Of a DNA stretch of 64,000 nt, positions 1-64,000 are shown in pieces. The stretch covers positions 1,364,001 through 1,428,000 of the forward strand of contig NZ_CP032627.1 in the NCBI RefSeq assembly GCF_003627095.1, read 5' to 3'. The notes under the pieces were generated by a model, which did not search any database, was not told where the DNA came from, and was given only the letters and a program-made list of their open reading frames with translations. Numbering within the stretch: position 1 is the first letter of the stretch; each line of letters begins with the position of its first letter. The DNA is from Lactococcus allomyrinae (GTDB lineage Bacteria > Bacillota > Bacilli > Lactobacillales > Streptococcaceae). Both the position numbers and the translations under genes were made by a program.

Positions 1-367
1 AGATTAACATCCCGAACAAACCAACTACGATAGAAGGGAGTGAAGACAATACTTCAATTGCAGAGCGAACCACTCCAGTCAACCAATGTTTTTGGTTGGC
101 ATATTCAGAAAGATAGATTCCTGCTCCAAGTGATAGAGGGACAGAAATAATCAAGGTTACAAGCAAAAGATAGATAGAGTTGAAGAGTTGAACAGCAATA
201 CCACCACCAGTCAATGGGTTGGATGCTGTTGTAATAAATTCCCAAGAAATATGAGGTAATCCCTTAGCTAGAATATAAATCAAGAGAAAAGCTAGAATAA
301 GGACAATGATGCCTGAAAGGACGTAAAGGACGCCAGTGGCAATCTTATCAGAGCGTTTAGCGTTCAT
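1..367 (-). CDS. pstA: Phosphate ABC transporter permease PstA (N-terminal part)
   Basis: Second membrane subunit of the high-affinity phosphate importer. About 122 N-terminal residues are visible and the gene runs off the left edge. The start overlaps the pstC stop by one base (TAATG), so the two are translationally coupled. A first membrane segment lies at about residues 10-33. A periplasm-like stretch leads into the permease domain, with LSLGAGIYLSEYA and SLPSIVVGLFG, which match the PstA family. Older lactococcal literature uses other letters for the pst genes. The family call is firm; only the symbol convention is uncertain. Confidence 0.93.
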   Translation of the reverse strand, partial: MNAKRSDKIATGVLYVLSGIIVLILAFLLIYILAKGLPHISWEFITTASNPLTGGGIAVQLFNSIYLLLVTLIISVPLSLGAGIYLSEYANQKHWLTGVVRSAIEVLSSLPSIVVGLFGMLI

Positions 368-1290
368 TATTTGAGACTTCCTTTCTTAGCAATCGCACGC
401 ATTGCAAGGTTAAAGAGGAGTGACATGATTAAGAGGAGTAATGCAAGTGACCAAAGTGCGTTAAGTTGGATACCTGGTGTCGCATTTGGAATTCCTGAAG
501 TCAAGATTGATGTCAAGGTAGACGCTGGTGAAATCAAGTTTTTTGGCATCATAACAGCATTACCTACAACCATTTGAATCGCAAGTGCTTCACCAAATGC
601 ACGTGCCATACCAAAAATAACGGCAGTCAAGATACCTGGTGTTGCTGCTCTTAATAACACGCGCCAAATTGTTTGCCAACGCGTCGCGCCAAGTCCAAGA
701 GAAGCTTCTTTATAATGACCTGGCACAGCTCTTAAAGCATCTACTGTCATACTGGTTACTGTCGGAAGAATCATAACAAAAAGGACAAACACACCAGACA
801 AAAGTCCGAGTCCCGTGCCACCGAATGCATGACGAATGATTGGAACAACAACTGTTAAACCGATAAACCCATAAACAACAGATGGAATACCAACCAGGAG
901 TTCAATAACAGGTTGAAGAATTTTTTTACCATATTTTGGTGAAATCTCTGTCATGTAAATTCCAGCACCGATAGCAAATGGAGTTGCAACAAGCGCCGAA
1001 AGTACTGTAACAATCAATGAACCAGAAAACATAGGAAGTGCGCCAACAGCAGGTTTACCATCTGGCCCCAAATTTCCTGGCGACCAATTCGTCCCAAAAA
1101 GGAAACGAAATGGATTAACACCATTGGCATAAAAAGTTGACAATCCTTTTTGTGCAACAAAAACAAGAATCGCACCAACTACAAAAACGATAAGGGCAAT
1201 ACACAAGAAAGTTAAACTTTTACCGAATTTTTCGAGTTTAGAATTTTTATTGCCTGAAAGCAATTTTTCTTTGATTTTTGAGTTTTCCAT
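367..1290 (-). CDS. pstC: Phosphate ABC transporter permease PstC
   Basis: Inner-membrane permease that pairs with PstA to pass phosphate delivered by PstS lipoproteins. At 307 residues it has the usual length. An N-terminal membrane helix lies near residues 25-48, followed by an extracytoplasmic loop and a five-helix permease core. The EAA-type loop EASLGLGATRWQTIWRV, which contacts the ATPase, is clear. The ATG at 1288-1290 has only a weak AGG upstream. A 195-base spacer with a small GAGA-loop hairpin separates it from pstS, which may lower permease relative to binding-protein expression. The stop overlaps the pstA start. Confidence 0.95.
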   Translation of the reverse strand: MENSKIKEKLLSGNKNSKLEKFGKSLTFLCIALIVFVVGAILVFVAQKGLSTFYANGVNPFRFLFGTNWSPGNLGPDGKPAVGALPMFSGSLIVTVLSALVATPFAIGAGIYMTEISPKYGKKILQPVIELLVGIPSVVYGFIGLTVVVPIIRHAFGGTGLGLLSGVFVLFVMILPTVTSMTVDALRAVPGHYKEASLGLGATRWQTIWRVLLRAATPGILTAVIFGMARAFGEALAIQMVVGNAVMMPKNLISPASTLTSILTSGIPNATPGIQLNALWSLALLLLIMSLLFNLAMRAIAKKGSLK

Positions 1291-1384
1291 ATAGACCTAA
1301 CTAAAATTAATTTTGACATGGTATTTTCATTGACAAATCCACTTTTTTATTATCTTAAAGTTCGGATTTCATTCACAAATCAAA

Positions 1385-1400
1385 GCTGACTCTCGTCAGC
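1385..1400 (-). terminator. Small GC hairpin between pstS and pstC
   Basis: Perfect six-base stem with a GAGA loop (GCTGAC-GAGA-GTCAGC read on the minus strand), followed by only a loose T-rich stretch. It may be a partial terminator or an mRNA-stabilising hairpin that sets the binding-protein to permease ratio. Confidence 0.45.
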
Positions 1401-1484
1401 CTCAATTTACTAAAAATTTTTTCTGTCAGTAAGTAATAGCTTCAAAAGCATCGTGATAATTATAACTGCATACTTCAAGTAGCA

Positions 1485-2336
1485 TTATTTTACCTTTGTT
1501 ACTGTACCATTAGCATCACGATCCACCTTCATCTCGGAAACACGAATGTAGCCGAGTTCTTCAAGAGTTTTTTTATCATTTTTGACATACTCTATGAACC
1601 GATTTTCTATTTTGTTATTATTAGAATTGTTGGTATACATATGCTCATAAGACCAGATTTTCCATTCGTTCGTCTTAACATTATCATATGTTGGTTTGAC
1701 ATTATCAACATTCAATGCTTTAACTCCTAGTTTTTCTGTGTAACTAAAGGCAACATAAGAAATTGCACCTGGTGTTTGACCAACAAGCTGAACAACTGAA
1801 CCAGAAGCATCTTGTGTCGGTCCATTGATTTCTGTAGCATTATTTAATCCGTACTTATCAAAGTTCACTCGTGTTCCAGAACCTGCAGTACGACCAATGA
1901 CGGTAATTTTTTGATTTTGACCGCCAACTTGCTTCCAATTTGTAATTTTCCCAGTGAATATATCAATCAATTGTTGTTGCGTCAGATTTGACACTTTCAA
2001 ACTTTTATTGACAATCGGTGCAAAGCCAATTACCGCAACCTTATGATCGGTAATTTTATTTGCTGCAATGCCCGATTTTTCTTCTGCGAAAATATCTGAA
2101 TTTCCGATTTGAAATGAACCTGCTGCAACCTGAGCAAGCCCCACACCAGAACCACCGCCTTGAACCATGATAATATCTTCTGGATTCTGTTTCATATAAT
2201 CCATTGAAGCATGTTCAACCATAGGTTGCAAAGCTGTCGAGCCACCTGCAGTGACTTGCTTATTGCCAGTACCACAAGCCGCTAAAACTGCTAAAGCAGA
2301 TGCCGCTACTAAAGCGATAAAAATTTTCTTCTTCAT
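1485..2336 (-). CDS. pstS: Phosphate-binding lipoprotein, PstS family (second copy)
   Basis: Extracytoplasmic phosphate-binding lipoprotein of 283 residues. The signal peptide ends in lipobox LAAC with Cys21 as the lipid anchor. Phosphate-site segments GGSTALQP, GGGSGVGL and RTAGSGTR are present. It is a close paralogue of the upstream copy at 2736-3632; both share SFQIGNSDIFAEEKSGI. The ATG at 2336 has no proper Shine-Dalgarno (AAGG two bases away), but an extended -10 box TGATATAAT lies exactly six bases upstream, so the mRNA may be leaderless. PHO-box-like repeats lie behind it. The first 29 bases of the gene are repeated in inverted orientation at 2655-2683. Confidence 0.93.
   Translation of the reverse strand: MKKKIFIALVAASALAVLAACGTGNKQVTAGGSTALQPMVEHASMDYMKQNPEDIIMVQGGGSGVGLAQVAAGSFQIGNSDIFAEEKSGIAANKITDHKVAVIGFAPIVNKSLKVSNLTQQQLIDIFTGKITNWKQVGGQNQKITVIGRTAGSGTRVNFDKYGLNNATEINGPTQDASGSVVQLVGQTPGAISYVAFSYTEKLGVKALNVDNVKPTYDNVKTNEWKIWSYEHMYTNNSNNNKIENRFIEYVKNDKKTLEELGYIRVSEMKVDRDANGTVTKVK
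2308..2336 (-). repeat. Left arm of 29-bp perfect inverted repeat
   Basis: The first 29 bases of the second pstS gene, from its ATG. The identical sequence appears in opposite orientation at 2655-2683. The match ends exactly at the ATG on the outer side. The arms enclose 318 bases that contain the promoter and PHO-like repeats of this gene. Confidence 0.9.
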
Positions 2337-2342
2337 GCCTTA

Positions 2343-2351
2343 ATTATATCA
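2343..2351 (-). promoter_or_regulatory. Extended -10 box six bases before the pstS ATG
   Basis: TGATATAAT on the minus strand, with TATAAT at 2343-2348. The six bases TAAGGC follow, then ATG. Transcription starting about seven bases after the -10 would begin at the start codon. No convincing -35 is visible, which fits an extended -10 promoter helped by an activator. Confidence 0.55.
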
Positions 2352-2385
2352 TAAGGGCTGTATAATTTAAGAGAAATGACAGCGT

Positions 2386-2407
2386 TTTTATGTAAATAAT
2401 TTGTAAA
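2386..2407 (-). promoter_or_regulatory. PHO-box-like direct repeats upstream of second pstS
   Basis: Two TTTACA units in 11-base register on the minus strand (TTTACAAATTA then TTTACATAAAA), about 40 bases upstream of the -10 box. This is the spacing known for PhoP/PhoB-type response regulator sites. The same unit occurs four times before the first pstS. Confidence 0.5.
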
Positions 2408-2609
2408 TGAAACAGGAAATTGCCCATCTCCATAACGGAAGTGAGCAAGTATATTCCTATCTTTTTTTAAAAGAATGAAGAAAATTTTTAACGCCTCAAA
2501 ATATGCGTTAGTTTGCCAAAACTGCTTACGAGTAATTGGCAAAGTGAGAAACTAGACAGACTTATAGGAATTCATCTATCTTGCTTATATATAAGTAACT
2601 AACAGAGTT

Positions 2610-2627
2610 CTTGTCAGCACTGACAAG
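2610..2627. repeat. Palindrome CTTGTCAGCACTGACAAG
   Basis: Perfect 18-base palindrome of the TGTCAG-N2-CTGACA family, in the spacer between the two pstS genes and inside the segment bounded by the 29-bp inverted repeat. There is no T-run next to it, so it is not an obvious terminator here. Confidence 0.8.
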
Positions 2628-2654
2628 ATATAAAGCGACAAAAGATTTTGATTT

Positions 2655-2683
2655 ATGAAGAAGAAAATTTTTATCGCTTTAGT
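2655..2683 (+). repeat. Right arm of 29-bp perfect inverted repeat
   Basis: Plus-strand copy of the first 29 bases of the second pstS gene. It would encode MKKKIFIALVY and then stop. No ribosome binding site precedes it. It looks like a ghost copy of the gene's 5' end and is the partner of 2308-2336. Confidence 0.9.
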
Positions 2684-2697
2684 TTATTAAGAAAGAG

Positions 2698-2727
2698 GCT
2701 GATTGATTCCTGCTTGTATCAATCAGC
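2698..2727 (-). terminator. Terminator after first pstS
   Basis: Perfect ten-base stem GCTGATTGAT / ATCAATCAGC with a ten-base loop, just after the first pstS stop. A moderately T-rich tract (CTCTTTCTT) follows on the minus strand. It may let the upstream binding protein be made in excess. Confidence 0.6.
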
Positions 2728-2735
2728 ACCTGGAA

Positions 2736-3632
2736 TTATTTATTAGTTACATTTCCATCAGCATCACGGCTAACTTTCATGTCACTTACAGGGATATAAC
2801 CCAGTTTTTTGATGTCTGTTGTATCATTGGCAATGTATTTGATGAATGCTTTATCAGCAGCACTTTCTTTCTTAGCATTTGTATACATATGCTCATAAGA
2901 CCAAACTTTATAATCATTTGTTGCAACATTTTCTTCTGTTGGTTCAACACCATCAATAGATACTGCTTTAATATCTTTGCTTGTATCAACATATGAGAGA
3001 GCAACGTATGAAACAGCACCTGGTGTTTGTCCTACCATTGTTACAACTGAACCAGAAGCATCTTGTGTTGGACCATTGACTTCTGTTGCACCACCTAGAG
3101 CGAATTTATCAAAGTTTACACGTGTACCAGAGCCTTCTGTACGACCAATGACAGTAATCTTTTGGTCAGGTCCACCTACTTGTTTCCAGTTGGTCACTTT
3201 TCCAGTAAATACATCTTGAAGTTGTTGTGAAGTCAAATTTTTCACGTCAATCTTAGCATTTACGATTGGAGCAAAACCAACGACTGCCACTTTGTGGTCA
3301 GTAATTGCTGAAGCATCAATACCAGATTTTTCTTCCGCAAAAATATCAGAATTCCCGATTTGGAACGAACCTGCAGCAACTTGGGTCAATCCAACACCAG
3401 AACCACCACCTTGAACAGTGACTTGAACATTAGGGTTTTTAGCCATAAATTCAGTTGAAGCTTGTTGTGCCAATGGTTGGAGCGCAGTCGAACCACCTGC
3501 AATAATTTTACCTGACAATGCTTTATCAGATGAACTAGTGGAAGTAGATGATGAACCATTAGATGAACCACATGCCGCTAGAGTCAAAAGTGCACTACCG
3601 GCAACAAGAGCAACAAGAATTTGTTTTTTCAT
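2736..3632 (-). CDS. pstS: Phosphate-binding lipoprotein, PstS family (first copy)
   Basis: First gene of the pst cluster. It encodes the lipid-anchored phosphate receptor outside the membrane. The signal peptide has lipobox LAAC with Cys21, then a short Ser-rich linker. Binding-loop segments GGSTALQPL, GGGSGVGLTQ and RTEGSGTR match the family. I start it at the ATG at 3630-3632, which has GGAG eight bases upstream, rather than the TTG 15 bases earlier; this gives 298 residues. Four PHO-box-like 11-base repeats lie upstream at 3715-3758. Its close paralogue follows after a hairpin, and both probably feed the same PstCA permease. Confidence 0.95.
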   Translation of the reverse strand: MKKQILVALVAGSALLTLAACGSSNGSSSTSTSSSDKALSGKIIAGGSTALQPLAQQASTEFMAKNPNVQVTVQGGGSGVGLTQVAAGSFQIGNSDIFAEEKSGIDASAITDHKVAVVGFAPIVNAKIDVKNLTSQQLQDVFTGKVTNWKQVGGPDQKITVIGRTEGSGTRVNFDKFALGGATEVNGPTQDASGSVVTMVGQTPGAVSYVALSYVDTSKDIKAVSIDGVEPTEENVATNDYKVWSYEHMYTNAKKESAADKAFIKYIANDTTDIKKLGYIPVSDMKVSRDADGNVTNK

Positions 3633-3714
3633 GAGAAGTTTCTCCAATTAATTTCTAAATAAGTTTGTTAAGCACTTTTTGCTTACAAAACTATTCTATC
3701 ATCAAAATGCCTTT

Positions 3715-3758
3715 CCAAATGTAAACCCTTGGTAAATACTAAGTAAATGGAATGTAAA
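3715..3758 (-). promoter_or_regulatory. PHO box: four TTTACN repeats in 11-base register
   Basis: Read on the minus strand, four units begin with TTTAC (TTTACATTCCA, TTTACTTAGTA, TTTACCAAGGG, TTTACATTTGG), each exactly 11 bases long. This is the layout of PhoP/PhoB operators in phosphate-starvation promoters. It lies about 85-125 bases before the first pstS start codon. Confidence 0.7.
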
Positions 3759-4253
3759 CAGAATAAATTTACTCAAAAAATTCCCTGTCAGCATCGTAAA
3801 CTCTGTCAGTACAATCAGATTTAATACCATTTTACTTTTAAAAGCTCCCTTCCGCTTTAAATTCCAACAAACTTTTATATGTATTCGCTCGAAACGACTA
3901 AATCCGTAAAAAGAATGGCATACAGAGTGCGTATCATAGTGCTATTTTTACAACACAAAGCTATGAGTACAATGATCGATCTATAAGCTGCTTACACAAC
4001 AAACCAGATTTTACTTTCGACTCACTCCTCAAAGACACTATGCAGTTCATCTGCCAAGTTTTAGAAAAAACCAGAGATGAATTCATATAAATATTATTAA
4101 ATCAACCCAACAAAAAAACGATCAGCATTTTGACCGTTTTGTCAGTATACTGACAGAATTTATTACCATTTGTCAGTAGATTTTTGATCTTAAACATACA
4201 TAAACTTTTGGCACCAGCAAGTTCATGAAAACAGCGCTATATTCTCCAATTCA
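3759..4253. other. Gene-free spacer between smpB and pst
   Basis: No open reading frame with coding character is visible. The stretch holds half-sites of the CTGTCAG palindrome near 3785 and 3803, and one full copy at 4140-4155 that could serve as the smpB terminator. Nothing else is recognised. Confidence 0.5.
4140..4155. terminator. Palindrome TGTCAGTATACTGACA downstream of smpB
   Basis: Perfect 16-base palindrome with the TATA core typical of intergenic copies in this window. It lies about 100 bases past the smpB stop. On the minus strand it is followed by CAAAACGG, so as a terminator it is weak. Confidence 0.45.
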
Positions 4254-4721
4254 TCAGCGGTTATAAGACTTGAGTTGCCTTGCAATATCTCGATTTTGGT
4301 CTTTACGCTTGAGCGTTTCACGTTTATCATACTGCTTTTTCCCGCGCGCAAGTCCCATCAATACCTTAGCAAATCCGTTTTTCAGATACACTTTCAATGG
4401 AATAAATGTTACGCCCGTCCCCGCTAATTCTTTGTCAATCTTAGCAATTTCTTTCTTATTAAGCAATAACTTTCGCGTTCTCAGCTCATCCACATTAAAA
4501 ATATTTCCCTGCTCAAAAGGTGCAATATGCACATTTGATAACCATACCTCACCATCTCGTACACGTGCAAAACCATCTTTTAACTGTATCTTAGACTTTC
4601 TGACAGACTTTATTTCCGTACCTGTCAGCACAATTCCAGCTTCAAAAGTTTCAAAAATTTCATAATCATGCCTTGCTTTTTTATTTTGCGCTAACGGCTT
4701 GTCCTCTGTGTTTTTTACCAT
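4254..4721 (-). CDS. smpB: SsrA (tmRNA)-binding protein SmpB
   Basis: Small basic protein that binds tmRNA and carries it to stalled ribosomes for trans-translation. At 155 residues it has normal length. The core blocks [19 protein letters not shown] and [17 protein letters not shown] match SmpB, and the lysine/arginine-rich tail ([19 protein letters not shown]) enters the ribosome. It lies 21 bases after the HxlR gene. The ATG has no Shine-Dalgarno; a TGGTAAAAT box lies exactly six bases upstream, so a leaderless transcript is possible. Family call is firm. Confidence 0.96.
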
Positions 4722-4742
4722 AAATTTATTTTACCACATCAT

Positions 4743-5045
4743 TCAAAGATTTTCTCGTCCCCATGTATCCAATGCTTGCATAAAAGGAACAAGCTCCCTC
4801 CCTTTATCTGTCAAATAGTATTCCACATGGGGAGGAATCGTTTGGAAATCCTTACGAGCAACTAGATTTTTATCAATCAAAGTCTCCAACGAACGTGTTA
4901 ACATCACATTTGTAATTCCCTTAACTTCACGCCGTAACTGATTAAACCGAATCCCCTCCATCTTACAAATTGCCCATAAAATATTTACTTTCCATTTTCC
5001 ACCAAAAATATCCATCACACGACGAACACCACATTCCTCAATCAT
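4743..5045 (-). CDS. HxlR-family winged-helix transcriptional regulator
   Basis: 100-residue MarR-like regulator of the HxlR/DUF24 family, which often responds to electrophiles or oxidants. The helix-turn-helix segment with CGVRRVMDIFGGKWKVNIL and the wing region are clear, and the N-terminal cysteine near residue 5 is at the position of the redox cysteine known in some family members. GGGAG precedes the ATG. It is divergent from a nitroreductase-family gene at 5336, its likely target, while smpB follows on the same strand. Confidence 0.88.
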   Translation of the reverse strand: MIEECGVRRVMDIFGGKWKVNILWAICKMEGIRFNQLRREVKGITNVMLTRSLETLIDKNLVARKDFQTIPPHVEYYLTDKGRELVPFMQALDTWGRENL

Positions 5046-5147
5046 ATTTTTCTCCCATCTAAAAATTTACAGTAACAAAAAAGTGCGTACTTATATTTTA
5101 TAATCCATTATACTATAATATTTTCATACAACTTATTTTAACAGAGT

Positions 5148-5322
5148 TTGTCCTCCCTGAAATGAGTGAAAAAAGATAAATCGCACAGATAAACTTTACT
5201 TTCCTGCGCACTCTCCTATCTACGCGCTTTCACCACTCCACTGTTTATTGGTTTAGGAGTTAAAGTTTCTCAGCCAAACGCATTTTTCATCATTTAGAAG
5301 CAGCCGGACTCACATCTTATTA
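5148..5322. repeat. Dispersed repeat, family C, copy 1
   Basis: A spacer element bounded by GTCCTCC with GTGAAAAAAGATAAA on one side and CGGACTCACATCTTATTA on the other. The same two ends, with a different middle, occur at 50352-50466. It lies between the hxlR-type and nitroreductase promoters, right in front of the nitroreductase ribosome binding site. Confidence 0.65.
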
Positions 5323-5335
5323 ACAAGGAGAAAAA

Positions 5336-5947
5336 ATGTCACCACTCGAATTTTTAGACGCACGTTCTTCAGTCAGAGCGTTCGATCCCAATGCCAAAAT
5401 CAGCACTGAAGAAATCAAAAATATTCTGTCACACGCTGCAAATGCTCCTTCCAGTAATAATTTTCAACCATGGAAAGTCATCGTCATTAAAAATAAAGCC
5501 AAACAGAAAATTTTAAAAAATTTCTCAGCAGATCAAAAACAAGTCGAAGATTCATCTGCTGTTTTCCTTATTTTTGGTGATAAATCCACCTATGATGTTC
5601 AAAAAATTATGAACTTCAACATTAGAAACAAGATTATTCGCCAAGATGAGCTTAGAGAAAAAACAGAACGAGTAACAGCTTATCTTCAATTACACCCTGA
5701 AGATGCTGAAAATGAAGGCTTACGTTTTGATATTGGACTTTTTTCGATGAATCTGATGTATGTCGTAAGGGCTTTCGGATACGAATCCGTGCCAATGCGT
5801 GGTGTATTCTTTGATAAAATTATGGATTATTTAAACATTCCTAAAACCTATGAACCTATCCTCATGCTTCCTGTTGGCAAAGCTTTACAGCCTGGCTTTC
5901 CACACCTTCGCTACCCCATTGATGAATTTTCAAATATCATCGAATAG
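5336..5947 (+). CDS. Nitroreductase-family FMN oxidoreductase
   Basis: FMN-dependent NAD(P)H oxidoreductase of 203 residues. RSSVRAFDP near residue 11 and NAPSSNNFQPWKVIVIK near residue 37 are the FMN phosphate and ring contacts of the nitroreductase fold. The C-terminal HLRYPIDEF fits the short oxygen-insensitive group. AAGGAG precedes the ATG. It is divergent from the HxlR regulator at 4743-5045. In many firmicutes such pairs respond to quinones or reactive electrophiles, which suggests a detoxification role. The exact substrate cannot be read from sequence. Confidence 0.87.
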   Translation: MSPLEFLDARSSVRAFDPNAKISTEEIKNILSHAANAPSSNNFQPWKVIVIKNKAKQKILKNFSADQKQVEDSSAVFLIFGDKSTYDVQKIMNFNIRNKIIRQDELREKTERVTAYLQLHPEDAENEGLRFDIGLFSMNLMYVVRAFGYESVPMRGVFFDKIMDYLNIPKTYEPILMLPVGKALQPGFPHLRYPIDEFSNIIE

Positions 5948-5979
5948 AAAAACTATCGCAAAATCTTGCGATAGTTTTT
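5948..5979. terminator. Bidirectional terminator, nitroreductase / alaS
   Basis: Fourteen-base stem AAAAACTATCGCAA / TTGCGATAGTTTTT with a four-base loop and T-runs on both strands. It lies between two convergent genes and can serve both. Confidence 0.9.
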
Positions 5980-5983
5980 ACTT

Positions 5984-8602
5984 TTATACTAATTTTTCAC
6001 TAACTCTATCCAAGAGTCCACCAATACCAGCAGCATTAGAACCACCAGCCATCGCCATATCTGGCTTACCGCCACCTCGGCCGTCAATCAATGGAGCAAG
6101 TTCTTTAACTAAGTTTCCTGCTTTGATCTCTGATGACTTGCTTGCCACCAAAAGACTTGCTTTTTCACCAATTTTTGCAACAAGCACTAACACATCTGAA
6201 AGTTCCTTTTGTTTCCAAATATCTGCAAGTTGACGCAAACCATTTGCATCAGGAACAGATACCTCACTAGCAACAAAAGTCAAATCTCCTACTGATTGTA
6301 TATTTTTAAAAATTTCATCTGACTGAGTTGCTGCAAGTTTTCCTGCTAAAGCATTATTTTCTTTCTGAGCAGTTTTTAGCTCATCTTGAAGACTTGAAAC
6401 CTTTGCTACCACTTGTGATATTTGTGGTGCTTTAATTACCCCTGCTACCTCATTCAAAGTATCTTCAGCATCCTTAAAGGCTTCATAAGCTTTTTGACCC
6501 GTCACTGCAATAATCCGACGAACACCCGAGCCAATGCCTTCTTCTTTGATAATCTTGAATAGACCAATTTCAGAAGTTGTTGCTGTATGTGTTCCTCCAC
6601 AAAGCTCCACTGAATAATCACCAATTTTTACAACTCGGACAACTTTTCCATATTTTTCACCAAAAAGTGCCATTGCTCCCATTGATTTCGCTGTTTCTAC
6701 ATCTGTTTCAATCGTATCAACTTTTATAGATTGCCAAATCACTTCATTAACCTGACGTTCAATCGCTGCTAATTCTTCTTTTGTCACTTGTGCAAAGTGA
6801 GTGAAATCAAAACGGAGGAAATCAACCTCGTTAAGTGATCCTGCTTGTAAGGCATGATTACCTACAATATGATGAAGCGCTGCATGAAGTAAATGAGTCG
6901 CCGTATGATTTTTCACAACAGCATTACGCCGCTCTACATCAATCTCTAGAGTATAAGTATCACCAACCTTGAGCGTTGATAATATTTCTACTTCGTGCAG
7001 ATTTTGTCCATGAGGAGCGTGTTGCACATCTAAAACGTTTGCCACCACTTGACCTGAAGCATTTTTTATCACACCGTGGTCAGCAACTTGTCCACCCATT
7101 TCAGCATAAAATGGAGTAACATCAAATACAAGTTGAGCTGTACCAGTTACATTTTCAACAAGCTCATTATCTTTAACTGCTACCAACAATTTCGCTTGTG
7201 CTACTTTATCTTCATAAAGGAAAGTTGATTCAACTTCAATTGAAGACAAAGTTTCATTTTGAGCGCCCATTGAGCCACCTTTAACCACTGCACTACGCGC
7301 TCTGTCTTGCTGCTCTTTCATTGCAGCTTTGAAACCTTCGTGGTCAATCTTGAAGCCTTCATCATAAGCAAGTTCCTCTGTTAATTCCACTGGGAAGCCA
7401 TACGTATCATAAAGACGGAAAATATCTTCTCCCTCAAGTGTATCTTTCCCTTCAGCTTTGAGCTTGCTCAAGAGTTCATCAATCAGCTTTTGTCCCGCAT
7501 CAATAGTTCGATTAAATGTTTCTTCTTCACGATCAATAATCTGCATGATAAAGTCTTGTTTTTCAAGCACTTCAGGATAGTAACTTTGCATGATTTTTCC
7601 AACAGTTGGGACTAATGGCGCCAAGAATTTGCCTTGAATACCTAATTTTTTCCCATGCATAACAGCACGACGTAGCAAACGACGTAAAACATAGCCCCGT
7701 CCTTCATTTCCAGGCAATGCCCCATCACCGATAGCAAAACTCAATGAGCGAATATGGTCCGCAATAACCTTGAAACTCATGTTTTCTCCATCAGAATCAT
7801 AAGTTTTTCCAGATAGTTTCTCAATTTCACGAATAATAGGGAGAAAAAGGTCAGTATCAAAGTTAGTTTTTCCACCTTGAATGATACAAACCATCCGCTC
7901 CAATCCCATGCCTGTATCTATATTCTTCTGAGGCAATTCAGGATACTCTGAACGTGGGATTGCAGGATTAGCATTAAATTGAGAAAGGACAATATTCCAG
8001 ATTTCAATATAGCGGTCGTTTTCAATATCATCAGCAAGTAATTTTAATCCGACGTGTTCTGGATCATACGTTTCACCACGATCAAAGAAAATTTCTGTAT
8101 CTGGTCCCGAAGGTCCAGCCCCAATTTCCCAAAAATTATCCTCAATAGGAACAAGATGTGAAGGGTCAACTCCGACTTCTACCCAACGATTAAAAGTATC
8201 TTTATCATCAGGATAATAAGTAATGTATAATTTTTCAGCTGGAAATTCAAACCATTCTTTACTTGTCAACAGCTCCCAAGCATAAGCAATCGCTTCTTTA
8301 CGGAAATAATCACCAATAGAAAAATTCCCCAACATCTCAAACATTGTATGATGACGTGCTGTTTTACCTACATTTTCAATATCATTTGTCCGAATTGCTT
8401 TTTGTGCATTAGTAATTCGTGGATTTTCTGGAACAACTGAACCGTCAAAATATTTTTTCAATGTCGCAACACCAGAATTAATCCAAAGTAAAGTTGGATC
8501 ATTTACTGGTACAAGACTTTGTGAAGGTTCTACTGTATGATTTTTTGATTTAAAAAATTCAAGAAACATTTGACGAACTTCTGCTGAAGTCATGGTTTTC
8601 AT
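5984..8602 (-). CDS. alaS: Alanyl-tRNA synthetase
   Basis: Class II synthetase that charges tRNA-Ala. At 872 residues it has full length: catalytic and tRNA-binding domains in the first ~440 residues, a linker beta-barrel, the editing domain with zinc-site motifs HTATH (near 565) and CGGTH (near 665), and the C-Ala domain ending in the glycine-rich [14 protein letters not shown]. The ATG has AAAGGAG upstream. A T-box leader lies between it and the upstream foldase gene, so expression should rise when uncharged tRNA-Ala accumulates. No copies of the CTGTCAG palindrome occur inside this conserved gene. Confidence 0.98.
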
Positions 8603-8744
8603 TAAGATTTCTCCTTTAGACTTTCCACTATTCCTTTTATCGTTAGTCTTATTTTTTCATTAAGCGTCTAACCTATTTAGAAAGGGAAATTCATTTCAAA
8701 CTATTATTTATTTTAATTTGTGTATTCATTCACAATAAAACGAT

Positions 8745-8920
8745 AAAAAACTACCGTAAACAAAGGGGCGCATACAGTTAAATACCGCGGTACCACCCTT
8801 ATTCACGATAGAATTTCTATCATCTCTTTTGATTGTCAAAGCAGTTTTCTCTGCTATTTAAGCACTGTTGTTTTAACCTACTCATTTTCAGCACCATGAG
8901 CTCTCTGCAAAGTTAAAGTT
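8745..8920 (-). promoter_or_regulatory. T-box riboswitch leader of alaS
   Basis: The conserved T-box AGGGTGGTACCGCGG lies at 8785-8799 on the minus strand. It is followed by a pairable TACCG/CGGTA and a run of six T at 8745-8750, the terminator arm. Upstream are a stem I apical hairpin (CTCAT-GGTGCTGAAA-ATGAG) and AGAGAG. A GCT triplet in AGTGCTTAA is a plausible alanine specifier; I have not folded the leader to prove it. The leader begins only a few bases after the foldase stop. Confidence 0.9.
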
Positions 8921-8927
8921 TTAATTA

Positions 8928-9854
8928 TTAGTTAGATGATAAGCTTGATGAAGTTTGTGTAAATTGTGAGAAAAGATTTGAGAATGCTGTTTCTTTCACA
9001 GTAACATTATACTTTTTCAAGTAAGAAGCAATCACACCACTAACATACGTTGTATCAGACTCTTTTTGAGATTTGATGACATCTTGAAGTTCTTTTTTAT
9101 ACTTATTCATGTCAGTACCTTTGTCAGATGTTTTAACCATCTCAACGATATAATATGAAGTAGAACCAGTAGACGCATCAGAGGCTTCAATAACATCTGA
9201 AAATTCACCATTCTTCAACTTGAAAGCTGCTGTTTGAACTTCCGCTGGTACTGTTGTTGAAGTTGAATTAAACGTTATTTTGCTTGAAGCATTTGTTTTC
9301 TCAAAACTTGCTTTACCAGCATCGTCTTTCTTTGCTGCTGCTAATGCTTTAGTTGCAGCATCTTTTGATGTTTCAGAAACCACATAAGCAGTCACGTCTG
9401 GGTGATAAGTTTTCCATGCTGCTTCAAGATTTGCTTTTGTATATTGTGTTGTCTTGATATCATGGTCAATCGCTGCTTGTTCAAGCATTTGAGTACGCAT
9501 ATATGGCGTAAAGCTCGCCTCTGTCAATCCTTGTTGTTGCAAGGCTGAAGAGAATTGGTCGCCGTATTGACTTTTAATATCCTTAACTTGAGCTGCAACT
9601 TTTTTATCTGTCACTTCTTTCCCAAACTCTTTGCTAAAAATTTTATCAAAAGTTAAGTTTTGGAGTAAAGTGTTTGTTGGTTGCGATGGAAATTCTTTTG
9701 CTTCGTTATAGAGGTCCGACACACGAATCGTGTCACCTTTCATGGTAATAATATCTTTGCTCGCTGAGTCATTGTTTGAACAACCCGAAAGTGTCACGAG
9801 TGCAGCACCTGCGAAAACTGTAGCAATAGCTAAACTGAGTTTTTTGAATTTCAA
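8928..9854 (-). CDS. prsA: PrsA/PmpA-type foldase lipoprotein (parvulin family)
   Basis: Membrane-anchored chaperone that helps secreted proteins fold outside the cell. The 308-residue protein has a signal peptide ending in LSGC with Cys25 as lipid anchor, an N-terminal chaperone region (residues ~30-135) and a parvulin-like region (~140-250), then a Ser/Thr-rich tail. The usual parvulin HIL strand is replaced by AYVVSE, so prolyl isomerase activity is doubtful, as in lactococcal PmpA/PrtM. Start is a TTG with GGGGAG nine bases upstream. It precedes the alaS T-box, an order also known in other lactococci and streptococci. Confidence 0.88.
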   Translation of the reverse strand: MKFKKLSLAIATVFAGAALVTLSGCSNNDSASKDIITMKGDTIRVSDLYNEAKEFPSQPTNTLLQNLTFDKIFSKEFGKEVTDKKVAAQVKDIKSQYGDQFSSALQQQGLTEASFTPYMRTQMLEQAAIDHDIKTTQYTKANLEAAWKTYHPDVTAYVVSETSKDAATKALAAAKKDDAGKASFEKTNASSKITFNSTSTTVPAEVQTAAFKLKNGEFSDVIEASDASTGSTSYYIVEMVKTSDKGTDMNKYKKELQDVIKSQKESDTTYVSGVIASYLKKYNVTVKETAFSNLFSQFTQTSSSLSSN

Positions 9855-9997
9855 AATATTCTCCCCTACATGATGACCGAGTAGCCACTTCGGTCTAAAA
9901 TCATTAATTTATTTTTAACTTGTTGTAATTATAACATAAAAAGTTAAATAAAACTTTATTTATGCAAAGTTTCAATTTTTGTCATATTCCCAAGGGT

Positions 9998-10693
9998 TCA
10001 ACGACATTTTATCATCAATAAACCATCTCCTAGCGGAAGAACGCTCGTTATATATTTAGGGTTATCAAACACTTCATCAAATAGTCTACGTAATCCCCGC
10101 TCTAGGGCACGTTGTGTTCTCTTAATTTCCATGATAGGGACTAATATTTCGCCTGCCTGAAAGATATCATCCATCAAGATAACTCCATTATTAGATAACA
10201 AATCTAATGCATTTGGCAGAAATTCGATATATTTTGATTTCGCTGAATCCATAAAAATAATGTCATATTTTTTATGTTCATCTCTTTTCAAAACCGATAA
10301 AACGTCAGCAGCATCTCCTTCTTTAAGGATAATCTGATGACGAGAATCATATTTTTCGAGATTTTCTTTTGCCAAAGCAATCATTTCAGGATTTCGATCA
10401 ATTGTTACAATCTCAGCACTAGGAGCAGCTTCTGCCATCATAAGTGCTGAAAAACCAATGGCTGTCCCGACTTCCAGAATACGTTTAGGCTGCATAATAC
10501 TAATCAGCATTTGAAAATAAGTCACAGTTTCATGCGGAATTACAGGAATATTGTTTTCTTTAGCAAATGTCAGAACTTTTGTAATATCTCCACTCAACTG
10601 TGTTTGGCTTCTGCGCATCCAGTCAACGAGTTCTGGTTTTACAACTGGACGATTCATCATTGGATTACTTGTACGTTTATAGGTTTCAACCAC
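9998..10693 (-). CDS. SAM-dependent O-methyltransferase (YrrM/CCoAOMT-like)
   Basis: Predicted S-adenosylmethionine-dependent methyltransferase of 231 residues. The Rossmann motif ILEVGTAIGFSALMMAEA binds SAM, VTIDRNPEM holds the acidic ribose contact, and DIIFMDSAKSKY is motif IV with the metal/catalytic aspartate seen in caffeoyl-CoA O-methyltransferase relatives. The chosen GTG start at 10693 has AAAGGAAA upstream; an ATG 11 codons later is possible. It lies in a same-strand run pepF, ANT(6)-like, this gene, foldase, alaS. Its bacterial substrate is not known; a tRNA hydroxyuridine role is described for some relatives. Confidence 0.85.
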   Translation of the reverse strand: MVETYKRTSNPMMNRPVVKPELVDWMRRSQTQLSGDITKVLTFAKENNIPVIPHETVTYFQMLISIMQPKRILEVGTAIGFSALMMAEAAPSAEIVTIDRNPEMIALAKENLEKYDSRHQIILKEGDAADVLSVLKRDEHKKYDIIFMDSAKSKYIEFLPNALDLLSNNGVILMDDIFQAGEILVPIMEIKRTQRALERGLRRLFDEVFDNPKYITSVLPLGDGLLMIKCR

Positions 10694-10713
10694 GAATTAA
10701 TGGTTTCCTTTCT

Positions 10714-11547
10714 TTATTCATTGTTTTTTATCATATTCAGATAAGCTCTCATTCCATCTTCATCAGACTGTGCATAAGTAAAATTCAACCGTTTTCCAAC
10801 ATCATTTGCCAACAGATGAAAAAGGTCACAGGCAGTAAAAATTGCTTGCCACGAATTTTTTTCATCTTCTGCTGATAAATATGTTTTTTTATAAGATTCA
10901 TAGAGTTCATCAGGAAGATAGGATTTAATATGCTTTCCCCACATTCCCGTTGTTAATTCAAAGTTATGCTGTACTGCAATAAACCAGTCTAACATGGTTT
11001 CTAATTCTAAATGAACTGTTTCCATATACATTCGCATTGTATATGAGAGCTGCTGGCGCTTTATTCCTTTTGCTACATTGTTTAGACACCACCAAAATTC
11101 ATTACAAGATGCTGCATATTCCGCTTCTGTCGGTTTTTTTATCCAATACCCTTTGTCGTTTGATAAAGAAATTTCTTTTAAAATATTATCTTTATCAAGT
11201 AATGGAATGGTTAGTGTGTCTTCCCCAAAGCTATTTTTTTCCTTATTTTCAATTTGTAAGTCAATTCTGACACCATCCTGAAAAAGCATCAACCACGCGT
11301 GGTGGGTGTCAGGTCTGGGAGAATGAGGTTCTTGGATAATTAAAGGAGTACCAAAATTCTGGGGAAATTTTTTGTCTTCAATAAATGAACTAATTTCTGT
11401 GACAATATAAACAATATCATAGTCTTGATATTTATCACCATTTATGCTGGGATTTGCTCTTGAACCATTCAGATAAACTGCTCGTATGCGTTCATCAGAT
11501 TGCGCAATTCCTAAAACTAACTCCATCATTTCTTGTTCTTTTCTCAT
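10714..11547 (-). CDS. ANT(6)-like nucleotidyltransferase (AadE family)
   Basis: 277-residue protein of the streptomycin 6-adenylyltransferase family. The N-terminal nucleotidyltransferase site is seen in YLNGSRANPS and DYDIVYIV, and the helical C-terminal half contains WWCLNNVAKGIKRQQL, as in AadE/ANT(6). The usual length is about 285-300. It has a good AAGGAG site and lies between pepF and the O-methyltransferase on the same strand with no mobile element nearby, so it looks like a resident chromosomal family member rather than a fresh resistance import. Whether it modifies streptomycin cannot be told from sequence. Confidence 0.8.
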   Translation of the reverse strand: MRKEQEMMELVLGIAQSDERIRAVYLNGSRANPSINGDKYQDYDIVYIVTEISSFIEDKKFPQNFGTPLIIQEPHSPRPDTHHAWLMLFQDGVRIDLQIENKEKNSFGEDTLTIPLLDKDNILKEISLSNDKGYWIKKPTEAEYAASCNEFWWCLNNVAKGIKRQQLSYTMRMYMETVHLELETMLDWFIAVQHNFELTTGMWGKHIKSYLPDELYESYKKTYLSAEDEKNSWQAIFTACDLFHLLANDVGKRLNFTYAQSDEDGMRAYLNMIKNNE

Positions 11548-11680
11548 GACTACTCCTTAAACCTCGCTTTCCTATCTTATACTAGTTCCTTTTAGAAATT
11601 GAGCTGTATTAAGTTGTTGTTTTGTTAGTTTTTATAACAAATTAACTGTAATATTTTAAGATATAAATTTGATTATTAAT

Positions 11681-13474
11681 TCATTTTTTTACAAGGGTTT
11701 CAAATTCTTTTAGGCGCTTTTCAAAAAGCTGGAATGAACTTTCAAGATACTCTGCGGATGTCATGTCAACGCCTGCTTTAGCAATAACATCTAATGGATA
11801 AGCGGATGAACCTGCTTTAAGATAATTCAAATATTTTTCACGATTTTCTGTCGTTCCGTGAACAATTTTTTCTGCAAGATAGGTCGCAGCTGCAAACCCT
11901 GTAGAATATTGGAAAACATAGAAATTATAGTAAAAATGTGGAATTCTTGCCCATTCATACTGAATCTCTAAATTTTCTTCTGCTTTTAAGCCATAATATT
12001 TTTCGTTTAATTTTCCATAAGTATCATTCATAAACTCACTCGTGAGAACTTGACCTTTAGCATCTGCTTCGTGAATCATCTGCTCAAACTCGGCAAATTG
12101 CGCTTGACGATAAATTGTTCCTCGGAAACTATCCAGCCAATGATTAAGTAAGGCAAACCGTTCTTTATCATCTTCTGTTTCATTGAGTAATGTTTCAGTC
12201 AAAATATTTTCATTTGTGGTTGAAGCAATCTCAGCTAAAAAAATCGGATAATCACCGTAAACATAGGGCTGGTTTTCACGTGTAAATGTACTGTGCATGG
12301 AATGTCCCATCTCATGCACCAGTGTAAACAGGTCATCCAATGTTTCTTGCCAGTTAAGTAACATGAAAGCATTTGTATCATAAGACCCACCTGAATAAGC
12401 GCCTGAGCGTTTTCCTACATTTTCACATACATCAATCCAACGTTCATCAAAAGCTCTTTTTACACGTTTGGTATAATCTTCTCCAAAAATTGCTAGTACT
12501 TCTTGTGCCTTTTTTACCCCATCTTCATAGTTAAATTTATAGTCTAATGTTGATAATGGTGTATAGATATCATACATTTTTAAATCTGAAAGATTCAAGA
12601 TTTCTTTGCGAAGTACAATATAACGGTGTAATAAAGGTAAATATTTATTGACTGTTTCAATAAGAACATCGTAAACTTTTTCTGGTACAAAATTTTCTGC
12701 TAAAGCTGCTTCCCGTGCTGATGAATAGCCTCGTACTTCTGCATTGAAATTATGAACTTTCACATTAGTTTGTAAGGTTTTAGCATAAGTATGTTGATAT
12801 TGTTCATAGTTACTATAAAGCGCTTTATAAGCATTTTTACGAGCAGTTCTATCCTTACTTTCCATAAGCGAAATATAATTCCCATGAGTCAGTTGAATTT
12901 CTTTACCTGACTCATCTTTTACTTGTGGAAAGCGGACATCTGCATTATCAAATACTTCAAATATTTCTGCACCACTACCAAAAATTTCTCCTGCGGATGC
13001 GAGAAGTTTTTCCTCTTTTTGGGTCAGAATATGAGCTTTTTTGGTAAACAATCGTTCAAAATAATGTTGATATTTTTTTAATTGTGGCTCGTCTAATAAT
13101 AATTTTTGATAATTTTCAGTTGTTAACGCTAGAAATTCTGGTTCATAGAAGGAAAATGCTTCACCAAATTTTGCGTAAAGTGTTGTAGCTTTTGCTTGAT
13201 ATTCTTGGTACTTTGCAGCTCTAGTGTCTTGGTCATTTTTCATAGAAGCGTAGACGTAGAGCTTTTCCACATCTCTTGAGATTGAGAGCATGGTCGCTGT
13301 TATCTCATTCAAAGTTGCTGCGTTATCTAATAAATGCCCTACAAAATCTGCTTCTGCATCCTCAATATTGCCTGTAACACAATCTAACTCTTCTTCCCAA
13401 GCCTCATCTGTTGAAAAAATCGTTGTTAAATCCCAAGTCAATTGTTCTAGAATTTCAGTTCTTTCTTTAACCAT
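11681..13474 (-). CDS. pepF: Oligoendopeptidase F
   Basis: Cytoplasmic M3-family zinc metallopeptidase that cuts oligopeptides. At 597 residues it matches PepF length. The zinc motif HEMGHS (in [13 protein letters not shown]) lies near residue 385, with the third ligand glutamate in the following EIAST helix. The C-terminal YQYSTG-type substrate pocket appears as [21 protein letters not shown] precedes the ATG. In streptococci and lactococci it is commonly next to coiA; here a HAD phosphatase gene lies between the two. Confidence 0.96.
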
Positions 13475-13668
13475 ATTGTCATTTCTCTTTCTCAGTTTCT
13501 ATATCACTTTAATCATATTTTCCTAGCGGAGAAGATACTGTCTAAATCTTAGCTTTTAGATAGTACTAGATTTTTTTATTATAGCATTATCCACAGTTTA
13601 ATGTTTATTTTCTGGAGGAATTCATACTAGACTGATTTTAAATCGGCGCTCAAAAAGTGGAAGATTTT

Positions 13669-14535
13669 TTAGTTAATGTCAGTATAGTTTAGAATTTCAT
13701 CAAAAATAAATTTTCCAACGCCACCTTCGTTGCAACTTAAAGTAGTTTTGTGGCTTTTGTTTTTTACTGTGTCAGATGCATTTGCTACCGCCACTGCTAC
13801 ATCAACTGTTTCAAACATTGTTAAATCATTTTCTCCATCACCTATTCCAAAACTTAAGTCATAAGGTAATTTTTCAAGATAAGAGCGTATTGCAGCTCCT
13901 TTTGTACTGAGAGGATTGACGATCTCAAGTGTTTTTATGAATGATGTGAAAACGTAAGTGTCTTTGATAGTTAATCTCTCTCTAAGGATTTCATGTTTTT
14001 TGTCGCTTGCTTCCATTAGCTCAATTTTTACGATTGTCCGCTCTGGATATGTTTCAAAAAATCCAATAATATCTTCAACGTGATAACATTGCTCTTTGAA
14101 ATACTCTGTTTTATAATCCATCAGCAGTCTTCCTTGATGTCCCATGAAACTCAGACTGTCGCGGAGTTTTTGCAGATGCACCTCATATTTCTCTACAGGT
14201 TGAATCACCACCTCAGTGTCAGTGTGGATAAAATAAAGAATATTTTCTTCATCCAAAATAGGCAAAAGACGCCGCAAAGTTTCTATTGATAGACAATTGC
14301 TATAAGTCGGAAATTGCCCTCTTGCTTTAAAACCTGCGCCATTTCCGAAGATGACATCACAATCTAGTCCAATCTCTTGCTCCATTTGCTCAACAAGTCC
14401 AATACCACGACCTGTTACAAATACGAAATGGTCACCTGCTTCTTGAAGTCTTTTAACTGCATCTATATTTATTTGAGGAACAGGTACGCCTAAATCTTGA
14501 AAAGTTCCATCTACATCCGAAAAAACAATATTCAT
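13669..14535 (-). CDS. HAD-superfamily phosphatase, Cof/IIB type
   Basis: 288-residue Cof-type hydrolase that probably dephosphorylates sugar phosphates or related metabolites. Motif I is FSDVDGTF with the nucleophile and acid aspartates, motif II is VFVTGRG, and motif IV is FGIGDGENDLTMFETV. The alpha/beta cap between motifs II and III assigns it to subclass IIB. AGGAG precedes the ATG. It sits between coiA and pepF, which are adjacent in several related genomes, so it may have been inserted. Substrate unknown. Confidence 0.87.
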   Translation of the reverse strand: MNIVFSDVDGTFQDLGVPVPQINIDAVKRLQEAGDHFVFVTGRGIGLVEQMEQEIGLDCDVIFGNGAGFKARGQFPTYSNCLSIETLRRLLPILDEENILYFIHTDTEVVIQPVEKYEVHLQKLRDSLSFMGHQGRLLMDYKTEYFKEQCYHVEDIIGFFETYPERTIVKIELMEASDKKHEILRERLTIKDTYVFTSFIKTLEIVNPLSTKGAAIRSYLEKLPYDLSFGIGDGENDLTMFETVDVAVAVANASDTVKNKSHKTTLSCNEGGVGKFIFDEILNYTDIN

Positions 14536-14660
14536 ACTTTCTCCTACCTTTTCATCAAAACAATTATCTTATAATTCATTATGAACAAACACTTTGCTTG
14601 ATGTTGTAATTTTTAGTTGTAGCACTATAAAAAATAGACTATCCACTTGAATAATCTTTT

Positions 14661-15653
14661 CTATTTTGCCTTTGTTTCATTGTTAACTTCTTTTATTATA
14701 GCATAGAAACGAGGTGGATAGAGCTTGTTTCGCGGATTTTTTTTGAAATTTTCTAAAAAATTTTGATAGTAGGGCACTAAATTTTGTGTAATTTGTGTGA
14801 AATTTGCTGATGAAATCTTGTCATCACTGACAGAAAGTAAATTGAGTCCTGGTGGCGCGATATAAGGTTTGTCAAAGTTTTCTGTCAGTAAATTTTTCCC
14901 TTGCTGATAATATTTTTCTTGAATTTCCAACCATTTCGTTGACCGATGAAAGAGTTGTTGTCTGACAAAATGAAAAAGCCCTCTGTCAGCACTGACAGGT
15001 AATGACAATGGAGCTTGTGCGGAAAAAGGCTGGCGCAAATGTGTCAACAGTTCTCCGTGACCAAATAATATTTCTTCTGTTAAATGTAAAATGTTGCCCC
15101 TCAAGTCCTGATGAATCAATGATTTTAATCTTAATTTTTTTCGTTCTAAATCAAGTTCCCAGAAATAAAATCCTCGATTTTCAGAAAAATACATCAAATT
15201 TTTTTGGAGTTCTGTCAGTTGATGACTCAGCCATAATTTCTTTCCCATTAGCCAAATCACTGAATAACCATGAGTTTGATAGTTTTCTGTTCGTTCTTTT
15301 AGGCGTTTGAGCGAAAGAGAGGAACATTGAACTTCTATTGCAATTTTATCGTTAACCAGCAAATCAGGGGTTTGTTTTAACTCCGGAAGATATTTTTCTA
15401 CTTCCACTTTTTCGGACTTTTTGAACCAACGATAGAGTATCTTCTTTAATGTTAAATGTTGCACAGACTCATTTTCAGTCCACGATTCACAATTTTGTAA
15501 AGTTTTGTGCGCAAAATGTGTAATTTTTATATTTCCATTTTTCAAGACAACTTCTGTTTTGCAAGCAGGACAAAAGTATTGCCCAGTCAGTTCTTCTGGA
15601 GAACTTTCTAATAAGTTAACCAGTTTATTTTTTTCATCAATTGCTGTCAGCAT
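14661..15653 (-). CDS. coiA: Competence protein CoiA
   Basis: Competence-induced nuclease-like protein that supports recombination after DNA uptake. The N-terminal region has YFCPACKTEVVL and ITHFAHK (Cys/His zinc-type ends). The nuclease core is VNDKIAIEVQCSSLSLKRL with the E-x-Q pair near residue 110. At 330 residues it is full length. A CTGTCAGCACTGACAG palindrome is in frame at 14983-14998 and encodes VSAD. The ATG has no Shine-Dalgarno; TTTTCGTATA lies seven bases upstream and might be a competence sigma-factor box, though it is not the streptococcal TACGAATA. More palindrome copies lie just upstream. Confidence 0.9.
   Translation of the reverse strand: MLTAIDEKNKLVNLLESSPEELTGQYFCPACKTEVVLKNGNIKITHFAHKTLQNCESWTENESVQHLTLKKILYRWFKKSEKVEVEKYLPELKQTPDLLVNDKIAIEVQCSSLSLKRLKERTENYQTHGYSVIWLMGKKLWLSHQLTELQKNLMYFSENRGFYFWELDLERKKLRLKSLIHQDLRGNILHLTEEILFGHGELLTHLRQPFSAQAPLSLPVSADRGLFHFVRQQLFHRSTKWLEIQEKYYQQGKNLLTENFDKPYIAPPGLNLLSVSDDKISSANFTQITQNLVPYYQNFLENFKKNPRNKLYPPRFYAIIKEVNNETKAK
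14983..14998. repeat. Palindrome CTGTCAGCACTGACAG inside coiA
   Basis: Perfect 16-base copy within the coiA reading frame. On the coding strand it is read GTC AGT GCT GAC, giving VSAD. Confidence 0.85.
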
Positions 15654-15695
15654 ACTATCATATACGAAAATACTGACAGATTGTCACCAAAAAAA

Positions 15696-15713
15696 CTGTC
15701 AGTACACTGACAG
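15696..15713. repeat. Palindrome CTGTCAGTACACTGACAG upstream of coiA
   Basis: Inverted repeat with four-base TACA core in the coiA / DUF218 spacer. Runs of A on its left read as TTTTTTT on the minus strand, so it may end the DUF218 transcript. Another half-site lies at 15672-15679. Confidence 0.7.
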
Positions 15714-15766
15714 AATATTTTAGGATGAAATTCGATTGTTTTTCACAGCTCTTAATGAATGCGAAC

Positions 15767-16846
15767 TCAGTTCCTATTATAATGCTGCATCAGAACAACA
15801 ACAATAGCAAAAATGATGAAACTTCCGACAATGACGGCAACCCAAATCATATGTTTTTTCTTTTCAGAGTTAAGAACAGCAATAAATTCACGAATGAAGG
15901 CGGGAACACGATAATACATCGCCGTTTTTCCACCACGTCCTCCTTGCGCTTCTAGACCAATCTGAGCTGCAAATAAAGCAGCACGGAAGACATGATAATC
16001 TGAAGTGAAAAATAGAAATTTATCTTTCAAAAGTTTGTCGGAAAAGACTAGATTTTCGTAAGTTGTTCGAGATTGATTTTCAAGTAGTGTGCGCTCAAAT
16101 GGAAATCCCAGCGTTTCAACGGCATATTTTTGCATGGCTTGTGCTTCTGAGATTTTCTCGTCTGGTCCTTGACCTCCTGAAAACACCAAAATTGTCTGTT
16201 CATCACGTACTGCATCTACAGCAGCACGAATTCGATTGCCGAGCAATTTCCCAACATGCTCTCCCTGAATGAGTCCTGCACCAAGCACGACATAGTAAGG
16301 CGCTGTCATTTTTCTCACTCGCCTGCCATATACCCAGCTTGATAAAAAGAAAATACCAAATTGCCAAGCCAAATAAATAGACAAGATGGGATATACAAAA
16401 CTCAGAATGTGTAACCAAAGCCAACTTTCTGGTAGTTTCCCAACCGAAAGATAAAGAAAATCAATACCAATAAAGAAAAGAACGACAATAGGCAACAATA
16501 AATTTGAAACAGATTTTGATTCTCTTCGCCACATTTTTATGGTCAAAACTACAATCGCAATGGGAATAACAAAACCTAACACCAAAGGAGTAATCGCAAA
16601 CAAGACTGCTTCAATAGATAACAAAACAAGACCGATACTGTTTCGTTGCTCTGAAAATACAATAAACGAACCCAAAACACCATTCAATGTTATCCATAAA
16701 AAAATAATATAAAAAAAGGATAATCTTCCCAAGCGCAATGTTCTTAAATCTTTCAAGCGCTTTATTTTCCACCAAAAAACGAAAGTGATACTCCCAAAAA
16801 ATAACGTCAAAATTACGCCAATAATAAATAATCCAAAATCTTCCAT
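15767..16846 (-). CDS. DUF218/YdcF-family membrane protein
   Basis: About 360 residues: five or six membrane helices in the first ~170, then a DUF218 (YdcF/SanA/ElyC-like) domain with YVVLGAGLIQGEHV, LVFSGGQGPDEKISEAQAM and SRTTYENLVFSD. A further helix closes the C-terminus. Some relatives affect envelope polysaccharide handling and barrier function; the reaction is not known. I prefer the ATG at 16846, since TGTTAAAAT ends exactly six bases upstream and no Shine-Dalgarno is present; an in-frame ATG lies two codons earlier. It is monocistronic between coiA and the purine permease. Confidence 0.82.
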   Translation of the reverse strand: MEDFGLFIIGVILTLFFGSITFVFWWKIKRLKDLRTLRLGRLSFFYIIFLWITLNGVLGSFIVFSEQRNSIGLVLLSIEAVLFAITPLVLGFVIPIAIVVLTIKMWRRESKSVSNLLLPIVVLFFIGIDFLYLSVGKLPESWLWLHILSFVYPILSIYLAWQFGIFFLSSWVYGRRVRKMTAPYYVVLGAGLIQGEHVGKLLGNRIRAAVDAVRDEQTILVFSGGQGPDEKISEAQAMQKYAVETLGFPFERTLLENQSRTTYENLVFSDKLLKDKFLFFTSDYHVFRAALFAAQIGLEAQGGRGGKTAMYYRVPAFIREFIAVLNSEKKKHMIWVAVIVGSFIIFAIVVVLMQHYNRN

Positions 16847-16980
16847 GAGCATATTTTAACATATTTTTAATCACATTATGACAAAATTCATTAAAAAATT
16901 ACTAACAAGAAAATTGTAAATAAAAAAATTCTGTCAATTCAATGCGCTTGATATAAGGATTGAATCAATCAGATAAAAAA

Positions 16981-17001
16981 CCGGTTAGCAAAGCTAACCG
17001 G
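16981..17001 (-). terminator. Terminator of purine permease
   Basis: Perfect nine-base stem CCGGTTAGC / GCTAACCGG with an AAA loop, followed on the minus strand by TTTTTT. Beside it, at 17003-17020, is an intergenic palindrome copy TTGTCAGTATACTGACAG. Confidence 0.92.
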
Positions 17002-17002
17002 C

Positions 17003-17020
17003 TTGTCAGTATACTGACAG
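17003..17020. repeat. Palindrome TTGTCAGTATACTGACAG
   Basis: TATA-core copy of the palindrome family between the permease stop and its main terminator. The transcript would carry two hairpins in a row. Confidence 0.8.
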
Positions 17021-17045
17021 AATATTCATAAGTATAATTTTGAGC

Positions 17046-18467
17046 TTACAAAGCAGCTAAAACCGCAAAGTTAATGATAAACAAGATAGCAACTACCCAA
17101 ATAACAGGTTTTACTTCTTTCACTTTTCCATTGAACAGTTTAACAAAGATGAACGTAATAAATCCAGCGGCAATCCCGTAAGAGATTGAATATCCAAGTC
17201 CCATAAATACAGAAGCAAAGAAAGCAGGAATTGCTTCGCCAAGGTCGCTCCATTTAATCTCAGTAAATGAACTCAGCATCATCATCCCAACAATGATAAG
17301 AATAGGTGCAGTCGCTTGAGAGGGTACAATAGCAAGAAGCGGCAAGAATAAGCTTGAAATAGCAAACATTACAGCCACCACAACCGAAGTCAAACCAGTA
17401 CGTCCTCCCGCACCAATACCAGCGGCAGATTCAACATAAACTGTTGTATTTGATGTACCAAAGATTGCCCCAATTGGAGTTGCAATCATATCAGCAAACA
17501 AAGCTTTATCCATCTTAGATGAGAAACCATGACTATTTTCCATATCTTTAAGGTCTTCATCTGTAAAGATACCCGTTGCACGACCTGTACCAATAAATGT
17601 ACCGATTGGGTCAAAGATTGACGTCAATGAAAAGGCAAGGACAGTCATCAAAACTTCAACAATACGTGAAGAATCAGAGAATAAACTCCCAAAACCTTTA
17701 GGGCCAAAAGCAGCACCAAATGTTGTTCCCATTTGATCAACGGCAGTTCCAAGATTATTTTGTGCAAACAATGTATGCACATCAATCTTAACTACACCAG
17801 TCAAAATAGCAAGAATCGTTGTAACCAAAATAGAAAGTAAAATTCCTGCCTTCCATTTACGAAGAACGAAGAACATTGTTACAACAATCCCAACAAGTGC
17901 AATCAAAACACCAGGATTATTAAAAGTCACAAGTCCAGGCACAATTGATGAATTAGCTGTAATCGTACCGTGTTCATTTGTATAAGTCCCAGGGTCAGCG
18001 ATAAATTGCAAGATACCAGCATTTTTAATCCCGATATAAGCGATGAAAATACCAATCCCACCACCAATAGCGTGTTGCAAAGCCTCAGGAATACCAAGAA
18101 TAATTGCTTTACGAATAGATGTAAACGTAATAATAATATTAACCACACCACAGATGAAAACCATAGCCAACGCTTCTTGCCAAGTATATCCAAGACTCAA
18201 TACAACAGTATAAGCAAAGAAAGCATTGAGGCCCATTCCTGGAGCAAGTGCATAAGGGACATTAGCAATCAAGCCAATCGCAAGTGTACCAACAATAGAT
18301 GCCAAGATTGTTGCCAAGAATACCGCTTGTACGGGCATCCCTGTTGACCCCAAGATTTGTGGATTCACAAAGAGGATGTAGCTCATGGCAAAGAATGTTG
18401 TCAATCCAGCCATAATTTCACGGCCAACTGTAGTGCCGTTTTCTTCAAGTTTAAATAACTTGTTCAC
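17046..18467 (-). CDS. Purine permease, NCS2/AzgA family (PbuG/PbuO-like)
   Basis: Proton-linked nucleobase importer, likely for guanine, hypoxanthine or adenine. The 473-residue protein opens with the family hallmark REIMAGLTTFFAMSYILFVNP and has about twelve or more membrane segments. The ALAPGMGLNAFF and GTSNTTVYVESAAGI segments match the AzgA/PbuG substrate site. Start is a GTG with AAGGAG nine bases upstream. A PurBox about 350 bases upstream suggests PurR control together with purine synthesis genes. I see no purine riboswitch in the long leader. Substrate within the purines is uncertain. Confidence 0.92.
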   Translation of the reverse strand: MNKLFKLEENGTTVGREIMAGLTTFFAMSYILFVNPQILGSTGMPVQAVFLATILASIVGTLAIGLIANVPYALAPGMGLNAFFAYTVVLSLGYTWQEALAMVFICGVVNIIITFTSIRKAIILGIPEALQHAIGGGIGIFIAYIGIKNAGILQFIADPGTYTNEHGTITANSSIVPGLVTFNNPGVLIALVGIVVTMFFVLRKWKAGILLSILVTTILAILTGVVKIDVHTLFAQNNLGTAVDQMGTTFGAAFGPKGFGSLFSDSSRIVEVLMTVLAFSLTSIFDPIGTFIGTGRATGIFTDEDLKDMENSHGFSSKMDKALFADMIATPIGAIFGTSNTTVYVESAAGIGAGGRTGLTSVVVAVMFAISSLFLPLLAIVPSQATAPILIIVGMMMLSSFTEIKWSDLGEAIPAFFASVFMGLGYSISYGIAAGFITFIFVKLFNGKVKEVKPVIWVVAILFIINFAVLAAL

Positions 18468-18484
18468 GAAAAATTTCTCCTTTT

Positions 18485-18811
18485 TAAAAGATGCGAAGTG
18501 GGTCTATTTGGAAGTTATGAAATATAAAAAACTATGGCTAATTTATCGTAAATACACGAATGAACCGATGTTGCTTTGCAAATTTCATGGCGCAAAACAG
18601 TAGCATAATAGGCCAATTGTAGTCATCACTAATAAAAGTGAGAAAAGTATATTTTCACTAACTTTCTAGCCCGCTGAACTCAGTTATTCGCTAAAAAGTT
18701 GTATCCCACACGTTTTTGTGGCATACGTCATAAAATAAAAAATAACTATATCCCTATTCTAATCAGTTTTACTTAAGGAAACAAGATTTTTGTTAGGAAT
18801 TTCCTTTAAAA
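18485..18811. other. Long leader of the purine permease
   Basis: About 270 bases of likely 5' untranslated RNA between a possible -10 (TATAGT near 18744-18749, minus strand) and the GTG. I searched by eye for a purine riboswitch core and did not find one. No ORF with coding character is seen. Confidence 0.4.
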
Positions 18812-18818
18812 ACATTTC

Positions 18819-18831
18819 AATGTTCGGAAAT
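18819..18831 (-). promoter_or_regulatory. PurBox (PurR operator)
   Basis: ATTTCCGAACATT on the minus strand matches the lactococcal PurBox AWWWCCGAACWWT at all positions. A degenerate second copy (AATATCGAACATA) lies on the plus strand at 18829-18841, and CGAACATT recurs near 18860 on the minus strand. A possible -10 about 75-80 bases downstream fits the known activating position of PurR in Lactococcus. Confidence 0.72.
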
Positions 18832-18992
18832 ATCGAACATAATTAGTAAATAATTTTTTAATGTTCGTTCCCTTACTCAAAATTCTTGATCCATCTAATA
18901 GTTTTCTACGGAGAATTGAAAATAAATTAGGATACTTTTATTTAACAACTCTCTGTTTATTCTGCAACTTCAAAGTAAGAGTAGCCTATCTA

Positions 18993-19001
18993 TGTTATAA
19001 T
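18993..19001 (+). promoter_or_regulatory. Extended -10 promoter of HAD gene
   Basis: TGTTATAAT with TATAAT at 18996-19001, 30 bases before the ATG at 19032, which has its own GGATGGGG ribosome site. No good -35 is visible. Confidence 0.55.
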
Positions 19002-19031
19002 GGATGAACGAATATAAATAAAGGATGGGGT

Positions 19032-19856
19032 ATGGAAAATAAAGATAGAAAATTGATTGCTATTGACCTAGATGGAACAACTTTACAATCTGATGGTCAC
19101 TCTATCAGTCGTTATACAAAATATGTTTTTAAACGAATTGAAGCACTTGGACATATTATATGTATTACCACGGGGCGCCCTTACCGAATGTCTTTAGATA
19201 TCTATCGCGAACTTGAATTAAGCAGTCCAGTCATAAATTTTAACGGTGCACTCATTTCAATGCCTAATAACAAAGGATGGGAACACACGAAAGCTCACTA
19301 TATTGACCGTTCTTTTGTTTTTGACTTATTAAGGCACCAACAAAATTTCAATCTTGATTTTTTCGCCGTTGAATACCGAAGAAAATTCTTCCTTAATACT
19401 TTCCGAAATGTTGATGCAAAGCTTTTTGGTGTGGAAAAATTTCAACCTTACAATCGTTTACGTGCTGACCGTGTCACTGATAATCCACACGCTGTACTTA
19501 TCTCCACTCGTCAAAAAGACAAAATAGCATTAGCAGAAGAAATGCGCAGACACTACAATGGAAAAATTGATGTTGGTGTTTGGGGAGGCCCAAACGGTAT
19601 CTTAGAAGTCGTTCCCAAAGGAATTAGTAAAGCTTCTGGATTAAAACATCTTCTTAAAGTTCTTGATATTCCTCTAGAAAATCTTATTGCTTTCGGAGAT
19701 GAGCACAATGATATTGAGATGTTTAAACTTGCTAAAAATGCCTATGCAATGAAGAATGCCTCGAAACGTCTGACACCTTTTGCGACAGAAATCCTTCCTT
19801 GGACCAATGATGAAGACGGTGTTGCTCGTCAATTAGAAAAATTATTTTTAAAATAA
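19032..19856 (+). CDS. HAD-superfamily phosphatase, Cof/IIB type (YxeH-like)
   Basis: 274-residue Cof-type phosphatase. Motif I is AIDLDGTTL, motif II is CITTGRPY, the cap spans about residues 85-190, the lysine motif is PKGISKASGLKHLL, and motif IV is AFGDEHNDIEMFKLA. It probably acts on phosphorylated metabolites in the cytosol; the substrate is unknown. It is divergent from the PurBox-controlled permease and ends in its own terminator. It differs clearly from the other Cof protein at 13669-14535. Confidence 0.9.
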   Translation: MENKDRKLIAIDLDGTTLQSDGHSISRYTKYVFKRIEALGHIICITTGRPYRMSLDIYRELELSSPVINFNGALISMPNNKGWEHTKAHYIDRSFVFDLLRHQQNFNLDFFAVEYRRKFFLNTFRNVDAKLFGVEKFQPYNRLRADRVTDNPHAVLISTRQKDKIALAEEMRRHYNGKIDVGVWGGPNGILEVVPKGISKASGLKHLLKVLDIPLENLIAFGDEHNDIEMFKLAKNAYAMKNASKRLTPFATEILPWTNDEDGVARQLEKLFLK

Positions 19857-19906
19857 TAGAGCGATTGTAATTTTTAATAGACAACAAAACAAAATCAGAG
19901 TAAAAT

Positions 19907-19940
19907 AAACTTGTAAGCATAAAACCGTTTACAAGTTTTT
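19907..19940 (+). terminator. Terminator of HAD gene
   Basis: Ten-base stem AAACTTGTAA / TTACAAGTTT with a twelve-base loop, followed by TTCT. It lies 50 bases past the stop codon. Confidence 0.8.
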
Positions 19941-20022
19941 CTATTATCTCAAGCTCTACTCCTAGGGTTATTTTACAACTTTAAAAGGACTGAGCTCACC
20001 ACAGAAAAAGGAGAAAACCGTT

Positions 20023-20541
20023 ATGATTAAATTATTACGTACTAATATTGTCGCTTCATGGGTTCTAACAATCCTACGGATTTACATCGGTTGGCAATGG
20101 GTCGAAGCAGGTTGGGAAAAAATCCATACCTCTGGTGGTTTCCATGCTGAAGGACTGATTGCTGGTGCGCTTAATCAAGGAACTTCTGAAAAGCCTTTTG
20201 CTTATCCTTGGTTTCATGATTTTCTAGCTGCAACAACAAACAATGGACATAATGCTGGAATTTTCAACGTTCTGGTTCCCTGGGGAGAACTTCTCGTTGG
20301 ACTTGGATTAATATTCGGAACTCTAACTCTTGCAGCTGCATTCTTTGGACTTCTGATGAATTTTACTTACTTGCTTTCAGGCGTGGTTTCTACAAATCCA
20401 ACTTTCGTAGTTATTCAATTTTTAATTCTTATTGCTGGATTCAATGCAGCTAAAATAGGTCTTGACTACTGGATTACCCCTTTCCTACGTAAATATCTTC
20501 CATTTTTGAATAATGACATCAATACACGTAGAGTCAATTAA
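20023..20541 (+). CDS. DoxX-family membrane protein, copy 1
   Basis: 172-residue membrane protein with about four helices. RIYIGWQWVEAGWEKI, PWGELLVGLGLIFG and LIAGFNAAKIGLDYWI match the DoxX/DoxD family, related to the membrane part of thiosulfate:quinone oxidoreductase. AAAAAGGAG precedes the ATG. It lies just before lutABC, and a clear paralogue (23851-24351) lies just after. I infer a link to membrane electron transfer or quinones, but no function is proven for lactic acid bacterial members. Confidence 0.82.
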   Translation: MIKLLRTNIVASWVLTILRIYIGWQWVEAGWEKIHTSGGFHAEGLIAGALNQGTSEKPFAYPWFHDFLAATTNNGHNAGIFNVLVPWGELLVGLGLIFGTLTLAAAFFGLLMNFTYLLSGVVSTNPTFVVIQFLILIAGFNAAKIGLDYWITPFLRKYLPFLNNDINTRRVN

Positions 20542-20558
20542 CACTTATGTAAACAACA

Positions 20559-20582
20559 CACTGTCAAAGTTTTTTGACAGTG
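20559..20582 (+). terminator. Terminator of first doxX gene
   Basis: Perfect ten-base stem CACTGTCAAA / TTTGACAGTG with a four-base loop, followed by CTTTATTTT. The stem is a relative of the CTGTCAG palindromes but with AAA in place of the G. Confidence 0.85.
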
Positions 20583-20589
20583 CTTTATT

Positions 20590-20618
20590 TTGAAAAAACA
20601 GATTAATCATCCTATAAT
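20590..20618 (+). promoter_or_regulatory. Promoter of lutABC
   Basis: TTGAAA at 20590-20595 and TATAAT at 20613-20618 with a 17-base spacer. A 60-base leader with a small ATCTAT/ATAGAT hairpin precedes the GAAGGAG site of lutA. Confidence 0.75.
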
Positions 20619-20684
20619 GTAAGGGAATACAAATAATAATATTATCTATTTTTTATAGATTTAATATATCTGAAGGAGAAATTA

Positions 20685-21455
20685 ATGAAAGTTTCAATTT
20701 TCTCAACTTGCGTGATGGACTTAATGTTTCCTCAAGTCGGAATTGCAATGGTCGAAGTTTTAGAGCGTCTAGGAATAGATACCGATTTACCAGAACAACA
20801 AGTATGCTGTGGACAGCCAACTTATAACTCTGGACTGGTCAAAGAATCTATGCCCACAATCAAAAATCAGATTGATGCCTTTGAGCACTCAGACTATGTC
20901 GTAGGTATCGCTGGTTCATGCTCTGGGATGTTCAAAGAGTATCCTCATATGTTCAAGGAAGATGACCCTTACAAACAAAAAGCTATTGATTTAGCGAATA
21001 AATCTTATGAATTTACACAATTTCTCTATCACGTCCTTGGTGTAAAAGATGTTGGGGCTACATTTAATGGTGAAAAAGCGACTTATCACCGCTCTTGCCA
21101 CATGACTCGAATCCTTGGCGAACGCGAAGCACCTTTTATTTTATTGAATCATGTTGAAGGTCTTGAAATGCTACCCCTCCCTCACATCGAGAATTGTTGT
21201 GGTTTTGGTGGAACTTTCTCTGTTAAATCACCTGAAATCTCTGAAATGATGGTTACTGAAAAGATGAATGACGTTGTATCAACTGGTGCTGAAATCTTGA
21301 TCTCAGCCGACTTAGGTTGCTTAATGAATATAGCTGGAAAATTTAATCGTGAAGGCAAAAAAATAAAAGTGATGCATATTGCCGAAGTATTAAATACCAA
21401 TGTTGACTTGGAACGGATTGATTCTGTCACAAACCCAGTATTTGCAAAGATTTAG
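20685..21455 (+). CDS. lutA: Lactate utilisation protein LutA (Fe-S/heterodisulfide-like subunit)
   Basis: First subunit of the LutABC complex that oxidises L-lactate to pyruvate and passes electrons to the membrane. At 256 residues it has normal length. Two CCG-type cysteine motifs are present: QQVCCGQPTYNSG near residue 40 and ENCCGFGGTFSVK near residue 168, with HRSCHMTRILG in between. These bind iron-sulfur clusters. GAAGGAG precedes the ATG. The gene stops directly on an AGGAGGAAAGGAG sequence that must originally have served lutB. Confidence 0.93.
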   Translation: MKVSIFSTCVMDLMFPQVGIAMVEVLERLGIDTDLPEQQVCCGQPTYNSGLVKESMPTIKNQIDAFEHSDYVVGIAGSCSGMFKEYPHMFKEDDPYKQKAIDLANKSYEFTQFLYHVLGVKDVGATFNGEKATYHRSCHMTRILGEREAPFILLNHVEGLEMLPLPHIENCCGFGGTFSVKSPEISEMMVTEKMNDVVSTGAEILISADLGCLMNIAGKFNREGKKIKVMHIAEVLNTNVDLERIDSVTNPVFAKI

Positions 21456-21517
21456 GAGGAAAGGAGAATACGGAGAGCGCTGCATTTTGAGTAATAATAA
21501 CTTAAAATACAGCGCTC
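21454..21517 (+). other. Shine-Dalgarno parted from lutB start by a hairpin
   Basis: A very strong AGGAGGAAAGGAG (21454-21466) overlaps the lutA stop but lies about 70 bases before the lutB ATG. Between them is a hairpin with arms 21475-21488 and 21504-21517 (GAGCGCTG then one mismatch then ATTTT) and a 15-base loop. No Shine-Dalgarno lies close to the ATG. The hairpin may be an insert, or it may bring the site closer to the start when folded. Confidence 0.7.
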
Positions 21518-21535
21518 AAAGTTTGATTAAAAACT

Positions 21536-23008
21536 ATGGGACTTTCTACAAGTACAAAAACGTTTGCTGAACGTTTAGAAGATAGCAAAAAAGATAAATT
21601 TGCTCAAGCTGCTGTGGCTAGAGCACAAGACACTCAATGGGAAAAAAGAGAATCTTCTCGTGAAGAACTTGGAAATTGGCAAGAATGGCGCGACATTGCA
21701 GAATCCATACGGCAACACACGCTAAAACATCTTCCTCACTATTTGACAGAGTTTTCAGATAATGTTGCTGCTCGTGGTGGCCATGTCTTCTTTGCAGCGG
21801 ATGCCAAAGAAGCTAATGATTATGTGAAAAAAATTGTGTTAGAGAAAAATGCGAAAAAGATTGTAAAATCTAAATCTATGGTTACAACTGAGGTTGATAT
21901 TGACCCGATGCTTGTTTCACTCTCTGATGATATGGATGTATTGGAAACTGACCTTGCAGAATTCATTTTGCAAGTCGCTGACTGGGATGAGCCTTCTCAT
22001 ATCGTTTTTCCTGCTTTACACAAAAATCGCGATCAAATCCGTGAAATTTTTGCTGCAAAACTAGGCTATGAGGGAGATAATGACCCTGTTAATCTTGCAC
22101 GTTGTGCACGTGACACAATGCGTAAACTTTTTTTGAAATCTGAAGTGGGCATTACAGGTTGTAATTTTGCGATTGCCAATACGGGTGATATCAATTTATC
22201 AACTAACGAAGGAAATGCTGACTTAACTATTTCTATTCCCAAAACACAGATTGTCTTAATGGGGATGGAGCGGATTGTACCATCAATTAAGGAAGCTGAG
22301 ATTCTAGATAATATGTTGGCACGTTCAGCTGTTGGACAAAAATTGACAACTTATGTGACTTTTGCTGGACAAAAAGCGGATGATGAATCAGATGGTCCAG
22401 AAGATTTTCATGTCGTTATTCTAGACAATGGTCGTTCTAATGCAATTGGTACAGAATTTGAATCAATTTTGCAGTGTATTCGTTGTGGGGCTTGTTTAAA
22501 CGTTTGTCCTGTTTATCGTCAAATTGGGGGACATGCCTATGGTTCGATTTATCCTGGCCCTATTGGTTCTGTACTCTCCCCTGTCCTCGGTGGTTATGAG
22601 CAATATGGTGATTTGCCCTATGCCTCAACGCTTTGTGGCGCCTGCACAGAAACTTGTCCTGTCAAGATTCCGCTGCATGAGCTTTTGATTGCACATCGAC
22701 GCGTCATGGAAGATGACCTCAAGATGCACCATGATGGTTCATTTGTTAATATGGAAATGAATGCTGTGGGGATGGGAACTGGCCATCCTGCAATGTTTGG
22801 CATGGCAATGAATATGGCTCATGCTGGACTTTCGATGTTGCCAAAGGCTAAAGAAATTACCGTTGAAGGTTCACTTTTCGAATATGGAGCTGTACGTAAA
22901 GCTCCAGCACTAGCAAAAGGTTGGACAGATGTACGTGATTTGCCTGTGGCACCGCCACATAAGGAACAATTCCGTCAGTGGTATAAGAAACATAAGGCAG
23001 GTAAATGA
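21536..23008 (+). CDS. lutB: Lactate utilisation iron-sulfur protein LutB
   Basis: Central LutABC subunit of 490 residues. The N-terminal part resembles the LutC fold (LUD domain). Two 4Fe-4S motifs follow near residues 315-375: CIRCGACLNVCPVYR and CGACTETCPVKIP, each with CxxCxxC plus CP. The start MGLSTSTKTFAERL matches family N-termini and an in-frame TGA lies four codons upstream, so the ATG at 21536 is the earliest start. It lacks a nearby Shine-Dalgarno. Two bases separate its stop from the lutC start region, so lutC is tightly coupled. Confidence 0.93.
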   Translation: MGLSTSTKTFAERLEDSKKDKFAQAAVARAQDTQWEKRESSREELGNWQEWRDIAESIRQHTLKHLPHYLTEFSDNVAARGGHVFFAADAKEANDYVKKIVLEKNAKKIVKSKSMVTTEVDIDPMLVSLSDDMDVLETDLAEFILQVADWDEPSHIVFPALHKNRDQIREIFAAKLGYEGDNDPVNLARCARDTMRKLFLKSEVGITGCNFAIANTGDINLSTNEGNADLTISIPKTQIVLMGMERIVPSIKEAEILDNMLARSAVGQKLTTYVTFAGQKADDESDGPEDFHVVILDNGRSNAIGTEFESILQCIRCGACLNVCPVYRQIGGHAYGSIYPGPIGSVLSPVLGGYEQYGDLPYASTLCGACTETCPVKIPLHELLIAHRRVMEDDLKMHHDGSFVNMEMNAVGMGTGHPAMFGMAMNMAHAGLSMLPKAKEITVEGSLFEYGAVRKAPALAKGWTDVRDLPVAPPHKEQFRQWYKKHKAGK

Positions 23009-23009
23009 G

Positions 23010-23693
23010 ATGACTGGAACTATTGAAAATCGTGAAAAATTTTTAGCAACTTTGCTGGAAAAACGTGGAGGTGTGGAACTTCCTTTTGAAGCTTATCAAC
23101 CGATTTCTAACTTGCCCGAAACACACTTGGCTCATCTAACGACAGACGAGTTGTTAGCTATTGCTAGAGACCAAGCAGCACGTGTTTCTGCCAATCTAAT
23201 AGAAACTACTGCTTCCAAGATGAATGAGGTCATCGCTGGATTAATTGAAAAATCTGGTGGGGAACAAGTCATGATTCCAACAACAGATGAATTTGATCAT
23301 TTTGGGATACAAGTAGAGTCCAATCAGCTTGTCCAATGGAAAATCGGTGCAGAATATCGAGATGAAAATATCATGGCAGCGCAAAATTCAAATGTTGCCG
23401 TGGCTGTGGCGAAATTTTTCCTCGCTGAATCTGCGACAATTGCGGTGGAGTCTGAAGCTGGACAGGGTCGTTCTTTGCATTTTTTGCCAACACATTATAT
23501 TTCTGTCATTCCTTTAAGTCGTATGGTAGCACGCTCAACGCAAGCAGCCAGCTGGTTTGAGGAAAATAAGAAACCAGGCTCAACCTTGCATTTCATCTCT
23601 GGTCCTTCTAATTCTGGAGATATTGAAATGCAACTTGTCGTTGGTCTTCATGGACCATTGGAAATTAATTATGTTATTGTAAAAGATTTATAA
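23010..23693 (+). CDS. lutC: Lactate utilisation protein LutC
   Basis: Third LutABC subunit, 227 residues, a LUD-domain protein. LAESATIAVESEAGQGRSLHFLPTH-type sequence and the end FISGPSNSGDIEMQLVVG with HGP are family hallmarks. The ATG at 23010 follows the lutB stop by one base with AAGGCAGG upstream; a longer frame reaching into lutB is not needed. Together with lutA and lutB it should allow aerobic or electron-acceptor-linked lactate oxidation. It is followed by a TATA-core palindrome and T-run. Confidence 0.92.
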   Translation: MTGTIENREKFLATLLEKRGGVELPFEAYQPISNLPETHLAHLTTDELLAIARDQAARVSANLIETTASKMNEVIAGLIEKSGGEQVMIPTTDEFDHFGIQVESNQLVQWKIGAEYRDENIMAAQNSNVAVAVAKFFLAESATIAVESEAGQGRSLHFLPTHYISVIPLSRMVARSTQAASWFEENKKPGSTLHFISGPSNSGDIEMQLVVGLHGPLEINYVIVKDL

Positions 23694-23744
23694 TTATGAA
23701 AATTTGTGGAATTAACTCTGTCAGTCTATTGATAGGGTTATTTT

Positions 23745-23767
23745 TTGTCAGTATACTGACAGTTTTT
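23745..23767 (+). terminator. Palindrome-based terminator of lutC
   Basis: TTGTCAGTATACTGACAG (23745-23762) followed by TTTTTATTTTT. A degenerate copy (CTGTCAGTCTATTGATAG) lies about 30 bases upstream and a half-site just downstream. Confidence 0.75.
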
Positions 23768-23850
23768 ATTTTTACTGACAAGGATATTATTTTGGATTTA
23801 GATCTTTCTTTTTTATAATTAAATTATAAAAACATTAGAAGGAGATTTTT

Positions 23851-24351
23851 ATGATTAAATTTTTACGACATAGTCGACTTGCTGCTGTTATCTTGACTAT
23901 CCTACGTGTTTTCATCGGCTATCAATGGATGAGCGCTGGTATAGGCAAACTGATTGCTGAGGAGAGTTTCTCTGCAAGTGGTTTAATTAATGGTGCTTTG
24001 AACAGTCCTACAGCTTATCCTTGGTTTCATAGTTTTCTTTCATTGACGACGGATAGTGGTGCAAACACAGCTTTCTTTGATTTTGTAGTTCCTTGGGGTC
24101 AAGTGATTGTTGGACTTGCTCTTATTTTAGGAACTTATACACTCTTTGTTGCCTCTGCGGGATTAATGATGAATATCGCTTTTATCTTGTCAGGCGTAAT
24201 TTCTGAGAATCCAACTTTCATCTTGATTCAAGTCTTAATTTTAGTTGCTGGATACAATGCTGGTCGGTATGGACTTGATTATTGGATTACACCTATTGTC
24301 CGTAATATTTTTCCATTTTTACATAATGATACTTTGCTTGAAAATGGATAA
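23851..24351 (+). CDS. DoxX-family membrane protein, copy 2
   Basis: 166-residue paralogue of the gene at 20023-20541. The proteins align along their length, for example MIKFLRHSRLAAVILTILRV against MIKLLRTNIVASWVLTILRI, and PWGQVIVGLALILGT against PWGELLVGLGLIFGT. About four membrane helices. AAGGAG precedes the ATG. The pair bracket lutABC, which suggests a common physiological context such as electron flow to quinones. It ends in a palindrome terminator. The molecular role is unproven. Confidence 0.82.
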   Translation: MIKFLRHSRLAAVILTILRVFIGYQWMSAGIGKLIAEESFSASGLINGALNSPTAYPWFHSFLSLTTDSGANTAFFDFVVPWGQVIVGLALILGTYTLFVASAGLMMNIAFILSGVISENPTFILIQVLILVAGYNAGRYGLDYWITPIVRNIFPFLHNDTLLENG

Positions 24352-24359
24352 AATTAAAG

Positions 24360-24384
24360 CTGTCAGTATACTGACAGTTTTTTT
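24360..24384 (+). terminator. Palindrome-based terminator of second doxX
   Basis: Perfect 18-base palindrome CTGTCAGTATACTGACAG (24360-24377) followed by seven T. It is the cleanest case of this repeat acting as an intrinsic terminator, though its stem is shorter in G/C than usual. Confidence 0.8.
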
Positions 24385-24429
24385 GTTTGCTTACAAAAAA
24401 AATCATGAGAATTTTCCCATGATTTTCTT

Positions 24430-25149
24430 TTAGTTACGATTGTTTCCGCCTGCAATACCAAAGATACGAAGCAGGAAGAGGAACAAGTTAAGGAAGTCGA
24501 GATAGAGAGAAAGTGCCATTGATATTGCCCAACCATCACTGACCTGACCGTTATTTGCATTATAAACGCTGATAATTTTTTGATTATCCCAAGCAATCAA
24601 TCCCGAGAAAATAACGACCCCTGCAATACTTGTAAGGAACACCAGTCCTGAGCTTGCCAAGAACCAGTTGAGCACCATCGCTACGATCAGTCCCCATACA
24701 GCAACTCCCATGACCTTACCCATAGCTGAAAGATTTCGCTTTGTCACACGCCCATACACCGAAAGTCCTAAGAACATTGCTGCTGCGGTCACAAAAGCAA
24801 GCGTGATATTTGTCGCGGTGTACATGAGAAGTGTGAAGCTGAGCAAGAATCCGAAGAAAGCAGCGAACCCTATAAATAGCGGAAGTGCCATCGGAGAATT
24901 TTTCAGTGCAGCACGCTGCATTGGAAACACGAGAAAGAGTGGAACTAACCATAACAGCAGAAAGGCGAAGCTTCCACTTTGCATGATAGAAATCAGGTTA
25001 TCCACAAAGAATGTAATCATAATCCATGAAACAAGTGCTGAAATCAGTACTCCAGCTCCCATCAGCGCATAGATTTTACTGAAAAAAGCATTAAGTCCGT
25101 CTTTTTGTTGGTCAAAGATAATATTGTTATTGTCATTCATATTTTGCAT
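24430..25149 (-). CDS. Bax inhibitor-1/YccA-family membrane protein
   Basis: 239-residue protein with about seven membrane helices of the BI-1 (UPF0005, YccA/YetJ) family; bacterial members include a pH-sensitive calcium leak channel. The conserved end SLYLDFLNLFLFLLRIFG is clear. The Asn-rich N-terminus MQNMNDNNNIIFDQQ is cytosolic. AAGGAGG lies nine bases before the first ATG. It is convergent with the second doxX gene. The protein family is certain, the cellular role in lactococci is not. Confidence 0.9.
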   Translation of the reverse strand: MQNMNDNNNIIFDQQKDGLNAFFSKIYALMGAGVLISALVSWIMITFFVDNLISIMQSGSFAFLLLWLVPLFLVFPMQRAALKNSPMALPLFIGFAAFFGFLLSFTLLMYTATNITLAFVTAAAMFLGLSVYGRVTKRNLSAMGKVMGVAVWGLIVAMVLNWFLASSGLVFLTSIAGVVIFSGLIAWDNQKIISVYNANNGQVSDGWAISMALSLYLDFLNLFLFLLRIFGIAGGNNRN

Positions 25150-25296
25150 TAAATTTGGCCTCCTTATTTTTAATTTAATTCTAATACTATTTTACCAAAA
25201 AATACATCATTTGTCATCAGACTTAAGTTGTATTTTTTATTATGTCTAATTGTTGCCACTACTATAACTAATCCGCTGTGAAAAATAAATGCTCTA

Positions 25297-25392
25297 TTAA
25301 TTTTTATAACGTCTACGGCCCCAATTTGCAACTTCCCTGGTTTTCGATTTTGATGTATCTTCTAGTCTTAAAGCAGGTGTCGAAACTGACAT
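25297..25392 (-). CDS. Possible small protein of 31 residues
   Basis: ATG at 25392 starts a 31-residue frame ending REVANWGRRRYKN, with coding-like composition. It begins immediately after the T-run of the HD-gene terminator and has no Shine-Dalgarno, so its expression is doubtful. It could be a remnant of a larger gene. I do not recognise it. Confidence 0.2.
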   Translation of the reverse strand: MSVSTPALRLEDTSKSKTREVANWGRRRYKN

Positions 25393-25404
25393 GAAAAACA
25401 AAAA

Positions 25405-25423
25405 GCTGTCAGCGTGCTGACAA
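25405..25423 (-). terminator. Terminator of HD-domain gene
   Basis: TTGTCAGCACGCTGACAG read on the minus strand, followed by CTTTTTGTTTTT. It is a palindrome-family member with a GC-enriched core. Confidence 0.75.
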
Positions 25424-25434
25424 CTTTTAATATT

Positions 25435-25947
25435 TTAGTTCATATCGAAAGAAGGTAACCGTTTGAAATGTTTACGAGCATTCCATTTGTATTTCACAGA
25501 ATCACGCCATTCGATACTTGCTACGCGTTTGTCCACAGCTGTAACAATCCAACTTTCTTTATAACGCGGTGGATTAATAGTTGCACCAAACATATGTTTG
25601 ATGATAATATCTTTTTCTAGCTCTGACAAAGTGGTCAATTTGCGAGCATTGCGGTAGGCAATATGTGGATGCACATAAGCATGGCTCTTGGCAAATTTTG
25701 TTTCGCGCCAATCATAGTAGAAAAGATCATGCAAAAGCCCTGCACGAGCTGTTGCTTTGGCATTCAAGCCTCGTTTTTTTGCAATAGTGTAGCTAACATA
25801 ACTGACTTTGAGGCAGTGCTGTAAGCGGGTTGAAGTGTAATGATGTGTGATTTTATCGAGTTTTTGGAGCTCGGGCATTTTGAGAAGATGACCGACATAA
25901 CTCATATACTCGGCATCATTTAACCACGGTTGTTCATCTAAATTCAT
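25435..25947 (-). CDS. HD-domain protein (predicted phosphohydrolase)
   Basis: 170-residue HD-superfamily protein. Metal-binding residues are seen in RLQHCLKVSYVSY, ARAGLLHDLFYYD (the HD pair) and IIIKHMFGATINPP, the order of small HD hydrolases. Substrate unknown; nucleotides are typical. A near-consensus promoter with TTGACA, 16-base spacer and TGATATAAT ends exactly six bases before the ATG, and there is no Shine-Dalgarno. This is the best leaderless-mRNA candidate in the window. It ends in a palindrome-type terminator. Confidence 0.85.
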   Translation of the reverse strand: MNLDEQPWLNDAEYMSYVGHLLKMPELQKLDKITHHYTSTRLQHCLKVSYVSYTIAKKRGLNAKATARAGLLHDLFYYDWRETKFAKSHAYVHPHIAYRNARKLTTLSELEKDIIIKHMFGATINPPRYKESWIVTAVDKRVASIEWRDSVKYKWNARKHFKRLPSFDMN

Positions 25948-25953
25948 GAATTG

Positions 25954-25981
25954 ATTATATCACGAAATTTGACTTTGTCAA
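25954..25981 (-). promoter_or_regulatory. Promoter directly before the HD gene ATG
   Basis: TTGACA at 25976-25981, 16-base spacer, extended TGATATAAT with TATAAT at 25954-25959, then CAATTC and ATG. The start of transcription would be at or next to the A of ATG. Confidence 0.75.
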
Positions 25982-26220
25982 TGTAATATACAAACTTTTT
26001 TGATTAAATTTTTCTTTCTATTTATTTAGATTAGTTGACTTCTTCTCTCACAAATTGATTTAAATGTGCTTTTTTATCTTGTTTTTATACTTATCTTTTT
26101 ATTATTTTTTGTTATATCCTCCAACTTTTGTAAACCACAATGTCATCCGTTCTATTCTTTTATGATGTATCAGCTTTATTAATATTAAAGGAATTATTTG
26201 TCAAAAATCAAAGTCCAGAG
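25982..26220. other. AT-rich divergent spacer
   Basis: T-rich plus strand with no ORF, repeat or hairpin that I can support. It separates the divergent HD-gene and rpsT promoters. Confidence 0.5.
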
Positions 26221-26249
26221 TTTACAAAGTCATAAAATTCCTGTATAAT
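26221..26249 (+). promoter_or_regulatory. Promoter of rpsT
   Basis: TTTACA at 26221-26226, 17-base spacer, TATAAT at 26244-26249. The leader of about 90 bases holds a CTTTTC-TAC-GAAAAG hairpin just before the AAAGGAG site, which may take part in ribosomal protein feedback. Confidence 0.85.
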
Positions 26250-26346
26250 TGATAGGTATTAGAAAAATCTTGGGGGGTGTATTGTGCCCAACTGAGGATT
26301 CAATCATCAACCAGCTTTTCTACGAAAAGTACTAAAGGAGAACAAA

Positions 26347-26580
26347 ATGGCTAATATCAAATCTGCAATCAAACGTGCTGAATTGAATAAAATCGCTAAC
26401 GAACGTAACTCACAACAAAAATCTGCAATGCGTACTGCTATCAAGAAATTTGAAGCTGAACCAACTGAAGAATCTTTCCGAGTTGCTTCATCAGCTATCG
26501 ATAAAGCTGCTACTAAAGGCCTTATCCATGCCAACAAAGCTTCACGTGACAAATCACGTCTTGCTGCTAAACTCGGCTAA
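26347..26580 (+). CDS. rpsT: 30S ribosomal protein S20
   Basis: 77-residue basic protein that binds 16S rRNA early in small-subunit assembly. [20 protein letters not shown] and the C-terminal [17 protein letters not shown] are diagnostic. AAAGGAG precedes the ATG. It is monocistronic with a strong promoter and a terminator built from a perfect CTGTCAGCACTGACAG palindrome. Confidence 0.98.
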
Positions 26581-26590
26581 TCAAAAATGT

Positions 26591-26613
26591 CTGTCAGCAC
26601 TGACAGCTTTTTT
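26591..26613 (+). terminator. Palindrome-based terminator of rpsT
   Basis: CTGTCAGCACTGACAG (26591-26606) followed by CTTTTTTT. This intergenic copy has the two-base core otherwise seen mainly within genes. Confidence 0.85.
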
Positions 26614-26639
26614 TATACAAAAAAATCATAACTCAACAG

Positions 26640-29147
26640 TTATGATTTTTTAAATATTTCAAAATCGGAATCTAACATTCCAATAAGTGGATTGAAGTTC
26701 CCAGTCAGAATCATCTTTTCTGTCAAAATTCCAGACTGAATCACTGGCTCCTCATCATCTTCTTCAAAGAGTGAAATCGCCTTATTTACGACAACTGATG
26801 TTTTTTTGTCAGTGCTGACAGACTGGTCAACAGATGCTTTCTCAAAACTGTCAGTCACTTCTTTGATGTCAGTTATTTTTTCAGTCAAAAATCGCTCAAT
26901 TAGTCCTGTTTTGCGGTTTGCTCCAGCTTTTGCTACAGCTGCGGCAAAAGCTTTTCGCTCTCCAAGTAAGATAAGACTTTGTTTTGCTCGAGTAATGGCT
27001 GTATATAAAAGATTACGCTCCAACATTCGTGAATAGCTGGAAACCATTGGAACGACCACAGTAGAAAACTCTGAACCTTGTGATTTATGAATAGACATCG
27101 CATATGCCAGTGTAATTTTGTACCACTCTGCTCGTGGATAACTCAATTCTTGACCATCAAAGTCCATAACCAGCTCATCTTGTTTGCTCTCAGTAAATTT
27201 TGCAGGAATTAATTCAATAATAATACCCAAATCACCATTAAAAACATTGGCTTGAGCATCATTAACCAAATGTAGAACCTTGTCTCCTTCACGAAATTTT
27301 AAATCATTAAAGTTAAATTCAAGTCGCTCCTCAAGAGGATTAAAAAGATTTTGGAGCAAGATATTCATTGCATTTATCCCAGCAATTCCTTTATACATTG
27401 GTGCCAAAACTTGTAATTCAAAAGGATTATTCCCACGATTTTTCCAAGCTTGCGCAATTTGCCCGATGAGTTGTGGAATCTGCTGACTACTTGCTTCAAA
27501 GTATGAGCGGTCTGCTTTCTTCTCCGTAAAATCACGAGGAAGTTCTCCGTTTTTAATGTGGTGCGCTAGATTTGTAATTGTGGAATCATTTCCTTGACGG
27601 AAAATTTTATCCAACTTAATTGATGGTATTTGAGAAATTTTCAGCAAATCAGCAAAAACTTGCCCTGGCCCAACTGAAGGAAGTTGGTCTCCATCTCCTA
27701 CTAATAATACCTTCATCGAACTCGGAATCGCTTGAAATAGCTTGTTTGCTAACCAAGTATCCACCATCGAAAATTCATCAACAATCAAAAGACTACCTGA
27801 TAAATCATTACCAAAAGACTCCGTATCTTCATCTTGACCCAGACCAAGATGTCGATGAATCGTTGCCGCTGGTAAACCTGTCAATTCATTCATCCGACGC
27901 GAAGCCCGCCCAGTCGGTGCCGCAAGCAATATCGGAAATAAGTCATCTGTATAATGTGCTGGTTCCAAGTCGATTTTATGAATTCTTGCATAAACCTCAA
28001 TAAAACCATTAATAATCGTTGTTTTCCCAGTTCCTGGACCACCAGTCAAAATGAAAAACTGTTGGTTCATCGCACCGATAATCGCACATTTTTGTAACTC
28101 ATCATAAGTAATTTCGAGATCGTTTTCAACTTCTGTCAGCACTGACAGGATTTTTTTATCAGCAAAATTTTTGTCAGCACCGTCTGTTTCAGAAGTTCCT
28201 ATTTTTTGGACGCTATTGTCAGCAACTATTGTTTTTGTCAGTGCTGACAGACTTTTTTTAATTCCTTCTTCTGCAAAAAAAAGCGAATTTTCAAATATTT
28301 TAGTTCCATCTTGTTGAATTTTTCCGTCAATAATCAGATGATTAATTTCAGCAGCAACTTCTGACGGATTAACTTCAACATTTCGTGCTTCTTCAAGCAG
28401 AAAAATGGTTTCAGAAAGAAGTTCTTTTGCCTCAATATAAGTATCTCCTGTCGCCAAAGAATGTGTATTGACGACATGCAAAAGTGCTGCCCGAAAGCGA
28501 TTAGAGCTATCTGCCTCAATGCCTAACTCGTTAGCAATCTTATCTGCAGTTTTAAAACCAACACCCTTGATTTCTTCAACAAGCTGATAAGGGTTTTCTT
28601 CAATCTTCTCAAGCGTTTCATCTTTATAAAGTTCATAGATTTGAAAAGTGATTTTACTTGGTAAGCCATATTCTGCAAGCTTTGCCAATACTTTTTCCAT
28701 TCCATGATTCTCTCTCAAACGCTTGATAAAAGAATTTTTACGCGCAAGTGTCAATAAACCATCTAACTTCTCAGGTGCTTCAAGAATACGGTCTATTGTA
28801 TTTTCAGGGAAAAGCTCAACGATTTTCTCTGCTGTTTTTTTCCCAATTCCTGGAAATTTATCTGACGAAAAATACTTTACTAGTCCCGCACTTGATGTAG
28901 GCATTGCCTTTTCATATTGCAAAACTTGCAACTGCTCACCATATTTTGGATGATGAGTCAGATTACCATAAAAAGTATAGCTATCTCCCTCAACCACATC
29001 CCCAATTGTACCATTGACGACAATTTCCGAATCATCATAATCAGCATTAGTTTCATCAATTTCAATGAGTAACACCTTATAAAAATTACTCGTGTTGCTA
29101 AAAAAAATTGCCTCAACAGAGCCTGTCACATAAGTCTTTTCGCTCAT
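26640..29147 (-). CDS. recD2: RecD2-type SF1B DNA helicase
   Basis: 835-residue 5'-3' DNA helicase of the RecD-like family that works without RecBC. The N-terminal part has an OB-like region and helix-hairpin-helix segments (GIGKKTAEKIVE, GVGFKTADKIANELG). The motor shows Walker A GGPGTGKTT, motif Ia TGRASRRMNELTG, Walker B VDEFSMVD, motif III GDGDQLPSVGPG, and the C-terminal SIHKSQGSEF and YTAITRAK. Three palindrome copies are in frame at 26806, 28133 and 28235, all in low-conservation linkers or the tail. Its start overlaps the phosphatase gene stop by four bases (ATGA). Confidence 0.95.
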   Translation of the reverse strand: MSEKTYVTGSVEAIFFSNTSNFYKVLLIEIDETNADYDDSEIVVNGTIGDVVEGDSYTFYGNLTHHPKYGEQLQVLQYEKAMPTSSAGLVKYFSSDKFPGIGKKTAEKIVELFPENTIDRILEAPEKLDGLLTLARKNSFIKRLRENHGMEKVLAKLAEYGLPSKITFQIYELYKDETLEKIEENPYQLVEEIKGVGFKTADKIANELGIEADSSNRFRAALLHVVNTHSLATGDTYIEAKELLSETIFLLEEARNVEVNPSEVAAEINHLIIDGKIQQDGTKIFENSLFFAEEGIKKSLSALTKTIVADNSVQKIGTSETDGADKNFADKKILSVLTEVENDLEITYDELQKCAIIGAMNQQFFILTGGPGTGKTTIINGFIEVYARIHKIDLEPAHYTDDLFPILLAAPTGRASRRMNELTGLPAATIHRHLGLGQDEDTESFGNDLSGSLLIVDEFSMVDTWLANKLFQAIPSSMKVLLVGDGDQLPSVGPGQVFADLLKISQIPSIKLDKIFRQGNDSTITNLAHHIKNGELPRDFTEKKADRSYFEASSQQIPQLIGQIAQAWKNRGNNPFELQVLAPMYKGIAGINAMNILLQNLFNPLEERLEFNFNDLKFREGDKVLHLVNDAQANVFNGDLGIIIELIPAKFTESKQDELVMDFDGQELSYPRAEWYKITLAYAMSIHKSQGSEFSTVVVPMVSSYSRMLERNLLYTAITRAKQSLILLGERKAFAAAVAKAGANRKTGLIERFLTEKITDIKEVTDSFEKASVDQSVSTDKKTSVVVNKAISLFEEDDEEPVIQSGILTEKMILTGNFNPLIGMLDSDFEIFKKS
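26806..26821. repeat. Palindrome TTGTCAGTGCTGACAG in recD2
   Basis: In-frame copy near the recD2 3' end, read as VSTD (in SVSTDKK). Confidence 0.85.
28133..28148. repeat. Palindrome CTGTCAGCACTGACAG in recD2
   Basis: In-frame copy, read as LSVLT (in KKILSVLTEV), in the linker before the helicase motor. Confidence 0.85.
28235..28250. repeat. Palindrome TTGTCAGTGCTGACAG in recD2
   Basis: In-frame copy, read as LSALT (in KKSLSALTKT), about 85 bases from the previous one. Half-sites lie between them at 28172 and 28217. Confidence 0.85.
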
Positions 29148-29737
29148 AATACTTTATCCCAGATTTTCATTTCAAAATGACGATGTCCCGACTCCAAAAT
29201 GGTAAGTGTGTTATTAGCCAATCCACCACCAGTACGCAACTCTGCAACATCAAAACCCGCTAAATGTCGTATTCCTGCTGTGCCTGAAGCCCCATGACCA
29301 ACCAATAATACATTCTCCAAATCAGCCGTCAACAAATCCCTTGCCAATGCATCAAATCTTGAGAGAACTGATTCAACAGATTCTGCACCAAAAGCTGAAC
29401 CATCAAACTTGTCCAATTCAAACCTAGAATCATGCATTTCTTTTGGATACTTGGCAATTGCGTCCGTAATCAAACAACCCTCTAGCTCACCAAAATTCCA
29501 TTCTGACAGCCTATTGTCAGTACTGACAGCGCTGTCAGTAATTAATTTTGCAGTCGTCAGTGCCCTTTGTTGTGGGCTAGACAATACCTTATCAAAAGAA
29601 ATTGGATCCAAATACTGACGAACACGTTCAATTGCTTGATAAGACTCAGGTAATAAAGCAGAATCTCCTTTCTGCCCTTGTAACCTTCGTTCTAAATTCC
29701 ATTCCGTCTTACCATGTCTTACAAAATAAATTTTCAT
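29144..29737 (-). CDS. Histidine phosphatase-family protein (GpmB/CobC-like)
   Basis: 197-residue phosphatase of the phosphoglycerate mutase-like branch. The catalytic RHG is in YFVRHGKTEWN with His8, the proton donor glutamate in WNFGELEG, and the second histidine in LVGHGASG. Such proteins are usually broad phosphatases. The palindrome at 29514-29529 together with flanking half-sites encodes ITDSAVSTDNRLS, between conserved blocks. It overlaps recD2 by four bases. No Shine-Dalgarno is visible at the ATG, but the N-terminus matches the family. Confidence 0.88.
   Translation of the reverse strand: MKIYFVRHGKTEWNLERRLQGQKGDSALLPESYQAIERVRQYLDPISFDKVLSSPQQRALTTAKLITDSAVSTDNRLSEWNFGELEGCLITDAIAKYPKEMHDSRFELDKFDGSAFGAESVESVLSRFDALARDLLTADLENVLLVGHGASGTAGIRHLAGFDVAELRTGGGLANNTLTILESGHRHFEMKIWDKVL
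29514..29538. repeat. Compound palindrome in phosphatase gene
   Basis: TTGTCAGTACTGACAG (29514-29529) overlaps a reversed palindrome CTGACAGCGCTGTCAG (29523-29538), and another CTGACAG lies at 29502-29508. All four half-sites are in frame. Confidence 0.85.
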
Positions 29738-30133
29738 ATCTAAAATGTGAGGACGATTACTTTGAAGTACAAAAAATTCCTCAATAACGACTCTGCTATA
29801 TACTATAAATCAGTAAGCTCATTTTATCAGTCGTTCTGCAATAACAAGTTCTGATGCACTTTTCACGTCAGAACAGGTACAAAGCACCATAAACCATTGT
29901 ATCCTGTTACAATGATCTAGCTACAGTATAACATCCTATCGAATTTTAAAGCAGAGCCAGTATAGCATAACTTCAGAGCGTCCGTATCCAGTTCCTTTCT
30001 TTTATTTAACCAAGCAAGTGCCTGCTAAATCCCCCACCTCTTTTAGGTGGAGGGATAAGCAGCACTAAGCTTTGCTTTCGTTCTACTAACATCAGCGGGA
30101 GAGAAAGAATCTCCCACTGATGAAGTAATTACT
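29738..30133. repeat. Repeat-filled spacer: families A and B
   Basis: 396 bases without a gene. A degenerate family A unit (CATCCTATCGAATTTTAAAG ... CCAGTATA) lies near 29923-29964. A family B unit fills 30007-30136: CCAAGCAAGTGC, a CCCCCACCT/AGGTGGAGGG hairpin, GCTTTCGTTCTACTAACATC and a GGGAGA/TCTCCC hairpin, then AAGTAATTACTT. The latter hairpins could end upstream transcription. Similar units lie at 46390, 51453 and, inverted, in the murQ-murP spacer. Confidence 0.7.
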
Positions 30134-30964
30134 TCAAATTTCATAAATATTATAATGTCCAAGTATTCGCACCGTTACACCCAGACTTTTTAACTCTTCT
30201 AGCGCATAGGAAATCTTCTCATTTTCAACTAAATCAATGATGAAGAAATACTGCCCCAATCGTGTTTTCAACGGACGAGATTCAATTTTTGTCATATCAA
30301 TATCACGCCAAGCAAAGACTGAAATAGCCTTATGCAATGCTCCTGGAAGATTTTCTGGTAGAGTAAGTGCAACACTAACTTTTTGCCCACAGCTTGCCAA
30401 TGGTATCTCAGGAAAACAATGTCCCAATAACCAAAAGCGTGTATTATTTAATTCAATATCCTGAATATCTTTTGCTAAAATCTCCAATCCGTAGATACTC
30501 GCAGCTTCTTGATTAGCCACAGCCGCAATTGGCTCAGTAGAGTGATTTTTCACAAATTCTGCTGCCATCGCTGTAGAATCTACCGCAATAAGTGATGCTT
30601 CAGGGTAATTTTTCTGCAGAAACTCTCTTGTTTGAGCCAAACCTTGAGGATGTGAATAAATTTTCTCAATTTTTTTATTTAAGTTAGTAACTAATAAATT
30701 TTGTGAGATAGACAGTACAACTTCAGCCACAACTTGTGCTGTACTCTTATGAAAAAGACTATCTATCGCAAGATTTACCGTTCCTTCTATGCTATTTTCT
30801 ATGGGAATTAACGCAAAATCACAGTTCTTCTCATCATACGCGGAAATGACATCAGCAATCGTATCAAAAGCAAGTAAATTTCCTTTAGGAAACGCCGACT
30901 TTGCAGCAATATGAGAAAATGAACCTATCGGTCCTAAATACGCTATTTTTATTTCTTTTTTCAC
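30134..30964 (-). CDS. pheA: Prephenate dehydratase
   Basis: Converts prephenate to phenylpyruvate in phenylalanine synthesis. The 276-residue protein has the catalytic PDT domain (residues 1-180, with YLGPIGSFSH, ENSIEGTVN and the NTRFWLLG motif containing the key TRF) and a C-terminal ACT domain whose ESRPL segment binds phenylalanine for feedback inhibition. I start it at the GTG at 30962-30964, which overlaps the aroK stop (GTGA) and has AGGG upstream; a TTG five codons earlier is possible. Last gene of aroA-GNAT-aroK-pheA. Confidence 0.95.
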   Translation of the reverse strand: MKKEIKIAYLGPIGSFSHIAAKSAFPKGNLLAFDTIADVISAYDEKNCDFALIPIENSIEGTVNLAIDSLFHKSTAQVVAEVVLSISQNLLVTNLNKKIEKIYSHPQGLAQTREFLQKNYPEASLIAVDSTAMAAEFVKNHSTEPIAAVANQEAASIYGLEILAKDIQDIELNNTRFWLLGHCFPEIPLASCGQKVSVALTLPENLPGALHKAISVFAWRDIDMTKIESRPLKTRLGQYFFIIDLVENEKISYALEELKSLGVTVRILGHYNIYEI

Positions 30965-31445
30965 AAATTTCCCTGCCAATCTCGAATTTCTTGAACAATC
31001 TTGTCTGGTTGCTTATTATCCACAACAATAACTAAATCTGCTACTTCTTCATACACGGGAGCTCGCTTTTCAAATAATTTTCGTGCAAATTCCTTATTCT
31101 TAGCTAAAGGACGTTGATTTTTATCATCTTTTAAAATTCTTTGCCACAAGACATCAAAATCACTTTTTAGATAAACAACTTGAGTTTGAAAACCTAAAAC
31201 ATCCAAATTTCCAGCATTTTCTACAATACCGCCACCTGTTGCAATCACAAAGTTCATATGAATCGCAGCCTCAAAAACTTCTTGTTCCACTTGACGAAAA
31301 TCATCCTCGCCAAATAAATCAAAAAATGTTGAAATCGGCATCTCAATTTGCTGTTCAATCATCTTATCCAAATCAATAAAATCATCCGATAAAAGTTTTG
31401 CCACTGTGGACTTTCCGGCTCCCATAAAGCCTATTAAAATTATAC

Positions 31446-31449
<4 letters not shown>
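30961..31449 (-). CDS. aroK: Shikimate kinase
   Basis: Phosphorylates shikimate with ATP, fifth step of the shikimate pathway. 162 residues from the ATG at 31447-31449, which overlaps the upstream GNAT stop (ATGA). Walker A is GFMGAGKST, the shikimate-binding DFIDLDKMIE and GGGIVE are present, and the lid segment carries RPLAKNKEFARKLFEKR. The overlap on both sides shows tight translational coupling with its neighbours. Confidence 0.96.
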
Positions 31450-33488
<2,039 letters not shown>

Positions 33489-33517
33489 AAAAGCACGTAT
33501 TATTTCTCGTGCTTTTT
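33489..33517 (-). terminator. Terminator of tyrA-GNAT
   Basis: Nine-base stem AAAAGCACG / CGTGCTTTT with a ten-base loop, about 25 bases past the GNAT stop. The tyrA-GNAT and aroA units are therefore separate transcripts, at least partly. Confidence 0.75.
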
Positions 33518-33539
33518 AAAAGTAATCGCTTCAATATAC

Positions 33540-34085
33540 TTAAATCTGATTCAGATATTCTTCTCGTGTCAAAGCGTAATAATCCGCTAAAAGATATTCT
33601 CCAGCATAATCATCATAAATCTGACCTAACTTCTTCATCCCTATTTTTTCCATTACTCGTCCAGACTGATAATTTCCAACAAAGTGGCTTGCTGTCAAAA
33701 CTTGGAGTTTCAACTGATTAAAAACAAAATCTCTGAGACAACTTGCTGCTTCTGGCATCAGCCCTCTCCCCCAATAATCGGGATGAATAGACCAACCAAA
33801 AACTGCGCCCTCTCCTCTGACTCTCAAATCAATTGAACCAATTAATTTCTGAGTTGTTTTTTCAACAATACCATAAATAGTTAATCTATTTTTCATGAAG
33901 AAATTAACAATATCTAATTTCATAGCTTCCAAATCTTCTACAACTTTGAAACCTGCATTTTTGGCAAAATTTTCATCACTCGCATACTCCAAAATATCCT
34001 GTGCATCAGATCTCTCAACTTTACGCAAGATTAAACGTTTCGTTTCAAATTTCTCATGTTCTGCTAATAAAATAAGTGTTTCCAT
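33540..34085 (-). CDS. GNAT-family acetyltransferase (RimJ/RimL-like)
   Basis: 181 residues from the ATG at 34083-34085, which has GAGGAAA upstream; a longer frame into tyrA is unneeded. The order FETKRLILRKVERSDAQDI, IGSIDLRV, FGWSIHPDYWGRGLMPEA and YQSGRVMEKIGMKKLG is that of RimJ/RimL-type acetyltransferases. It follows tyrA by 16 bases and ends in a terminator. Substrate not predictable. It is not a close relative of the other GNAT gene at 31446-31946. Confidence 0.85.
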   Translation of the reverse strand: METLILLAEHEKFETKRLILRKVERSDAQDILEYASDENFAKNAGFKVVEDLEAMKLDIVNFFMKNRLTIYGIVEKTTQKLIGSIDLRVRGEGAVFGWSIHPDYWGRGLMPEAASCLRDFVFNQLKLQVLTASHFVGNYQSGRVMEKIGMKKLGQIYDDYAGEYLLADYYALTREEYLNQI

Positions 34086-34101
34086 CTTTATTTCCTCTTT
34101 A

Positions 34102-35166
34102 TCATGCCACTTTGAAATCTGTTGCAAATTCTATAATCTCTCTTGCTCTCACCAAATCTTTTTCTGTTTTAAAACTAATTTGTAGTTGACCATGAATATC
34201 TTCACGATTTTCTTCATTTATTTTAATATTTGTGATTGAAATATCTTGTAGAAGTGCTAAAACTCTTAGAATCACTCCTTTTTCATCTGGAACAGAAATA
34301 AATAAATCGTAAAAATTAGGAATTGCACCTTTATGAATTTCCATTCCTTGCCTGATTTTCTTACCTGTATCAAAGAATGATTTAATTGCTTTCTCATCTT
34401 TTAAAGAAATTTTTTCTGAAATCTCATCAAGCTGCGCTTTGAAATCTTTAATTCGATTAAGAATTGGCTCTGGGTTAGATAATAAAACTGCAGTCCACAT
34501 CGTGCTATCCGCCTCAGCAATCCGTGTCATATCTCTAAATCCGCCGGCTGCGAGATTTTTGACTAAAGGATGCTCTTTTGAATAATCATCCGATTGCTGA
34601 ACTAAAGATGAGGCTAAAATATGAGGAAAATGTGAAACTTGTCCTGTAATTTTATCATGTTCTTCAGGATTCAATATGATGAACTTGGCGTGCAAACCAG
34701 AGAGTATCCCTTGTAGTTCTGAATTTTCTTCTGTCAATACATAATAAGCATTTTCAAATAAATTGACATCTGAAGCTAGTATTCCTGATTTGTGAGAGCC
34801 AGCCATTGGATGTCCTCCAATGAATTTCACATTTTTATCATGAAAAACTTTTATTGCTTTTTCCATCACTTGCGATTTCGTAGAACCAGTGTCGGTAATA
34901 ATGACATCTTTCTTTAATTCAAGCTGGCTCAATTGACCCAATATTTCTAATGTTACATTTATCGGAGCAGCGAGAATAATAACATCTATCTCTTGGATTT
35001 GCTCTAATCTTGGAATAGTTTCATCAATAATACCCAGACTTTTTGCAAGTTTTTGAACTTCTTTTTTATCATGACCAATAATTTGATGCTCAGGATGATT
35101 TCTCTTAATCCCTAATGCGATGGAACCACCAATTAAACCCAGTCCAATAATTAATATTTTTTTCAT
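34102..35166 (-). CDS. tyrA: Prephenate dehydrogenase
   Basis: NAD-dependent oxidative decarboxylation of prephenate to 4-hydroxyphenylpyruvate, for tyrosine. 354 residues: Rossmann [16 protein letters not shown] at the N-terminus, catalytic [12 protein letters not shown] with the key histidine near residue 120, helical dimerisation domain, and a C-terminal ACT-like domain (about 280-354) for feedback control. The start lies five bases after the histidine kinase stop, so tyrA seems cotranscribed with a two-component system, an unexpected linkage. Confidence 0.95.
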
Positions 35167-35170
35167 TTTC

Positions 35171-36046
35171 TCACTCTTTCGTTAAAGTAACGCAAGTTCC
35201 TTTACCAATTTCAGATGTAATCTCTATTTTAAATTCTAATTTATCCAAAATTAATTTCGCAAGATACAACCCTAATCCCGTTGACTTTTGTTGAATTCGC
35301 CCGTTAAAACCAGTAAAACCGTGTTCAAAAAGTCGCGGAATATCTTCAGAAAGAATACCAATTCCTGTATCTTTAATGCTGAATTTCCCTTGTTCAATTT
35401 GAACCAAAATTCCACCTTCTTTTGTATATTTAACAGCATTATTAAGCAGTTGTTCAATAGCCAAACTCAGCCATCTTTGATCACTGACAACTGACCAATC
35501 TCCCTCAATCTTTACTGACAAATTTTTTTGAATGAAGAAACTACTATATTTTTTTACCAAATCTTTTGTCAGTGCTGACAGACTAATATGATTAAATCTA
35601 AAATCTGTTGCAAGATTATTTATTCTTTGATATTCAAGAAGTATTTTCAAATAATTTTCCAATGAAAAAAGCTGATTTTTTAGTTCTCTCTCATTTATCT
35701 TTGTCTGCGTCATTAAATCAATTGCAGATAATGGAACTTTCATTTGATGAGACCAAACGCGGATAATATCTTCAAAATCACGCTCTGCAAGGATTTGTTG
35801 TTCCAATCTTTTCTGTAAGTTTTGATTTTCTTTTGTCAGCACTAACACTTTTTCTCGAATTGATTTCCATCGAAAATAAGAAGAAACTAAGTAAATAAGA
35901 AAAATAATCAAAGCAAATAAAGTGCTATTCAGAAACGCCATCATTGGCAAATGCCAAAGCAAAAAATCTACAACATAAATAGCTAAAATTAAGAGGAAAA
36001 CCCCTATCTGCGGTAACTTTGATTTCAAAAATTTAAACCAGAGCAT
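35171..36046 (-). CDS. Intramembrane-sensing histidine kinase, BceS-like
   Basis: 291 residues. Two closely spaced membrane helices (about 8-30 and 34-55) with almost no external loop are typical of BceS-type kinases that sense antimicrobial peptides through a BceAB transporter. The phosphoacceptor box is [16 protein letters not shown]-box [13 protein letters not shown], and G-boxes DTGIGI and [11 protein letters not shown] prefer the ATG at 36046, with GAGG eight bases upstream, to the GTG two codons earlier. It overlaps the response regulator stop. A palindrome at 35566-35581 encodes LSALT. Probable transporter partner: 42469-45286. Confidence 0.88.
35566..35581. repeat. Palindrome TTGTCAGTGCTGACAG in histidine kinase gene
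   Basis: In-frame copy, read as LSALT (in SLSALTKDL), between the phosphoacceptor and ATPase domains. Confidence 0.85.
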
Positions 36047-36713
36047 AGCCACATCCTCGTTTCGTCATAATGTGTTCATCAAAACCAATCTCAGCTAATT
36101 TTTTACGTAAACGAGTCATTTTTACGTTCAAAGTATTCGTATCAATAAACTCATCAGTTTGCCATAACTCCTGTAAAATCTTCTCTTTTGTCACGACTTC
36201 ACCGTTCGCTCGGAAGAGTAAGGTTAAAATTTTATTTTCAGATGTTGTTAGTTCAAGCTCAATTCTGTCAGCACTGACGAGATTTTTGTCAGTACTAATT
36301 GAGTTTTCTGTCAGTAAAAATCCTGCAAACTCTAACTTCTCAGCACCTGAAAATGAATATGAACGCCTTAAAAGTGCCTTAATTTTTGCCGACAATATTT
36401 CCAAAGAAAAAGGCTTCGTAACAAAATCATCTGCTCCCTGATTCATCGCTGTAATCTGATTCATATCATCTGACGATGATGAGATGAAGATAATAGGAAT
36501 TTGAGAAACTTTCCTAAGCTCACTTGTCCAATAAAAGCCACTATAAAATGGTAAACCAATATCCATTAATACTAAATCTGCATCAAATTCTAATATTTCC
36601 TGCTTAACAGCTCTAAAATTTAAAACACTTCTCACCTGAAATTCATTTTCCAATGAAGCTTTAATCGCTTTAACAATAATCTCATCATCTTCCACAATAA
36701 AAATCTTATTCAT
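36033..36713 (-). CDS. Response regulator, OmpR/BceR-like
   Basis: 226-residue regulator with a receiver domain (EDDE acidic pocket, phosphorylated aspartate in LVLMDIGLPFYSGF, lysine in VTKPFSLEIL) and an OmpR-type winged helix (ENKILTLLFRANGEVVTKEKI, VKMTRLRKKL). GGAGAG precedes the ATG. It is coupled to the BceS-like kinase gene. Near-copies of the palindrome at 36265-36300 encode ISTDKNLVSADR in the interdomain linker. Likely target is the Bce-type transporter operon 6 kb away. Confidence 0.9.
   Translation of the reverse strand: MNKIFIVEDDEIIVKAIKASLENEFQVRSVLNFRAVKQEILEFDADLVLMDIGLPFYSGFYWTSELRKVSQIPIIFISSSSDDMNQITAMNQGADDFVTKPFSLEILSAKIKALLRRSYSFSGAEKLEFAGFLLTENSISTDKNLVSADRIELELTTSENKILTLLFRANGEVVTKEKILQELWQTDEFIDTNTLNVKMTRLRKKLAEIGFDEHIMTKRGCGYALV
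36265..36280. repeat. Near-palindrome in response regulator gene
   Basis: CTGTCAGCACTGACGA, one mismatch to the perfect form, with a second degenerate copy (TTGTCAGTACTAATT) about 15 bases on. Read as VSADR and ISTDK. Confidence 0.75.
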
Positions 36714-36765
36714 TCTTCTCTCCTCTCACTTTCTCCACTGTCTTCTATTACAATTTTTAGAACAT

Positions 36766-37827
36766 TTAAAATGAATCTAATTTAGTTTTAACAGCCATTT
36801 CAGTCCCACTCAATCGCTCATACCAAAGTTTCTTGGTTCCTAATACCCCAGCAAAAATCACATCTAAGATTGGCAATGCAAGCAAAGCAAGCACAATCAT
36901 TGCCATCAAATAATTTTGCGCCAAATCCTGCTCTGGTACCTCACCTGAGCGCTGTAAAAAATACATTTCCAAATAGACTAATGCAAAATTCGCTGACATC
37001 AGCAGTTGTCTTAATAAAATACGCCATCTATTTTTCGATTTTATCCTTATCCTCAACAATAACTGTCCTAAACTCGCTTTAAATACAACAGGAATAAACA
37101 GAAATATAATAAATTCTGATAAATAGGCGTAAGGAAGTAAAATTCCAACAATCAATACTACAAAACCATCTACTATAAAAGCAACAAAACGTCGAAGCAA
37201 ACTCACTTTAGCCTGCTCACTAGCCACACCATCTAACTCAGGAAGAACTTTTTTCAAAAGCATCGCAAGCGCAAATCCGAGTAAGCTTCCCAAAAGATTA
37301 ATCATCAAATCATCCACATCAAAAAGACGATAAGGCCTAGGATAGAGTCCCAAAAGTGCTGAACGTTGCAAAAGTTCAAAAGATAAAGTTAGTAAAAAGC
37401 CCAAAATAACTGTTTGCTTAAATGTTCGTTTAAATAAATAACGCAAATAAATCCCAAAAGGTATTGTCAACAATAAATTGAAAAATGGCTGAATAAATGT
37501 AAAACTTTTAATAGCCGGTAACCATGTTGCTGGCTCATCTAACCGAAATGGACTATATAATATAAACTGTCTAACAAATTCAAAAGGTACGAGATTTTGC
37601 TTAGGTCCTGTCATCTTTGCGACTTCTGCTACATCAGGTAAAGGAAAAAGTGTCATTGCATAAGCACAGATTAAATACAAAATAAAAGAAAAATTAACAA
37701 AGAAACGCCAAGGGTTGACATGACCATATCTTCGATACTGCACGATTAAATACGGAATCAAAGCAAGCAACAAAAAAACAAAAAATAATAAAACACCAAT
37801 TTGGATAGAGTGAAGGTAAGTTGTCAT
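36766..37827 (-). CDS. VanZ-family membrane protein with RDD domain
   Basis: 353 residues. The N-terminal ~200 form a VanZ-like domain with about five helices (LICAYAMTLFPLPD, SFELLQRSALLGLYPRPYRLFDVDDLMIN), and the C-terminal ~140 an RDD domain (LLRRFVAFIVDGFVVLIVG, KASLGQLLLRIRIKSKN). VanZ relatives are linked to low-level glycopeptide or lipoglycopeptide tolerance; RDD domains are found in transport-related membrane proteins. GAAAGGAAA precedes the ATG. It lies beside the Bce-like two-component genes. Function not proven. Confidence 0.85.
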   Translation of the reverse strand: MTTYLHSIQIGVLLFFVFLLLALIPYLIVQYRRYGHVNPWRFFVNFSFILYLICAYAMTLFPLPDVAEVAKMTGPKQNLVPFEFVRQFILYSPFRLDEPATWLPAIKSFTFIQPFFNLLLTIPFGIYLRYLFKRTFKQTVILGFLLTLSFELLQRSALLGLYPRPYRLFDVDDLMINLLGSLLGFALAMLLKKVLPELDGVASEQAKVSLLRRFVAFIVDGFVVLIVGILLPYAYLSEFIIFLFIPVVFKASLGQLLLRIRIKSKNRWRILLRQLLMSANFALVYLEMYFLQRSGEVPEQDLAQNYLMAMIVLALLALPILDVIFAGVLGTKKLWYERLSGTEMAVKTKLDSF

Positions 37828-38074
37828 AATTTCCTTTCATTAAAACTATCAATTCTATATCTGATATTCTTGAACGCTTGAGAATAGCTATAATCCCAAC
37901 AAGACAGAACATCTTAAGATTTTCCAAAAAATTAAAAACAAATTAATATAAGCAATAGCCATATTAAACTTATTAATGAAATATTCTGGTTTGAAATCAA
38001 CCTACTATGAAACTTTGTTCCCATTATACCAAAAATTAAGCTATTCCTCCTCCCTACCCCTATTATCAGACTAA
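37828..38074. other. Spacer upstream of VanZ gene
   Basis: AT-rich, no coding frame that I trust. It should hold the VanZ-gene promoter. Confidence 0.4.
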
Positions 38075-38106
38075 AAAACTCAAACAGCTCTCACCATTTG
38101 AGTTTT
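38075..38106. terminator. Hairpin terminator after murP
   Basis: Ten-base stem AAAACTCAAA / TTTGAGTTTT with a twelve-base loop, about 250 bases beyond the murP stop. T-rich on both strands. Confidence 0.7.
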
Positions 38107-38335
38107 ACGATTATCTAATATAACTAATCCTTTGTCAGAACCAACAACGGATTGACGTTGCAATCTAACTTCATGGTTCAAAAACAGCATCCGATAAATT
38201 ACTCGGTACACCGTTCTGCGAACGCAGTCTACATTCGTTTCTCTGACTATGCTGTTCATTTACTTAGCTACTAAAAGCAAATGGAATTCACCTTACCCTG
38301 TTGCTTTAGCAGCTGAGAACTAATGGACACCTGCG

Positions 38336-38374
38336 GTATAAAATCCTATCGGATTTTAAAGTGGGGCTAGTATA
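38336..38374. repeat. Dispersed repeat family A, overlapping murP end
   Basis: TATAAAATCCTATCGGATTT continuing TAAAGTGGGGCTAGTATA. The inner AAAATCC-TATC-GGATTTT is a hairpin. Relatives lie near 29923, 55095 and 58597. On the minus strand it supplies the last codons and the TAA stop of murP, so the repeat forms the C-terminal end of that protein. Confidence 0.7.
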
Positions 38375-40281
38375 ATTTGCAACAACTTTTGTCCTCTTTG
38401 CACATCTCCTTGGGTATCAGATAAAACTTCTATATATTCGGCCGAATTTGTCACGACAATTGGAGTAACTGTTGAAAGTCCTGCCGCACTAATAGCATCT
38501 AAATCTACTTCTGCCAAAATATCACCTCTCTTGATATGCTCTCCAACAGAAATCTTCAAATCAAAAGGTTTCCCCTCCAAACTTACAGTATCCAATCCGA
38601 TATGTATTAAAATTTCAACTCCTTCGTCACTTGTAATTCCAACCGCGTGTTTGGTGGGGAAAGTCATTGTAACCACGCCATCAACAGGTGATACAATTTT
38701 ACCATCTGTAGGTCTTATCGCAATTCCTTTACCTAAAATCCCCGTTGAAAAGGCTTCATCTTCTACATCGCTGAGTGAGATTGCTTCTCCATTCATTGGT
38801 GAGAAAAGTTCAATCCTATGTGAAACAGCTTGTTCTTCATGGTCTTCCGCCCAATGGTCTGCCTTATCTTTTTCAGACTGTGGAATTCCCCAAAAATAGG
38901 TTGCAATAAATCCACCAGCATAAGCACTTAATAGACCAATAATATAAATCCACCAGCGTCCACCTGCAATCAAAGGAATAAGCGCAAGCCCCGAAGGGCC
39001 TACAGTAATCGCTCCTGCATTACCCAGTGCACCAATTACTGCACCACCAATACCACCACCGATACACGAAGTGATAAAGGGTCGTCCCATCGGCAGAGTA
39101 ATCCCATAAATCAAAGGCTCACCAATCCCCAAAATTCCAACGGGTAGAGCACCCTTGACCAACTTCACAAAATCTTTATTTTTTCTCAAGCGAATCCATA
39201 AAGCAATAGCGGCACCAACTTGACCTCCTCCAGCCATTGAAAGCAGTGGAAGTAACTGAGTTGAACCTGTTTTTGCAATCATCTCCATATGAATCGGTGT
39301 CAAAATCTGGTGCAATCCAAACATAACTAAAGGTAAGAAGAAAGCGCCTAAAATAAATCCGGAGAAAGCTCCACCAACATTGAGCACCCAGTTAATACTT
39401 CCTACTAAACCAGCAGATACCCAACCCGCAATAGGCATGATTAAGAAAATAGTTGCCAGTCCAATAATTAATAAGCTCAACGTTGGGGTAACAATAATAT
39501 CAATTGAATCTGGTACCCATTTATGTAGTCGTTTTTCCAGTAACGATAAAAGCCATACAGCGAAGATTGCTCCAATAATCCCCCCTTGTCCTGCATTTAA
39601 AGGGGTCCCTGTAAAAATATTAGTTAATGGAGCATCTGGTGTCACACCTGTTAATAATGTTGCGGCTCCAATAATACCGCCCAATGATGGGGTTGCGCCA
39701 AATTCCGTTGCAGCATTAATCCCTGTAAAAATAGCAAGATAAGTGAAGATACCATTTTTCAAAATGTTTAATACTAGCACCGTTTGTTGCCAAGTTCCAG
39801 CATCAATCGATCCAGCAGCAATTAGGTTTGATAGTATTGAAGCTACTCCACCAATCAGACCAGCACCAACTAATGCTGGAATCAAAGGAACAAAAATATT
39901 AGAAATAGATTTTAAAACAGCTTTAAACTTACTCGGCTTATCATACTTATCTTTAGCTGCTGATTTTGTACGAGCAGCGAGTTCCGCTAGGTTTTCTTCA
40001 CTTCCAGGAAAAGTGTCGCCAAGTTTGACACCTACCCTATCTACCATTGTTTGCGCAACCTTATTTACTGTTCCAGGTCCAATGATTACTTGCAAAGTCT
40101 CATCATTTACCGTCCCTAAAACACCATCAATTTTCTTTAAATTATCCATATTAACTTTTGAATAATCTTTAATAGTCATGCGTACACGAGTCATACAATG
40201 AATGACACGTACAACATTACTCTCTCCTCCGACTTGCTCATAGATTTCACGAGCAATACGCTTTACTTTATCATCTGCCAT
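38356..40281 (-). CDS. PTS transporter IIBCA, MurNAc/beta-glucoside type
   Basis: 641-residue phosphotransferase permease: IIB domain (1-80, phosphorylated Cys in VIHCMTRVRM), IIC domain (about 110-460, about ten helices, GIGEPLIYGITLPMGRPF) and a fused glucose-type IIA domain (about 490-641, active histidine in ILIHIGLDTV). With murQ and murR upstream the substrate is most likely N-acetylmuramic acid, taken up as the 6-phosphate. The ATG at 40281 has AAGGAGG upstream; longer frames are spurious. The last residues and stop are encoded by a dispersed repeat. A 283-base repeat-filled spacer parts it from murQ. Confidence 0.88.
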   Translation of the reverse strand: MADDKVKRIAREIYEQVGGESNVVRVIHCMTRVRMTIKDYSKVNMDNLKKIDGVLGTVNDETLQVIIGPGTVNKVAQTMVDRVGVKLGDTFPGSEENLAELAARTKSAAKDKYDKPSKFKAVLKSISNIFVPLIPALVGAGLIGGVASILSNLIAAGSIDAGTWQQTVLVLNILKNGIFTYLAIFTGINAATEFGATPSLGGIIGAATLLTGVTPDAPLTNIFTGTPLNAGQGGIIGAIFAVWLLSLLEKRLHKWVPDSIDIIVTPTLSLLIIGLATIFLIMPIAGWVSAGLVGSINWVLNVGGAFSGFILGAFFLPLVMFGLHQILTPIHMEMIAKTGSTQLLPLLSMAGGGQVGAAIALWIRLRKNKDFVKLVKGALPVGILGIGEPLIYGITLPMGRPFITSCIGGGIGGAVIGALGNAGAITVGPSGLALIPLIAGGRWWIYIIGLLSAYAGGFIATYFWGIPQSEKDKADHWAEDHEEQAVSHRIELFSPMNGEAISLSDVEDEAFSTGILGKGIAIRPTDGKIVSPVDGVVTMTFPTKHAVGITSDEGVEILIHIGLDTVSLEGKPFDLKISVGEHIKRGDILAEVDLDAISAAGLSTVTPIVVTNSAEYIEVLSDTQGDVQRGQKLLQIILAPL

Positions 40282-40344
40282 AAGTGACAGCCTCCTTTTT
40301 AAGATGTTAAGAGTTCCTTGACTCCAATAAGTGAACACTATTTT

Positions 40345-40560
40345 GAAGGGATTACTTCATGTGGAGAATTCTTTCCCCACCATCAATATCAAAGTATAGC
40401 CTCACATCAAAGATATGAAGGCATCCTACCTGAAATCTATCTCGCTTTGTTACGCTGTCGCTTTCACTAACCGACTAAAGTCGGAAGTTCAAATCGCAAT
40501 CGCTAAAGCGCACTATCCCTAGGACAGTAGAATAAAAACACGCACTTACTAGGTTAAACT
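40345..40560 (-). repeat. Inverted family B/D repeat in murQ-murP spacer
   Basis: Read on the minus strand the ends match family B: GTTTAACCTAGTAAGTGCGT at one side and GATGGTGGGGAAAGAATTCT with GAAGTAATCCCTTC at the other. The middle holds a family D block (40461-40497, TTCACTAACCGACTAAAGTC ... AAATCGC) with a CGACT/AGTCG hairpin. It splits an otherwise compact catabolic operon. Confidence 0.65.
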
Positions 40561-40564
40561 TTTT

Positions 40565-41455
40565 TCACAAAGTATCTTTCACAAAGCCTTTGGCAGAAAT
40601 TAATTTTTGCTCTGCTGTTTTTTTATCTGTTTGAGTCAAAATCATGACAATCGCAAGTTTTACATTTTCCTGCGCTTCGATAAACTTGAGTGTTGCTGTT
40701 TCATAGTCACACTCTGTTGCTTGCATGATAATACGTTTTGAGCGTTCAACCAACTTTTCATTCGTTGCTTTTACATCAACCATCAGATTATTATAGACTT
40801 TACCAATCCCAATCATTGAAATTGTTGAAATCATATTAAGAATTAACTTTTGTGCAGTTCCTGCTTTCAATCGGGTTGAGCCTGTCAAAAACTCTGCTCC
40901 ACAATCGACTTCAATTGGTAAATCTGCGTGCTGACTAATTTCAGCATTAAGATTACACGAAATCGTTCCTGTATTTGCCCCAACTTCTCGTGCATAATTG
41001 AGCGCACCAATCACATAAGGCGTTCTGCCACTCGCAGCAATCCCAATGACCATATCATCTTTAGTCAAATCCAAATGAATCAAATCTCTCTTTCCTAGAT
41101 CCAAGTCATCTTCTGCACCTTCAACCGCAATCGTCATTGCTCTTTCTCCACCTGCAATCAAACCGATGACCATCTCTGGACTTACACCAAAGGTTGGAAC
41201 ACATTCCGCTGCATCAAGAACTCCTAATCGGCCACTTGTTCCAGCACCAAGATAGATGAGTCGTCCTCCTTTATTGAAAGCTTCAATGGTTGCTACGATA
41301 ACTCTCTCAACCTGTGTTAATGATTTTTCGACGGCCTGTGCAACTTTTTTATCCTCTTGGTTCATCAATGCTACTGCTTCACTCACACTCATTTTATCAA
41401 GTCCAAAAGTATTTTTATTTCTTTTTTCTGTAATTAAATTTTCTAAATTAAGCAA
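40565..41455 (-). CDS. murQ: N-acetylmuramic acid 6-phosphate etherase
   Basis: Removes the lactyl ether from MurNAc-6-phosphate to give GlcNAc-6-phosphate, which enters amino sugar metabolism. 296 residues with an SIS fold: GAGTSGRLGVLDAAEC near residue 75, GIAASGRTPYVIGAL near 130, TGSTRLKAGTAQKLILN near 200. The start is a TTG with GAGG seven bases upstream. murR lies upstream and the PTS gene downstream on the same strand, making a cell-wall sugar recycling unit. Confidence 0.96.
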   Translation of the reverse strand: MLNLENLITEKRNKNTFGLDKMSVSEAVALMNQEDKKVAQAVEKSLTQVERVIVATIEAFNKGGRLIYLGAGTSGRLGVLDAAECVPTFGVSPEMVIGLIAGGERAMTIAVEGAEDDLDLGKRDLIHLDLTKDDMVIGIAASGRTPYVIGALNYAREVGANTGTISCNLNAEISQHADLPIEVDCGAEFLTGSTRLKAGTAQKLILNMISTISMIGIGKVYNNLMVDVKATNEKLVERSKRIIMQATECDYETATLKFIEAQENVKLAIVMILTQTDKKTAEQKLISAKGFVKDTL

Positions 41456-41540
41456 TTCTTACCTCTTTTACGAAATTTTATTTTATATTTATATCAAATA
41501 TAATATCATAAAAGAAATTTTATTTCAACCATTAAAATAA

Positions 41541-41565
41541 AAAAAGAGCTTAATCACTCTTTTTT
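41541..41565 (-). terminator. Terminator of murR
   Basis: AAAAAGAG / CTCTTTTT stem with an eight-base loop, overlapping the murR stop, with T-runs on both sides. murQ may thus have its own promoter. Confidence 0.65.
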
Positions 41566-42404
41566 TCTATTTTGTTAATTGCTTTTAGTGATTTCAGGAT
41601 AGAATCTCGTGAACGCTCAAAATTATTACTAACATAAGTATAAAATAAAATATCAACAAGATAAATTTGTGCCATCATAGATACCGTAGCTGCTTGCCGA
41701 AATTCAAAATTCTCTCCAGAAATAGAAATTAATGGATAATCTGCACTCCGTGCCAAGCTAGAATTTTCTTTTCCTGTAATAGCTACTGTCGTAATTTTCT
41801 GATTTTTGGCCAATTCAACCATTTCTAATACTTCCTTTGACTCACCTCTATCACTTACTGCAAAAAATAATTTTTTTTGCTTATTATTCATCAATATAAC
41901 TGCTGTTGTATGCGTATTATCTTCGCACATCGCAGTTTTACCAATACGATTGAATTTCTGGGCAAGGTCTTGCGCCACTAAATATGATGCTCCTATGCCA
42001 AATACAAAAATAAGTTGCGCTTCTTCAATCAGCTGGGCAGTTATTTTCAGAGCATCATTAGAGAGATGTTCATTAACTAATTCTGTCATGTGATTAATTC
42101 TGGCTTTTAGTTTAGATTTAATAGAATCAATTTCTTCGTTTGGCCGTAATTCTTGAAAATCTGTTTCAGATTGAGCATTTGCCTGCCAAATAGAGAGCTG
42201 CTGTTTGAGGTGAGGGACTCCATCAAGCCCAATTGACTTAACAAATCGAACGACTGTAGCTGGCGAGACTTGACTATTTTTTGCAATATCTTGTGTACTT
42301 AAAGTAATAATTTCTTCAGGAAATTTCAAGATATATTCTCCAACTTTTGCTTCATTTGGGGAAAGTTCTTTTAGCTTAGATTGGATTTCTAGTAAAATGT
42401 TCAT
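41550..42404 (-). CDS. murR: RpiR-family regulator MurR-like
   Basis: 284-residue regulator: N-terminal HTH of the RpiR type (SPNEAKVGEYILKFPEEI, SQVSPATVVRFVKSIG) and a C-terminal SIS sugar-phosphate domain (about 110-250). Next to murQ and a PTS it probably senses MurNAc-6-phosphate. The ATG has no Shine-Dalgarno, and TGATATAAT ends exactly six bases before it: another leaderless candidate. Whether it represses or activates cannot be read from the sequence. Confidence 0.85.
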   Translation of the reverse strand: MNILLEIQSKLKELSPNEAKVGEYILKFPEEIITLSTQDIAKNSQVSPATVVRFVKSIGLDGVPHLKQQLSIWQANAQSETDFQELRPNEEIDSIKSKLKARINHMTELVNEHLSNDALKITAQLIEEAQLIFVFGIGASYLVAQDLAQKFNRIGKTAMCEDNTHTTAVILMNNKQKKLFFAVSDRGESKEVLEMVELAKNQKITTVAITGKENSSLARSADYPLISISGENFEFRQAATVSMMAQIYLVDILFYTYVSNNFERSRDSILKSLKAINKIEKKSD

Positions 42405-42445
42405 ACTTTTATTATATCATAAGCATGAAACTTTATTTCACAAAA

Positions 42446-42465
42446 AAAGATGCCGAAGCATCTTT
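42446..42465 (-). terminator. Terminator of bceAB-like operon
   Basis: Eight-base stem AAAGATGC / GCATCTTT closed by a TTCG tetraloop on the minus strand, followed by TTTTTG. A clear intrinsic terminator. Confidence 0.9.
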
Positions 42466-42468
42466 ATC

Positions 42469-44463
42469 TTATCTTTCAACAATTTTGTAGTAAACTCTGC
42501 TTGTAATTTTGTAAATGAGGTAATAGATAGCAGCACAGCTCGCAATAGTAATCAGGCTGATGGTCAGTGTTAGATTACTATCCACCACACCAAAAATCAT
42601 CAAAATCTTATCAATCATCCGATAAGCCCCTAGAAGGTGAAGAATCGTAATGACCAACGGCAAGAAGAAAATCATACGCACTTGAGATTTGATTGTTTTT
42701 TGAACCTCAGCCTTTGAAAGCCCAACTTCTTGGAGAATCTTGAATGACCTTTTATCTTGTGCTCCTTCAGAGAGCTGTTTATAATAGATAATCAAAGCTG
42801 CTCCAAGAATGAAGCTGGCTCCTAAAACAAAACCAATAAATACAAAACCACCAATTTGGGCACGTTGAGTTTCCCATGTTTCAGTACGGTAACTTAGTGA
42901 TAGACTATCATCATTTCCATTTTGTCGATTGAAGGCCGTTGTTAATTTCTTTTCATCTGCCTTGTTCACTTCAAACAACGTCATTGTGATTGGAAGTTGT
43001 GTATAATCTTGCTCACCCTTGGTTGAATTGTAATTCTTTAATTCTTGATTCATTATTTTCTCGTTGGCAAATACCATTAATAATGAATTTGTTGGACTTA
43101 TTCCTTCTGGAAAATTCTTTACTGATTCGAGATGGCCAGCAACACGGTATTGATGACCATACCAGTCTACTGTATTAACTGTAGTCGTTGCACTTTTCTT
43201 ATCACTTGATAAGTCTAAAAGCAAGACCTGATTTTCTGTCAGTGCTGACAAATCTTGATTACCAAGAGATTTTAAACTATCTATCGTTGTCAGCGTAACA
43301 AAATAATCATCTTGATCAAGAAGTTTTGTACTTCCAGAACTTCTTGCTATAAATTGTGTCTCAGAACCTACTTTACGTGTAATTTCAAGGTCTGGTGACA
43401 TATAAAGAGTAGAAAGACTATTGACTTTGACACCTGCATCTGACGCTGCTTTTTCTGTCAGTGCTGACAGGTCTGCACTCGTTTTTTTATCACCAAAGGA
43501 TGTAATCTGCGCCTCTTTAGGGAATTGAGTCTTGACCATATTCTCTGTTCCAAAGAAAATTCCCAGACTGACAATAACTGTCACAATTGTCATTGACAAT
43601 AAAATGGTAATATTACCGAGACCAATTGCATTTGCTTTCATTCGATAAAGCATCGAACTTGTCGTGATAAAGTTATTAGGTTTGTAATAACTTGGACGCT
43701 TCTTCTTACGTTTGAGATACCATACGGTAAAACTCACGTAGAAAAAATATGTTCCGAAAATAACAAGAAGTACGGCGATAAAAAATTTGACCAAAGCAGC
43801 TATTGGATTTTCAACAGTGAGGGCAACATAATATCCTGCTACAAGTAGAATCACTGCAAGTCCAGCAAAGAAAATATTAGATTTAGGCTCTCTTTCGCCT
43901 TTGGACTCTTCACGTAACAAATCAAGACTTGATGATTTCCAGATAATGAAACTTCCGATAATCATTAAAATCAGGAAAAAGATGGCATAGATAAACATAA
44001 CAATTCCGATAGCTATTGGATTTATCGCCAAGTTAAAATAACTTCCTCCGATAAGATTGACGAAGATTAAATAAAGAAACTTCGAAAAAGCAATACCACA
44101 TATTGTTCCGATAACAACTGTGATGATATAGCTAAGTAAAAGCTCAAGAAAAGCTACGCCCGCAATCCGAACTTTACCAAATCCAAGAATATCATAAAGT
44201 CCAAACTCTTTTGACCGTTGAAGTTGTAAGAAACGGTAGCTATAAATTAAAATTAAAATCGAAAAAATTGTTAAGATGATAAGCGCAAAGCCCATCAATT
44301 CAGCAACTGCACTTCCTCCTCTAAGTTTATCAATAGAAGGTGAAAGTCCAATAGATGCCGTTACAAAAATCATGACAAACATCGTAATACAAGCCATCAA
44401 AAAAGGAGCAAAACTTTTAAATCCTTTTCTAATATTACTTGTGGCGAGCTTCAAACTAAGCAT
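42469..44463 (-). CDS. Bacitracin-type ABC transporter permease (BceB-like)
   Basis: 664-residue FtsX-type permease with about ten membrane helices and a large external domain (about residues 300-540) between helices 7 and 8, the BceB layout that confers resistance to, and senses, peptide antibiotics. The helix-1 region KGFKSFAPFLMACITMFVM and the C-terminal permease repeat are typical. Two palindromes (43246-43261, 43455-43470) lie in the external domain and both encode DLSALTE. It overlaps the ATPase gene by eight bases. The probable sensor kinase is at 35171-36046. Confidence 0.9.
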   Translation of the reverse strand: MLSLKLATSNIRKGFKSFAPFLMACITMFVMIFVTASIGLSPSIDKLRGGSAVAELMGFALIILTIFSILILIYSYRFLQLQRSKEFGLYDILGFGKVRIAGVAFLELLLSYIITVVIGTICGIAFSKFLYLIFVNLIGGSYFNLAINPIAIGIVMFIYAIFFLILMIIGSFIIWKSSSLDLLREESKGEREPKSNIFFAGLAVILLVAGYYVALTVENPIAALVKFFIAVLLVIFGTYFFYVSFTVWYLKRKKKRPSYYKPNNFITTSSMLYRMKANAIGLGNITILLSMTIVTVIVSLGIFFGTENMVKTQFPKEAQITSFGDKKTSADLSALTEKAASDAGVKVNSLSTLYMSPDLEITRKVGSETQFIARSSGSTKLLDQDDYFVTLTTIDSLKSLGNQDLSALTENQVLLLDLSSDKKSATTTVNTVDWYGHQYRVAGHLESVKNFPEGISPTNSLLMVFANEKIMNQELKNYNSTKGEQDYTQLPITMTLFEVNKADEKKLTTAFNRQNGNDDSLSLSYRTETWETQRAQIGGFVFIGFVLGASFILGAALIIYYKQLSEGAQDKRSFKILQEVGLSKAEVQKTIKSQVRMIFFLPLVITILHLLGAYRMIDKILMIFGVVDSNLTLTISLITIASCAAIYYLIYKITSRVYYKIVER
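43246..43261. repeat. Palindrome CTGTCAGTGCTGACAA in permease gene
   Basis: In-frame copy, read DLSALTEN in the external domain of the BceB-like protein. Confidence 0.85.
43455..43470. repeat. Palindrome CTGTCAGTGCTGACAG in permease gene
   Basis: In-frame copy, read DLSALTEK, about 70 codons before the other copy; the two give the same heptapeptide DLSALTE in one protein. Confidence 0.85.
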
Positions 44464-45286
44464 GGTTTCCTACCTCCGCTCCGATTTTTCTCGTAGCTTC
44501 GAGCTTTCCTCCTTGACCATTTTGAGCTGTTTCTACCTGGCTACCTAAAAATGCAGTCATGGAAAGAGTAATCTCCTTAGCAAAATCTGTTGCTGTTTTT
44601 TCGCCACGATAGAGTTGGTGATAAAGAACCCCATCTTTGATAAATAATACACGCTTCGCATGACTTGCGGCAAGACTTGAGTGGGTCACCATGATGATGG
44701 TTTGACCAATATCATTGATTTCTTCAAAAAGGTTAAGTAAGTCCTCAGAATTTTTAAAGTCAAGAGCGGCAGTTGGTTCATCAGCGAGAACTAAATCAGG
44801 TTGACTAATCAGCGCACGCGCTACAGCAACTCTTTGTTTTTGCCCACCAGAAAGTTCAAAAGGCTGCTTTTCAAGTAGAGGTTCAATATGTAATTTCGGT
44901 GCAAGTTGTTCCAATCTTGATTTCATAACTTTCACATTTTCTTTAGCCAGTACTAAAGGAAGATAGATATTATCTCGCACACTAAGTGTATCCAAAAGGT
45001 TAAAGTCTTGGAACACAAACCCTAGATGGTCGCGGCGGAAAGCTGAGATTTCCTTGTCATTGATTGCTGTGATATCTTCTCTATTTAACAAAACTTGCCC
45101 AGATGTTGGTTTTTCAAGCGTTGATAAAATATTTAAAAGTGTTGTTTTTCCTGAACCTGACTCACCCATGATAGCGATATATTCACCATTTTCTACTCCA
45201 AAATCAATATCAACAAGGGCTGTTGTTTCTTCTTTTGAGAAACGAGTTTTAAAAATCTTCTTCAGGTGTTTAACTTCGAGTAACAT
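44456..45286 (-). CDS. Bacitracin-type ABC transporter ATPase (BceA-like)
   Basis: 276-residue ATPase. Walker A GESGSGKTTLLN, Q-loop FQDFNLLD, signature [15 protein letters not shown] and Walker B LVLADEPTAALD are intact, followed by MVTHSS. The core matches BceA/LolD-type proteins. It extends about 20 residues beyond the usual end (ETAQNGQGGKLEATRKIG), an odd tail of unclear role. GGAGG precedes the ATG. It is coupled to the BceB-like gene. Confidence 0.93.
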   Translation of the reverse strand: MLLEVKHLKKIFKTRFSKEETTALVDIDFGVENGEYIAIMGESGSGKTTLLNILSTLEKPTSGQVLLNREDITAINDKEISAFRRDHLGFVFQDFNLLDTLSVRDNIYLPLVLAKENVKVMKSRLEQLAPKLHIEPLLEKQPFELSGGQKQRVAVARALISQPDLVLADEPTAALDFKNSEDLLNLFEEINDIGQTIIMVTHSSLAASHAKRVLFIKDGVLYHQLYRGEKTATDFAKEITLSMTAFLGSQVETAQNGQGGKLEATRKIGAEVGNHA

Positions 45287-45343
45287 TTTGACCTCCGATA
45301 GTTTGCTATGTATAAGTTAGCAAACTTTACTGTTTTTAGACTA

Positions 45344-45499
45344 TTATTCTTTAACTATTTTGATTATTTTTGATTCTTGTTCAATTTTTGCAAGCTTATC
45401 CTTTAGAGCATGGATACTATAAATAAGACAACCTCCCATGAGTGAAACAAGGACAATTGTGATACCCATTAATGCAATATTTAACTGTAAAAATGTCAT
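45344..45499 (-). CDS. Small membrane protein upstream of bceA-like gene
   Basis: 51 residues from the ATG at 45497-45499, which has GGAGG upstream; the longer frame from TTG at 45547 overlaps a pseudogene and is less likely. One membrane helix (about 8-30, NIALMGITIVLVSLMGGCLI), then a charged, coiled-coil-like tail ALKDKLAKIEQESK. It lies between the yxeA remnant and the transporter genes on the same strand and is probably cotranscribed with them. No family recognised. Confidence 0.6.
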   Translation of the reverse strand: MTFLQLNIALMGITIVLVSLMGGCLIYSIHALKDKLAKIEQESKIIKIVKE

Positions 45500-45550
45500 T
45501 TTATTTTCCTCCGAGATTGTATTTTTTGTTAGAAGGTTTACTGACAAACC

Positions 45551-45927
45551 TTATGATTTACTGATAGCCTTGTCAGTCAGCTCTTCAAGTTCTGTCAGTA
45601 CTTTTACCGGAACTTTTGTTTTCGGTAGCTCTTGCCAGCTCGTAATTATCTGGCGTTTTTATTATATTTTACTTCGATATAAGTATTTTTTCGTAAAGTT
45701 TTTGACGATTGGAGAATAACTTTTACTTTTTTATTCACATTGGGTGAATCATAGTCATAAAGATACGCCACATCACCATTTTTTGTATTCCACAGAGTTT
45801 TTTTACCTTCCTACATGATTTTTCATATAACACAGGTTTTCACCGCGGTACACAAATTGATAATAACTATACATTCCACCCACAATCAATACTATTATTG
45901 CAAGTAACCAATAATAACTTTTTTCAT
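45551..45927 (-). pseudogene. Degenerate YxeA-family gene
   Basis: Starts MKK one base after the stop of the intact yxeA-like gene, then breaks. Pieces remain in different frames: YYWLLAIIVLIVGGMYSYYQ (signal/anchor), LWNTKNGDVAYLYDYDSPN, KTLRKNTYIEVKYNKNA, and the end ITSWQELPKTKVPVKVLTEL, which aligns with NWEEVQKPKIPSPALKEI of the intact neighbour. At least three frame changes are needed to join them. A tandem duplicate that has decayed. Confidence 0.8.
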
Positions 45928-45928
45928 T

Positions 45929-46282
45929 TTATTTTTGAATTTCCTTTAATGCTGGTGATGGGATTTTTGGCTTTTGAACTTCTTCCCAATTTGTCACCCC
46001 TTTAGCTTTATTGTATGTTAATTTTAAATAAGCCTCGTGACGCAAGTTATGGTCTGCATTAAAATCAAGTTTTTTCATTTTTCCATTTTTATCATATGCT
46101 TTTTCTTTGTATTCATAGTGATAATACGTTTTACCTGTATCATCCTGATCTTTTACCTTTTTTCCATCTTGCGTAACTTGAATATAATAAGATGTCCCTC
46201 CGTAGCTTATCTTATACCAGGCATATCCTGAGCCTGCAATAATAACAATTAATGCGATTAACCCAAATAACATTTTTTTCAT
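45929..46282 (-). CDS. YxeA-family (DUF1093) secreted protein
   Basis: 117-residue protein with an N-terminal signal-anchor (MKKMLFGLIALIVIIAGSGY) and a small external domain with YYIQVTQDGKKV and YYHYEYKEKAYDKNG, as in the YxeA family. In Bacillus and relatives yxeA lies beside peptide-antibiotic BceAB-like transporters, and here too a Bce-type system follows. A decayed paralogue lies immediately downstream. Function unknown; presumed accessory factor in the peptide response. Confidence 0.8.
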   Translation of the reverse strand: MKKMLFGLIALIVIIAGSGYAWYKISYGGTSYYIQVTQDGKKVKDQDDTGKTYYHYEYKEKAYDKNGKMKKLDFNADHNLRHEAYLKLTYNKAKGVTNWEEVQKPKIPSPALKEIQK

Positions 46283-46389
46283 TCTTCTAAATCCCCTCTA
46301 ATCCTTTTCTTTGAAAAGTTTTTGATTTGATAAATTAATTTTAACAGGGAATACAGAGATTAAAACTTACAAATTTGTAAGCTTATATT

Positions 46390-46485
46390 TTTTAACTTAG
46401 CAAGTGCGTACTAAACTCTGCTTTCGTTCTACTAACATTGGTGGGGGAGAAAGAATCTCCACCAATGAAGTAATCACTTCAAGAT
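46390..46485 (+). repeat. Dispersed repeat family B, short copy
   Basis: TTAGCAAGTGCGTACTAAAC, then CTGCTTTCGTTCTACTAACA, a GGTGGGGGAG/CTCCACC hairpin and GAAGTAATCACTTC. It lacks the middle CCCCCACCT hairpin of the copies at 30007 and 51453. It fills the spacer between yxeA and the 78-residue gene. Confidence 0.7.
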
Positions 46486-46489
46486 AAAA

Positions 46490-46513
46490 AAAATAGACTC
46501 GTAAGTCTATTTT
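46490..46513 (-). terminator. Terminator after 78-residue gene
   Basis: AAAATAGACT / AGTCTATTTT stem with a four-base loop that overlaps the stop codon, followed on the minus strand by TTTTATC. It ends the aroC unit. Confidence 0.8.
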
Positions 46514-46743
46514 GGAATATGAATATCTAGTAGGACAACTTCCTGTCCTTCTGGTCTTGAGCGATAAGGATTGTAGAAAATTGCTGACATTTCCACATAA
46601 TCTGGGTGAATCTCTTTTGGTGCGCCCATGATGATGTTGTCCTCAAAATCATGAGTGAAACTATCAATAAAAGAATTACACTGACTCATATCATCAAAAA
46701 CTAACATTTCATGCTTGTTTACTGTGACTTCTACGTGTTTCAT
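46507..46743 (-). CDS. Conserved-looking protein of unknown function, 78 residues
   Basis: Soluble 78-residue protein without signal or membrane segment; acidic first half with FDDMSQCNSFIDSFTHDFED and a beta-like end GQEVVLLDIHIPK. AAGGAG precedes the ATG, which lies two bases after the aroC stop, so the two are coupled. It ends in a terminator. I do not recognise a family. The tight link to aroC suggests a real gene. Confidence 0.7.
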   Translation of the reverse strand: MKHVEVTVNKHEMLVFDDMSQCNSFIDSFTHDFEDNIIMGAPKEIHPDYVEMSAIFYNPYRSRPEGQEVVLLDIHIPK

Positions 46744-46745
46744 GC

Positions 46746-47918
46746 TTAAAACTCCTTTATACGAGCTCGATATGACTCTACTGCTTTTCTTAGCTCTGTA
46801 AAATTATCGCTACTAAATTTCTCGCAGATTTCTTGTGCAAGTACTGTTGCTACAACATTTTCCATAACAACACCTGCCGCTGGAAGCGCCGTAGGGTCTG
46901 AGCGTTCGACACTTGCTTTATAAGGTTCATGACTCTCAGTATCAACAGACATCAATGGCTTATAGAGTGTTGGAATAGGTTTCATCACACCACGTACAAT
47001 AATTTGTTCACCATTCGTCATCCCGCCTTCGAAGCCACCAAGATGATTGGTCTTTCTTGTATATCCAGTTTCTGCATTCCAAAGAATTTCATCCATGACT
47101 TGACTACCAGGAAGACCACCAGCTTCAAATCCGATACCAAATTCTACACCTTTAAAAGCATTGATTGATACTACGCTATATGCGATTTTTGCATCTAACT
47201 TGCGATCATACTGCACATAGCTACCAAGTCCTGCGGGTAAACCTTCAGCGCGGACTTCAATAACTCCACCAATCGTATCTCCTGCTTTTTTAATTGTGTC
47301 AATATAAGCACGAATTTCATCTGCTTTGTCAGTACTGACAACAGATAAATCATTCTGACGTGCCGTTTGTTGAATTTTTACTACTGACAAAGGTTCTGTC
47401 AGTACTGACGAAAGGTCAAAAGCTCCAAATTTTACAACATGATTGGCAATTTCAATCCCAAGTTCATGGAGTAGTTTTTTTGCAACAGCACCCACTGCGA
47501 CACGCATGGTTGTTTCTCTAGCTGATGAACGTTCTAATACATTACGCAAATCTTCAAAATCATATTTCATCCCACCAACAAGGTCTGCGTGTCCTGGTCG
47601 CGGCTTTGTTAGCCGGCGTTGCGACTTCACTTTATCTTCAACATCATGGCTTGCCATGATTTGTTCCCAGTTTTTAAAATCACGATTAGTCACATTAAGC
47701 GTGATGGGGCTGCCAATTGTTTTACCATGACGAACACCAGATGTGATTTCAACTTGATCAGACTCAATTTTCATCCGTCCACCACGTCCGTAACCGCCTT
47801 GGCGACGTTTTAGTTCAACGTTAATGTCTTCCGCTGCCAATGGTAGTCCTGCTGGAACTCCTTCTATAATAGCGGTCAAACGTGGACCGTGACTTTCTCC
47901 TGCTGTGAAATATCTCAT
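46746..47918 (-). CDS. aroC: Chorismate synthase
   Basis: Last step of the shikimate pathway, EPSP to chorismate, needing reduced FMN. 390 residues. [16 protein letters not shown] at the N-terminus, [15 protein letters not shown], and [17 protein letters not shown] are conserved. Two palindromes (47326-47341, 47396-47411) lie in frame in a variable stretch and give VSTDK and SSVLTEP. GGAGG precedes the ATG, which overlaps the Nudix gene stop (ATGA). It is apart from both aroBE and tyrA-aroAK-pheA although all share orientation. Confidence 0.97.
47326..47341. repeat. Palindrome TTGTCAGTACTGACAA in aroC
   Basis: In-frame perfect copy, read as VVSTDK. Confidence 0.85.
47396..47411. repeat. Near-palindrome CTGTCAGTACTGACGA in aroC
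   Basis: One mismatch at the end. Read as SSVLTEP, 22 codons before the other copy. Confidence 0.75.
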
Positions 47919-48379
47919 AATTCCTCCAATTTTATATAATCTTCAATTGCTCTTTGTATTTTAGGATTGAATAGTGGTAAATCAAACTTTGCCAAATCTA
48001 TCCACGCTAAACTCTGAGTTTCATCGTCATGATACGTTAAATCTACCACACTTTTTTTAACTTCACAACTATAACAAATATCCGTTGGTTGAACTTTATC
48101 GCCATTTGGATAGACAAACTCACCCCAGTTGTATGTGCCAAATTGATGAATTATCTCAAAATCGTGGATTCCTGTTTCCTCAAAAATTTCACGATAAAGT
48201 GCTTCTTCAAAGGTTTCGTCCAATTCAAGACAGCCTCCGGGTAAATCCCAAAGTCCAGAATCCATACGCTTTTGAAGCAAAACCTCACCAAATTCATTTC
48301 GTAAAAAAGCAACAACAGCGACGGTCAAAATTTTGTCATGCCCCACTTTACTGCGGAGTTCTCTGATATAATCTGCCAT
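47915..48379 (-). CDS. Nudix hydrolase, copy 1
   Basis: 154 residues from the ATG at 48379 (overlapping the HAD stop as TAATG); a start six codons earlier is less likely. The Nudix box is [18 protein letters not shown] plus EETGI, with all catalytic glutamates. [17 protein letters not shown] at the N-terminus is shared with the second Nudix protein at 49635-50105, so the two are paralogues. Likely hydrolyses a nucleoside diphosphate derivative. The set Nudix-DUF1054-HAD-Nudix precedes aroC. Confidence 0.9.
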
Positions 48380-48975
48380 TATTTTCCTTCCCAAAATCCG
48401 ATAATATCCGTCAATTTTTCTATTTTTTGAGATTTTTCTGCTTTGATAAAATTAATAGACTGAATACCACTGTTATGAGCAACTTCGATATCAAGCTGAC
48501 GGTCACCAATATAATAAGTTTTGAATTTATCAAGCTTGTACTTTTCCAACAAATAATCCACACCCGCAGGATTTGGTTTTCTTGGAAAGCCATATTCACT
48601 TGTGACTACTTCTGTAAAATACTCCGAAATGCTCAGCTGCTCAAGCAATTGATGAGCATTTTTACCTTTATGCGTATAAATAAAATTTTCAATCTCTTGA
48701 GACTTCGTCCAATCTAATATCGCTTTTACGCCCTCCATCAGCTTGATCTCATCATTTTTTGCTGTGGTTTTTTCGGTAAAACTTGACTTTATCAAATCAA
48801 AATCAACAGTTTGTGCTTTTAATAACTCATTGACCGAATACTTTTTAATGAACTGATAAACTCGCGCACGTTCAAAAGGTAAATTAAAATTTGAAAAAGT
48901 TTCTGACAATGCACTCAAAAACACATCATAGCTGTCAATCAGTGTCCCATCCAAGTCCCAAATAAATGCTGTCAT
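48379..48975 (-). CDS. HAD-superfamily hydrolase, PGP/Gph-like
   Basis: 198 residues from the ATG at 48975 with GGAG upstream. Motif I FIWDLDGTLIDSYD, motif II FIYTHKG, lysine motif FPRKPNP and motif IV YIGDRQLDIEVAHNSG define a subclass-I phosphatase similar to phosphoglycolate phosphatases. The start overlaps the DUF1054 end region and the stop overlaps the Nudix start, so the genes are tightly coupled. Substrate unknown. Confidence 0.87.
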   Translation of the reverse strand: MTAFIWDLDGTLIDSYDVFLSALSETFSNFNLPFERARVYQFIKKYSVNELLKAQTVDFDLIKSSFTEKTTAKNDEIKLMEGVKAILDWTKSQEIENFIYTHKGKNAHQLLEQLSISEYFTEVVTSEYGFPRKPNPAGVDYLLEKYKLDKFKTYYIGDRQLDIEVAHNSGIQSINFIKAEKSQKIEKLTDIIGFWEGK

Positions 48976-48976
48976 T

Positions 48977-49645
48977 TCATTTCTCCATGAGTTGCTCATA
49001 AATTGGAATCAAATTTCTTATTGTTTCTAACATTTCTGTCAGAATATTCTCATCATGATTTCCATCAAATTTCTCAGCTGACCAAACACGACCAATTTCA
49101 AATTCCGATTTTTTCACTGCTGACAGGCGATTTATAGTTTCTGTCAGTACTGACAAATTATAAAATTCATCCTTCGTATGATTTTTTGAGATGACAAAAT
49201 CTGATGGTAACTTTTCTAGCTCTGTCAAATTTGACAAAAGTCTGTCAGCATATTCTTTTTGAGCTTTTGGTTGATCGATGATTGACAAATAGACAAAGAC
49301 ATAATCCTTCCAAATCCCTAGTTGAAAATGTGGTTCCATCTTATAACCACGTGGTTTTGTAGAAATAGCTGCCCAAGTATTCTCTGGCGCATTTGTCGTT
49401 CTTCTAAGATGTTTTGCGATATGCAAATAAAATTGTCGCTCTGACAGATTTTCTGTCATCTCCGCACTTTCAGTGCTCGAATGTCCACTCTCGCTAGACG
49501 ACTGAAGTCGTAAGTCGAGTCGCAGCACTGACAGAAATTTTTCACCGATTTCCAAGAAATCAGGTTGAATCTTTTCACGAATTTTACTCATTCTGGCCTC
49601 TAAACCAACGACATCAAATACTTCAAAAGATTGCTTAGTAAACAT
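48977..49645 (-). CDS. DUF1054 (YktB) family protein with unusual insert
   Basis: 222 residues. The family blocks [56 protein letters not shown] and DQPKA are present. Between the first and second blocks is an extra Ser/Glu-rich stretch, [20 protein letters not shown], which is encoded by DNA like the family D spacer repeat (49489-49522) plus palindrome half-sites. A further perfect palindrome at 49141-49156 gives NLSVLTE. AGGAGGAAGG precedes the ATG. Function of the family is unknown. Confidence 0.87.
49141..49156. repeat. Palindrome CTGTCAGTACTGACAA in DUF1054 gene
   Basis: In-frame perfect core, read as NLSVLTET. A further half-site (ACTGCTGACAG) ends 15 bases upstream and is also in frame. 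Confidence 0.85.
49489..49522. repeat. Family D repeat inside DUF1054 coding sequence
   Basis: CTCGCTAGACGACTGAAGTC and then GTAAGTCGAGTCGC resembles TTCACTAACCGACTAAAGTC and GGAAGTTCAAATCGC at 40461-40497. It contains a CGACT/AGTCG hairpin and stays in frame. Confidence 0.6.
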
Positions 49646-50105
49646 ACCCTTCCTCCTGTGCCAAATAATCTCGAATCACTTGCTTATGACCTGAAATAAA
49701 AAGTGGTAAAGAAAGTGTCTTCAAATCCACCCAGCGTAATTCTAAAGTTTCTTCATCTGTGTAGGAAGTATCCAAAGGCGCTGTCAGTTCGCAAATATAT
49801 ACAATGTCAATGGATTGAACCTTATCACCATTGGGGTAAAGCACATCTTTCCAAGTATAAATACCTAATTGGCGCACAATTTTTACAGCAGTAGTCCCAG
49901 TTTCTTCAAGAATTTCACGACGAAGTGCCGTTTCAAAATCCTCACCCAACTCCATACAACCTCCGACAAAACTCCAAAGATGATTATCACCACGTCTTTG
50001 CATTAAGAGTTTCCCTTCAGAGTTTCTAATCAAAGCCACACAATAATTTAAGAAAATCTGCTCGTGACCTACTTTTGAGCGAATCCATTTAATATAATCA
50101 GCCAA
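49635..50105 (-). CDS. Nudix hydrolase, copy 2
   Basis: 156-residue paralogue of the protein at 47915-48379, with the same MADYI...RSKVGH start and PNGDKVQ block. The Nudix box is [18 protein letters not shown] plus EETGT. The start is a TTG with GAAGG upstream, matching the ATG position of its paralogue. It overlaps the DUF1054 start by 11 bases. First gene of the unit leading into aroC. Substrate unknown. Confidence 0.88.
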
Positions 50106-50465
50106 ATTTTACCTTCTTCAATCAAGTTCAGTACGCTTAAAATTAGTGAAAATAGACAAAGTCCAGAACCATGCTCTCGCACGAACCTGATATTTTCTAA
50201 TTTTAGAACAAGCGCCCTCACATCTTAACTAACCGAGTTCGGAGCACTAAAAGCTAGGTGATTAGATAAAAATGGAACCTGTGCTTCGCACAGAACCACA
50301 TTTTCCTAAATCACTACGCTTTTGGTCGAGCGCCCCTCACATCTTAACTAACTGAGTTCGTCCTCCTTGAAAGGTGTGAAAAAAGATAAAACATTCCAAT
50401 GGACTGTATCCAGCTCCACGTTTCCCTATTTTTCAACCTTTCAGAGCAGTCGGACTCACATCTTA
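50106..50465. repeat. Repeat cluster, family C
   Basis: CCTCACATCTTAACTAACCG with AGTTCG occurs at 50219-50244 and CCTCACATCTTAACTAACTG with AGTTCG at 50336-50360. The stretch 50352-50466 (GTCCTCC, GTGAAAAAAGATAAA ... CGGACTCACATCTTATTA) matches the ends of 5148-5322. No gene is seen. The cluster separates the DMT transporter gene from the Nudix gene. Confidence 0.65.
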
Positions 50466-51392
50466 TTATAAAAACTTAATAAATACGACACCAAGTAGCA
50501 TCACAAGTACACCTACAATCTGTACTGCTACAATCTGATATTTTGGTGACTTCCACCAGCCGAATTGCTGAACAAGCATAGAACCTAAGATTTGTCCAAT
50601 CAATCCCATAACAACGGTTAAGCCCGCACCAATATGTGGTACTGCAATAACAGTCGCAAGAACAAACAAACTGCCCAAAATACCTCCGAGGAAATTCCAC
50701 GGTTTCGCTTGACGTAATTTCTTCCAACTTGGAAGTCTTCTATCCACAAGCAGTGCTACAAATAAAATAAGTACCGTTCCTACCAAAAATGAAATAAAGC
50801 TCGCTTCAGACGAATTTTTTAGCAATACACCTAGATGTCCATTAATTGCTTGTTGAGTTGCACCCATCATTCCAATCAAAACACCCCAAATTTGCCAGCC
50901 TACTAGCCGTTCTTTATCTTTTTCTACATTTGGTTTTTTGCGCAAATTAGGCAAAACAATTGCAATAAGCACGCCAACTAATAAAATCAAGATTCCACTT
51001 GCACGCATCAACGTGAAGATAATTTTGGGAGAGCCAAATAAACCAAAACTATCAATAACCATTCCCATTAAGATTTGCCCCAAAATCGGTAAAATAACAG
51101 TTTGAAGTGCCCCTAGACGCGGAAAAAGCAAAATATTTGATGTTAAATATATTGCTCCTAAAAGACCACCAAGCCATATCCACCATGGCTGAGTCACAAT
51201 AAAGTGAAGACTAGGCACTAAACTTCCTGTCGTAACCAAAGTCATAACAGCAAGAAAAATCGTACCAACAACAAAAGAAATCAAGCCAGAAAGAAAAGGC
51301 GAGCCAGCATATCGGCGTAAGTCTACATTTATAGGACTCTGATTTGAAAGCAGAAAACCTGCGAATAAAGAAATGACAAGAAAGATAGACAT
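50466..51392 (-). CDS. DMT-type membrane transporter (tandem DUF606/YdcZ)
   Basis: 308 residues with about ten helices. Two homologous halves each resemble the small YdcZ/DUF606 protein (FAGFLLSNQSPINVDLRRY and later MMGATQQAINGHLGVLLKN; PILGQILMGMVIDSFGLFG and later GLIGQILGSMLVQQFGWWK), so it is a fused pair. It likely exports or imports a small metabolite; substrate unknown. AAGGAGT precedes the ATG. Dispersed repeats lie on both sides, which suggests a recent insertion between aroC and aroB. Confidence 0.85.
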   Translation of the reverse strand: MSIFLVISLFAGFLLSNQSPINVDLRRYAGSPFLSGLISFVVGTIFLAVMTLVTTGSLVPSLHFIVTQPWWIWLGGLLGAIYLTSNILLFPRLGALQTVILPILGQILMGMVIDSFGLFGSPKIIFTLMRASGILILLVGVLIAIVLPNLRKKPNVEKDKERLVGWQIWGVLIGMMGATQQAINGHLGVLLKNSSEASFISFLVGTVLILFVALLVDRRLPSWKKLRQAKPWNFLGGILGSLFVLATVIAVPHIGAGLTVVMGLIGQILGSMLVQQFGWWKSPKYQIVAVQIVGVLVMLLGVVFIKFL

Positions 51393-51452
51393 GATTACTC
51401 CTTAAAGTTATTTTTTTTGTTCCTTTACTTCAAGGTTCCCAAAGCTGAAGTT

Positions 51453-51840
51453 TAACCAAGCAAGTGCGTGCTAAATCCCCCACCTCTTAGGTGGAGGGAT
51501 AAGCAGCACTAAGCTTTGCTTTCGTTCTACTAGCATCAGTAGGAGAGAAAGAACCTCCCATCAATGTTAGCCATCAAAGATATGAGGTCACACCTCCGCT
51601 ACGCTGTCCATTCACCACGGGTATCCATTCACTCTAAGCTGCTAAAGTAGTAAGGCGAAATAGCAAGCTCTGGTTTCGTTCTATTATTCTAGGGTCTTTG
51701 CGCTTAAGTGGTTGACTTTGGGAACAAAGATCACTTCGTCTTGCAATTTTATGAGATTGCGATTTCAAACCACTTAAAGCGGCATGAAATCGACAGCGTA
51801 ACGAAGAAAATGCTGCTAAGTTAAAACTCCAAAGTTATTA
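51453..51840. repeat. Repeat-filled spacer: families B and D
   Basis: A near-full family B copy (51453-51567) is followed by ATCAAAGATATGAGG (similar to 40408-40427), a family D-like block near 51632-51670 and a long imperfect dyad around 51695-51790 (AAGTGGTTGACTTTGGGAAC and a partner near CAAACCACTTAAAGC). No gene is seen. Confidence 0.6.
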
Positions 51841-51848
51841 TTATTTTA

Positions 51849-52337
51849 TCACAGTTTACTCACGATTTTCTCAATTGTATTGAGATTTCTACTAGTAAAC
51901 TTTTCTTTATACTGTTTCTTACCTAAAATCTTTCCAAATGGTGTATGAAGTGTACTTCCAATTGGTACTTGCCAGTAAAATACATCTTCTACAACACTTC
52001 CAGCTTCTTCTATCGTTTTTAACTTCAAAAATTCCTCTAAAGCAAGTTTTGCAAAATCAGTCTGAGCAATAAAAACATAGATATGGAAATTTTCTTTTTT
52101 ATTGAATGGATTGTTTTGTGCTATGCTTTTTAATTCGGGCGCAGTTTTAATAAAAGTAAATACGGGCAAAAAAGATAAATCAGGAAGAGTTGTAGGACTA
52201 TCAAAAATAACATTTCCTGTATTTAAAATCGTCTGAACCGTCGTCAGCCCTTGGTGCTCAAACTCAGACTTCAAATCAGTCATTTTTATTTTGACACCAC
52301 CGACATTGATACCACGTAGAAAAGCAATGTATTTCAT
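51849..52337 (-). CDS. DUF1697 family protein
   Basis: 162 residues from the ATG at 52337 with GGAG upstream. The diagnostic [20 protein letters not shown] start, ILNTGNVIFDS and the KKQYKEKFTSRNLNTIEKI end match DUF1697. Biochemical role unknown. The start overlaps the upstream gene stop by four bases (ATGA), so it is coupled to the PH-like membrane protein gene and aroB. Confidence 0.88.
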   Translation of the reverse strand: MKYIAFLRGINVGGVKIKMTDLKSEFEHQGLTTVQTILNTGNVIFDSPTTLPDLSFLPVFTFIKTAPELKSIAQNNPFNKKENFHIYVFIAQTDFAKLALEEFLKLKTIEEAGSVVEDVFYWQVPIGSTLHTPFGKILGKKQYKEKFTSRNLNTIEKIVSKL

Positions 52338-52804
52338 TCGTATTTTCTCCACAATTCTCTCAAATTTTGTTCTAAATTGCTTCTATTCGAAACAGATAAT
52401 CTCAAAATCGGAGTGGCTAAATTATTATTTTTCATTCTCATTTTAGGAAAATATTTTTGAAAATCCTTGACTACAACATAGACATAATAGTTAGTGCCAC
52501 CTCGTCCAGCAGATTCTCCAGCTTTATATATATTTTCAATATCTGACCATAATATCGGCTGTTGGATTGGATTATTTACGATTTTTTTACAATAAATTCC
52601 CTCGGTAGTTGTTCTTATGTAAACTGGAACCATAACATAAACCAATATTCCTATAAAAAGTAACAGGCAAGAAATTCCAAACATATCCCATCTATTCCCA
52701 AAAGAAAGAACAGCAATTACTAATCCAAGGGCAATCATGAATAGACCAGACAAGCATAGCTTCAAGCTAAGACACATTTTTCTAATCTTACTCTCTTCAA
52801 TCAT
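52334..52804 (-). CDS. Membrane protein with PH-like domain (STM3941-type)
   Basis: 156 residues. Two hydrophobic helices (about 12-32 and 40-60), then a beta-rich region with [26 protein letters not shown] and [19 protein letters not shown] typical of small bacterial PH-like membrane proteins. It is linked by ATGA overlaps to aroB upstream and DUF1697 downstream. No role in the pathway is known; family assignment is moderate. Confidence 0.7.
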
Positions 52805-53868
52805 TTTCTCAGATAATCTCTCATCTCTTCAAAGCTTACAGAGTTTATCGCAGCACGTCCAATTTCAGGTACAATCACTGTTTTTATCAACGTGCCTCGT
52901 GCTTTTTTATCATGAGTCAATGCTTCAAACAATTTTTGTTCATCCCACGGTTCATACTCGATGGGAAGACCATATTTCACAACCATTTGGCGAATTTGTT
53001 CTGTAATTCCTTTTGGCATCAATCCTTTTTCCTCAGCAATTTTACTGATTTGTACCATACCAATCGCAACTGCTTCTCCGTGCATCACTTTGCCATAACC
53101 CGCAACGCTTTCTACTGCATGACCGATGGTATGCCCAAAATTCAAGAAAAGTCTCACGCCATTATCTAACTCGTCATCAACAACAACCTTACGTTTCACA
53201 TCACAAGAAGCAAAAATAATCTCTTCCGCATGATTTTGTCTTAAATCACTAATATCTTGAGCTTTTTCGAGTAGTTCCCACAATTTTTTATCACCGATTA
53301 GTCCACACTTTATGACTTCTCCAAGACCTTCTTTAAATTCTCGAACACCTAGTGTTGAAAGAACATCTGGGTCTATCAGCACCCCATCAGGTTGCGTAAA
53401 AGTACCAATCATATTTTTAGCGACACTAGAGTTAATTCCTGTTTTTCCACCGATTGAACTATCAACCTGTGCAGTCAAACTTGTTGGGATTTGTAAAAAA
53501 TGAATGCCACGCATATAGGTGCTTGCTATAAATCCAGCTAAATCTCCTGTTACACCACCACCTAGCGCAATGATTCCGTCTGAGCGAGTCATACCATTTT
53601 CAGCTGCAAAATTCCAAGCGGCTTCCGCTGTTGCCAGCACTTTACTCGCCTCTCCTTCTGGAAACTCAAATACTGATACATCAAAACCAGCTTCTGAAAG
53701 GAGTGACAGAACTTTTTTTCCATATAATTGATTGACATGATTGTCAGAAATCAACATGATTTTTTGTGGTTTCCAAAGGCTTGCGACCCAAGTACCAACA
53801 GTGTCTAGGCTACCACGTTCAATAATGATTTCATAGGGGTGATTGGGCAAATTTACATTCAATTTCAT
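52801..53868 (-). CDS. aroB: 3-dehydroquinate synthase
   Basis: Second step of the shikimate pathway: cyclises DAHP to 3-dehydroquinate using NAD and zinc. 355 residues. NAD-binding [14 protein letters not shown], the [20 protein letters not shown] substrate block, and zinc ligands in [16 protein letters not shown] and [10 protein letters not shown] are intact. It follows aroE by 98 bases. It is one of three separated blocks of aromatic amino acid genes in this window. Confidence 0.97.
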
Positions 53869-53966
53869 TAAAAGTACCTCTTATTTTCAACTTCTATTTT
53901 CAGATAAAGTAGACGATTGGGAGTACTAGCTTCTTAGATTACTAAAGCTGTCACTTACCATCACTT

Positions 53967-54836
53967 TTATTCATAGCGTATTTTATCTCTAAGTTTTTGT
54001 TCGATTTTATCTGTTGGCATCTTTTTTCCAGTCCACATCTCAAAGCTTGCTGCTGCTTGATGAAGCAGCATTCCTAGACCATTCGAAGTAGTTGCACCTT
54101 GAGCTTTTGACCATCTCAAAAACGGAGTCTCGGGAACTTTATAGATTGCATCCACCACAAGACATTGTTCTGATAACCTGAGTTCATTTGGCAGGGGTTG
54201 AGACTCACCGTCCATTCCAACAGAAGTTGCATTAACCAATAATTGTGATTCTGTCAGCTGTTTTTGAATTTCATCAGTAACTGACAGGTCTGTCAGTAAT
54301 ATCTCTGTTTCTGTCAGTGCTGACAGCTTTTCCAAACGTGCTGACAGAGGTTCAAACGATTGTGAACGCCGCGCCAAAACATTAATTTTTTTGACACCAA
54401 GAAGTGCGGCCTGAGCAATAATTGCAATCGCTGCACCACCACCACCAATCATTGTCATTGTTTGGTTTTTGACATCAAAATCAAATGGTTCAAGTGCTTT
54501 AAAAAAACCAATCCCATCAGTATTATGACCAATCAATTCTCCGTCAAAATTAACAACCGTATTGACAGCACCAATCAACCTAGCTTCATCAGTCAGATAA
54601 TCTACAAAGTCAATCACATCATGCTTATATGGCATAGAAATGTTCACTCCATACATATTTAAACGTTTAACATTTTCTATAATAGCGCCTAAATCCTCTG
54701 ATTCAACTTCCCATGCAAGATAGACACCATTTTCATTCGTCAACTCAAAAGCTAAATTATGAATAAAAGGCGATAAACTGTGTTTAATCGGCTGAGCAAC
54801 AACCGCTGCCATACGCGTATGTCCGTTAATTTCCAT
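53967..54836 (-). CDS. aroE: Shikimate dehydrogenase
   Basis: Reduces 3-dehydroshikimate to shikimate with NADPH. 289 residues. Shikimate site QPIKHSLSPFIHN, catalytic NISMPYKHDVIDF, NTDGIGF and cofactor loop IGGGGAAIAIIAQAAL and LARRS are clear. The gene is rich in palindrome pieces: one perfect copy (54311-54326, giving KLSALTET) and at least four half-sites within about 100 bases, all in a surface region after the cofactor loop. GGAG precedes the ATG. Confidence 0.96.
   Translation of the reverse strand: MEINGHTRMAAVVAQPIKHSLSPFIHNLAFELTNENGVYLAWEVESEDLGAIIENVKRLNMYGVNISMPYKHDVIDFVDYLTDEARLIGAVNTVVNFDGELIGHNTDGIGFFKALEPFDFDVKNQTMTMIGGGGAAIAIIAQAALLGVKKINVLARRSQSFEPLSARLEKLSALTETEILLTDLSVTDEIQKQLTESQLLVNATSVGMDGESQPLPNELRLSEQCLVVDAIYKVPETPFLRWSKAQGATTSNGLGMLLHQAAASFEMWTGKKMPTDKIEQKLRDKIRYE
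54311..54326. repeat. Palindrome CTGTCAGTGCTGACAG in aroE
   Basis: In-frame perfect copy, read as KLSALTET. Half-sites lie at 54251, 54281, 54290 and 54340; those at 54281-54296 form a reversed palindrome CTGACAGGTCTGTCAG. Confidence 0.85.
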
Positions 54837-55173
54837 TATCTATCTCCATTTTCTTATAGTTAAGATTTATATTTCATATTGAGACTATTATCAATTCGTT
54901 GTAAAATACAACGACGAATTGACATCACTTCATGCTTTGTTCGTTTTATCTAGATAATTGCAGTTAGCACATCTATTTTGCCTTGCTTCTTCAACGAATT
55001 GTAGATTGAACTTCCGACTTTATAGAATTTCATCACTTACAGATATTAGCGAATTCGACAGCACAGCAGAGACAAAGCTAATAGTCACTCACAATATAAA
55101 ATTCTATCGGATTTAAAAGTGGAGTTAGTATATCAAAATATTCTACAGATACACCTTCTTCACGATTGCCCAA
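54837..55173. repeat. Spacer upstream of aroE with family A repeat
   Basis: Contains AATTCGTTGTAAAATACAAC-GACGAATT, a hairpin near 54893-54919, and a family A copy at 55095-55132 (TATAAAATTCTATCGGATTT then AAAAGTGGAGTTAGTATA). A Family D-like stretch may lie between. No gene is supported on this part. Confidence 0.55.
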
Positions 55174-55308
55174 CTATTTCTTCAAGTAAACTTTTGTTTT
55201 TTGAATTTTATCATCTGTCAGCTCTGACAAGTCCCACAATTGAAAGAAATAACCAACTTCTCTCTGATACCAGATATAACACTCATCACTATCTAGACGA
55301 ACTGACAT
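55174..55308 (-). pseudogene. Short frame of 44 residues, possibly a gene remnant
   Basis: ATG at 55308 opens MSVRLDSDECYIWYQREVG and runs to TAG at 55174. The same frame then continues open (GNREEGVSVEYFDILTP) into the family A repeat. It starts directly after the dedA terminator without a ribosome site. A near-palindrome at 55215-55230 encodes LSELTD. It looks like coding sequence that has lost its context; I do not recognise the family. Confidence 0.35.
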
Positions 55309-55316
55309 AAAATAAA

Positions 55317-55346
55317 AATAGTACCTACGGTTTTGTAAGTACTATT
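55317..55346 (-). terminator. Terminator of dedA
   Basis: AATAGTACCTAC / GTAAGTACTATT stem (one mismatch) with a six-base loop, followed on the minus strand by TTTTTATTTTA, just past the dedA stop. Confidence 0.85.
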
Positions 55347-55356
55347 CTATCATAAT

Positions 55357-56013
55357 CTATACAGCTTTGCGCTTTGCAAAAACACGTTTCAATACACCGA
55401 TAAATGCTGGTAAAAGTGAAACGATAACAATCGCAATCATAATAATCTCAAAGTGAGCTTTAACAAAAGGAATTCCACCAAATAAATATCCTGCGCCAAG
55501 AGCAACAGTCACCCAAGCAAAACCACCAATTAAATTAAAGAAAACAAACTTCTTATGGGGCATTTTACCTGCACCAGCCGTAAACGGGACGATTGTCCGA
55601 ATGATCGGCATAAAACGTCCAAGAAAAATCGCCCAAGACCCCCATTTTTCAAAAAATTGATGTGCTTCTTCCATGTATTCTGGCTTCAAAAAACGACTTA
55701 ACCATCGGTGCTTTGGAATAACATCTCCAAATTTTCGCCCAATTTCAAAATTTACTAGATTTGCCAAGAAAGCTAAAAGTCCCATGATTAGAATTAATAA
55801 CCCTAATGATAATTTACCATTTGACATCGCTGCTAGACTACCAACGAAGAACAATATCGAATCTCCAGGTAAAAACGGAAAAATTACAATCCCAGTTTCA
55901 ATGAAAATAATCGCTCCAAGCGTAATATAAATCCAAATATGACCGTTAGGCATCTGAGCAAAATTCGCCATCCACTCATTAAAAAAACCAAAAATCGAAA
56001 GTTGTGTAAACAT
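55357..56013 (-). CDS. DedA-family membrane protein
   Basis: 218 residues from the ATG at 56013. About five membrane helices and the DedA hallmarks GTLLFLPGD-like PFLPGDSILFFVGSLAAM, FEIGRKFGD and GRFMPIIRTIVPFTAGAG. Members act as phospholipid or undecaprenyl-phosphate flippases or support proton-motive force. TATAAT ends exactly six bases before this ATG and AGGA lies within those six bases, so the mRNA may be leaderless; a GTG 17 codons earlier would lie upstream of the -10 box. Confidence 0.9.
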   Translation of the reverse strand: MFTQLSIFGFFNEWMANFAQMPNGHIWIYITLGAIIFIETGIVIFPFLPGDSILFFVGSLAAMSNGKLSLGLLILIMGLLAFLANLVNFEIGRKFGDVIPKHRWLSRFLKPEYMEEAHQFFEKWGSWAIFLGRFMPIIRTIVPFTAGAGKMPHKKFVFFNLIGGFAWVTVALGAGYLFGGIPFVKAHFEIIMIAIVIVSLLPAFIGVLKRVFAKRKAV

Positions 56014-56019
56014 TATCCT

Positions 56020-56025
56020 ATTATA
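56020..56025 (-). promoter_or_regulatory. -10 box six bases before dedA ATG
   Basis: TATAAT followed by AGGATA and ATG. A CTGACA with a 15-base spacer is a poor -35. Confidence 0.5.
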
Positions 56026-56251
56026 TACAAATCCGAACTTTGTCAGTTGAAAATCGGCAGACACTCACATAAGCTAAGTCCACCATTAATAAAGCTCATC
56101 AGGGATTTGTCATCCTTCCCTTTATACACACAATACTGTGTGTTCTTTCATTTCGATGTGGGTTTACCACTTGCTCAATTTTACACTAAAATGCTATTTT
56201 TGACAATATAAGCTTTATGACGGTTTATCAGAAACTATAACATTAGAGAAA

Positions 56252-56268
56252 TGTTAGAAAATCTAACA
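56252..56268 (+). promoter_or_regulatory. GlnR box upstream of glnP
   Basis: TGTTAGAAAATCTAACA fits the GlnR/TnrA consensus TGTNA-N7-TNACA exactly and lies in a longer perfect dyad (ATGTTAGA-AAA-TCTAACAT). It ends six bases before the -35 box, a position suited to repression by GlnR under nitrogen excess. Confidence 0.85.
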
Positions 56269-56273
56269 TCACC

Positions 56274-56302
56274 TTGAATTGTGTATACATTTATGATATA
56301 AT
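56274..56302 (+). promoter_or_regulatory. Promoter of glnP
   Basis: TTGAAT at 56274-56279, 17-base spacer, extended TGATATAAT with TATAAT at 56297-56302. The ribosome site AGGAGG follows at 56320-56325. Confidence 0.85.
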
Positions 56303-56330
56303 TTTTCCAGAATAAAATTAGGAGGACGAA

Positions 56331-58478
56331 ATGAAGAAATTATTCCTTGCTCTGGCAGTATTATTTGCCACCGTCACAGCTTTCTCAATTTCCCCAACCA
56401 AGGTAAATGCAGAAACAACCGTAAAAATCGCATCAGACAGCGCCTATGCGCCCTTTGAATTTCAAAATGACCAGAAAAAATGGGTAGGTATTGATGTTGA
56501 TATCATGCACGAAGTTGCCAAAATTAATGGTTGGAAATTAGAAATGAGTTTTCCGGGCTTTGACGCGGCCCTGCAAAATCTTAAAGGTGGACAAGTAGAC
56601 GGCGTTATTGCTGGTATGACAATTACTGACGAACGCAAACAGACTTTCGACTTTTCAAATCCTTACTATACTTCAGCCCTAACTATCGCTACAACTAAAG
56701 CTTCAAAGCTTGACGATTACAGTCAACTTAAAGGCAAAGCGCTTGGTGCTAAAAACGGTACAGCCGCACAAACTTGGCTTCAAAATAATCAAAAGAAATA
56801 TGGCTATACCATCAAAACTTACTCTGATGGTGTTCATATGTTCGCAGCACTAGCTTCAGGCAACATCGATGGAGCTATGGATGAAGTTCCCGTTATCTCT
56901 TACGCCATCACACAAGGACAAGATTTAGCAATGAATTTTCCTTCCATATCACTTCCTGGTGGTTACGGCTTTGCAGTAATGAAAGGTCAAAACTCAAATC
57001 TTGTTGATGGCTTCAATAAAGCTCTTGCTGAAATGAAAGCCAACGGTGACTATGATAAGATTTTGCAAAAATATACTGCCAGTGCTTCAAAAAAAGCTGT
57101 GCCTAAAAAAGCAGTTTATACTATTGCTTCCGATAATAGCTTTGCTCCATTTGAATTTCAAAATTCTCAAAAACAATTCACTGGTATTGACGTTGACCTT
57201 CTGAATGCTATCGCAAAAGAACAAGGGTTCAAACTTAAATGGAACTTTGTAGGTTTCCAAGCAGCAGTTGACGCTGTACAAGCTGGACACGCCGACGGGA
57301 TGATGTCAGGAATGTCTATTACAGATGCCCGTAAACAAGTATTTGATTATGGAAATCCTTATTTTTCTTCTAACTTGACTCTCGCCACAGAAAAAACAGA
57401 TGATAGTATAAAGTCATGGAGCGATCTCAAAGGTAAAACGCTTGGTGCAAAAAATGGAACTGCTTCATTTGACTATCTCAATAAAAATGCTAAAAAATAT
57501 GGTTATACTGTGAAAACCTTCACCGATGCCACAACAATGTACTCCTCCTTAAATAACGGCTCAATTGACGCTCTTATGGATGATGAACCCGTTATCAAAT
57601 ATGCTATTAAACAAGGTCAAACCTTCAAAACACCTCTGAAAGCTATCCCTGATGGTCAATATGGGTTTGCAGTTAAAAAAGGAACAAACCCTGAGTTGAT
57701 TCAAATGTTCAACAATGGACTTGCTGCTCTTCGTGCTAATGGTGAATATGACAAAATTATCGGCAAATATCTTGCCAATGATGCTCCCGCTTTAACACAA
57801 GATGCCAAAGAAAATACAATTGGTGGTATTCTTAAAAATAACTGGCAACAAATTGGACATGGTTTATTAATCACACTTGAACTTGCTCTTGTATCATTCG
57901 TTCTTGCTTTAATTGTTGGGATTATCTTTGGCCTTTTCTCAGTCGCACCAAGTCAATTACTCCGCGGAATCTCTCGCGTTTATGTTGACTTGAACCGTTC
58001 AATTCCATTGCTTGTTTTGACCATCTTTATCTTTTACGGTATTCCTAACTTATTGCAAATGATTACTGGTCATCAATCACCATTAAATGAGTTTACAGCT
58101 GGGGTCATTGCTCTGACACTTAACGAGTCATCCTACATTGCCGAAATCGTACGTGGTGGTGTTAAAGCTGTTCCACTTGGACAAATGGAAGCAAGTCGTT
58201 CACTTGGTGTTCCCTATGTCACTTCAATGCGTAAAGTAATTTTGCCACAAGCAATCAAAATTACAATTCCTAGTTTGATTAATCAATTTGTTATCACACT
58301 CAAAGATACAACACTTGTTTCTGTTATCGGTCTTGTTGAATTGCTTCAAACTGGTCAAATCATCGTCGCTCGTAACTTCCAAGCTTTCCGAGTCTATGGC
58401 TTAATTGGCTTGGTTTACATGATTGTCCTTCTTCTGCTCATGTGGGTTGGACGTCGTGTAGAAAAGAAAATGAAATAA
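56331..58478 (+). CDS. glnP: Glutamine ABC transporter, fused binding protein-permease GlnP
   Basis: 715-residue protein with a signal peptide (about 1-27), two tandem substrate-binding domains (about 28-250 and 258-485) and a His/Gln-type permease domain (about 500-715). The binding domains are similar: SDSAYAPFEFQND and SDNSFAPFEFQNS, GIDVDIMHEVAK and GIDVDLLNAIAK. The permease has EASRSLGVPYVTSMRKVILP, the ATPase contact loop. This tandem layout is that of lactococcal GlnP, which takes up glutamine, glutamate and asparagine. Regulated by the GlnR box upstream. glnQ follows after an unusual 246-base spacer. Confidence 0.97.
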   Translation: MKKLFLALAVLFATVTAFSISPTKVNAETTVKIASDSAYAPFEFQNDQKKWVGIDVDIMHEVAKINGWKLEMSFPGFDAALQNLKGGQVDGVIAGMTITDERKQTFDFSNPYYTSALTIATTKASKLDDYSQLKGKALGAKNGTAAQTWLQNNQKKYGYTIKTYSDGVHMFAALASGNIDGAMDEVPVISYAITQGQDLAMNFPSISLPGGYGFAVMKGQNSNLVDGFNKALAEMKANGDYDKILQKYTASASKKAVPKKAVYTIASDNSFAPFEFQNSQKQFTGIDVDLLNAIAKEQGFKLKWNFVGFQAAVDAVQAGHADGMMSGMSITDARKQVFDYGNPYFSSNLTLATEKTDDSIKSWSDLKGKTLGAKNGTASFDYLNKNAKKYGYTVKTFTDATTMYSSLNNGSIDALMDDEPVIKYAIKQGQTFKTPLKAIPDGQYGFAVKKGTNPELIQMFNNGLAALRANGEYDKIIGKYLANDAPALTQDAKENTIGGILKNNWQQIGHGLLITLELALVSFVLALIVGIIFGLFSVAPSQLLRGISRVYVDLNRSIPLLVLTIFIFYGIPNLLQMITGHQSPLNEFTAGVIALTLNESSYIAEIVRGGVKAVPLGQMEASRSLGVPYVTSMRKVILPQAIKITIPSLINQFVITLKDTTLVSVIGLVELLQTGQIIVARNFQAFRVYGLIGLVYMIVLLLLMWVGRRVEKKMK

Positions 58479-58724
58479 GGTAGGCTACACAAGTGCTTGT
58501 AAAATACTATGGCTTATACGTTGTAAAAATCAATGATGAATTAACGTGTCCTAGCGTAACTCCATGATGAGATACACCAATTGCAGCCATCATTAATATA
58601 AAGTCTCATTGGATTTTAAACTACTTCAAGCACTTATGAGTCATAGAAGAAGATTGACTTTATCAGATGTGAGAAAATCAATCTTCGAATAAAGCTTCTT
58701 GTAAAACGAAGCAATGGAGGAAAA
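58479..58724. repeat. Insert-like spacer between glnP and glnQ
   Basis: Contains a degenerate family A core (TAAAGTCTCATTGGATTTTA near 58599-58618), CAAGTGCTTG near 58489 and a GAAGATTGA/TCAATCTTC hairpin at about 58649-58686. No gene. glnP and glnQ usually sit side by side in lactococci, so this looks like added repeat DNA. The hairpins may shape relative expression. Confidence 0.6.
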
Positions 58725-59468
58725 ATGGGAATTAATACTCAAATCGAAGTCACTGATCTTCACAAATATTATGGGAAAAATGAAGTTTTAAAAGGAATTA
58801 GCACAAAATTTGAAAAGGGAGATGTTGTCTGTATCATCGGCCCTTCAGGTTCTGGAAAATCTACTTTCTTACGAACTTTAAACGGTCTTGAAGCAGCCAC
58901 TTCTGGCGACATCATCGTTGACGGTTTCAATCTGACAGATAAAAATACTAATCTTAATCTTGTGCGACAAAATATTGGAATGGTTTTTCAACAGTTTAAT
59001 CTTTTCCCAAATATGACCGTGATACAAAACATTACTTATGCACCGGTTGAGCTAAAAAAGGTAACTAAAGAAGAAGCCGAAGAAAAAGCTTTAAAATTGC
59101 TTGAAACAGTTGGTCTTTTAGACAAAAAAGATGCGATGCCCGAAATGTTATCTGGCGGTCAAAAACAACGCGTTGCTATCGCTCGGGCGCTCGCAATGAA
59201 TCCTGATGTTATGCTCTTTGATGAGCCAACATCTGCACTAGACCCTGAAATGGTTGGTGATGTCCTTGCAGTAATGCAAAAACTTGCAGAAGACGGAATG
59301 ACAATGCTCATTGTTACTCATGAAATGGGATTTGCACGAAAAGTGGCCAACCGTGTTATTTTCACAGACGGTGGTGTTATCCTTGAGGATGGTACACCTG
59401 AAGAATTATTTGACCATCCAAAACATCCTCGTTTACAAGATTTCCTATCCAAAGTACTTAACGCTTAA
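58725..59468 (+). CDS. glnQ: Glutamine ABC transporter ATPase GlnQ
   Basis: 247-residue ATPase that powers GlnP. Walker [14 protein letters not shown]-loop FQQFNLFPN, signature [15 protein letters not shown], Walker [15 protein letters not shown] and the switch histidine in [13 protein letters not shown] are all present. GGAGG precedes the ATG. The end of the gene (TTCCTATCCAAAGT, 59443-59456) is repeated in the terminator stem that follows. Confidence 0.97.
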
Positions 59469-59474
59469 AATAAT

Positions 59475-59510
59475 AAAATATTCCTATCCAAAGTCTGGTA
59501 GGAATATTTT
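59475..59510 (+). terminator. Terminator of glnPQ
   Basis: Twelve-base stem AAAATATTCCTA / TAGGAATATTTT, followed by ATTTATT. Part of the left arm repeats 14 bases from the glnQ 3' end. Confidence 0.85.
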
Positions 59511-59578
59511 ATTTATTGGCTTTATACTTATCTGTAGTAGACTCTTTAAAATTGTCTATACTTTTGATTTTATAATAA

Positions 59579-59600
59579 AAAAACCAGAATACTGGTTTTT
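59579..59600. terminator. Terminator of surface protein gene
   Basis: AAAAACCAG / CTGGTTTTT stem with a four-base loop and T-runs on both strands; it overlaps the stop codon of the surface protein gene. Confidence 0.85.
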
Positions 59601-61494
59601 ATTTTTTTAGTATTTTCCACAATTTAGCAAACTTACCTAAACCTGTGAGTGTTCCAAAAGCAACTGCTCCACCAGCAAATAGTCCAGCCGTACCAGCCAC
59701 TTTTACTTTCAAGTTGTGTGCAGACGCTTCCGACTGTTCAACAAGTTTTTTTATCGCTATCGCATCTGATGACCGAGGGAGTTCAGGTTTCAGGGATGAC
59801 GGTGCCAATGGCGGTGTCAGTGGTAACTTAATATCTTTAGATTTACTCTTAACTTCATTGTTTTGTTTGGTTGATTTCTCTTTTGTGCTCTGCTTTTTCT
59901 TTGGTACAACTACTGTTGCCGATGTTTTTGGTTTCTGTTCAGCTTGCTCATTATTTATATCTTTTTTAGGGTTCACTTCATTTGAACCTTTATCACTTGT
60001 CTCAGGTGCGGACACTTTTGAAACAATAAGTGTAAACTGCAAGTCTTCATTTGTGTATTTCGCATCTGCAAGTGCATCTTCTAAAGTAGCATATTGCTGA
60101 CCATCAGCAGTCATTACTTTTGACACAAAATAATCTACTGGCAGATTAGTAAGTTTGGGCATGATAACCGCCGTGTTTACCTCACCTTGTGTATCATCAA
60201 TACTAGGAAGTGCAATAGAACGATCAGTCACATCAGAGTTATATTGATAAGAAAAATGTGCTTTTCCTATAGGTATCTTTTTATAATAAACATTGATTAC
60301 ATTATTTACTAAATCATTGTTCGCCACAATCATAGGGTTTGCAGAAACAAACATATAGCCAGAAATTTCTGGAGCAAGATAAGAATAAGTATTTACATCA
60401 ACAACATCCCTTAATTGTTTACCAAATACTGTAAGTTTATCTCCCACATTAGCTATAATTGTTGAAGGCAAAGTATTGATTATAGATTGACCTGTTTCTT
60501 GATCAAGATAGTTAACCTGAACATTCTGTGTTCCTTTATAAGCATTAAAATCATCACTAGTACTCGAATAGCTCAGAATCCCATAATTTCCTCCCGTTGC
60601 ACCAATAACACCAAGTGACATTGAACGAGCAACGGATAATGTTTCTGTCAATACTGATAACGTTACTCCGCTTGCTGATGAAATAGTGTAAGTCAACACT
60701 CCTGTCACAGTACTTTCGTTAGTACTGACAGAAGTCGGCTGCCACTCTATCTCCATATTGTCAGTAACAGTAGCACCACTATCAGGTGCCGAAGCAGTCG
60801 CATAGTCTTTTGTAATTAACGTTCCACTACTATTTGTCTGACGAATTGCAATATTATTCGATGCCGCATTTTCTGTACCGGCTCCGTCTAAATCTACATC
60901 AGAGTTTTGATACAAATCTCTACCTACAAAAATTGAATCTGGCAAACCTCCAATGCCCAAATATTTCCCCACAACATTTGAAGTTCCATCCGCAGCAACA
61001 TTTGTTTGCAAGTTATTCGCTATAAAATCTGTAGACTTTGGTGTCAAGATAAATCCTAATGAGTCGCCTGCAGCAAAAGGATTTGTACCAGAATGAGCAC
61101 GTAAAGAAAACATTCCTGAAAAACTAACCCTCTGAGACATATCAATTGCACCATTAAATAGTGCATAGCCCGCAGCTGTTGACTGATTATTTACCAAACT
61201 TACTGAAAAAGGAGAGGTAGAATTCGTTTGAGCAGTACCTACATTTGTCCATAATGCTGAATTCGTATTGGCATTTAATGGATATATATGATTCCCAGTA
61301 TCAGTGCTTTGACCTGGAACAAGTTGAGAAGTTGTAGTATCTGCCTGAACAACTTTATAACTAATATTATTCAAAAAGTTAAAAGGTAGCAGACAAACAC
61401 ACAGTAAAGCAAAGAGAATCAATTCTGAACAATGTTTGATTTTCTTTTTCATGCAAAAGTTATTTGTTTTAGAGCAATTGACATTATTGTTCAA
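59599..61494 (-). CDS. Surface protein with L-type lectin and MucBP-like domains
   Basis: 631 residues. A long signal peptide ends near VVQA-DTTTSQ. Residues about 70-310 resemble a bacterial L-type lectin domain (GYALFNGAIDMSQRVSFSG, GDSLGFILTP, GIGGLPDSIFVGRDLYQN). Residues about 325-405 resemble MucBP (VQVNYLDQETGQSIINTLPS). A Lys/Ser/Pro-rich spacer follows and a C-terminal hydrophobic helix (GTAGLFAGGAVAFGTLTGLG) with a basic tail. No LPXTG; only LPLTP far upstream of the helix. The start is a TTG with AAAGGA upstream. Likely binds host or plant glycans. A degenerate palindrome (60646) encodes LSVLTE. Confidence 0.82.
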   Translation of the reverse strand: MNNNVNCSKTNNFCMKKKIKHCSELILFALLCVCLLPFNFLNNISYKVVQADTTTSQLVPGQSTDTGNHIYPLNANTNSALWTNVGTAQTNSTSPFSVSLVNNQSTAAGYALFNGAIDMSQRVSFSGMFSLRAHSGTNPFAAGDSLGFILTPKSTDFIANNLQTNVAADGTSNVVGKYLGIGGLPDSIFVGRDLYQNSDVDLDGAGTENAASNNIAIRQTNSSGTLITKDYATASAPDSGATVTDNMEIEWQPTSVSTNESTVTGVLTYTISSASGVTLSVLTETLSVARSMSLGVIGATGGNYGILSYSSTSDDFNAYKGTQNVQVNYLDQETGQSIINTLPSTIIANVGDKLTVFGKQLRDVVDVNTYSYLAPEISGYMFVSANPMIVANNDLVNNVINVYYKKIPIGKAHFSYQYNSDVTDRSIALPSIDDTQGEVNTAVIMPKLTNLPVDYFVSKVMTADGQQYATLEDALADAKYTNEDLQFTLIVSKVSAPETSDKGSNEVNPKKDINNEQAEQKPKTSATVVVPKKKQSTKEKSTKQNNEVKSKSKDIKLPLTPPLAPSSLKPELPRSSDAIAIKKLVEQSEASAHNLKVKVAGTAGLFAGGAVAFGTLTGLGKFAKLWKILKK

Positions 61495-61516
61495 ACTTGA
61501 ATCCTTTCTTTTAAAA

Positions 61517-62161
61517 TTATTTTATTGCTAGACTGTCGCTTACTAGCTGTCGCGCTCTAAGAACGGTACTCTCTTCAACTGTGATTAAATCATGAACCTG
61601 TATATCTCGTGACTCTAACTCCAATAAATTAATCGCTTCAGACAAATTATTAACTTCTTCGCCTTCTAAACAAGCAATAATATAATTCAAACTTCGAGTA
61701 TTAAGATATTTTTCGGGTAAATGAGGCTCGTCTAAAATTTTAGCCATCAAAACTTGGCTTAGATTTTGCACAATTTCGCCTTCTTTTTTTAGATATTTCT
61801 TCAGAAAAAACCGTCTAATCATTTTTTTCCCGATTGGCAGATAGTTTCTCATCCATAGCCATTGAGAACCCACACGTATGCCGTTCCCCAATACTAAAGC
61901 AATAAAACTAATTGAAAACATTCTCAGAAAAACTTCTGTGGCACCTGTTTCTGCTGCCAGCCTTCCAAACATACCAGACTTTCCCGTCATAAACCAAGCA
62001 ATTAAAATTGATGAAATGAAAATTCCTAAAAAAATCGCTTGCCACTCAATTTGTTGAGTAACTCGGCGTTCATAATCTTGTTTCAGCTCATCTGCACGGT
62101 TTAAAAGTTCTTCTAGCTTTTTTAGTACATCAAACAGCTGATGACAATAATCAAGAATCAC
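61517..62161 (-). CDS. Membrane protein of unknown function, 214 residues
   Basis: The N-terminal ~40 residues form a likely coiled coil (LKKLEELLNRADELKQDY). Two membrane segments follow (about 43-62 and 80-100), then a cytosolic helical region with LPIGKKMIRRFFLKKYLKK and EGEEVNNLSEAINLLELESR. The GTG start has AGGG upstream. It lies 22 bases before the surface protein gene on the same strand, so they may be cotranscribed. I do not recognise a family. Confidence 0.7.
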   Translation of the reverse strand: MILDYCHQLFDVLKKLEELLNRADELKQDYERRVTQQIEWQAIFLGIFISSILIAWFMTGKSGMFGRLAAETGATEVFLRMFSISFIALVLGNGIRVGSQWLWMRNYLPIGKKMIRRFFLKKYLKKEGEIVQNLSQVLMAKILDEPHLPEKYLNTRSLNYIIACLEGEEVNNLSEAINLLELESRDIQVHDLITVEESTVLRARQLVSDSLAIK

Positions 62162-62258
62162 GGCGTCCCTCTCTATTTTTTAGAATTTCATATATAGAAT
62201 ACTCTCTTAATTTTAACATGAATGTCTTTATTTTGCAATCTTATTTTCTCGAAATAAA

Positions 62259-62277
62259 AAACACCTTCTAGGTGTCT
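62259..62277 (-). terminator. Terminator of ATP synthase operon
   Basis: ACACCT / AGGTGT stem with a three-base loop, followed on the minus strand by TTTTTTATTT, five bases past the atpC stop. Confidence 0.88.
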
Positions 62278-62281
62278 TTTA

Positions 62282-62707
62282 TTACTTGTGTGATGAGACG
62301 TTTAAGCGATTCAACGCACGATGAAGTGCAACTTCTGCACGCTTAATTTCATCTGATTTTTTCTCAGCTTTGGCAACTTCAAGTTCTTTTTCTGCACGTA
62401 TCTTAGCACGCTCCGCACGGGAAACATCAATGTCACGATTACGCTCAGCGGAATCTGCAACAATTGTTACTAAACTATCTTTAATTTCAATGATTCCACC
62501 ATTTACTGCAATATAATCCACATGTTTTTCATCATCTGGACGTCGAACTTTTAGCTCATCAATTTGCAAACCTGCAATTGTAGAAATCATATTAGGTAAA
62601 ATACCAATTTCACCATTGGTAGTTCTAGCAGTAATATATATTGCATGGTGGTCATAGACCATTCCAGCGGGAGTAATAACTTGAAGCGTCATAATGTTTT
62701 CAGACAT
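62282..62707 (-). CDS. atpC: ATP synthase F1 epsilon subunit
   Basis: 141-residue epsilon subunit that links the rotor and regulates hydrolysis. An N-terminal beta-sandwich ([30 protein letters not shown]) and the C-terminal two-helix hairpin ([20 protein letters not shown]) are present. CGGAGG precedes the ATG. It is last in the atp operon. A 112-base gap separates it from atpD, longer than usual. Confidence 0.96.
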
Positions 62708-62819
62708 TTTATTCCTCCGATTAGTTTTTCTATGAAAATATCATGCTTGAAGCGTAATAACTCACGGATAATTTTTTATAAAACCATTCGTTAATACTCT
62801 TCATTCATACATAATCGAA

Positions 62820-64000
<1,181 letters not shown>

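Follow-up and report, generated by a model that had tools for sequence, protein, structure and literature searches.

The palindrome in the window

The window, by which we mean the whole 64,000-nucleotide stretch of Lactococcus allomyrinae analysed here (C1:1364001-1428000, in a genome, G000, of 2,758,410 bp and three contigs), holds alaS, a coiA-like gene, recD2, genes for a histidine phosphatase, a histidine kinase, a response regulator and an FtsX-like permease, aroC, a DUF1054 gene and aroE, and its genes and spacers alike carry a palindrome, TGTCAG-N2-CTGACA or TGTCAG-N4-CTGACA (Table 1). Twenty exact and four one-mismatch copies of the two forms are present, where about 0.24 would arise by chance: the N2 form has 18 matches (14 exact and four with one mismatch; 0.15 expected from 100 shuffles) and the N4 form six, all exact (0.09 expected). 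These two spacings were the only ones found when inverted TGTCAG..CTGACA pairs were sought in the window at gaps from -6 to 20 bp. An earlier, sequence-only reading of this DNA had counted about twenty full or one-mismatch copies and judged that such a palindrome should almost never occur by chance, and both statements hold. All 22 positions that it listed as full copies correspond to real ones, within 1-2 bases save for 43246, which is actually 43237; two of them (36266 and 47397) are one-mismatch copies, and the one-mismatch copies at 14819 and 35834 had been overlooked. The genome-wide count that it called for gives 349 N2 and 178 N4 palindromes in G000, against zero for the reversed-pattern control in both cases.

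Table 1. Copies of the palindrome and clusters of half-sites in the window
Feature	Position	Context
N2 palindrome TGTCAGCACTGACA	2612..2625	intergenic
N4 palindrome TGTCAGTATACTGACA	4140..4155	intergenic; present in sister genome G005 with one centre transition
One-mismatch N2 copy	14819..14832	coiA-like CDS
N2 palindrome	14984..14997	coiA-like CDS, VSAD frame
N4 palindrome	15697..15712	intergenic
N4 palindrome	17004..17019	intergenic; stop codon 27 bp 5'
N4 palindrome + T-tract	23746..23761	terminator-like
N4 palindrome + T-tract	24361..24376	stop codon 10 bp before; terminator-like
N4 palindrome, CGTG centre	25407..25422	13 bp from stop codon
N2 palindrome + T-tract	26592..26605	35 bp 3' of recD2
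N2 palindrome	26807..26820	within recD2
Cluster of six half-sites	28134..28249	recD2; includes N2 palindromes 28134-28147 and 28236-28249
N2 palindrome	29515..29528	histidine-phosphatase gene; half-sites on flanks
N2 palindrome	35567..35580	histidine-kinase gene
One-mismatch N2 copy	35834..35847	same histidine-kinase gene as 35567
One-mismatch N2 copy	36266..36279	response-regulator gene
N2 palindrome	43237..43250	FtsX-like permease gene, LSALT frame
N2 palindrome	43456..43469	same FtsX-like permease gene as 43237
N2 palindrome	47327..47340	aroC; one base breaks the copy in G005
One-mismatch N2 copy	47397..47410	aroC
N2 palindrome	49142..49155	DUF1054 gene (669 bp with 7 half-sites)
Cluster of six half-sites	54252..54346	aroE; includes N2 palindrome 54312-54325
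N2 palindrome, non-YR centre (CT)	55216..55229	intergenic; not intact in G005

AroC from the window shares 83% identity with its Lactococcus fujiensis counterpart and 82% with the L. cremoris protein, and the genome closest to G000 is G005, at 96% AroC identity. The N2 form occurs at least once in 31 of 118 genomes (G000 counted in). It is most abundant in G011 (705), G014 (494), G045 (440; a member of another genus, 76% complete), G005 (376) and G000, followed by G004 (71), G040 (36), G001 (20), G034 (19), G008 (18), G016 (16) and G010 (12), with 0-5 copies in the rest. Among 12 genomes searched for the N4 form it is numerous only in G000 and G005 (183), three others having 1-2 copies.

The half-site and its dialects

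The palindrome is enriched, as the earlier reading had it, but underlying that enrichment is a smaller unit, the half-site YTGTCAGY, which occurs singly or in inverted pairs. G000 carries 3,042 copies against 284 of the reversed control, and a search of 245 whole genomes gave comparable excesses for G005 (3171/245), G045 (2592/171), G001 (2284/277), G011 (2055/246), G016 (2028/254), G014 (1694/298) and G010 (1045/176), a lower one for G004 (591/217), and roughly 0.7-2.6 fold in the remainder (G009, 248/226). Measured in sampled stretches against the median six-mer of the same composition, TGTCAG is over-represented 4.4 times in each of G000, G005 and G001, 3.3 times in G011, 4.1 times in G014 and 7.3 times in G045, falling to 2.2 in G010 (taken as L. 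taiwanensis), 1.6 in G004 (taken as L. fujiensis), 1.3 in G007, 1.2 in G012 and 0.8 in G003; the figure of 2.8 for G009 comes from a single 20-kb stretch, and that of 5.8 for G016 (taken as L. cremoris) is inflated because seven of its eight stretches were chosen for containing the palindrome. The consensus reads YTGTCAGY between A/T-rich flanks and, in G001, CTGTCAGTAAWTTT; base preferences fade over some 10 bp from the palindrome.

The geometry of the inverted pairs varies between species. G001, which is probably L. lactis-like and shares 84.7% identity with G016 across 17.7 kb, shows a single N2 palindrome over the 240 kb sampled; the opposite pairing, CTGACA-N4-TGTCAG, occurs 15 times there and 15 times in L. 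taiwanensis. The genus also has dialects of the word itself: TGTCAG in the window species, L. cremoris and others, CGTCAG in G007, and CTGTCAAA in G012. G007 is poor in TGTCAG and rich in CGTCAG, with 122 copies in 120 kb and, in a further 40 kb of chromosome, 43 copies against 0.27 per kb for control words. Across whole genomes YCGTCAGY stands at 1299 against 285 for its control in G007, the next highest being G016 (545/228), G001 (552/258) and G010 (421/199), all about two fold. The CTGTCAAA dialect, counted as YCTGTCAAA, reaches 858 against 57 in G012 and 370 against 46 in G008, other genomes showing 1.6-4.2 fold. None of the three dialect words was prominent in the whole-genome counts of G002, G003, G009, G015 and G017.

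Position within genes, spacers and replichores

Position was analysed, as was phasing, in samples of 464 kb (G000), 200-269 kb (G005), 240-300 kb (G011), 100-200 kb (G014), 47-56 kb (G045) and 240 kb (G001), with home-made gene calls. The N4 copies of G000 and G005 are largely intergenic (62 of 67), and 49 of the 68 N2 copies of G000 lie in coding sequence. In five genomes 136 palindromes fall in spacers 30 bp or longer, 99 of them in tandem, 32 in convergent and only 5 in divergent spacers, while the total lengths of divergent (31.2 kb) and convergent (30.0 kb) spacer are similar. The nearest stop codon lies at a median of 16-17 bp in both G011 and G014, 67-71 bp in G005 and, in G000, 52 bp from N4 and 89 bp from N2 copies. 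Of 131 stop-oriented intergenic copies, 58 are followed by six or more T within 12 bases. Many copies thus resemble terminators, and those with T-tracts may terminate transcription; a hairpin with a T-tract after a gene suits many intergenic copies, but not those in coding sequence.

Within coding sequence the palindromes use only two stop-free frames, YTG-TCA.. (LS[VA]LT) and VS[TA]D, in the five genomes sampled. Coding-sequence half-sites number 715 in sense and 729 in antisense across six TGTCAG genomes; the corresponding figures are 35 and 27 for L. taiwanensis, 24 and 29 for G012, and 12 and 51 for G007. They are most numerous in genes for a leucine-rich-repeat (LRR) protein, a MutY-like protein, an ABC transporter and a family-20 glycosidase, followed by RsmD-like and CCA-enzyme-like genes, coiA, recD2, aroE and the DUF1054 gene. 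The palindrome had been described as missing from the most conserved genes, and the two such genes checked in the window indeed have no half-site; each case is weak alone, for alaS (5984-8602; P 0.04) given a single gene of that size, and likewise for the 597-aa frame at 11681-13474, previously read as a putative pepF (P 0.11). Long genes without a half-site also include those for EF-G and a ThrRS-like protein, which with AlaRS are again individually weak (P 0.04-0.10).

Mapping along the chromosome, which the sequence-only reading had proposed, showed, on visual inspection of 20 stretches each 20 kb long, no origin-to-terminus trend of the kind expected of SlmA-, Noc- or MatP-type sites, and no strand bias between replichores (207/210 and 82/94, with the origin assumed at the contig start and the terminus at mid-contig). 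This argues against KOPS-like marks, and an oriented motif of KOPS or Chi type was rejected for want of a leading-strand bias in the same counts, which depend on those assumed positions.

Helical phasing

Half-sites favour one face of the helix, with a period of 10.3-10.4 bp in both orientations, and with six genomes pooled the phasing can be traced to about 250 bp. They are also clustered, 257 pairs being observed at 14-45 bp where 48 are expected. Rayleigh's Z assumes independent pairs and such clusters violate that assumption, so control words are the better guide. TGTCAG ranks first in phasing among 529 testable six-mers in the G000 sample. The published periodicity of HIP1, an abundant cyanobacterial palindrome, reportedly concerns periods on the kilobase scale.

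Origin, conservation and distribution on self and foreign DNA

Six of the seven coding-sequence palindromes of the window that can be aligned beyond G005 have a gapless alignment to at least one relative without the copy, and these copies therefore arose by substitution; the exception, at 28236, has gaps in the relatives that lack the palindrome. At the recD2 cluster containing it, G011 has palindromes of its own at both N2 places. Half-sites are conserved. Of 99 compared between G000 and G005 (94% identity) 80 were retained, the figure for control words being 2636 of 3914 (Fisher P 0.002), with 12 of 117 control words equalling or beating the half-site, and between G001 and L. cremoris (both sides counted) 32 of 49 were kept against 638 of 2093, with one of 111 control words doing as well. 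G000 and G005 have 10 N2 and six N4 palindromes in common, three N2 copies being found in only one of them, and 9 of the 44 centre positions of shared palindromes have changed, all by transition.

Chromosomal densities of the word are 1.52 per kb in G000, 1.30 in G001 and, for its own dialect, 1.02 in G007. On the small separate contigs, which are presumably plasmids, they are 0.36 per kb against 0.33 for controls in G000 (C2), 0.45 against 0.30 in G001 (C2, 40 of 58 kb) and 0.17 against 0.18 in G007 (C2, 40 of 87 kb). The stretch of G000 at 180-297 kb, where five of eight proteins tried match phage families (one weakly), has no N2 and one N4 palindrome, its half-sites varying from 0.15 to 0.85 per kb; G011 has four palindrome-free 20-kb stretches, and the two annotated carry a lantibiotic-type and a PKS-type cluster. 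The word is thus a feature of the core genome, near background on small contigs and low, if patchy, in phage-like DNA.

Competence genes

Genes of comEA and comEC type are present in G000, which also has the coiA-like gene of the window, and both types occur in motif-poor species as well. A comEA-type match was found in all 19 genomes examined, none exceeding the curated cut-off of the family. The comEC gene is a single open frame in G000, G005, G011, G014, G001, G010, G007 and G012, and is in pieces in G016 (partly across two contigs) and G003, a tally that leaves out the incomplete genome G045. It is also whole in G002, G009, G013, G015 and G017, all without a strong motif, and the link between comEC and the motif is therefore circumstantial.

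What may read the half-site

The reading to which we lean, tentatively and a little short of an even balance of belief, is that the half-site, varying in dialect between species, is a self signal of the DNA-uptake type, and that a surface-bound competence receptor reads it from one side. YTGTCAGY in either orientation would be a chromosome-wide self mark in double-stranded DNA, and its recogniser a protein approaching the DNA from one side while bound to a surface or filament, most plausibly a surface-anchored competence component (the pilus or the ComEA layer). Incoming DNA lying flat along that layer would have several same-face half-sites contacted together, their contributions, whatever the orientation, summing over a stiff length of DNA. 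Palindromes would form where two inverted half-sites overlap or abut, and those after stop codons would double as intrinsic terminators. What speaks for a competence surface is that the word, like the uptake sequences DUS and USS, marks the chromosome, varies in dialect and makes terminator-like pairs; a protein may read the half-site, its reader may be surface-bound, and a bias in uptake may maintain it. We are more hesitant in suggesting, as a possibility, that this is the first Gram-positive self-recognition uptake signal with dialects, and that its phasing records the geometry of a one-face receptor on a pilus or membrane layer.

The main rival, which we consider possible but rather unlikely, is a cooperative chromosome-organising protein, membrane-tethered or forming a bridging filament, that touches phased half-sites along a single DNA face; it would yield identical phasing. 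Noc, SeqA and H-NS-like proteins provide models for tethered or bridging binding of this kind. Phasing in both orientations with its pooled coherence, the clustering of pairs, the conservation of half-sites and their chromosome-biased distribution all accord with such a protein, but it does not require scarcity on small contigs or rarity in divergent spacers, and the lack of a visible origin-terminus trend in the sampled stretches or of a replichore strand bias, the patchiness of the motif across one genus and its one-base dialects tell against it. A chromosome-organising site and an uptake signal had both been offered by the sequence-only reading, beside a possible restriction link, and both are viable; the uptake signal suits more of the features than a genome-wide binding protein does.

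An iterated palindrome like HIP1, made abundant by biased repair, recombination, methylation or some other process acting on the DNA and having no role in uptake or packaging, is improbable. Spread mostly by substitution in coding sequence and patchiness between species accord with it, and HIP1 too is said to propagate by substitutions (in a reference title in PMC6604393), but the words differ in sequence and length, and mutational drive alone predicts neither helical phasing nor the rarity in divergent spacers. An RNA element, whether a terminator hairpin or the mRNA-stability signal cited for gtcagtaa in L. lactis (PMC2526093), is more improbable still and already disfavoured as a sole role: the intergenic N4 copies, the T-rich downstream bases and the strand bias of G007 suit it, but coding-sequence copies in six genomes are evenly divided between strands, phasing runs across reading frames, and G-U is not favoured among flank pairs (U.G 28 against C.A 33 in five genomes). 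Taken together, the lack of sense bias in most species, the divergent-spacer rarity, the post-stop sites, the substitution origin and the conservation weigh against an RNA element, a mobile repeat and a regulon alike. The proliferating repeat once suggested can be given almost no credence, since high copy number, local tandem arrays (L109, L154) and the gaps at 28236 are outweighed by substitution origin at the other alignable coding copies and by base preferences that fade so close to the palindrome.

Were the half-site an uptake signal, Gram-positive bacteria would join those with self-specific DNA uptake and a genome statistic would reveal the geometry of a receptor; were it a chromosome-organising site, it would represent a new sort of phased, genome-wide binding array. 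Either way, a motif whose repetitiveness is credited to a 2002 paper becomes open to direct test. Transformation is already workable in a food bacterium of this kind, having been described with rpsL* donor DNA (PMC11244767).

Comparison with known systems

Among the matches listed, as judged by titles and abstract openings and with few subscription journals covered, there was neither a Gram-positive DNA-uptake signal nor helical phasing of such a motif; bacteria are described in PMC12236230 as generally recognising DNA from any source, with Neisseria the exception named there, and PMC3547956 places CTGACAGWTCTRTCA upstream of members of the PyrR regulon. The view that the palindrome is not a named element is partly right, though its form in L. 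lactis, gtcagtaa, had been published by 2008 (PMC2526093). That paper's passages on the word place it downstream of genes of strain IL1403, credit the 'highly repetitive motif' to Mrazek 2002, find almost none of it in the genes of phages, prophages and transposons (4%), and cite Redon 2005 for an mRNA-destabilising role. Thus gtcagtaa/ttactgac has a core equal to that of the half-site, together with its downstream position and near absence from mobile genes; the same passages are without phasing, dialects, palindromic pair geometries or comparison across genera, and cite the mRNA role.

HIP1, as treated in the relevant parts of PMC6604393, is likewise an abundant palindrome, thought to be selected, open as to function and spread by substitution, but it is the octamer GCGATCGC, tied to methyltransferases, and 'periodicity' occurs there solely in a cited title. 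Identity with HIP1 was rejected on the difference in word, as was identity with the known DUS and USS, whose published words are ATGCCGTCTGAA and AAGTGCGGT where ours is TGTCAG.

The features of DUS and USS are nevertheless found here: genome-wide over-representation, dialects, a core-genome bias and inverted pairs at putative terminators, the last judged by palindromes near stop codons with T-rich downstream bases. For both of those systems uptake has been demonstrated, whereas for the Lactococcus motif it is proposed, and the sections of PMC7811141 and PMC3630211 that describe them give no account of phasing between sites. The Haemophilus USS, despite its other core, resembles the half-site in joining a short core to AT-rich segments, in forming close opposed pairs that act as terminators, as those of the half-site may, and in clustering, 23% of strong USSs lying within 100 bp of another (PMC7811141). 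The DUS of the Neisseriaceae, although an unrelated word, shares with it thousands of copies, dialects, inverted pairs in terminators and permissive positions in the core genome (PMC3630211).

Between the window and the sister genome (G005), the central bases of the palindromes were switched, C for T or G for A, at 9 of 44 positions, compared with an overall transition frequency of approximately 4%.

The repeat unit can also be locally arrayed. Three near-copies of TGTCAG-N2-CTGACA, together with their flanks, lie 60 bp apart in a convergent spacer of G011 (stretch L109), while units of the CGTCAG dialect of G007 stand in tandem in stretch L154, where alternating spacings of 19 and 22 bp give a period of 41 bp. 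The motif is sparse in a mosaic stretch of the L. allomyrinae chromosome (G000:C1:180001-297000) containing phage-type helicase, DUF1351 and IS605-like genes. Two G011 stretches, L122 and L127, lack palindromes; in one of them a C39 transporter accompanies a pair of LanM-like synthetase genes, and the other contains a PKS/adenylation cluster.

Among competence genes, comEC is in pieces, partly on two contigs, in G016, which is probably L. cremoris NBRC 100676, and is divided over two frames in G003; both genomes nevertheless retain a comEA-type match, not above the family's curated cut-off.
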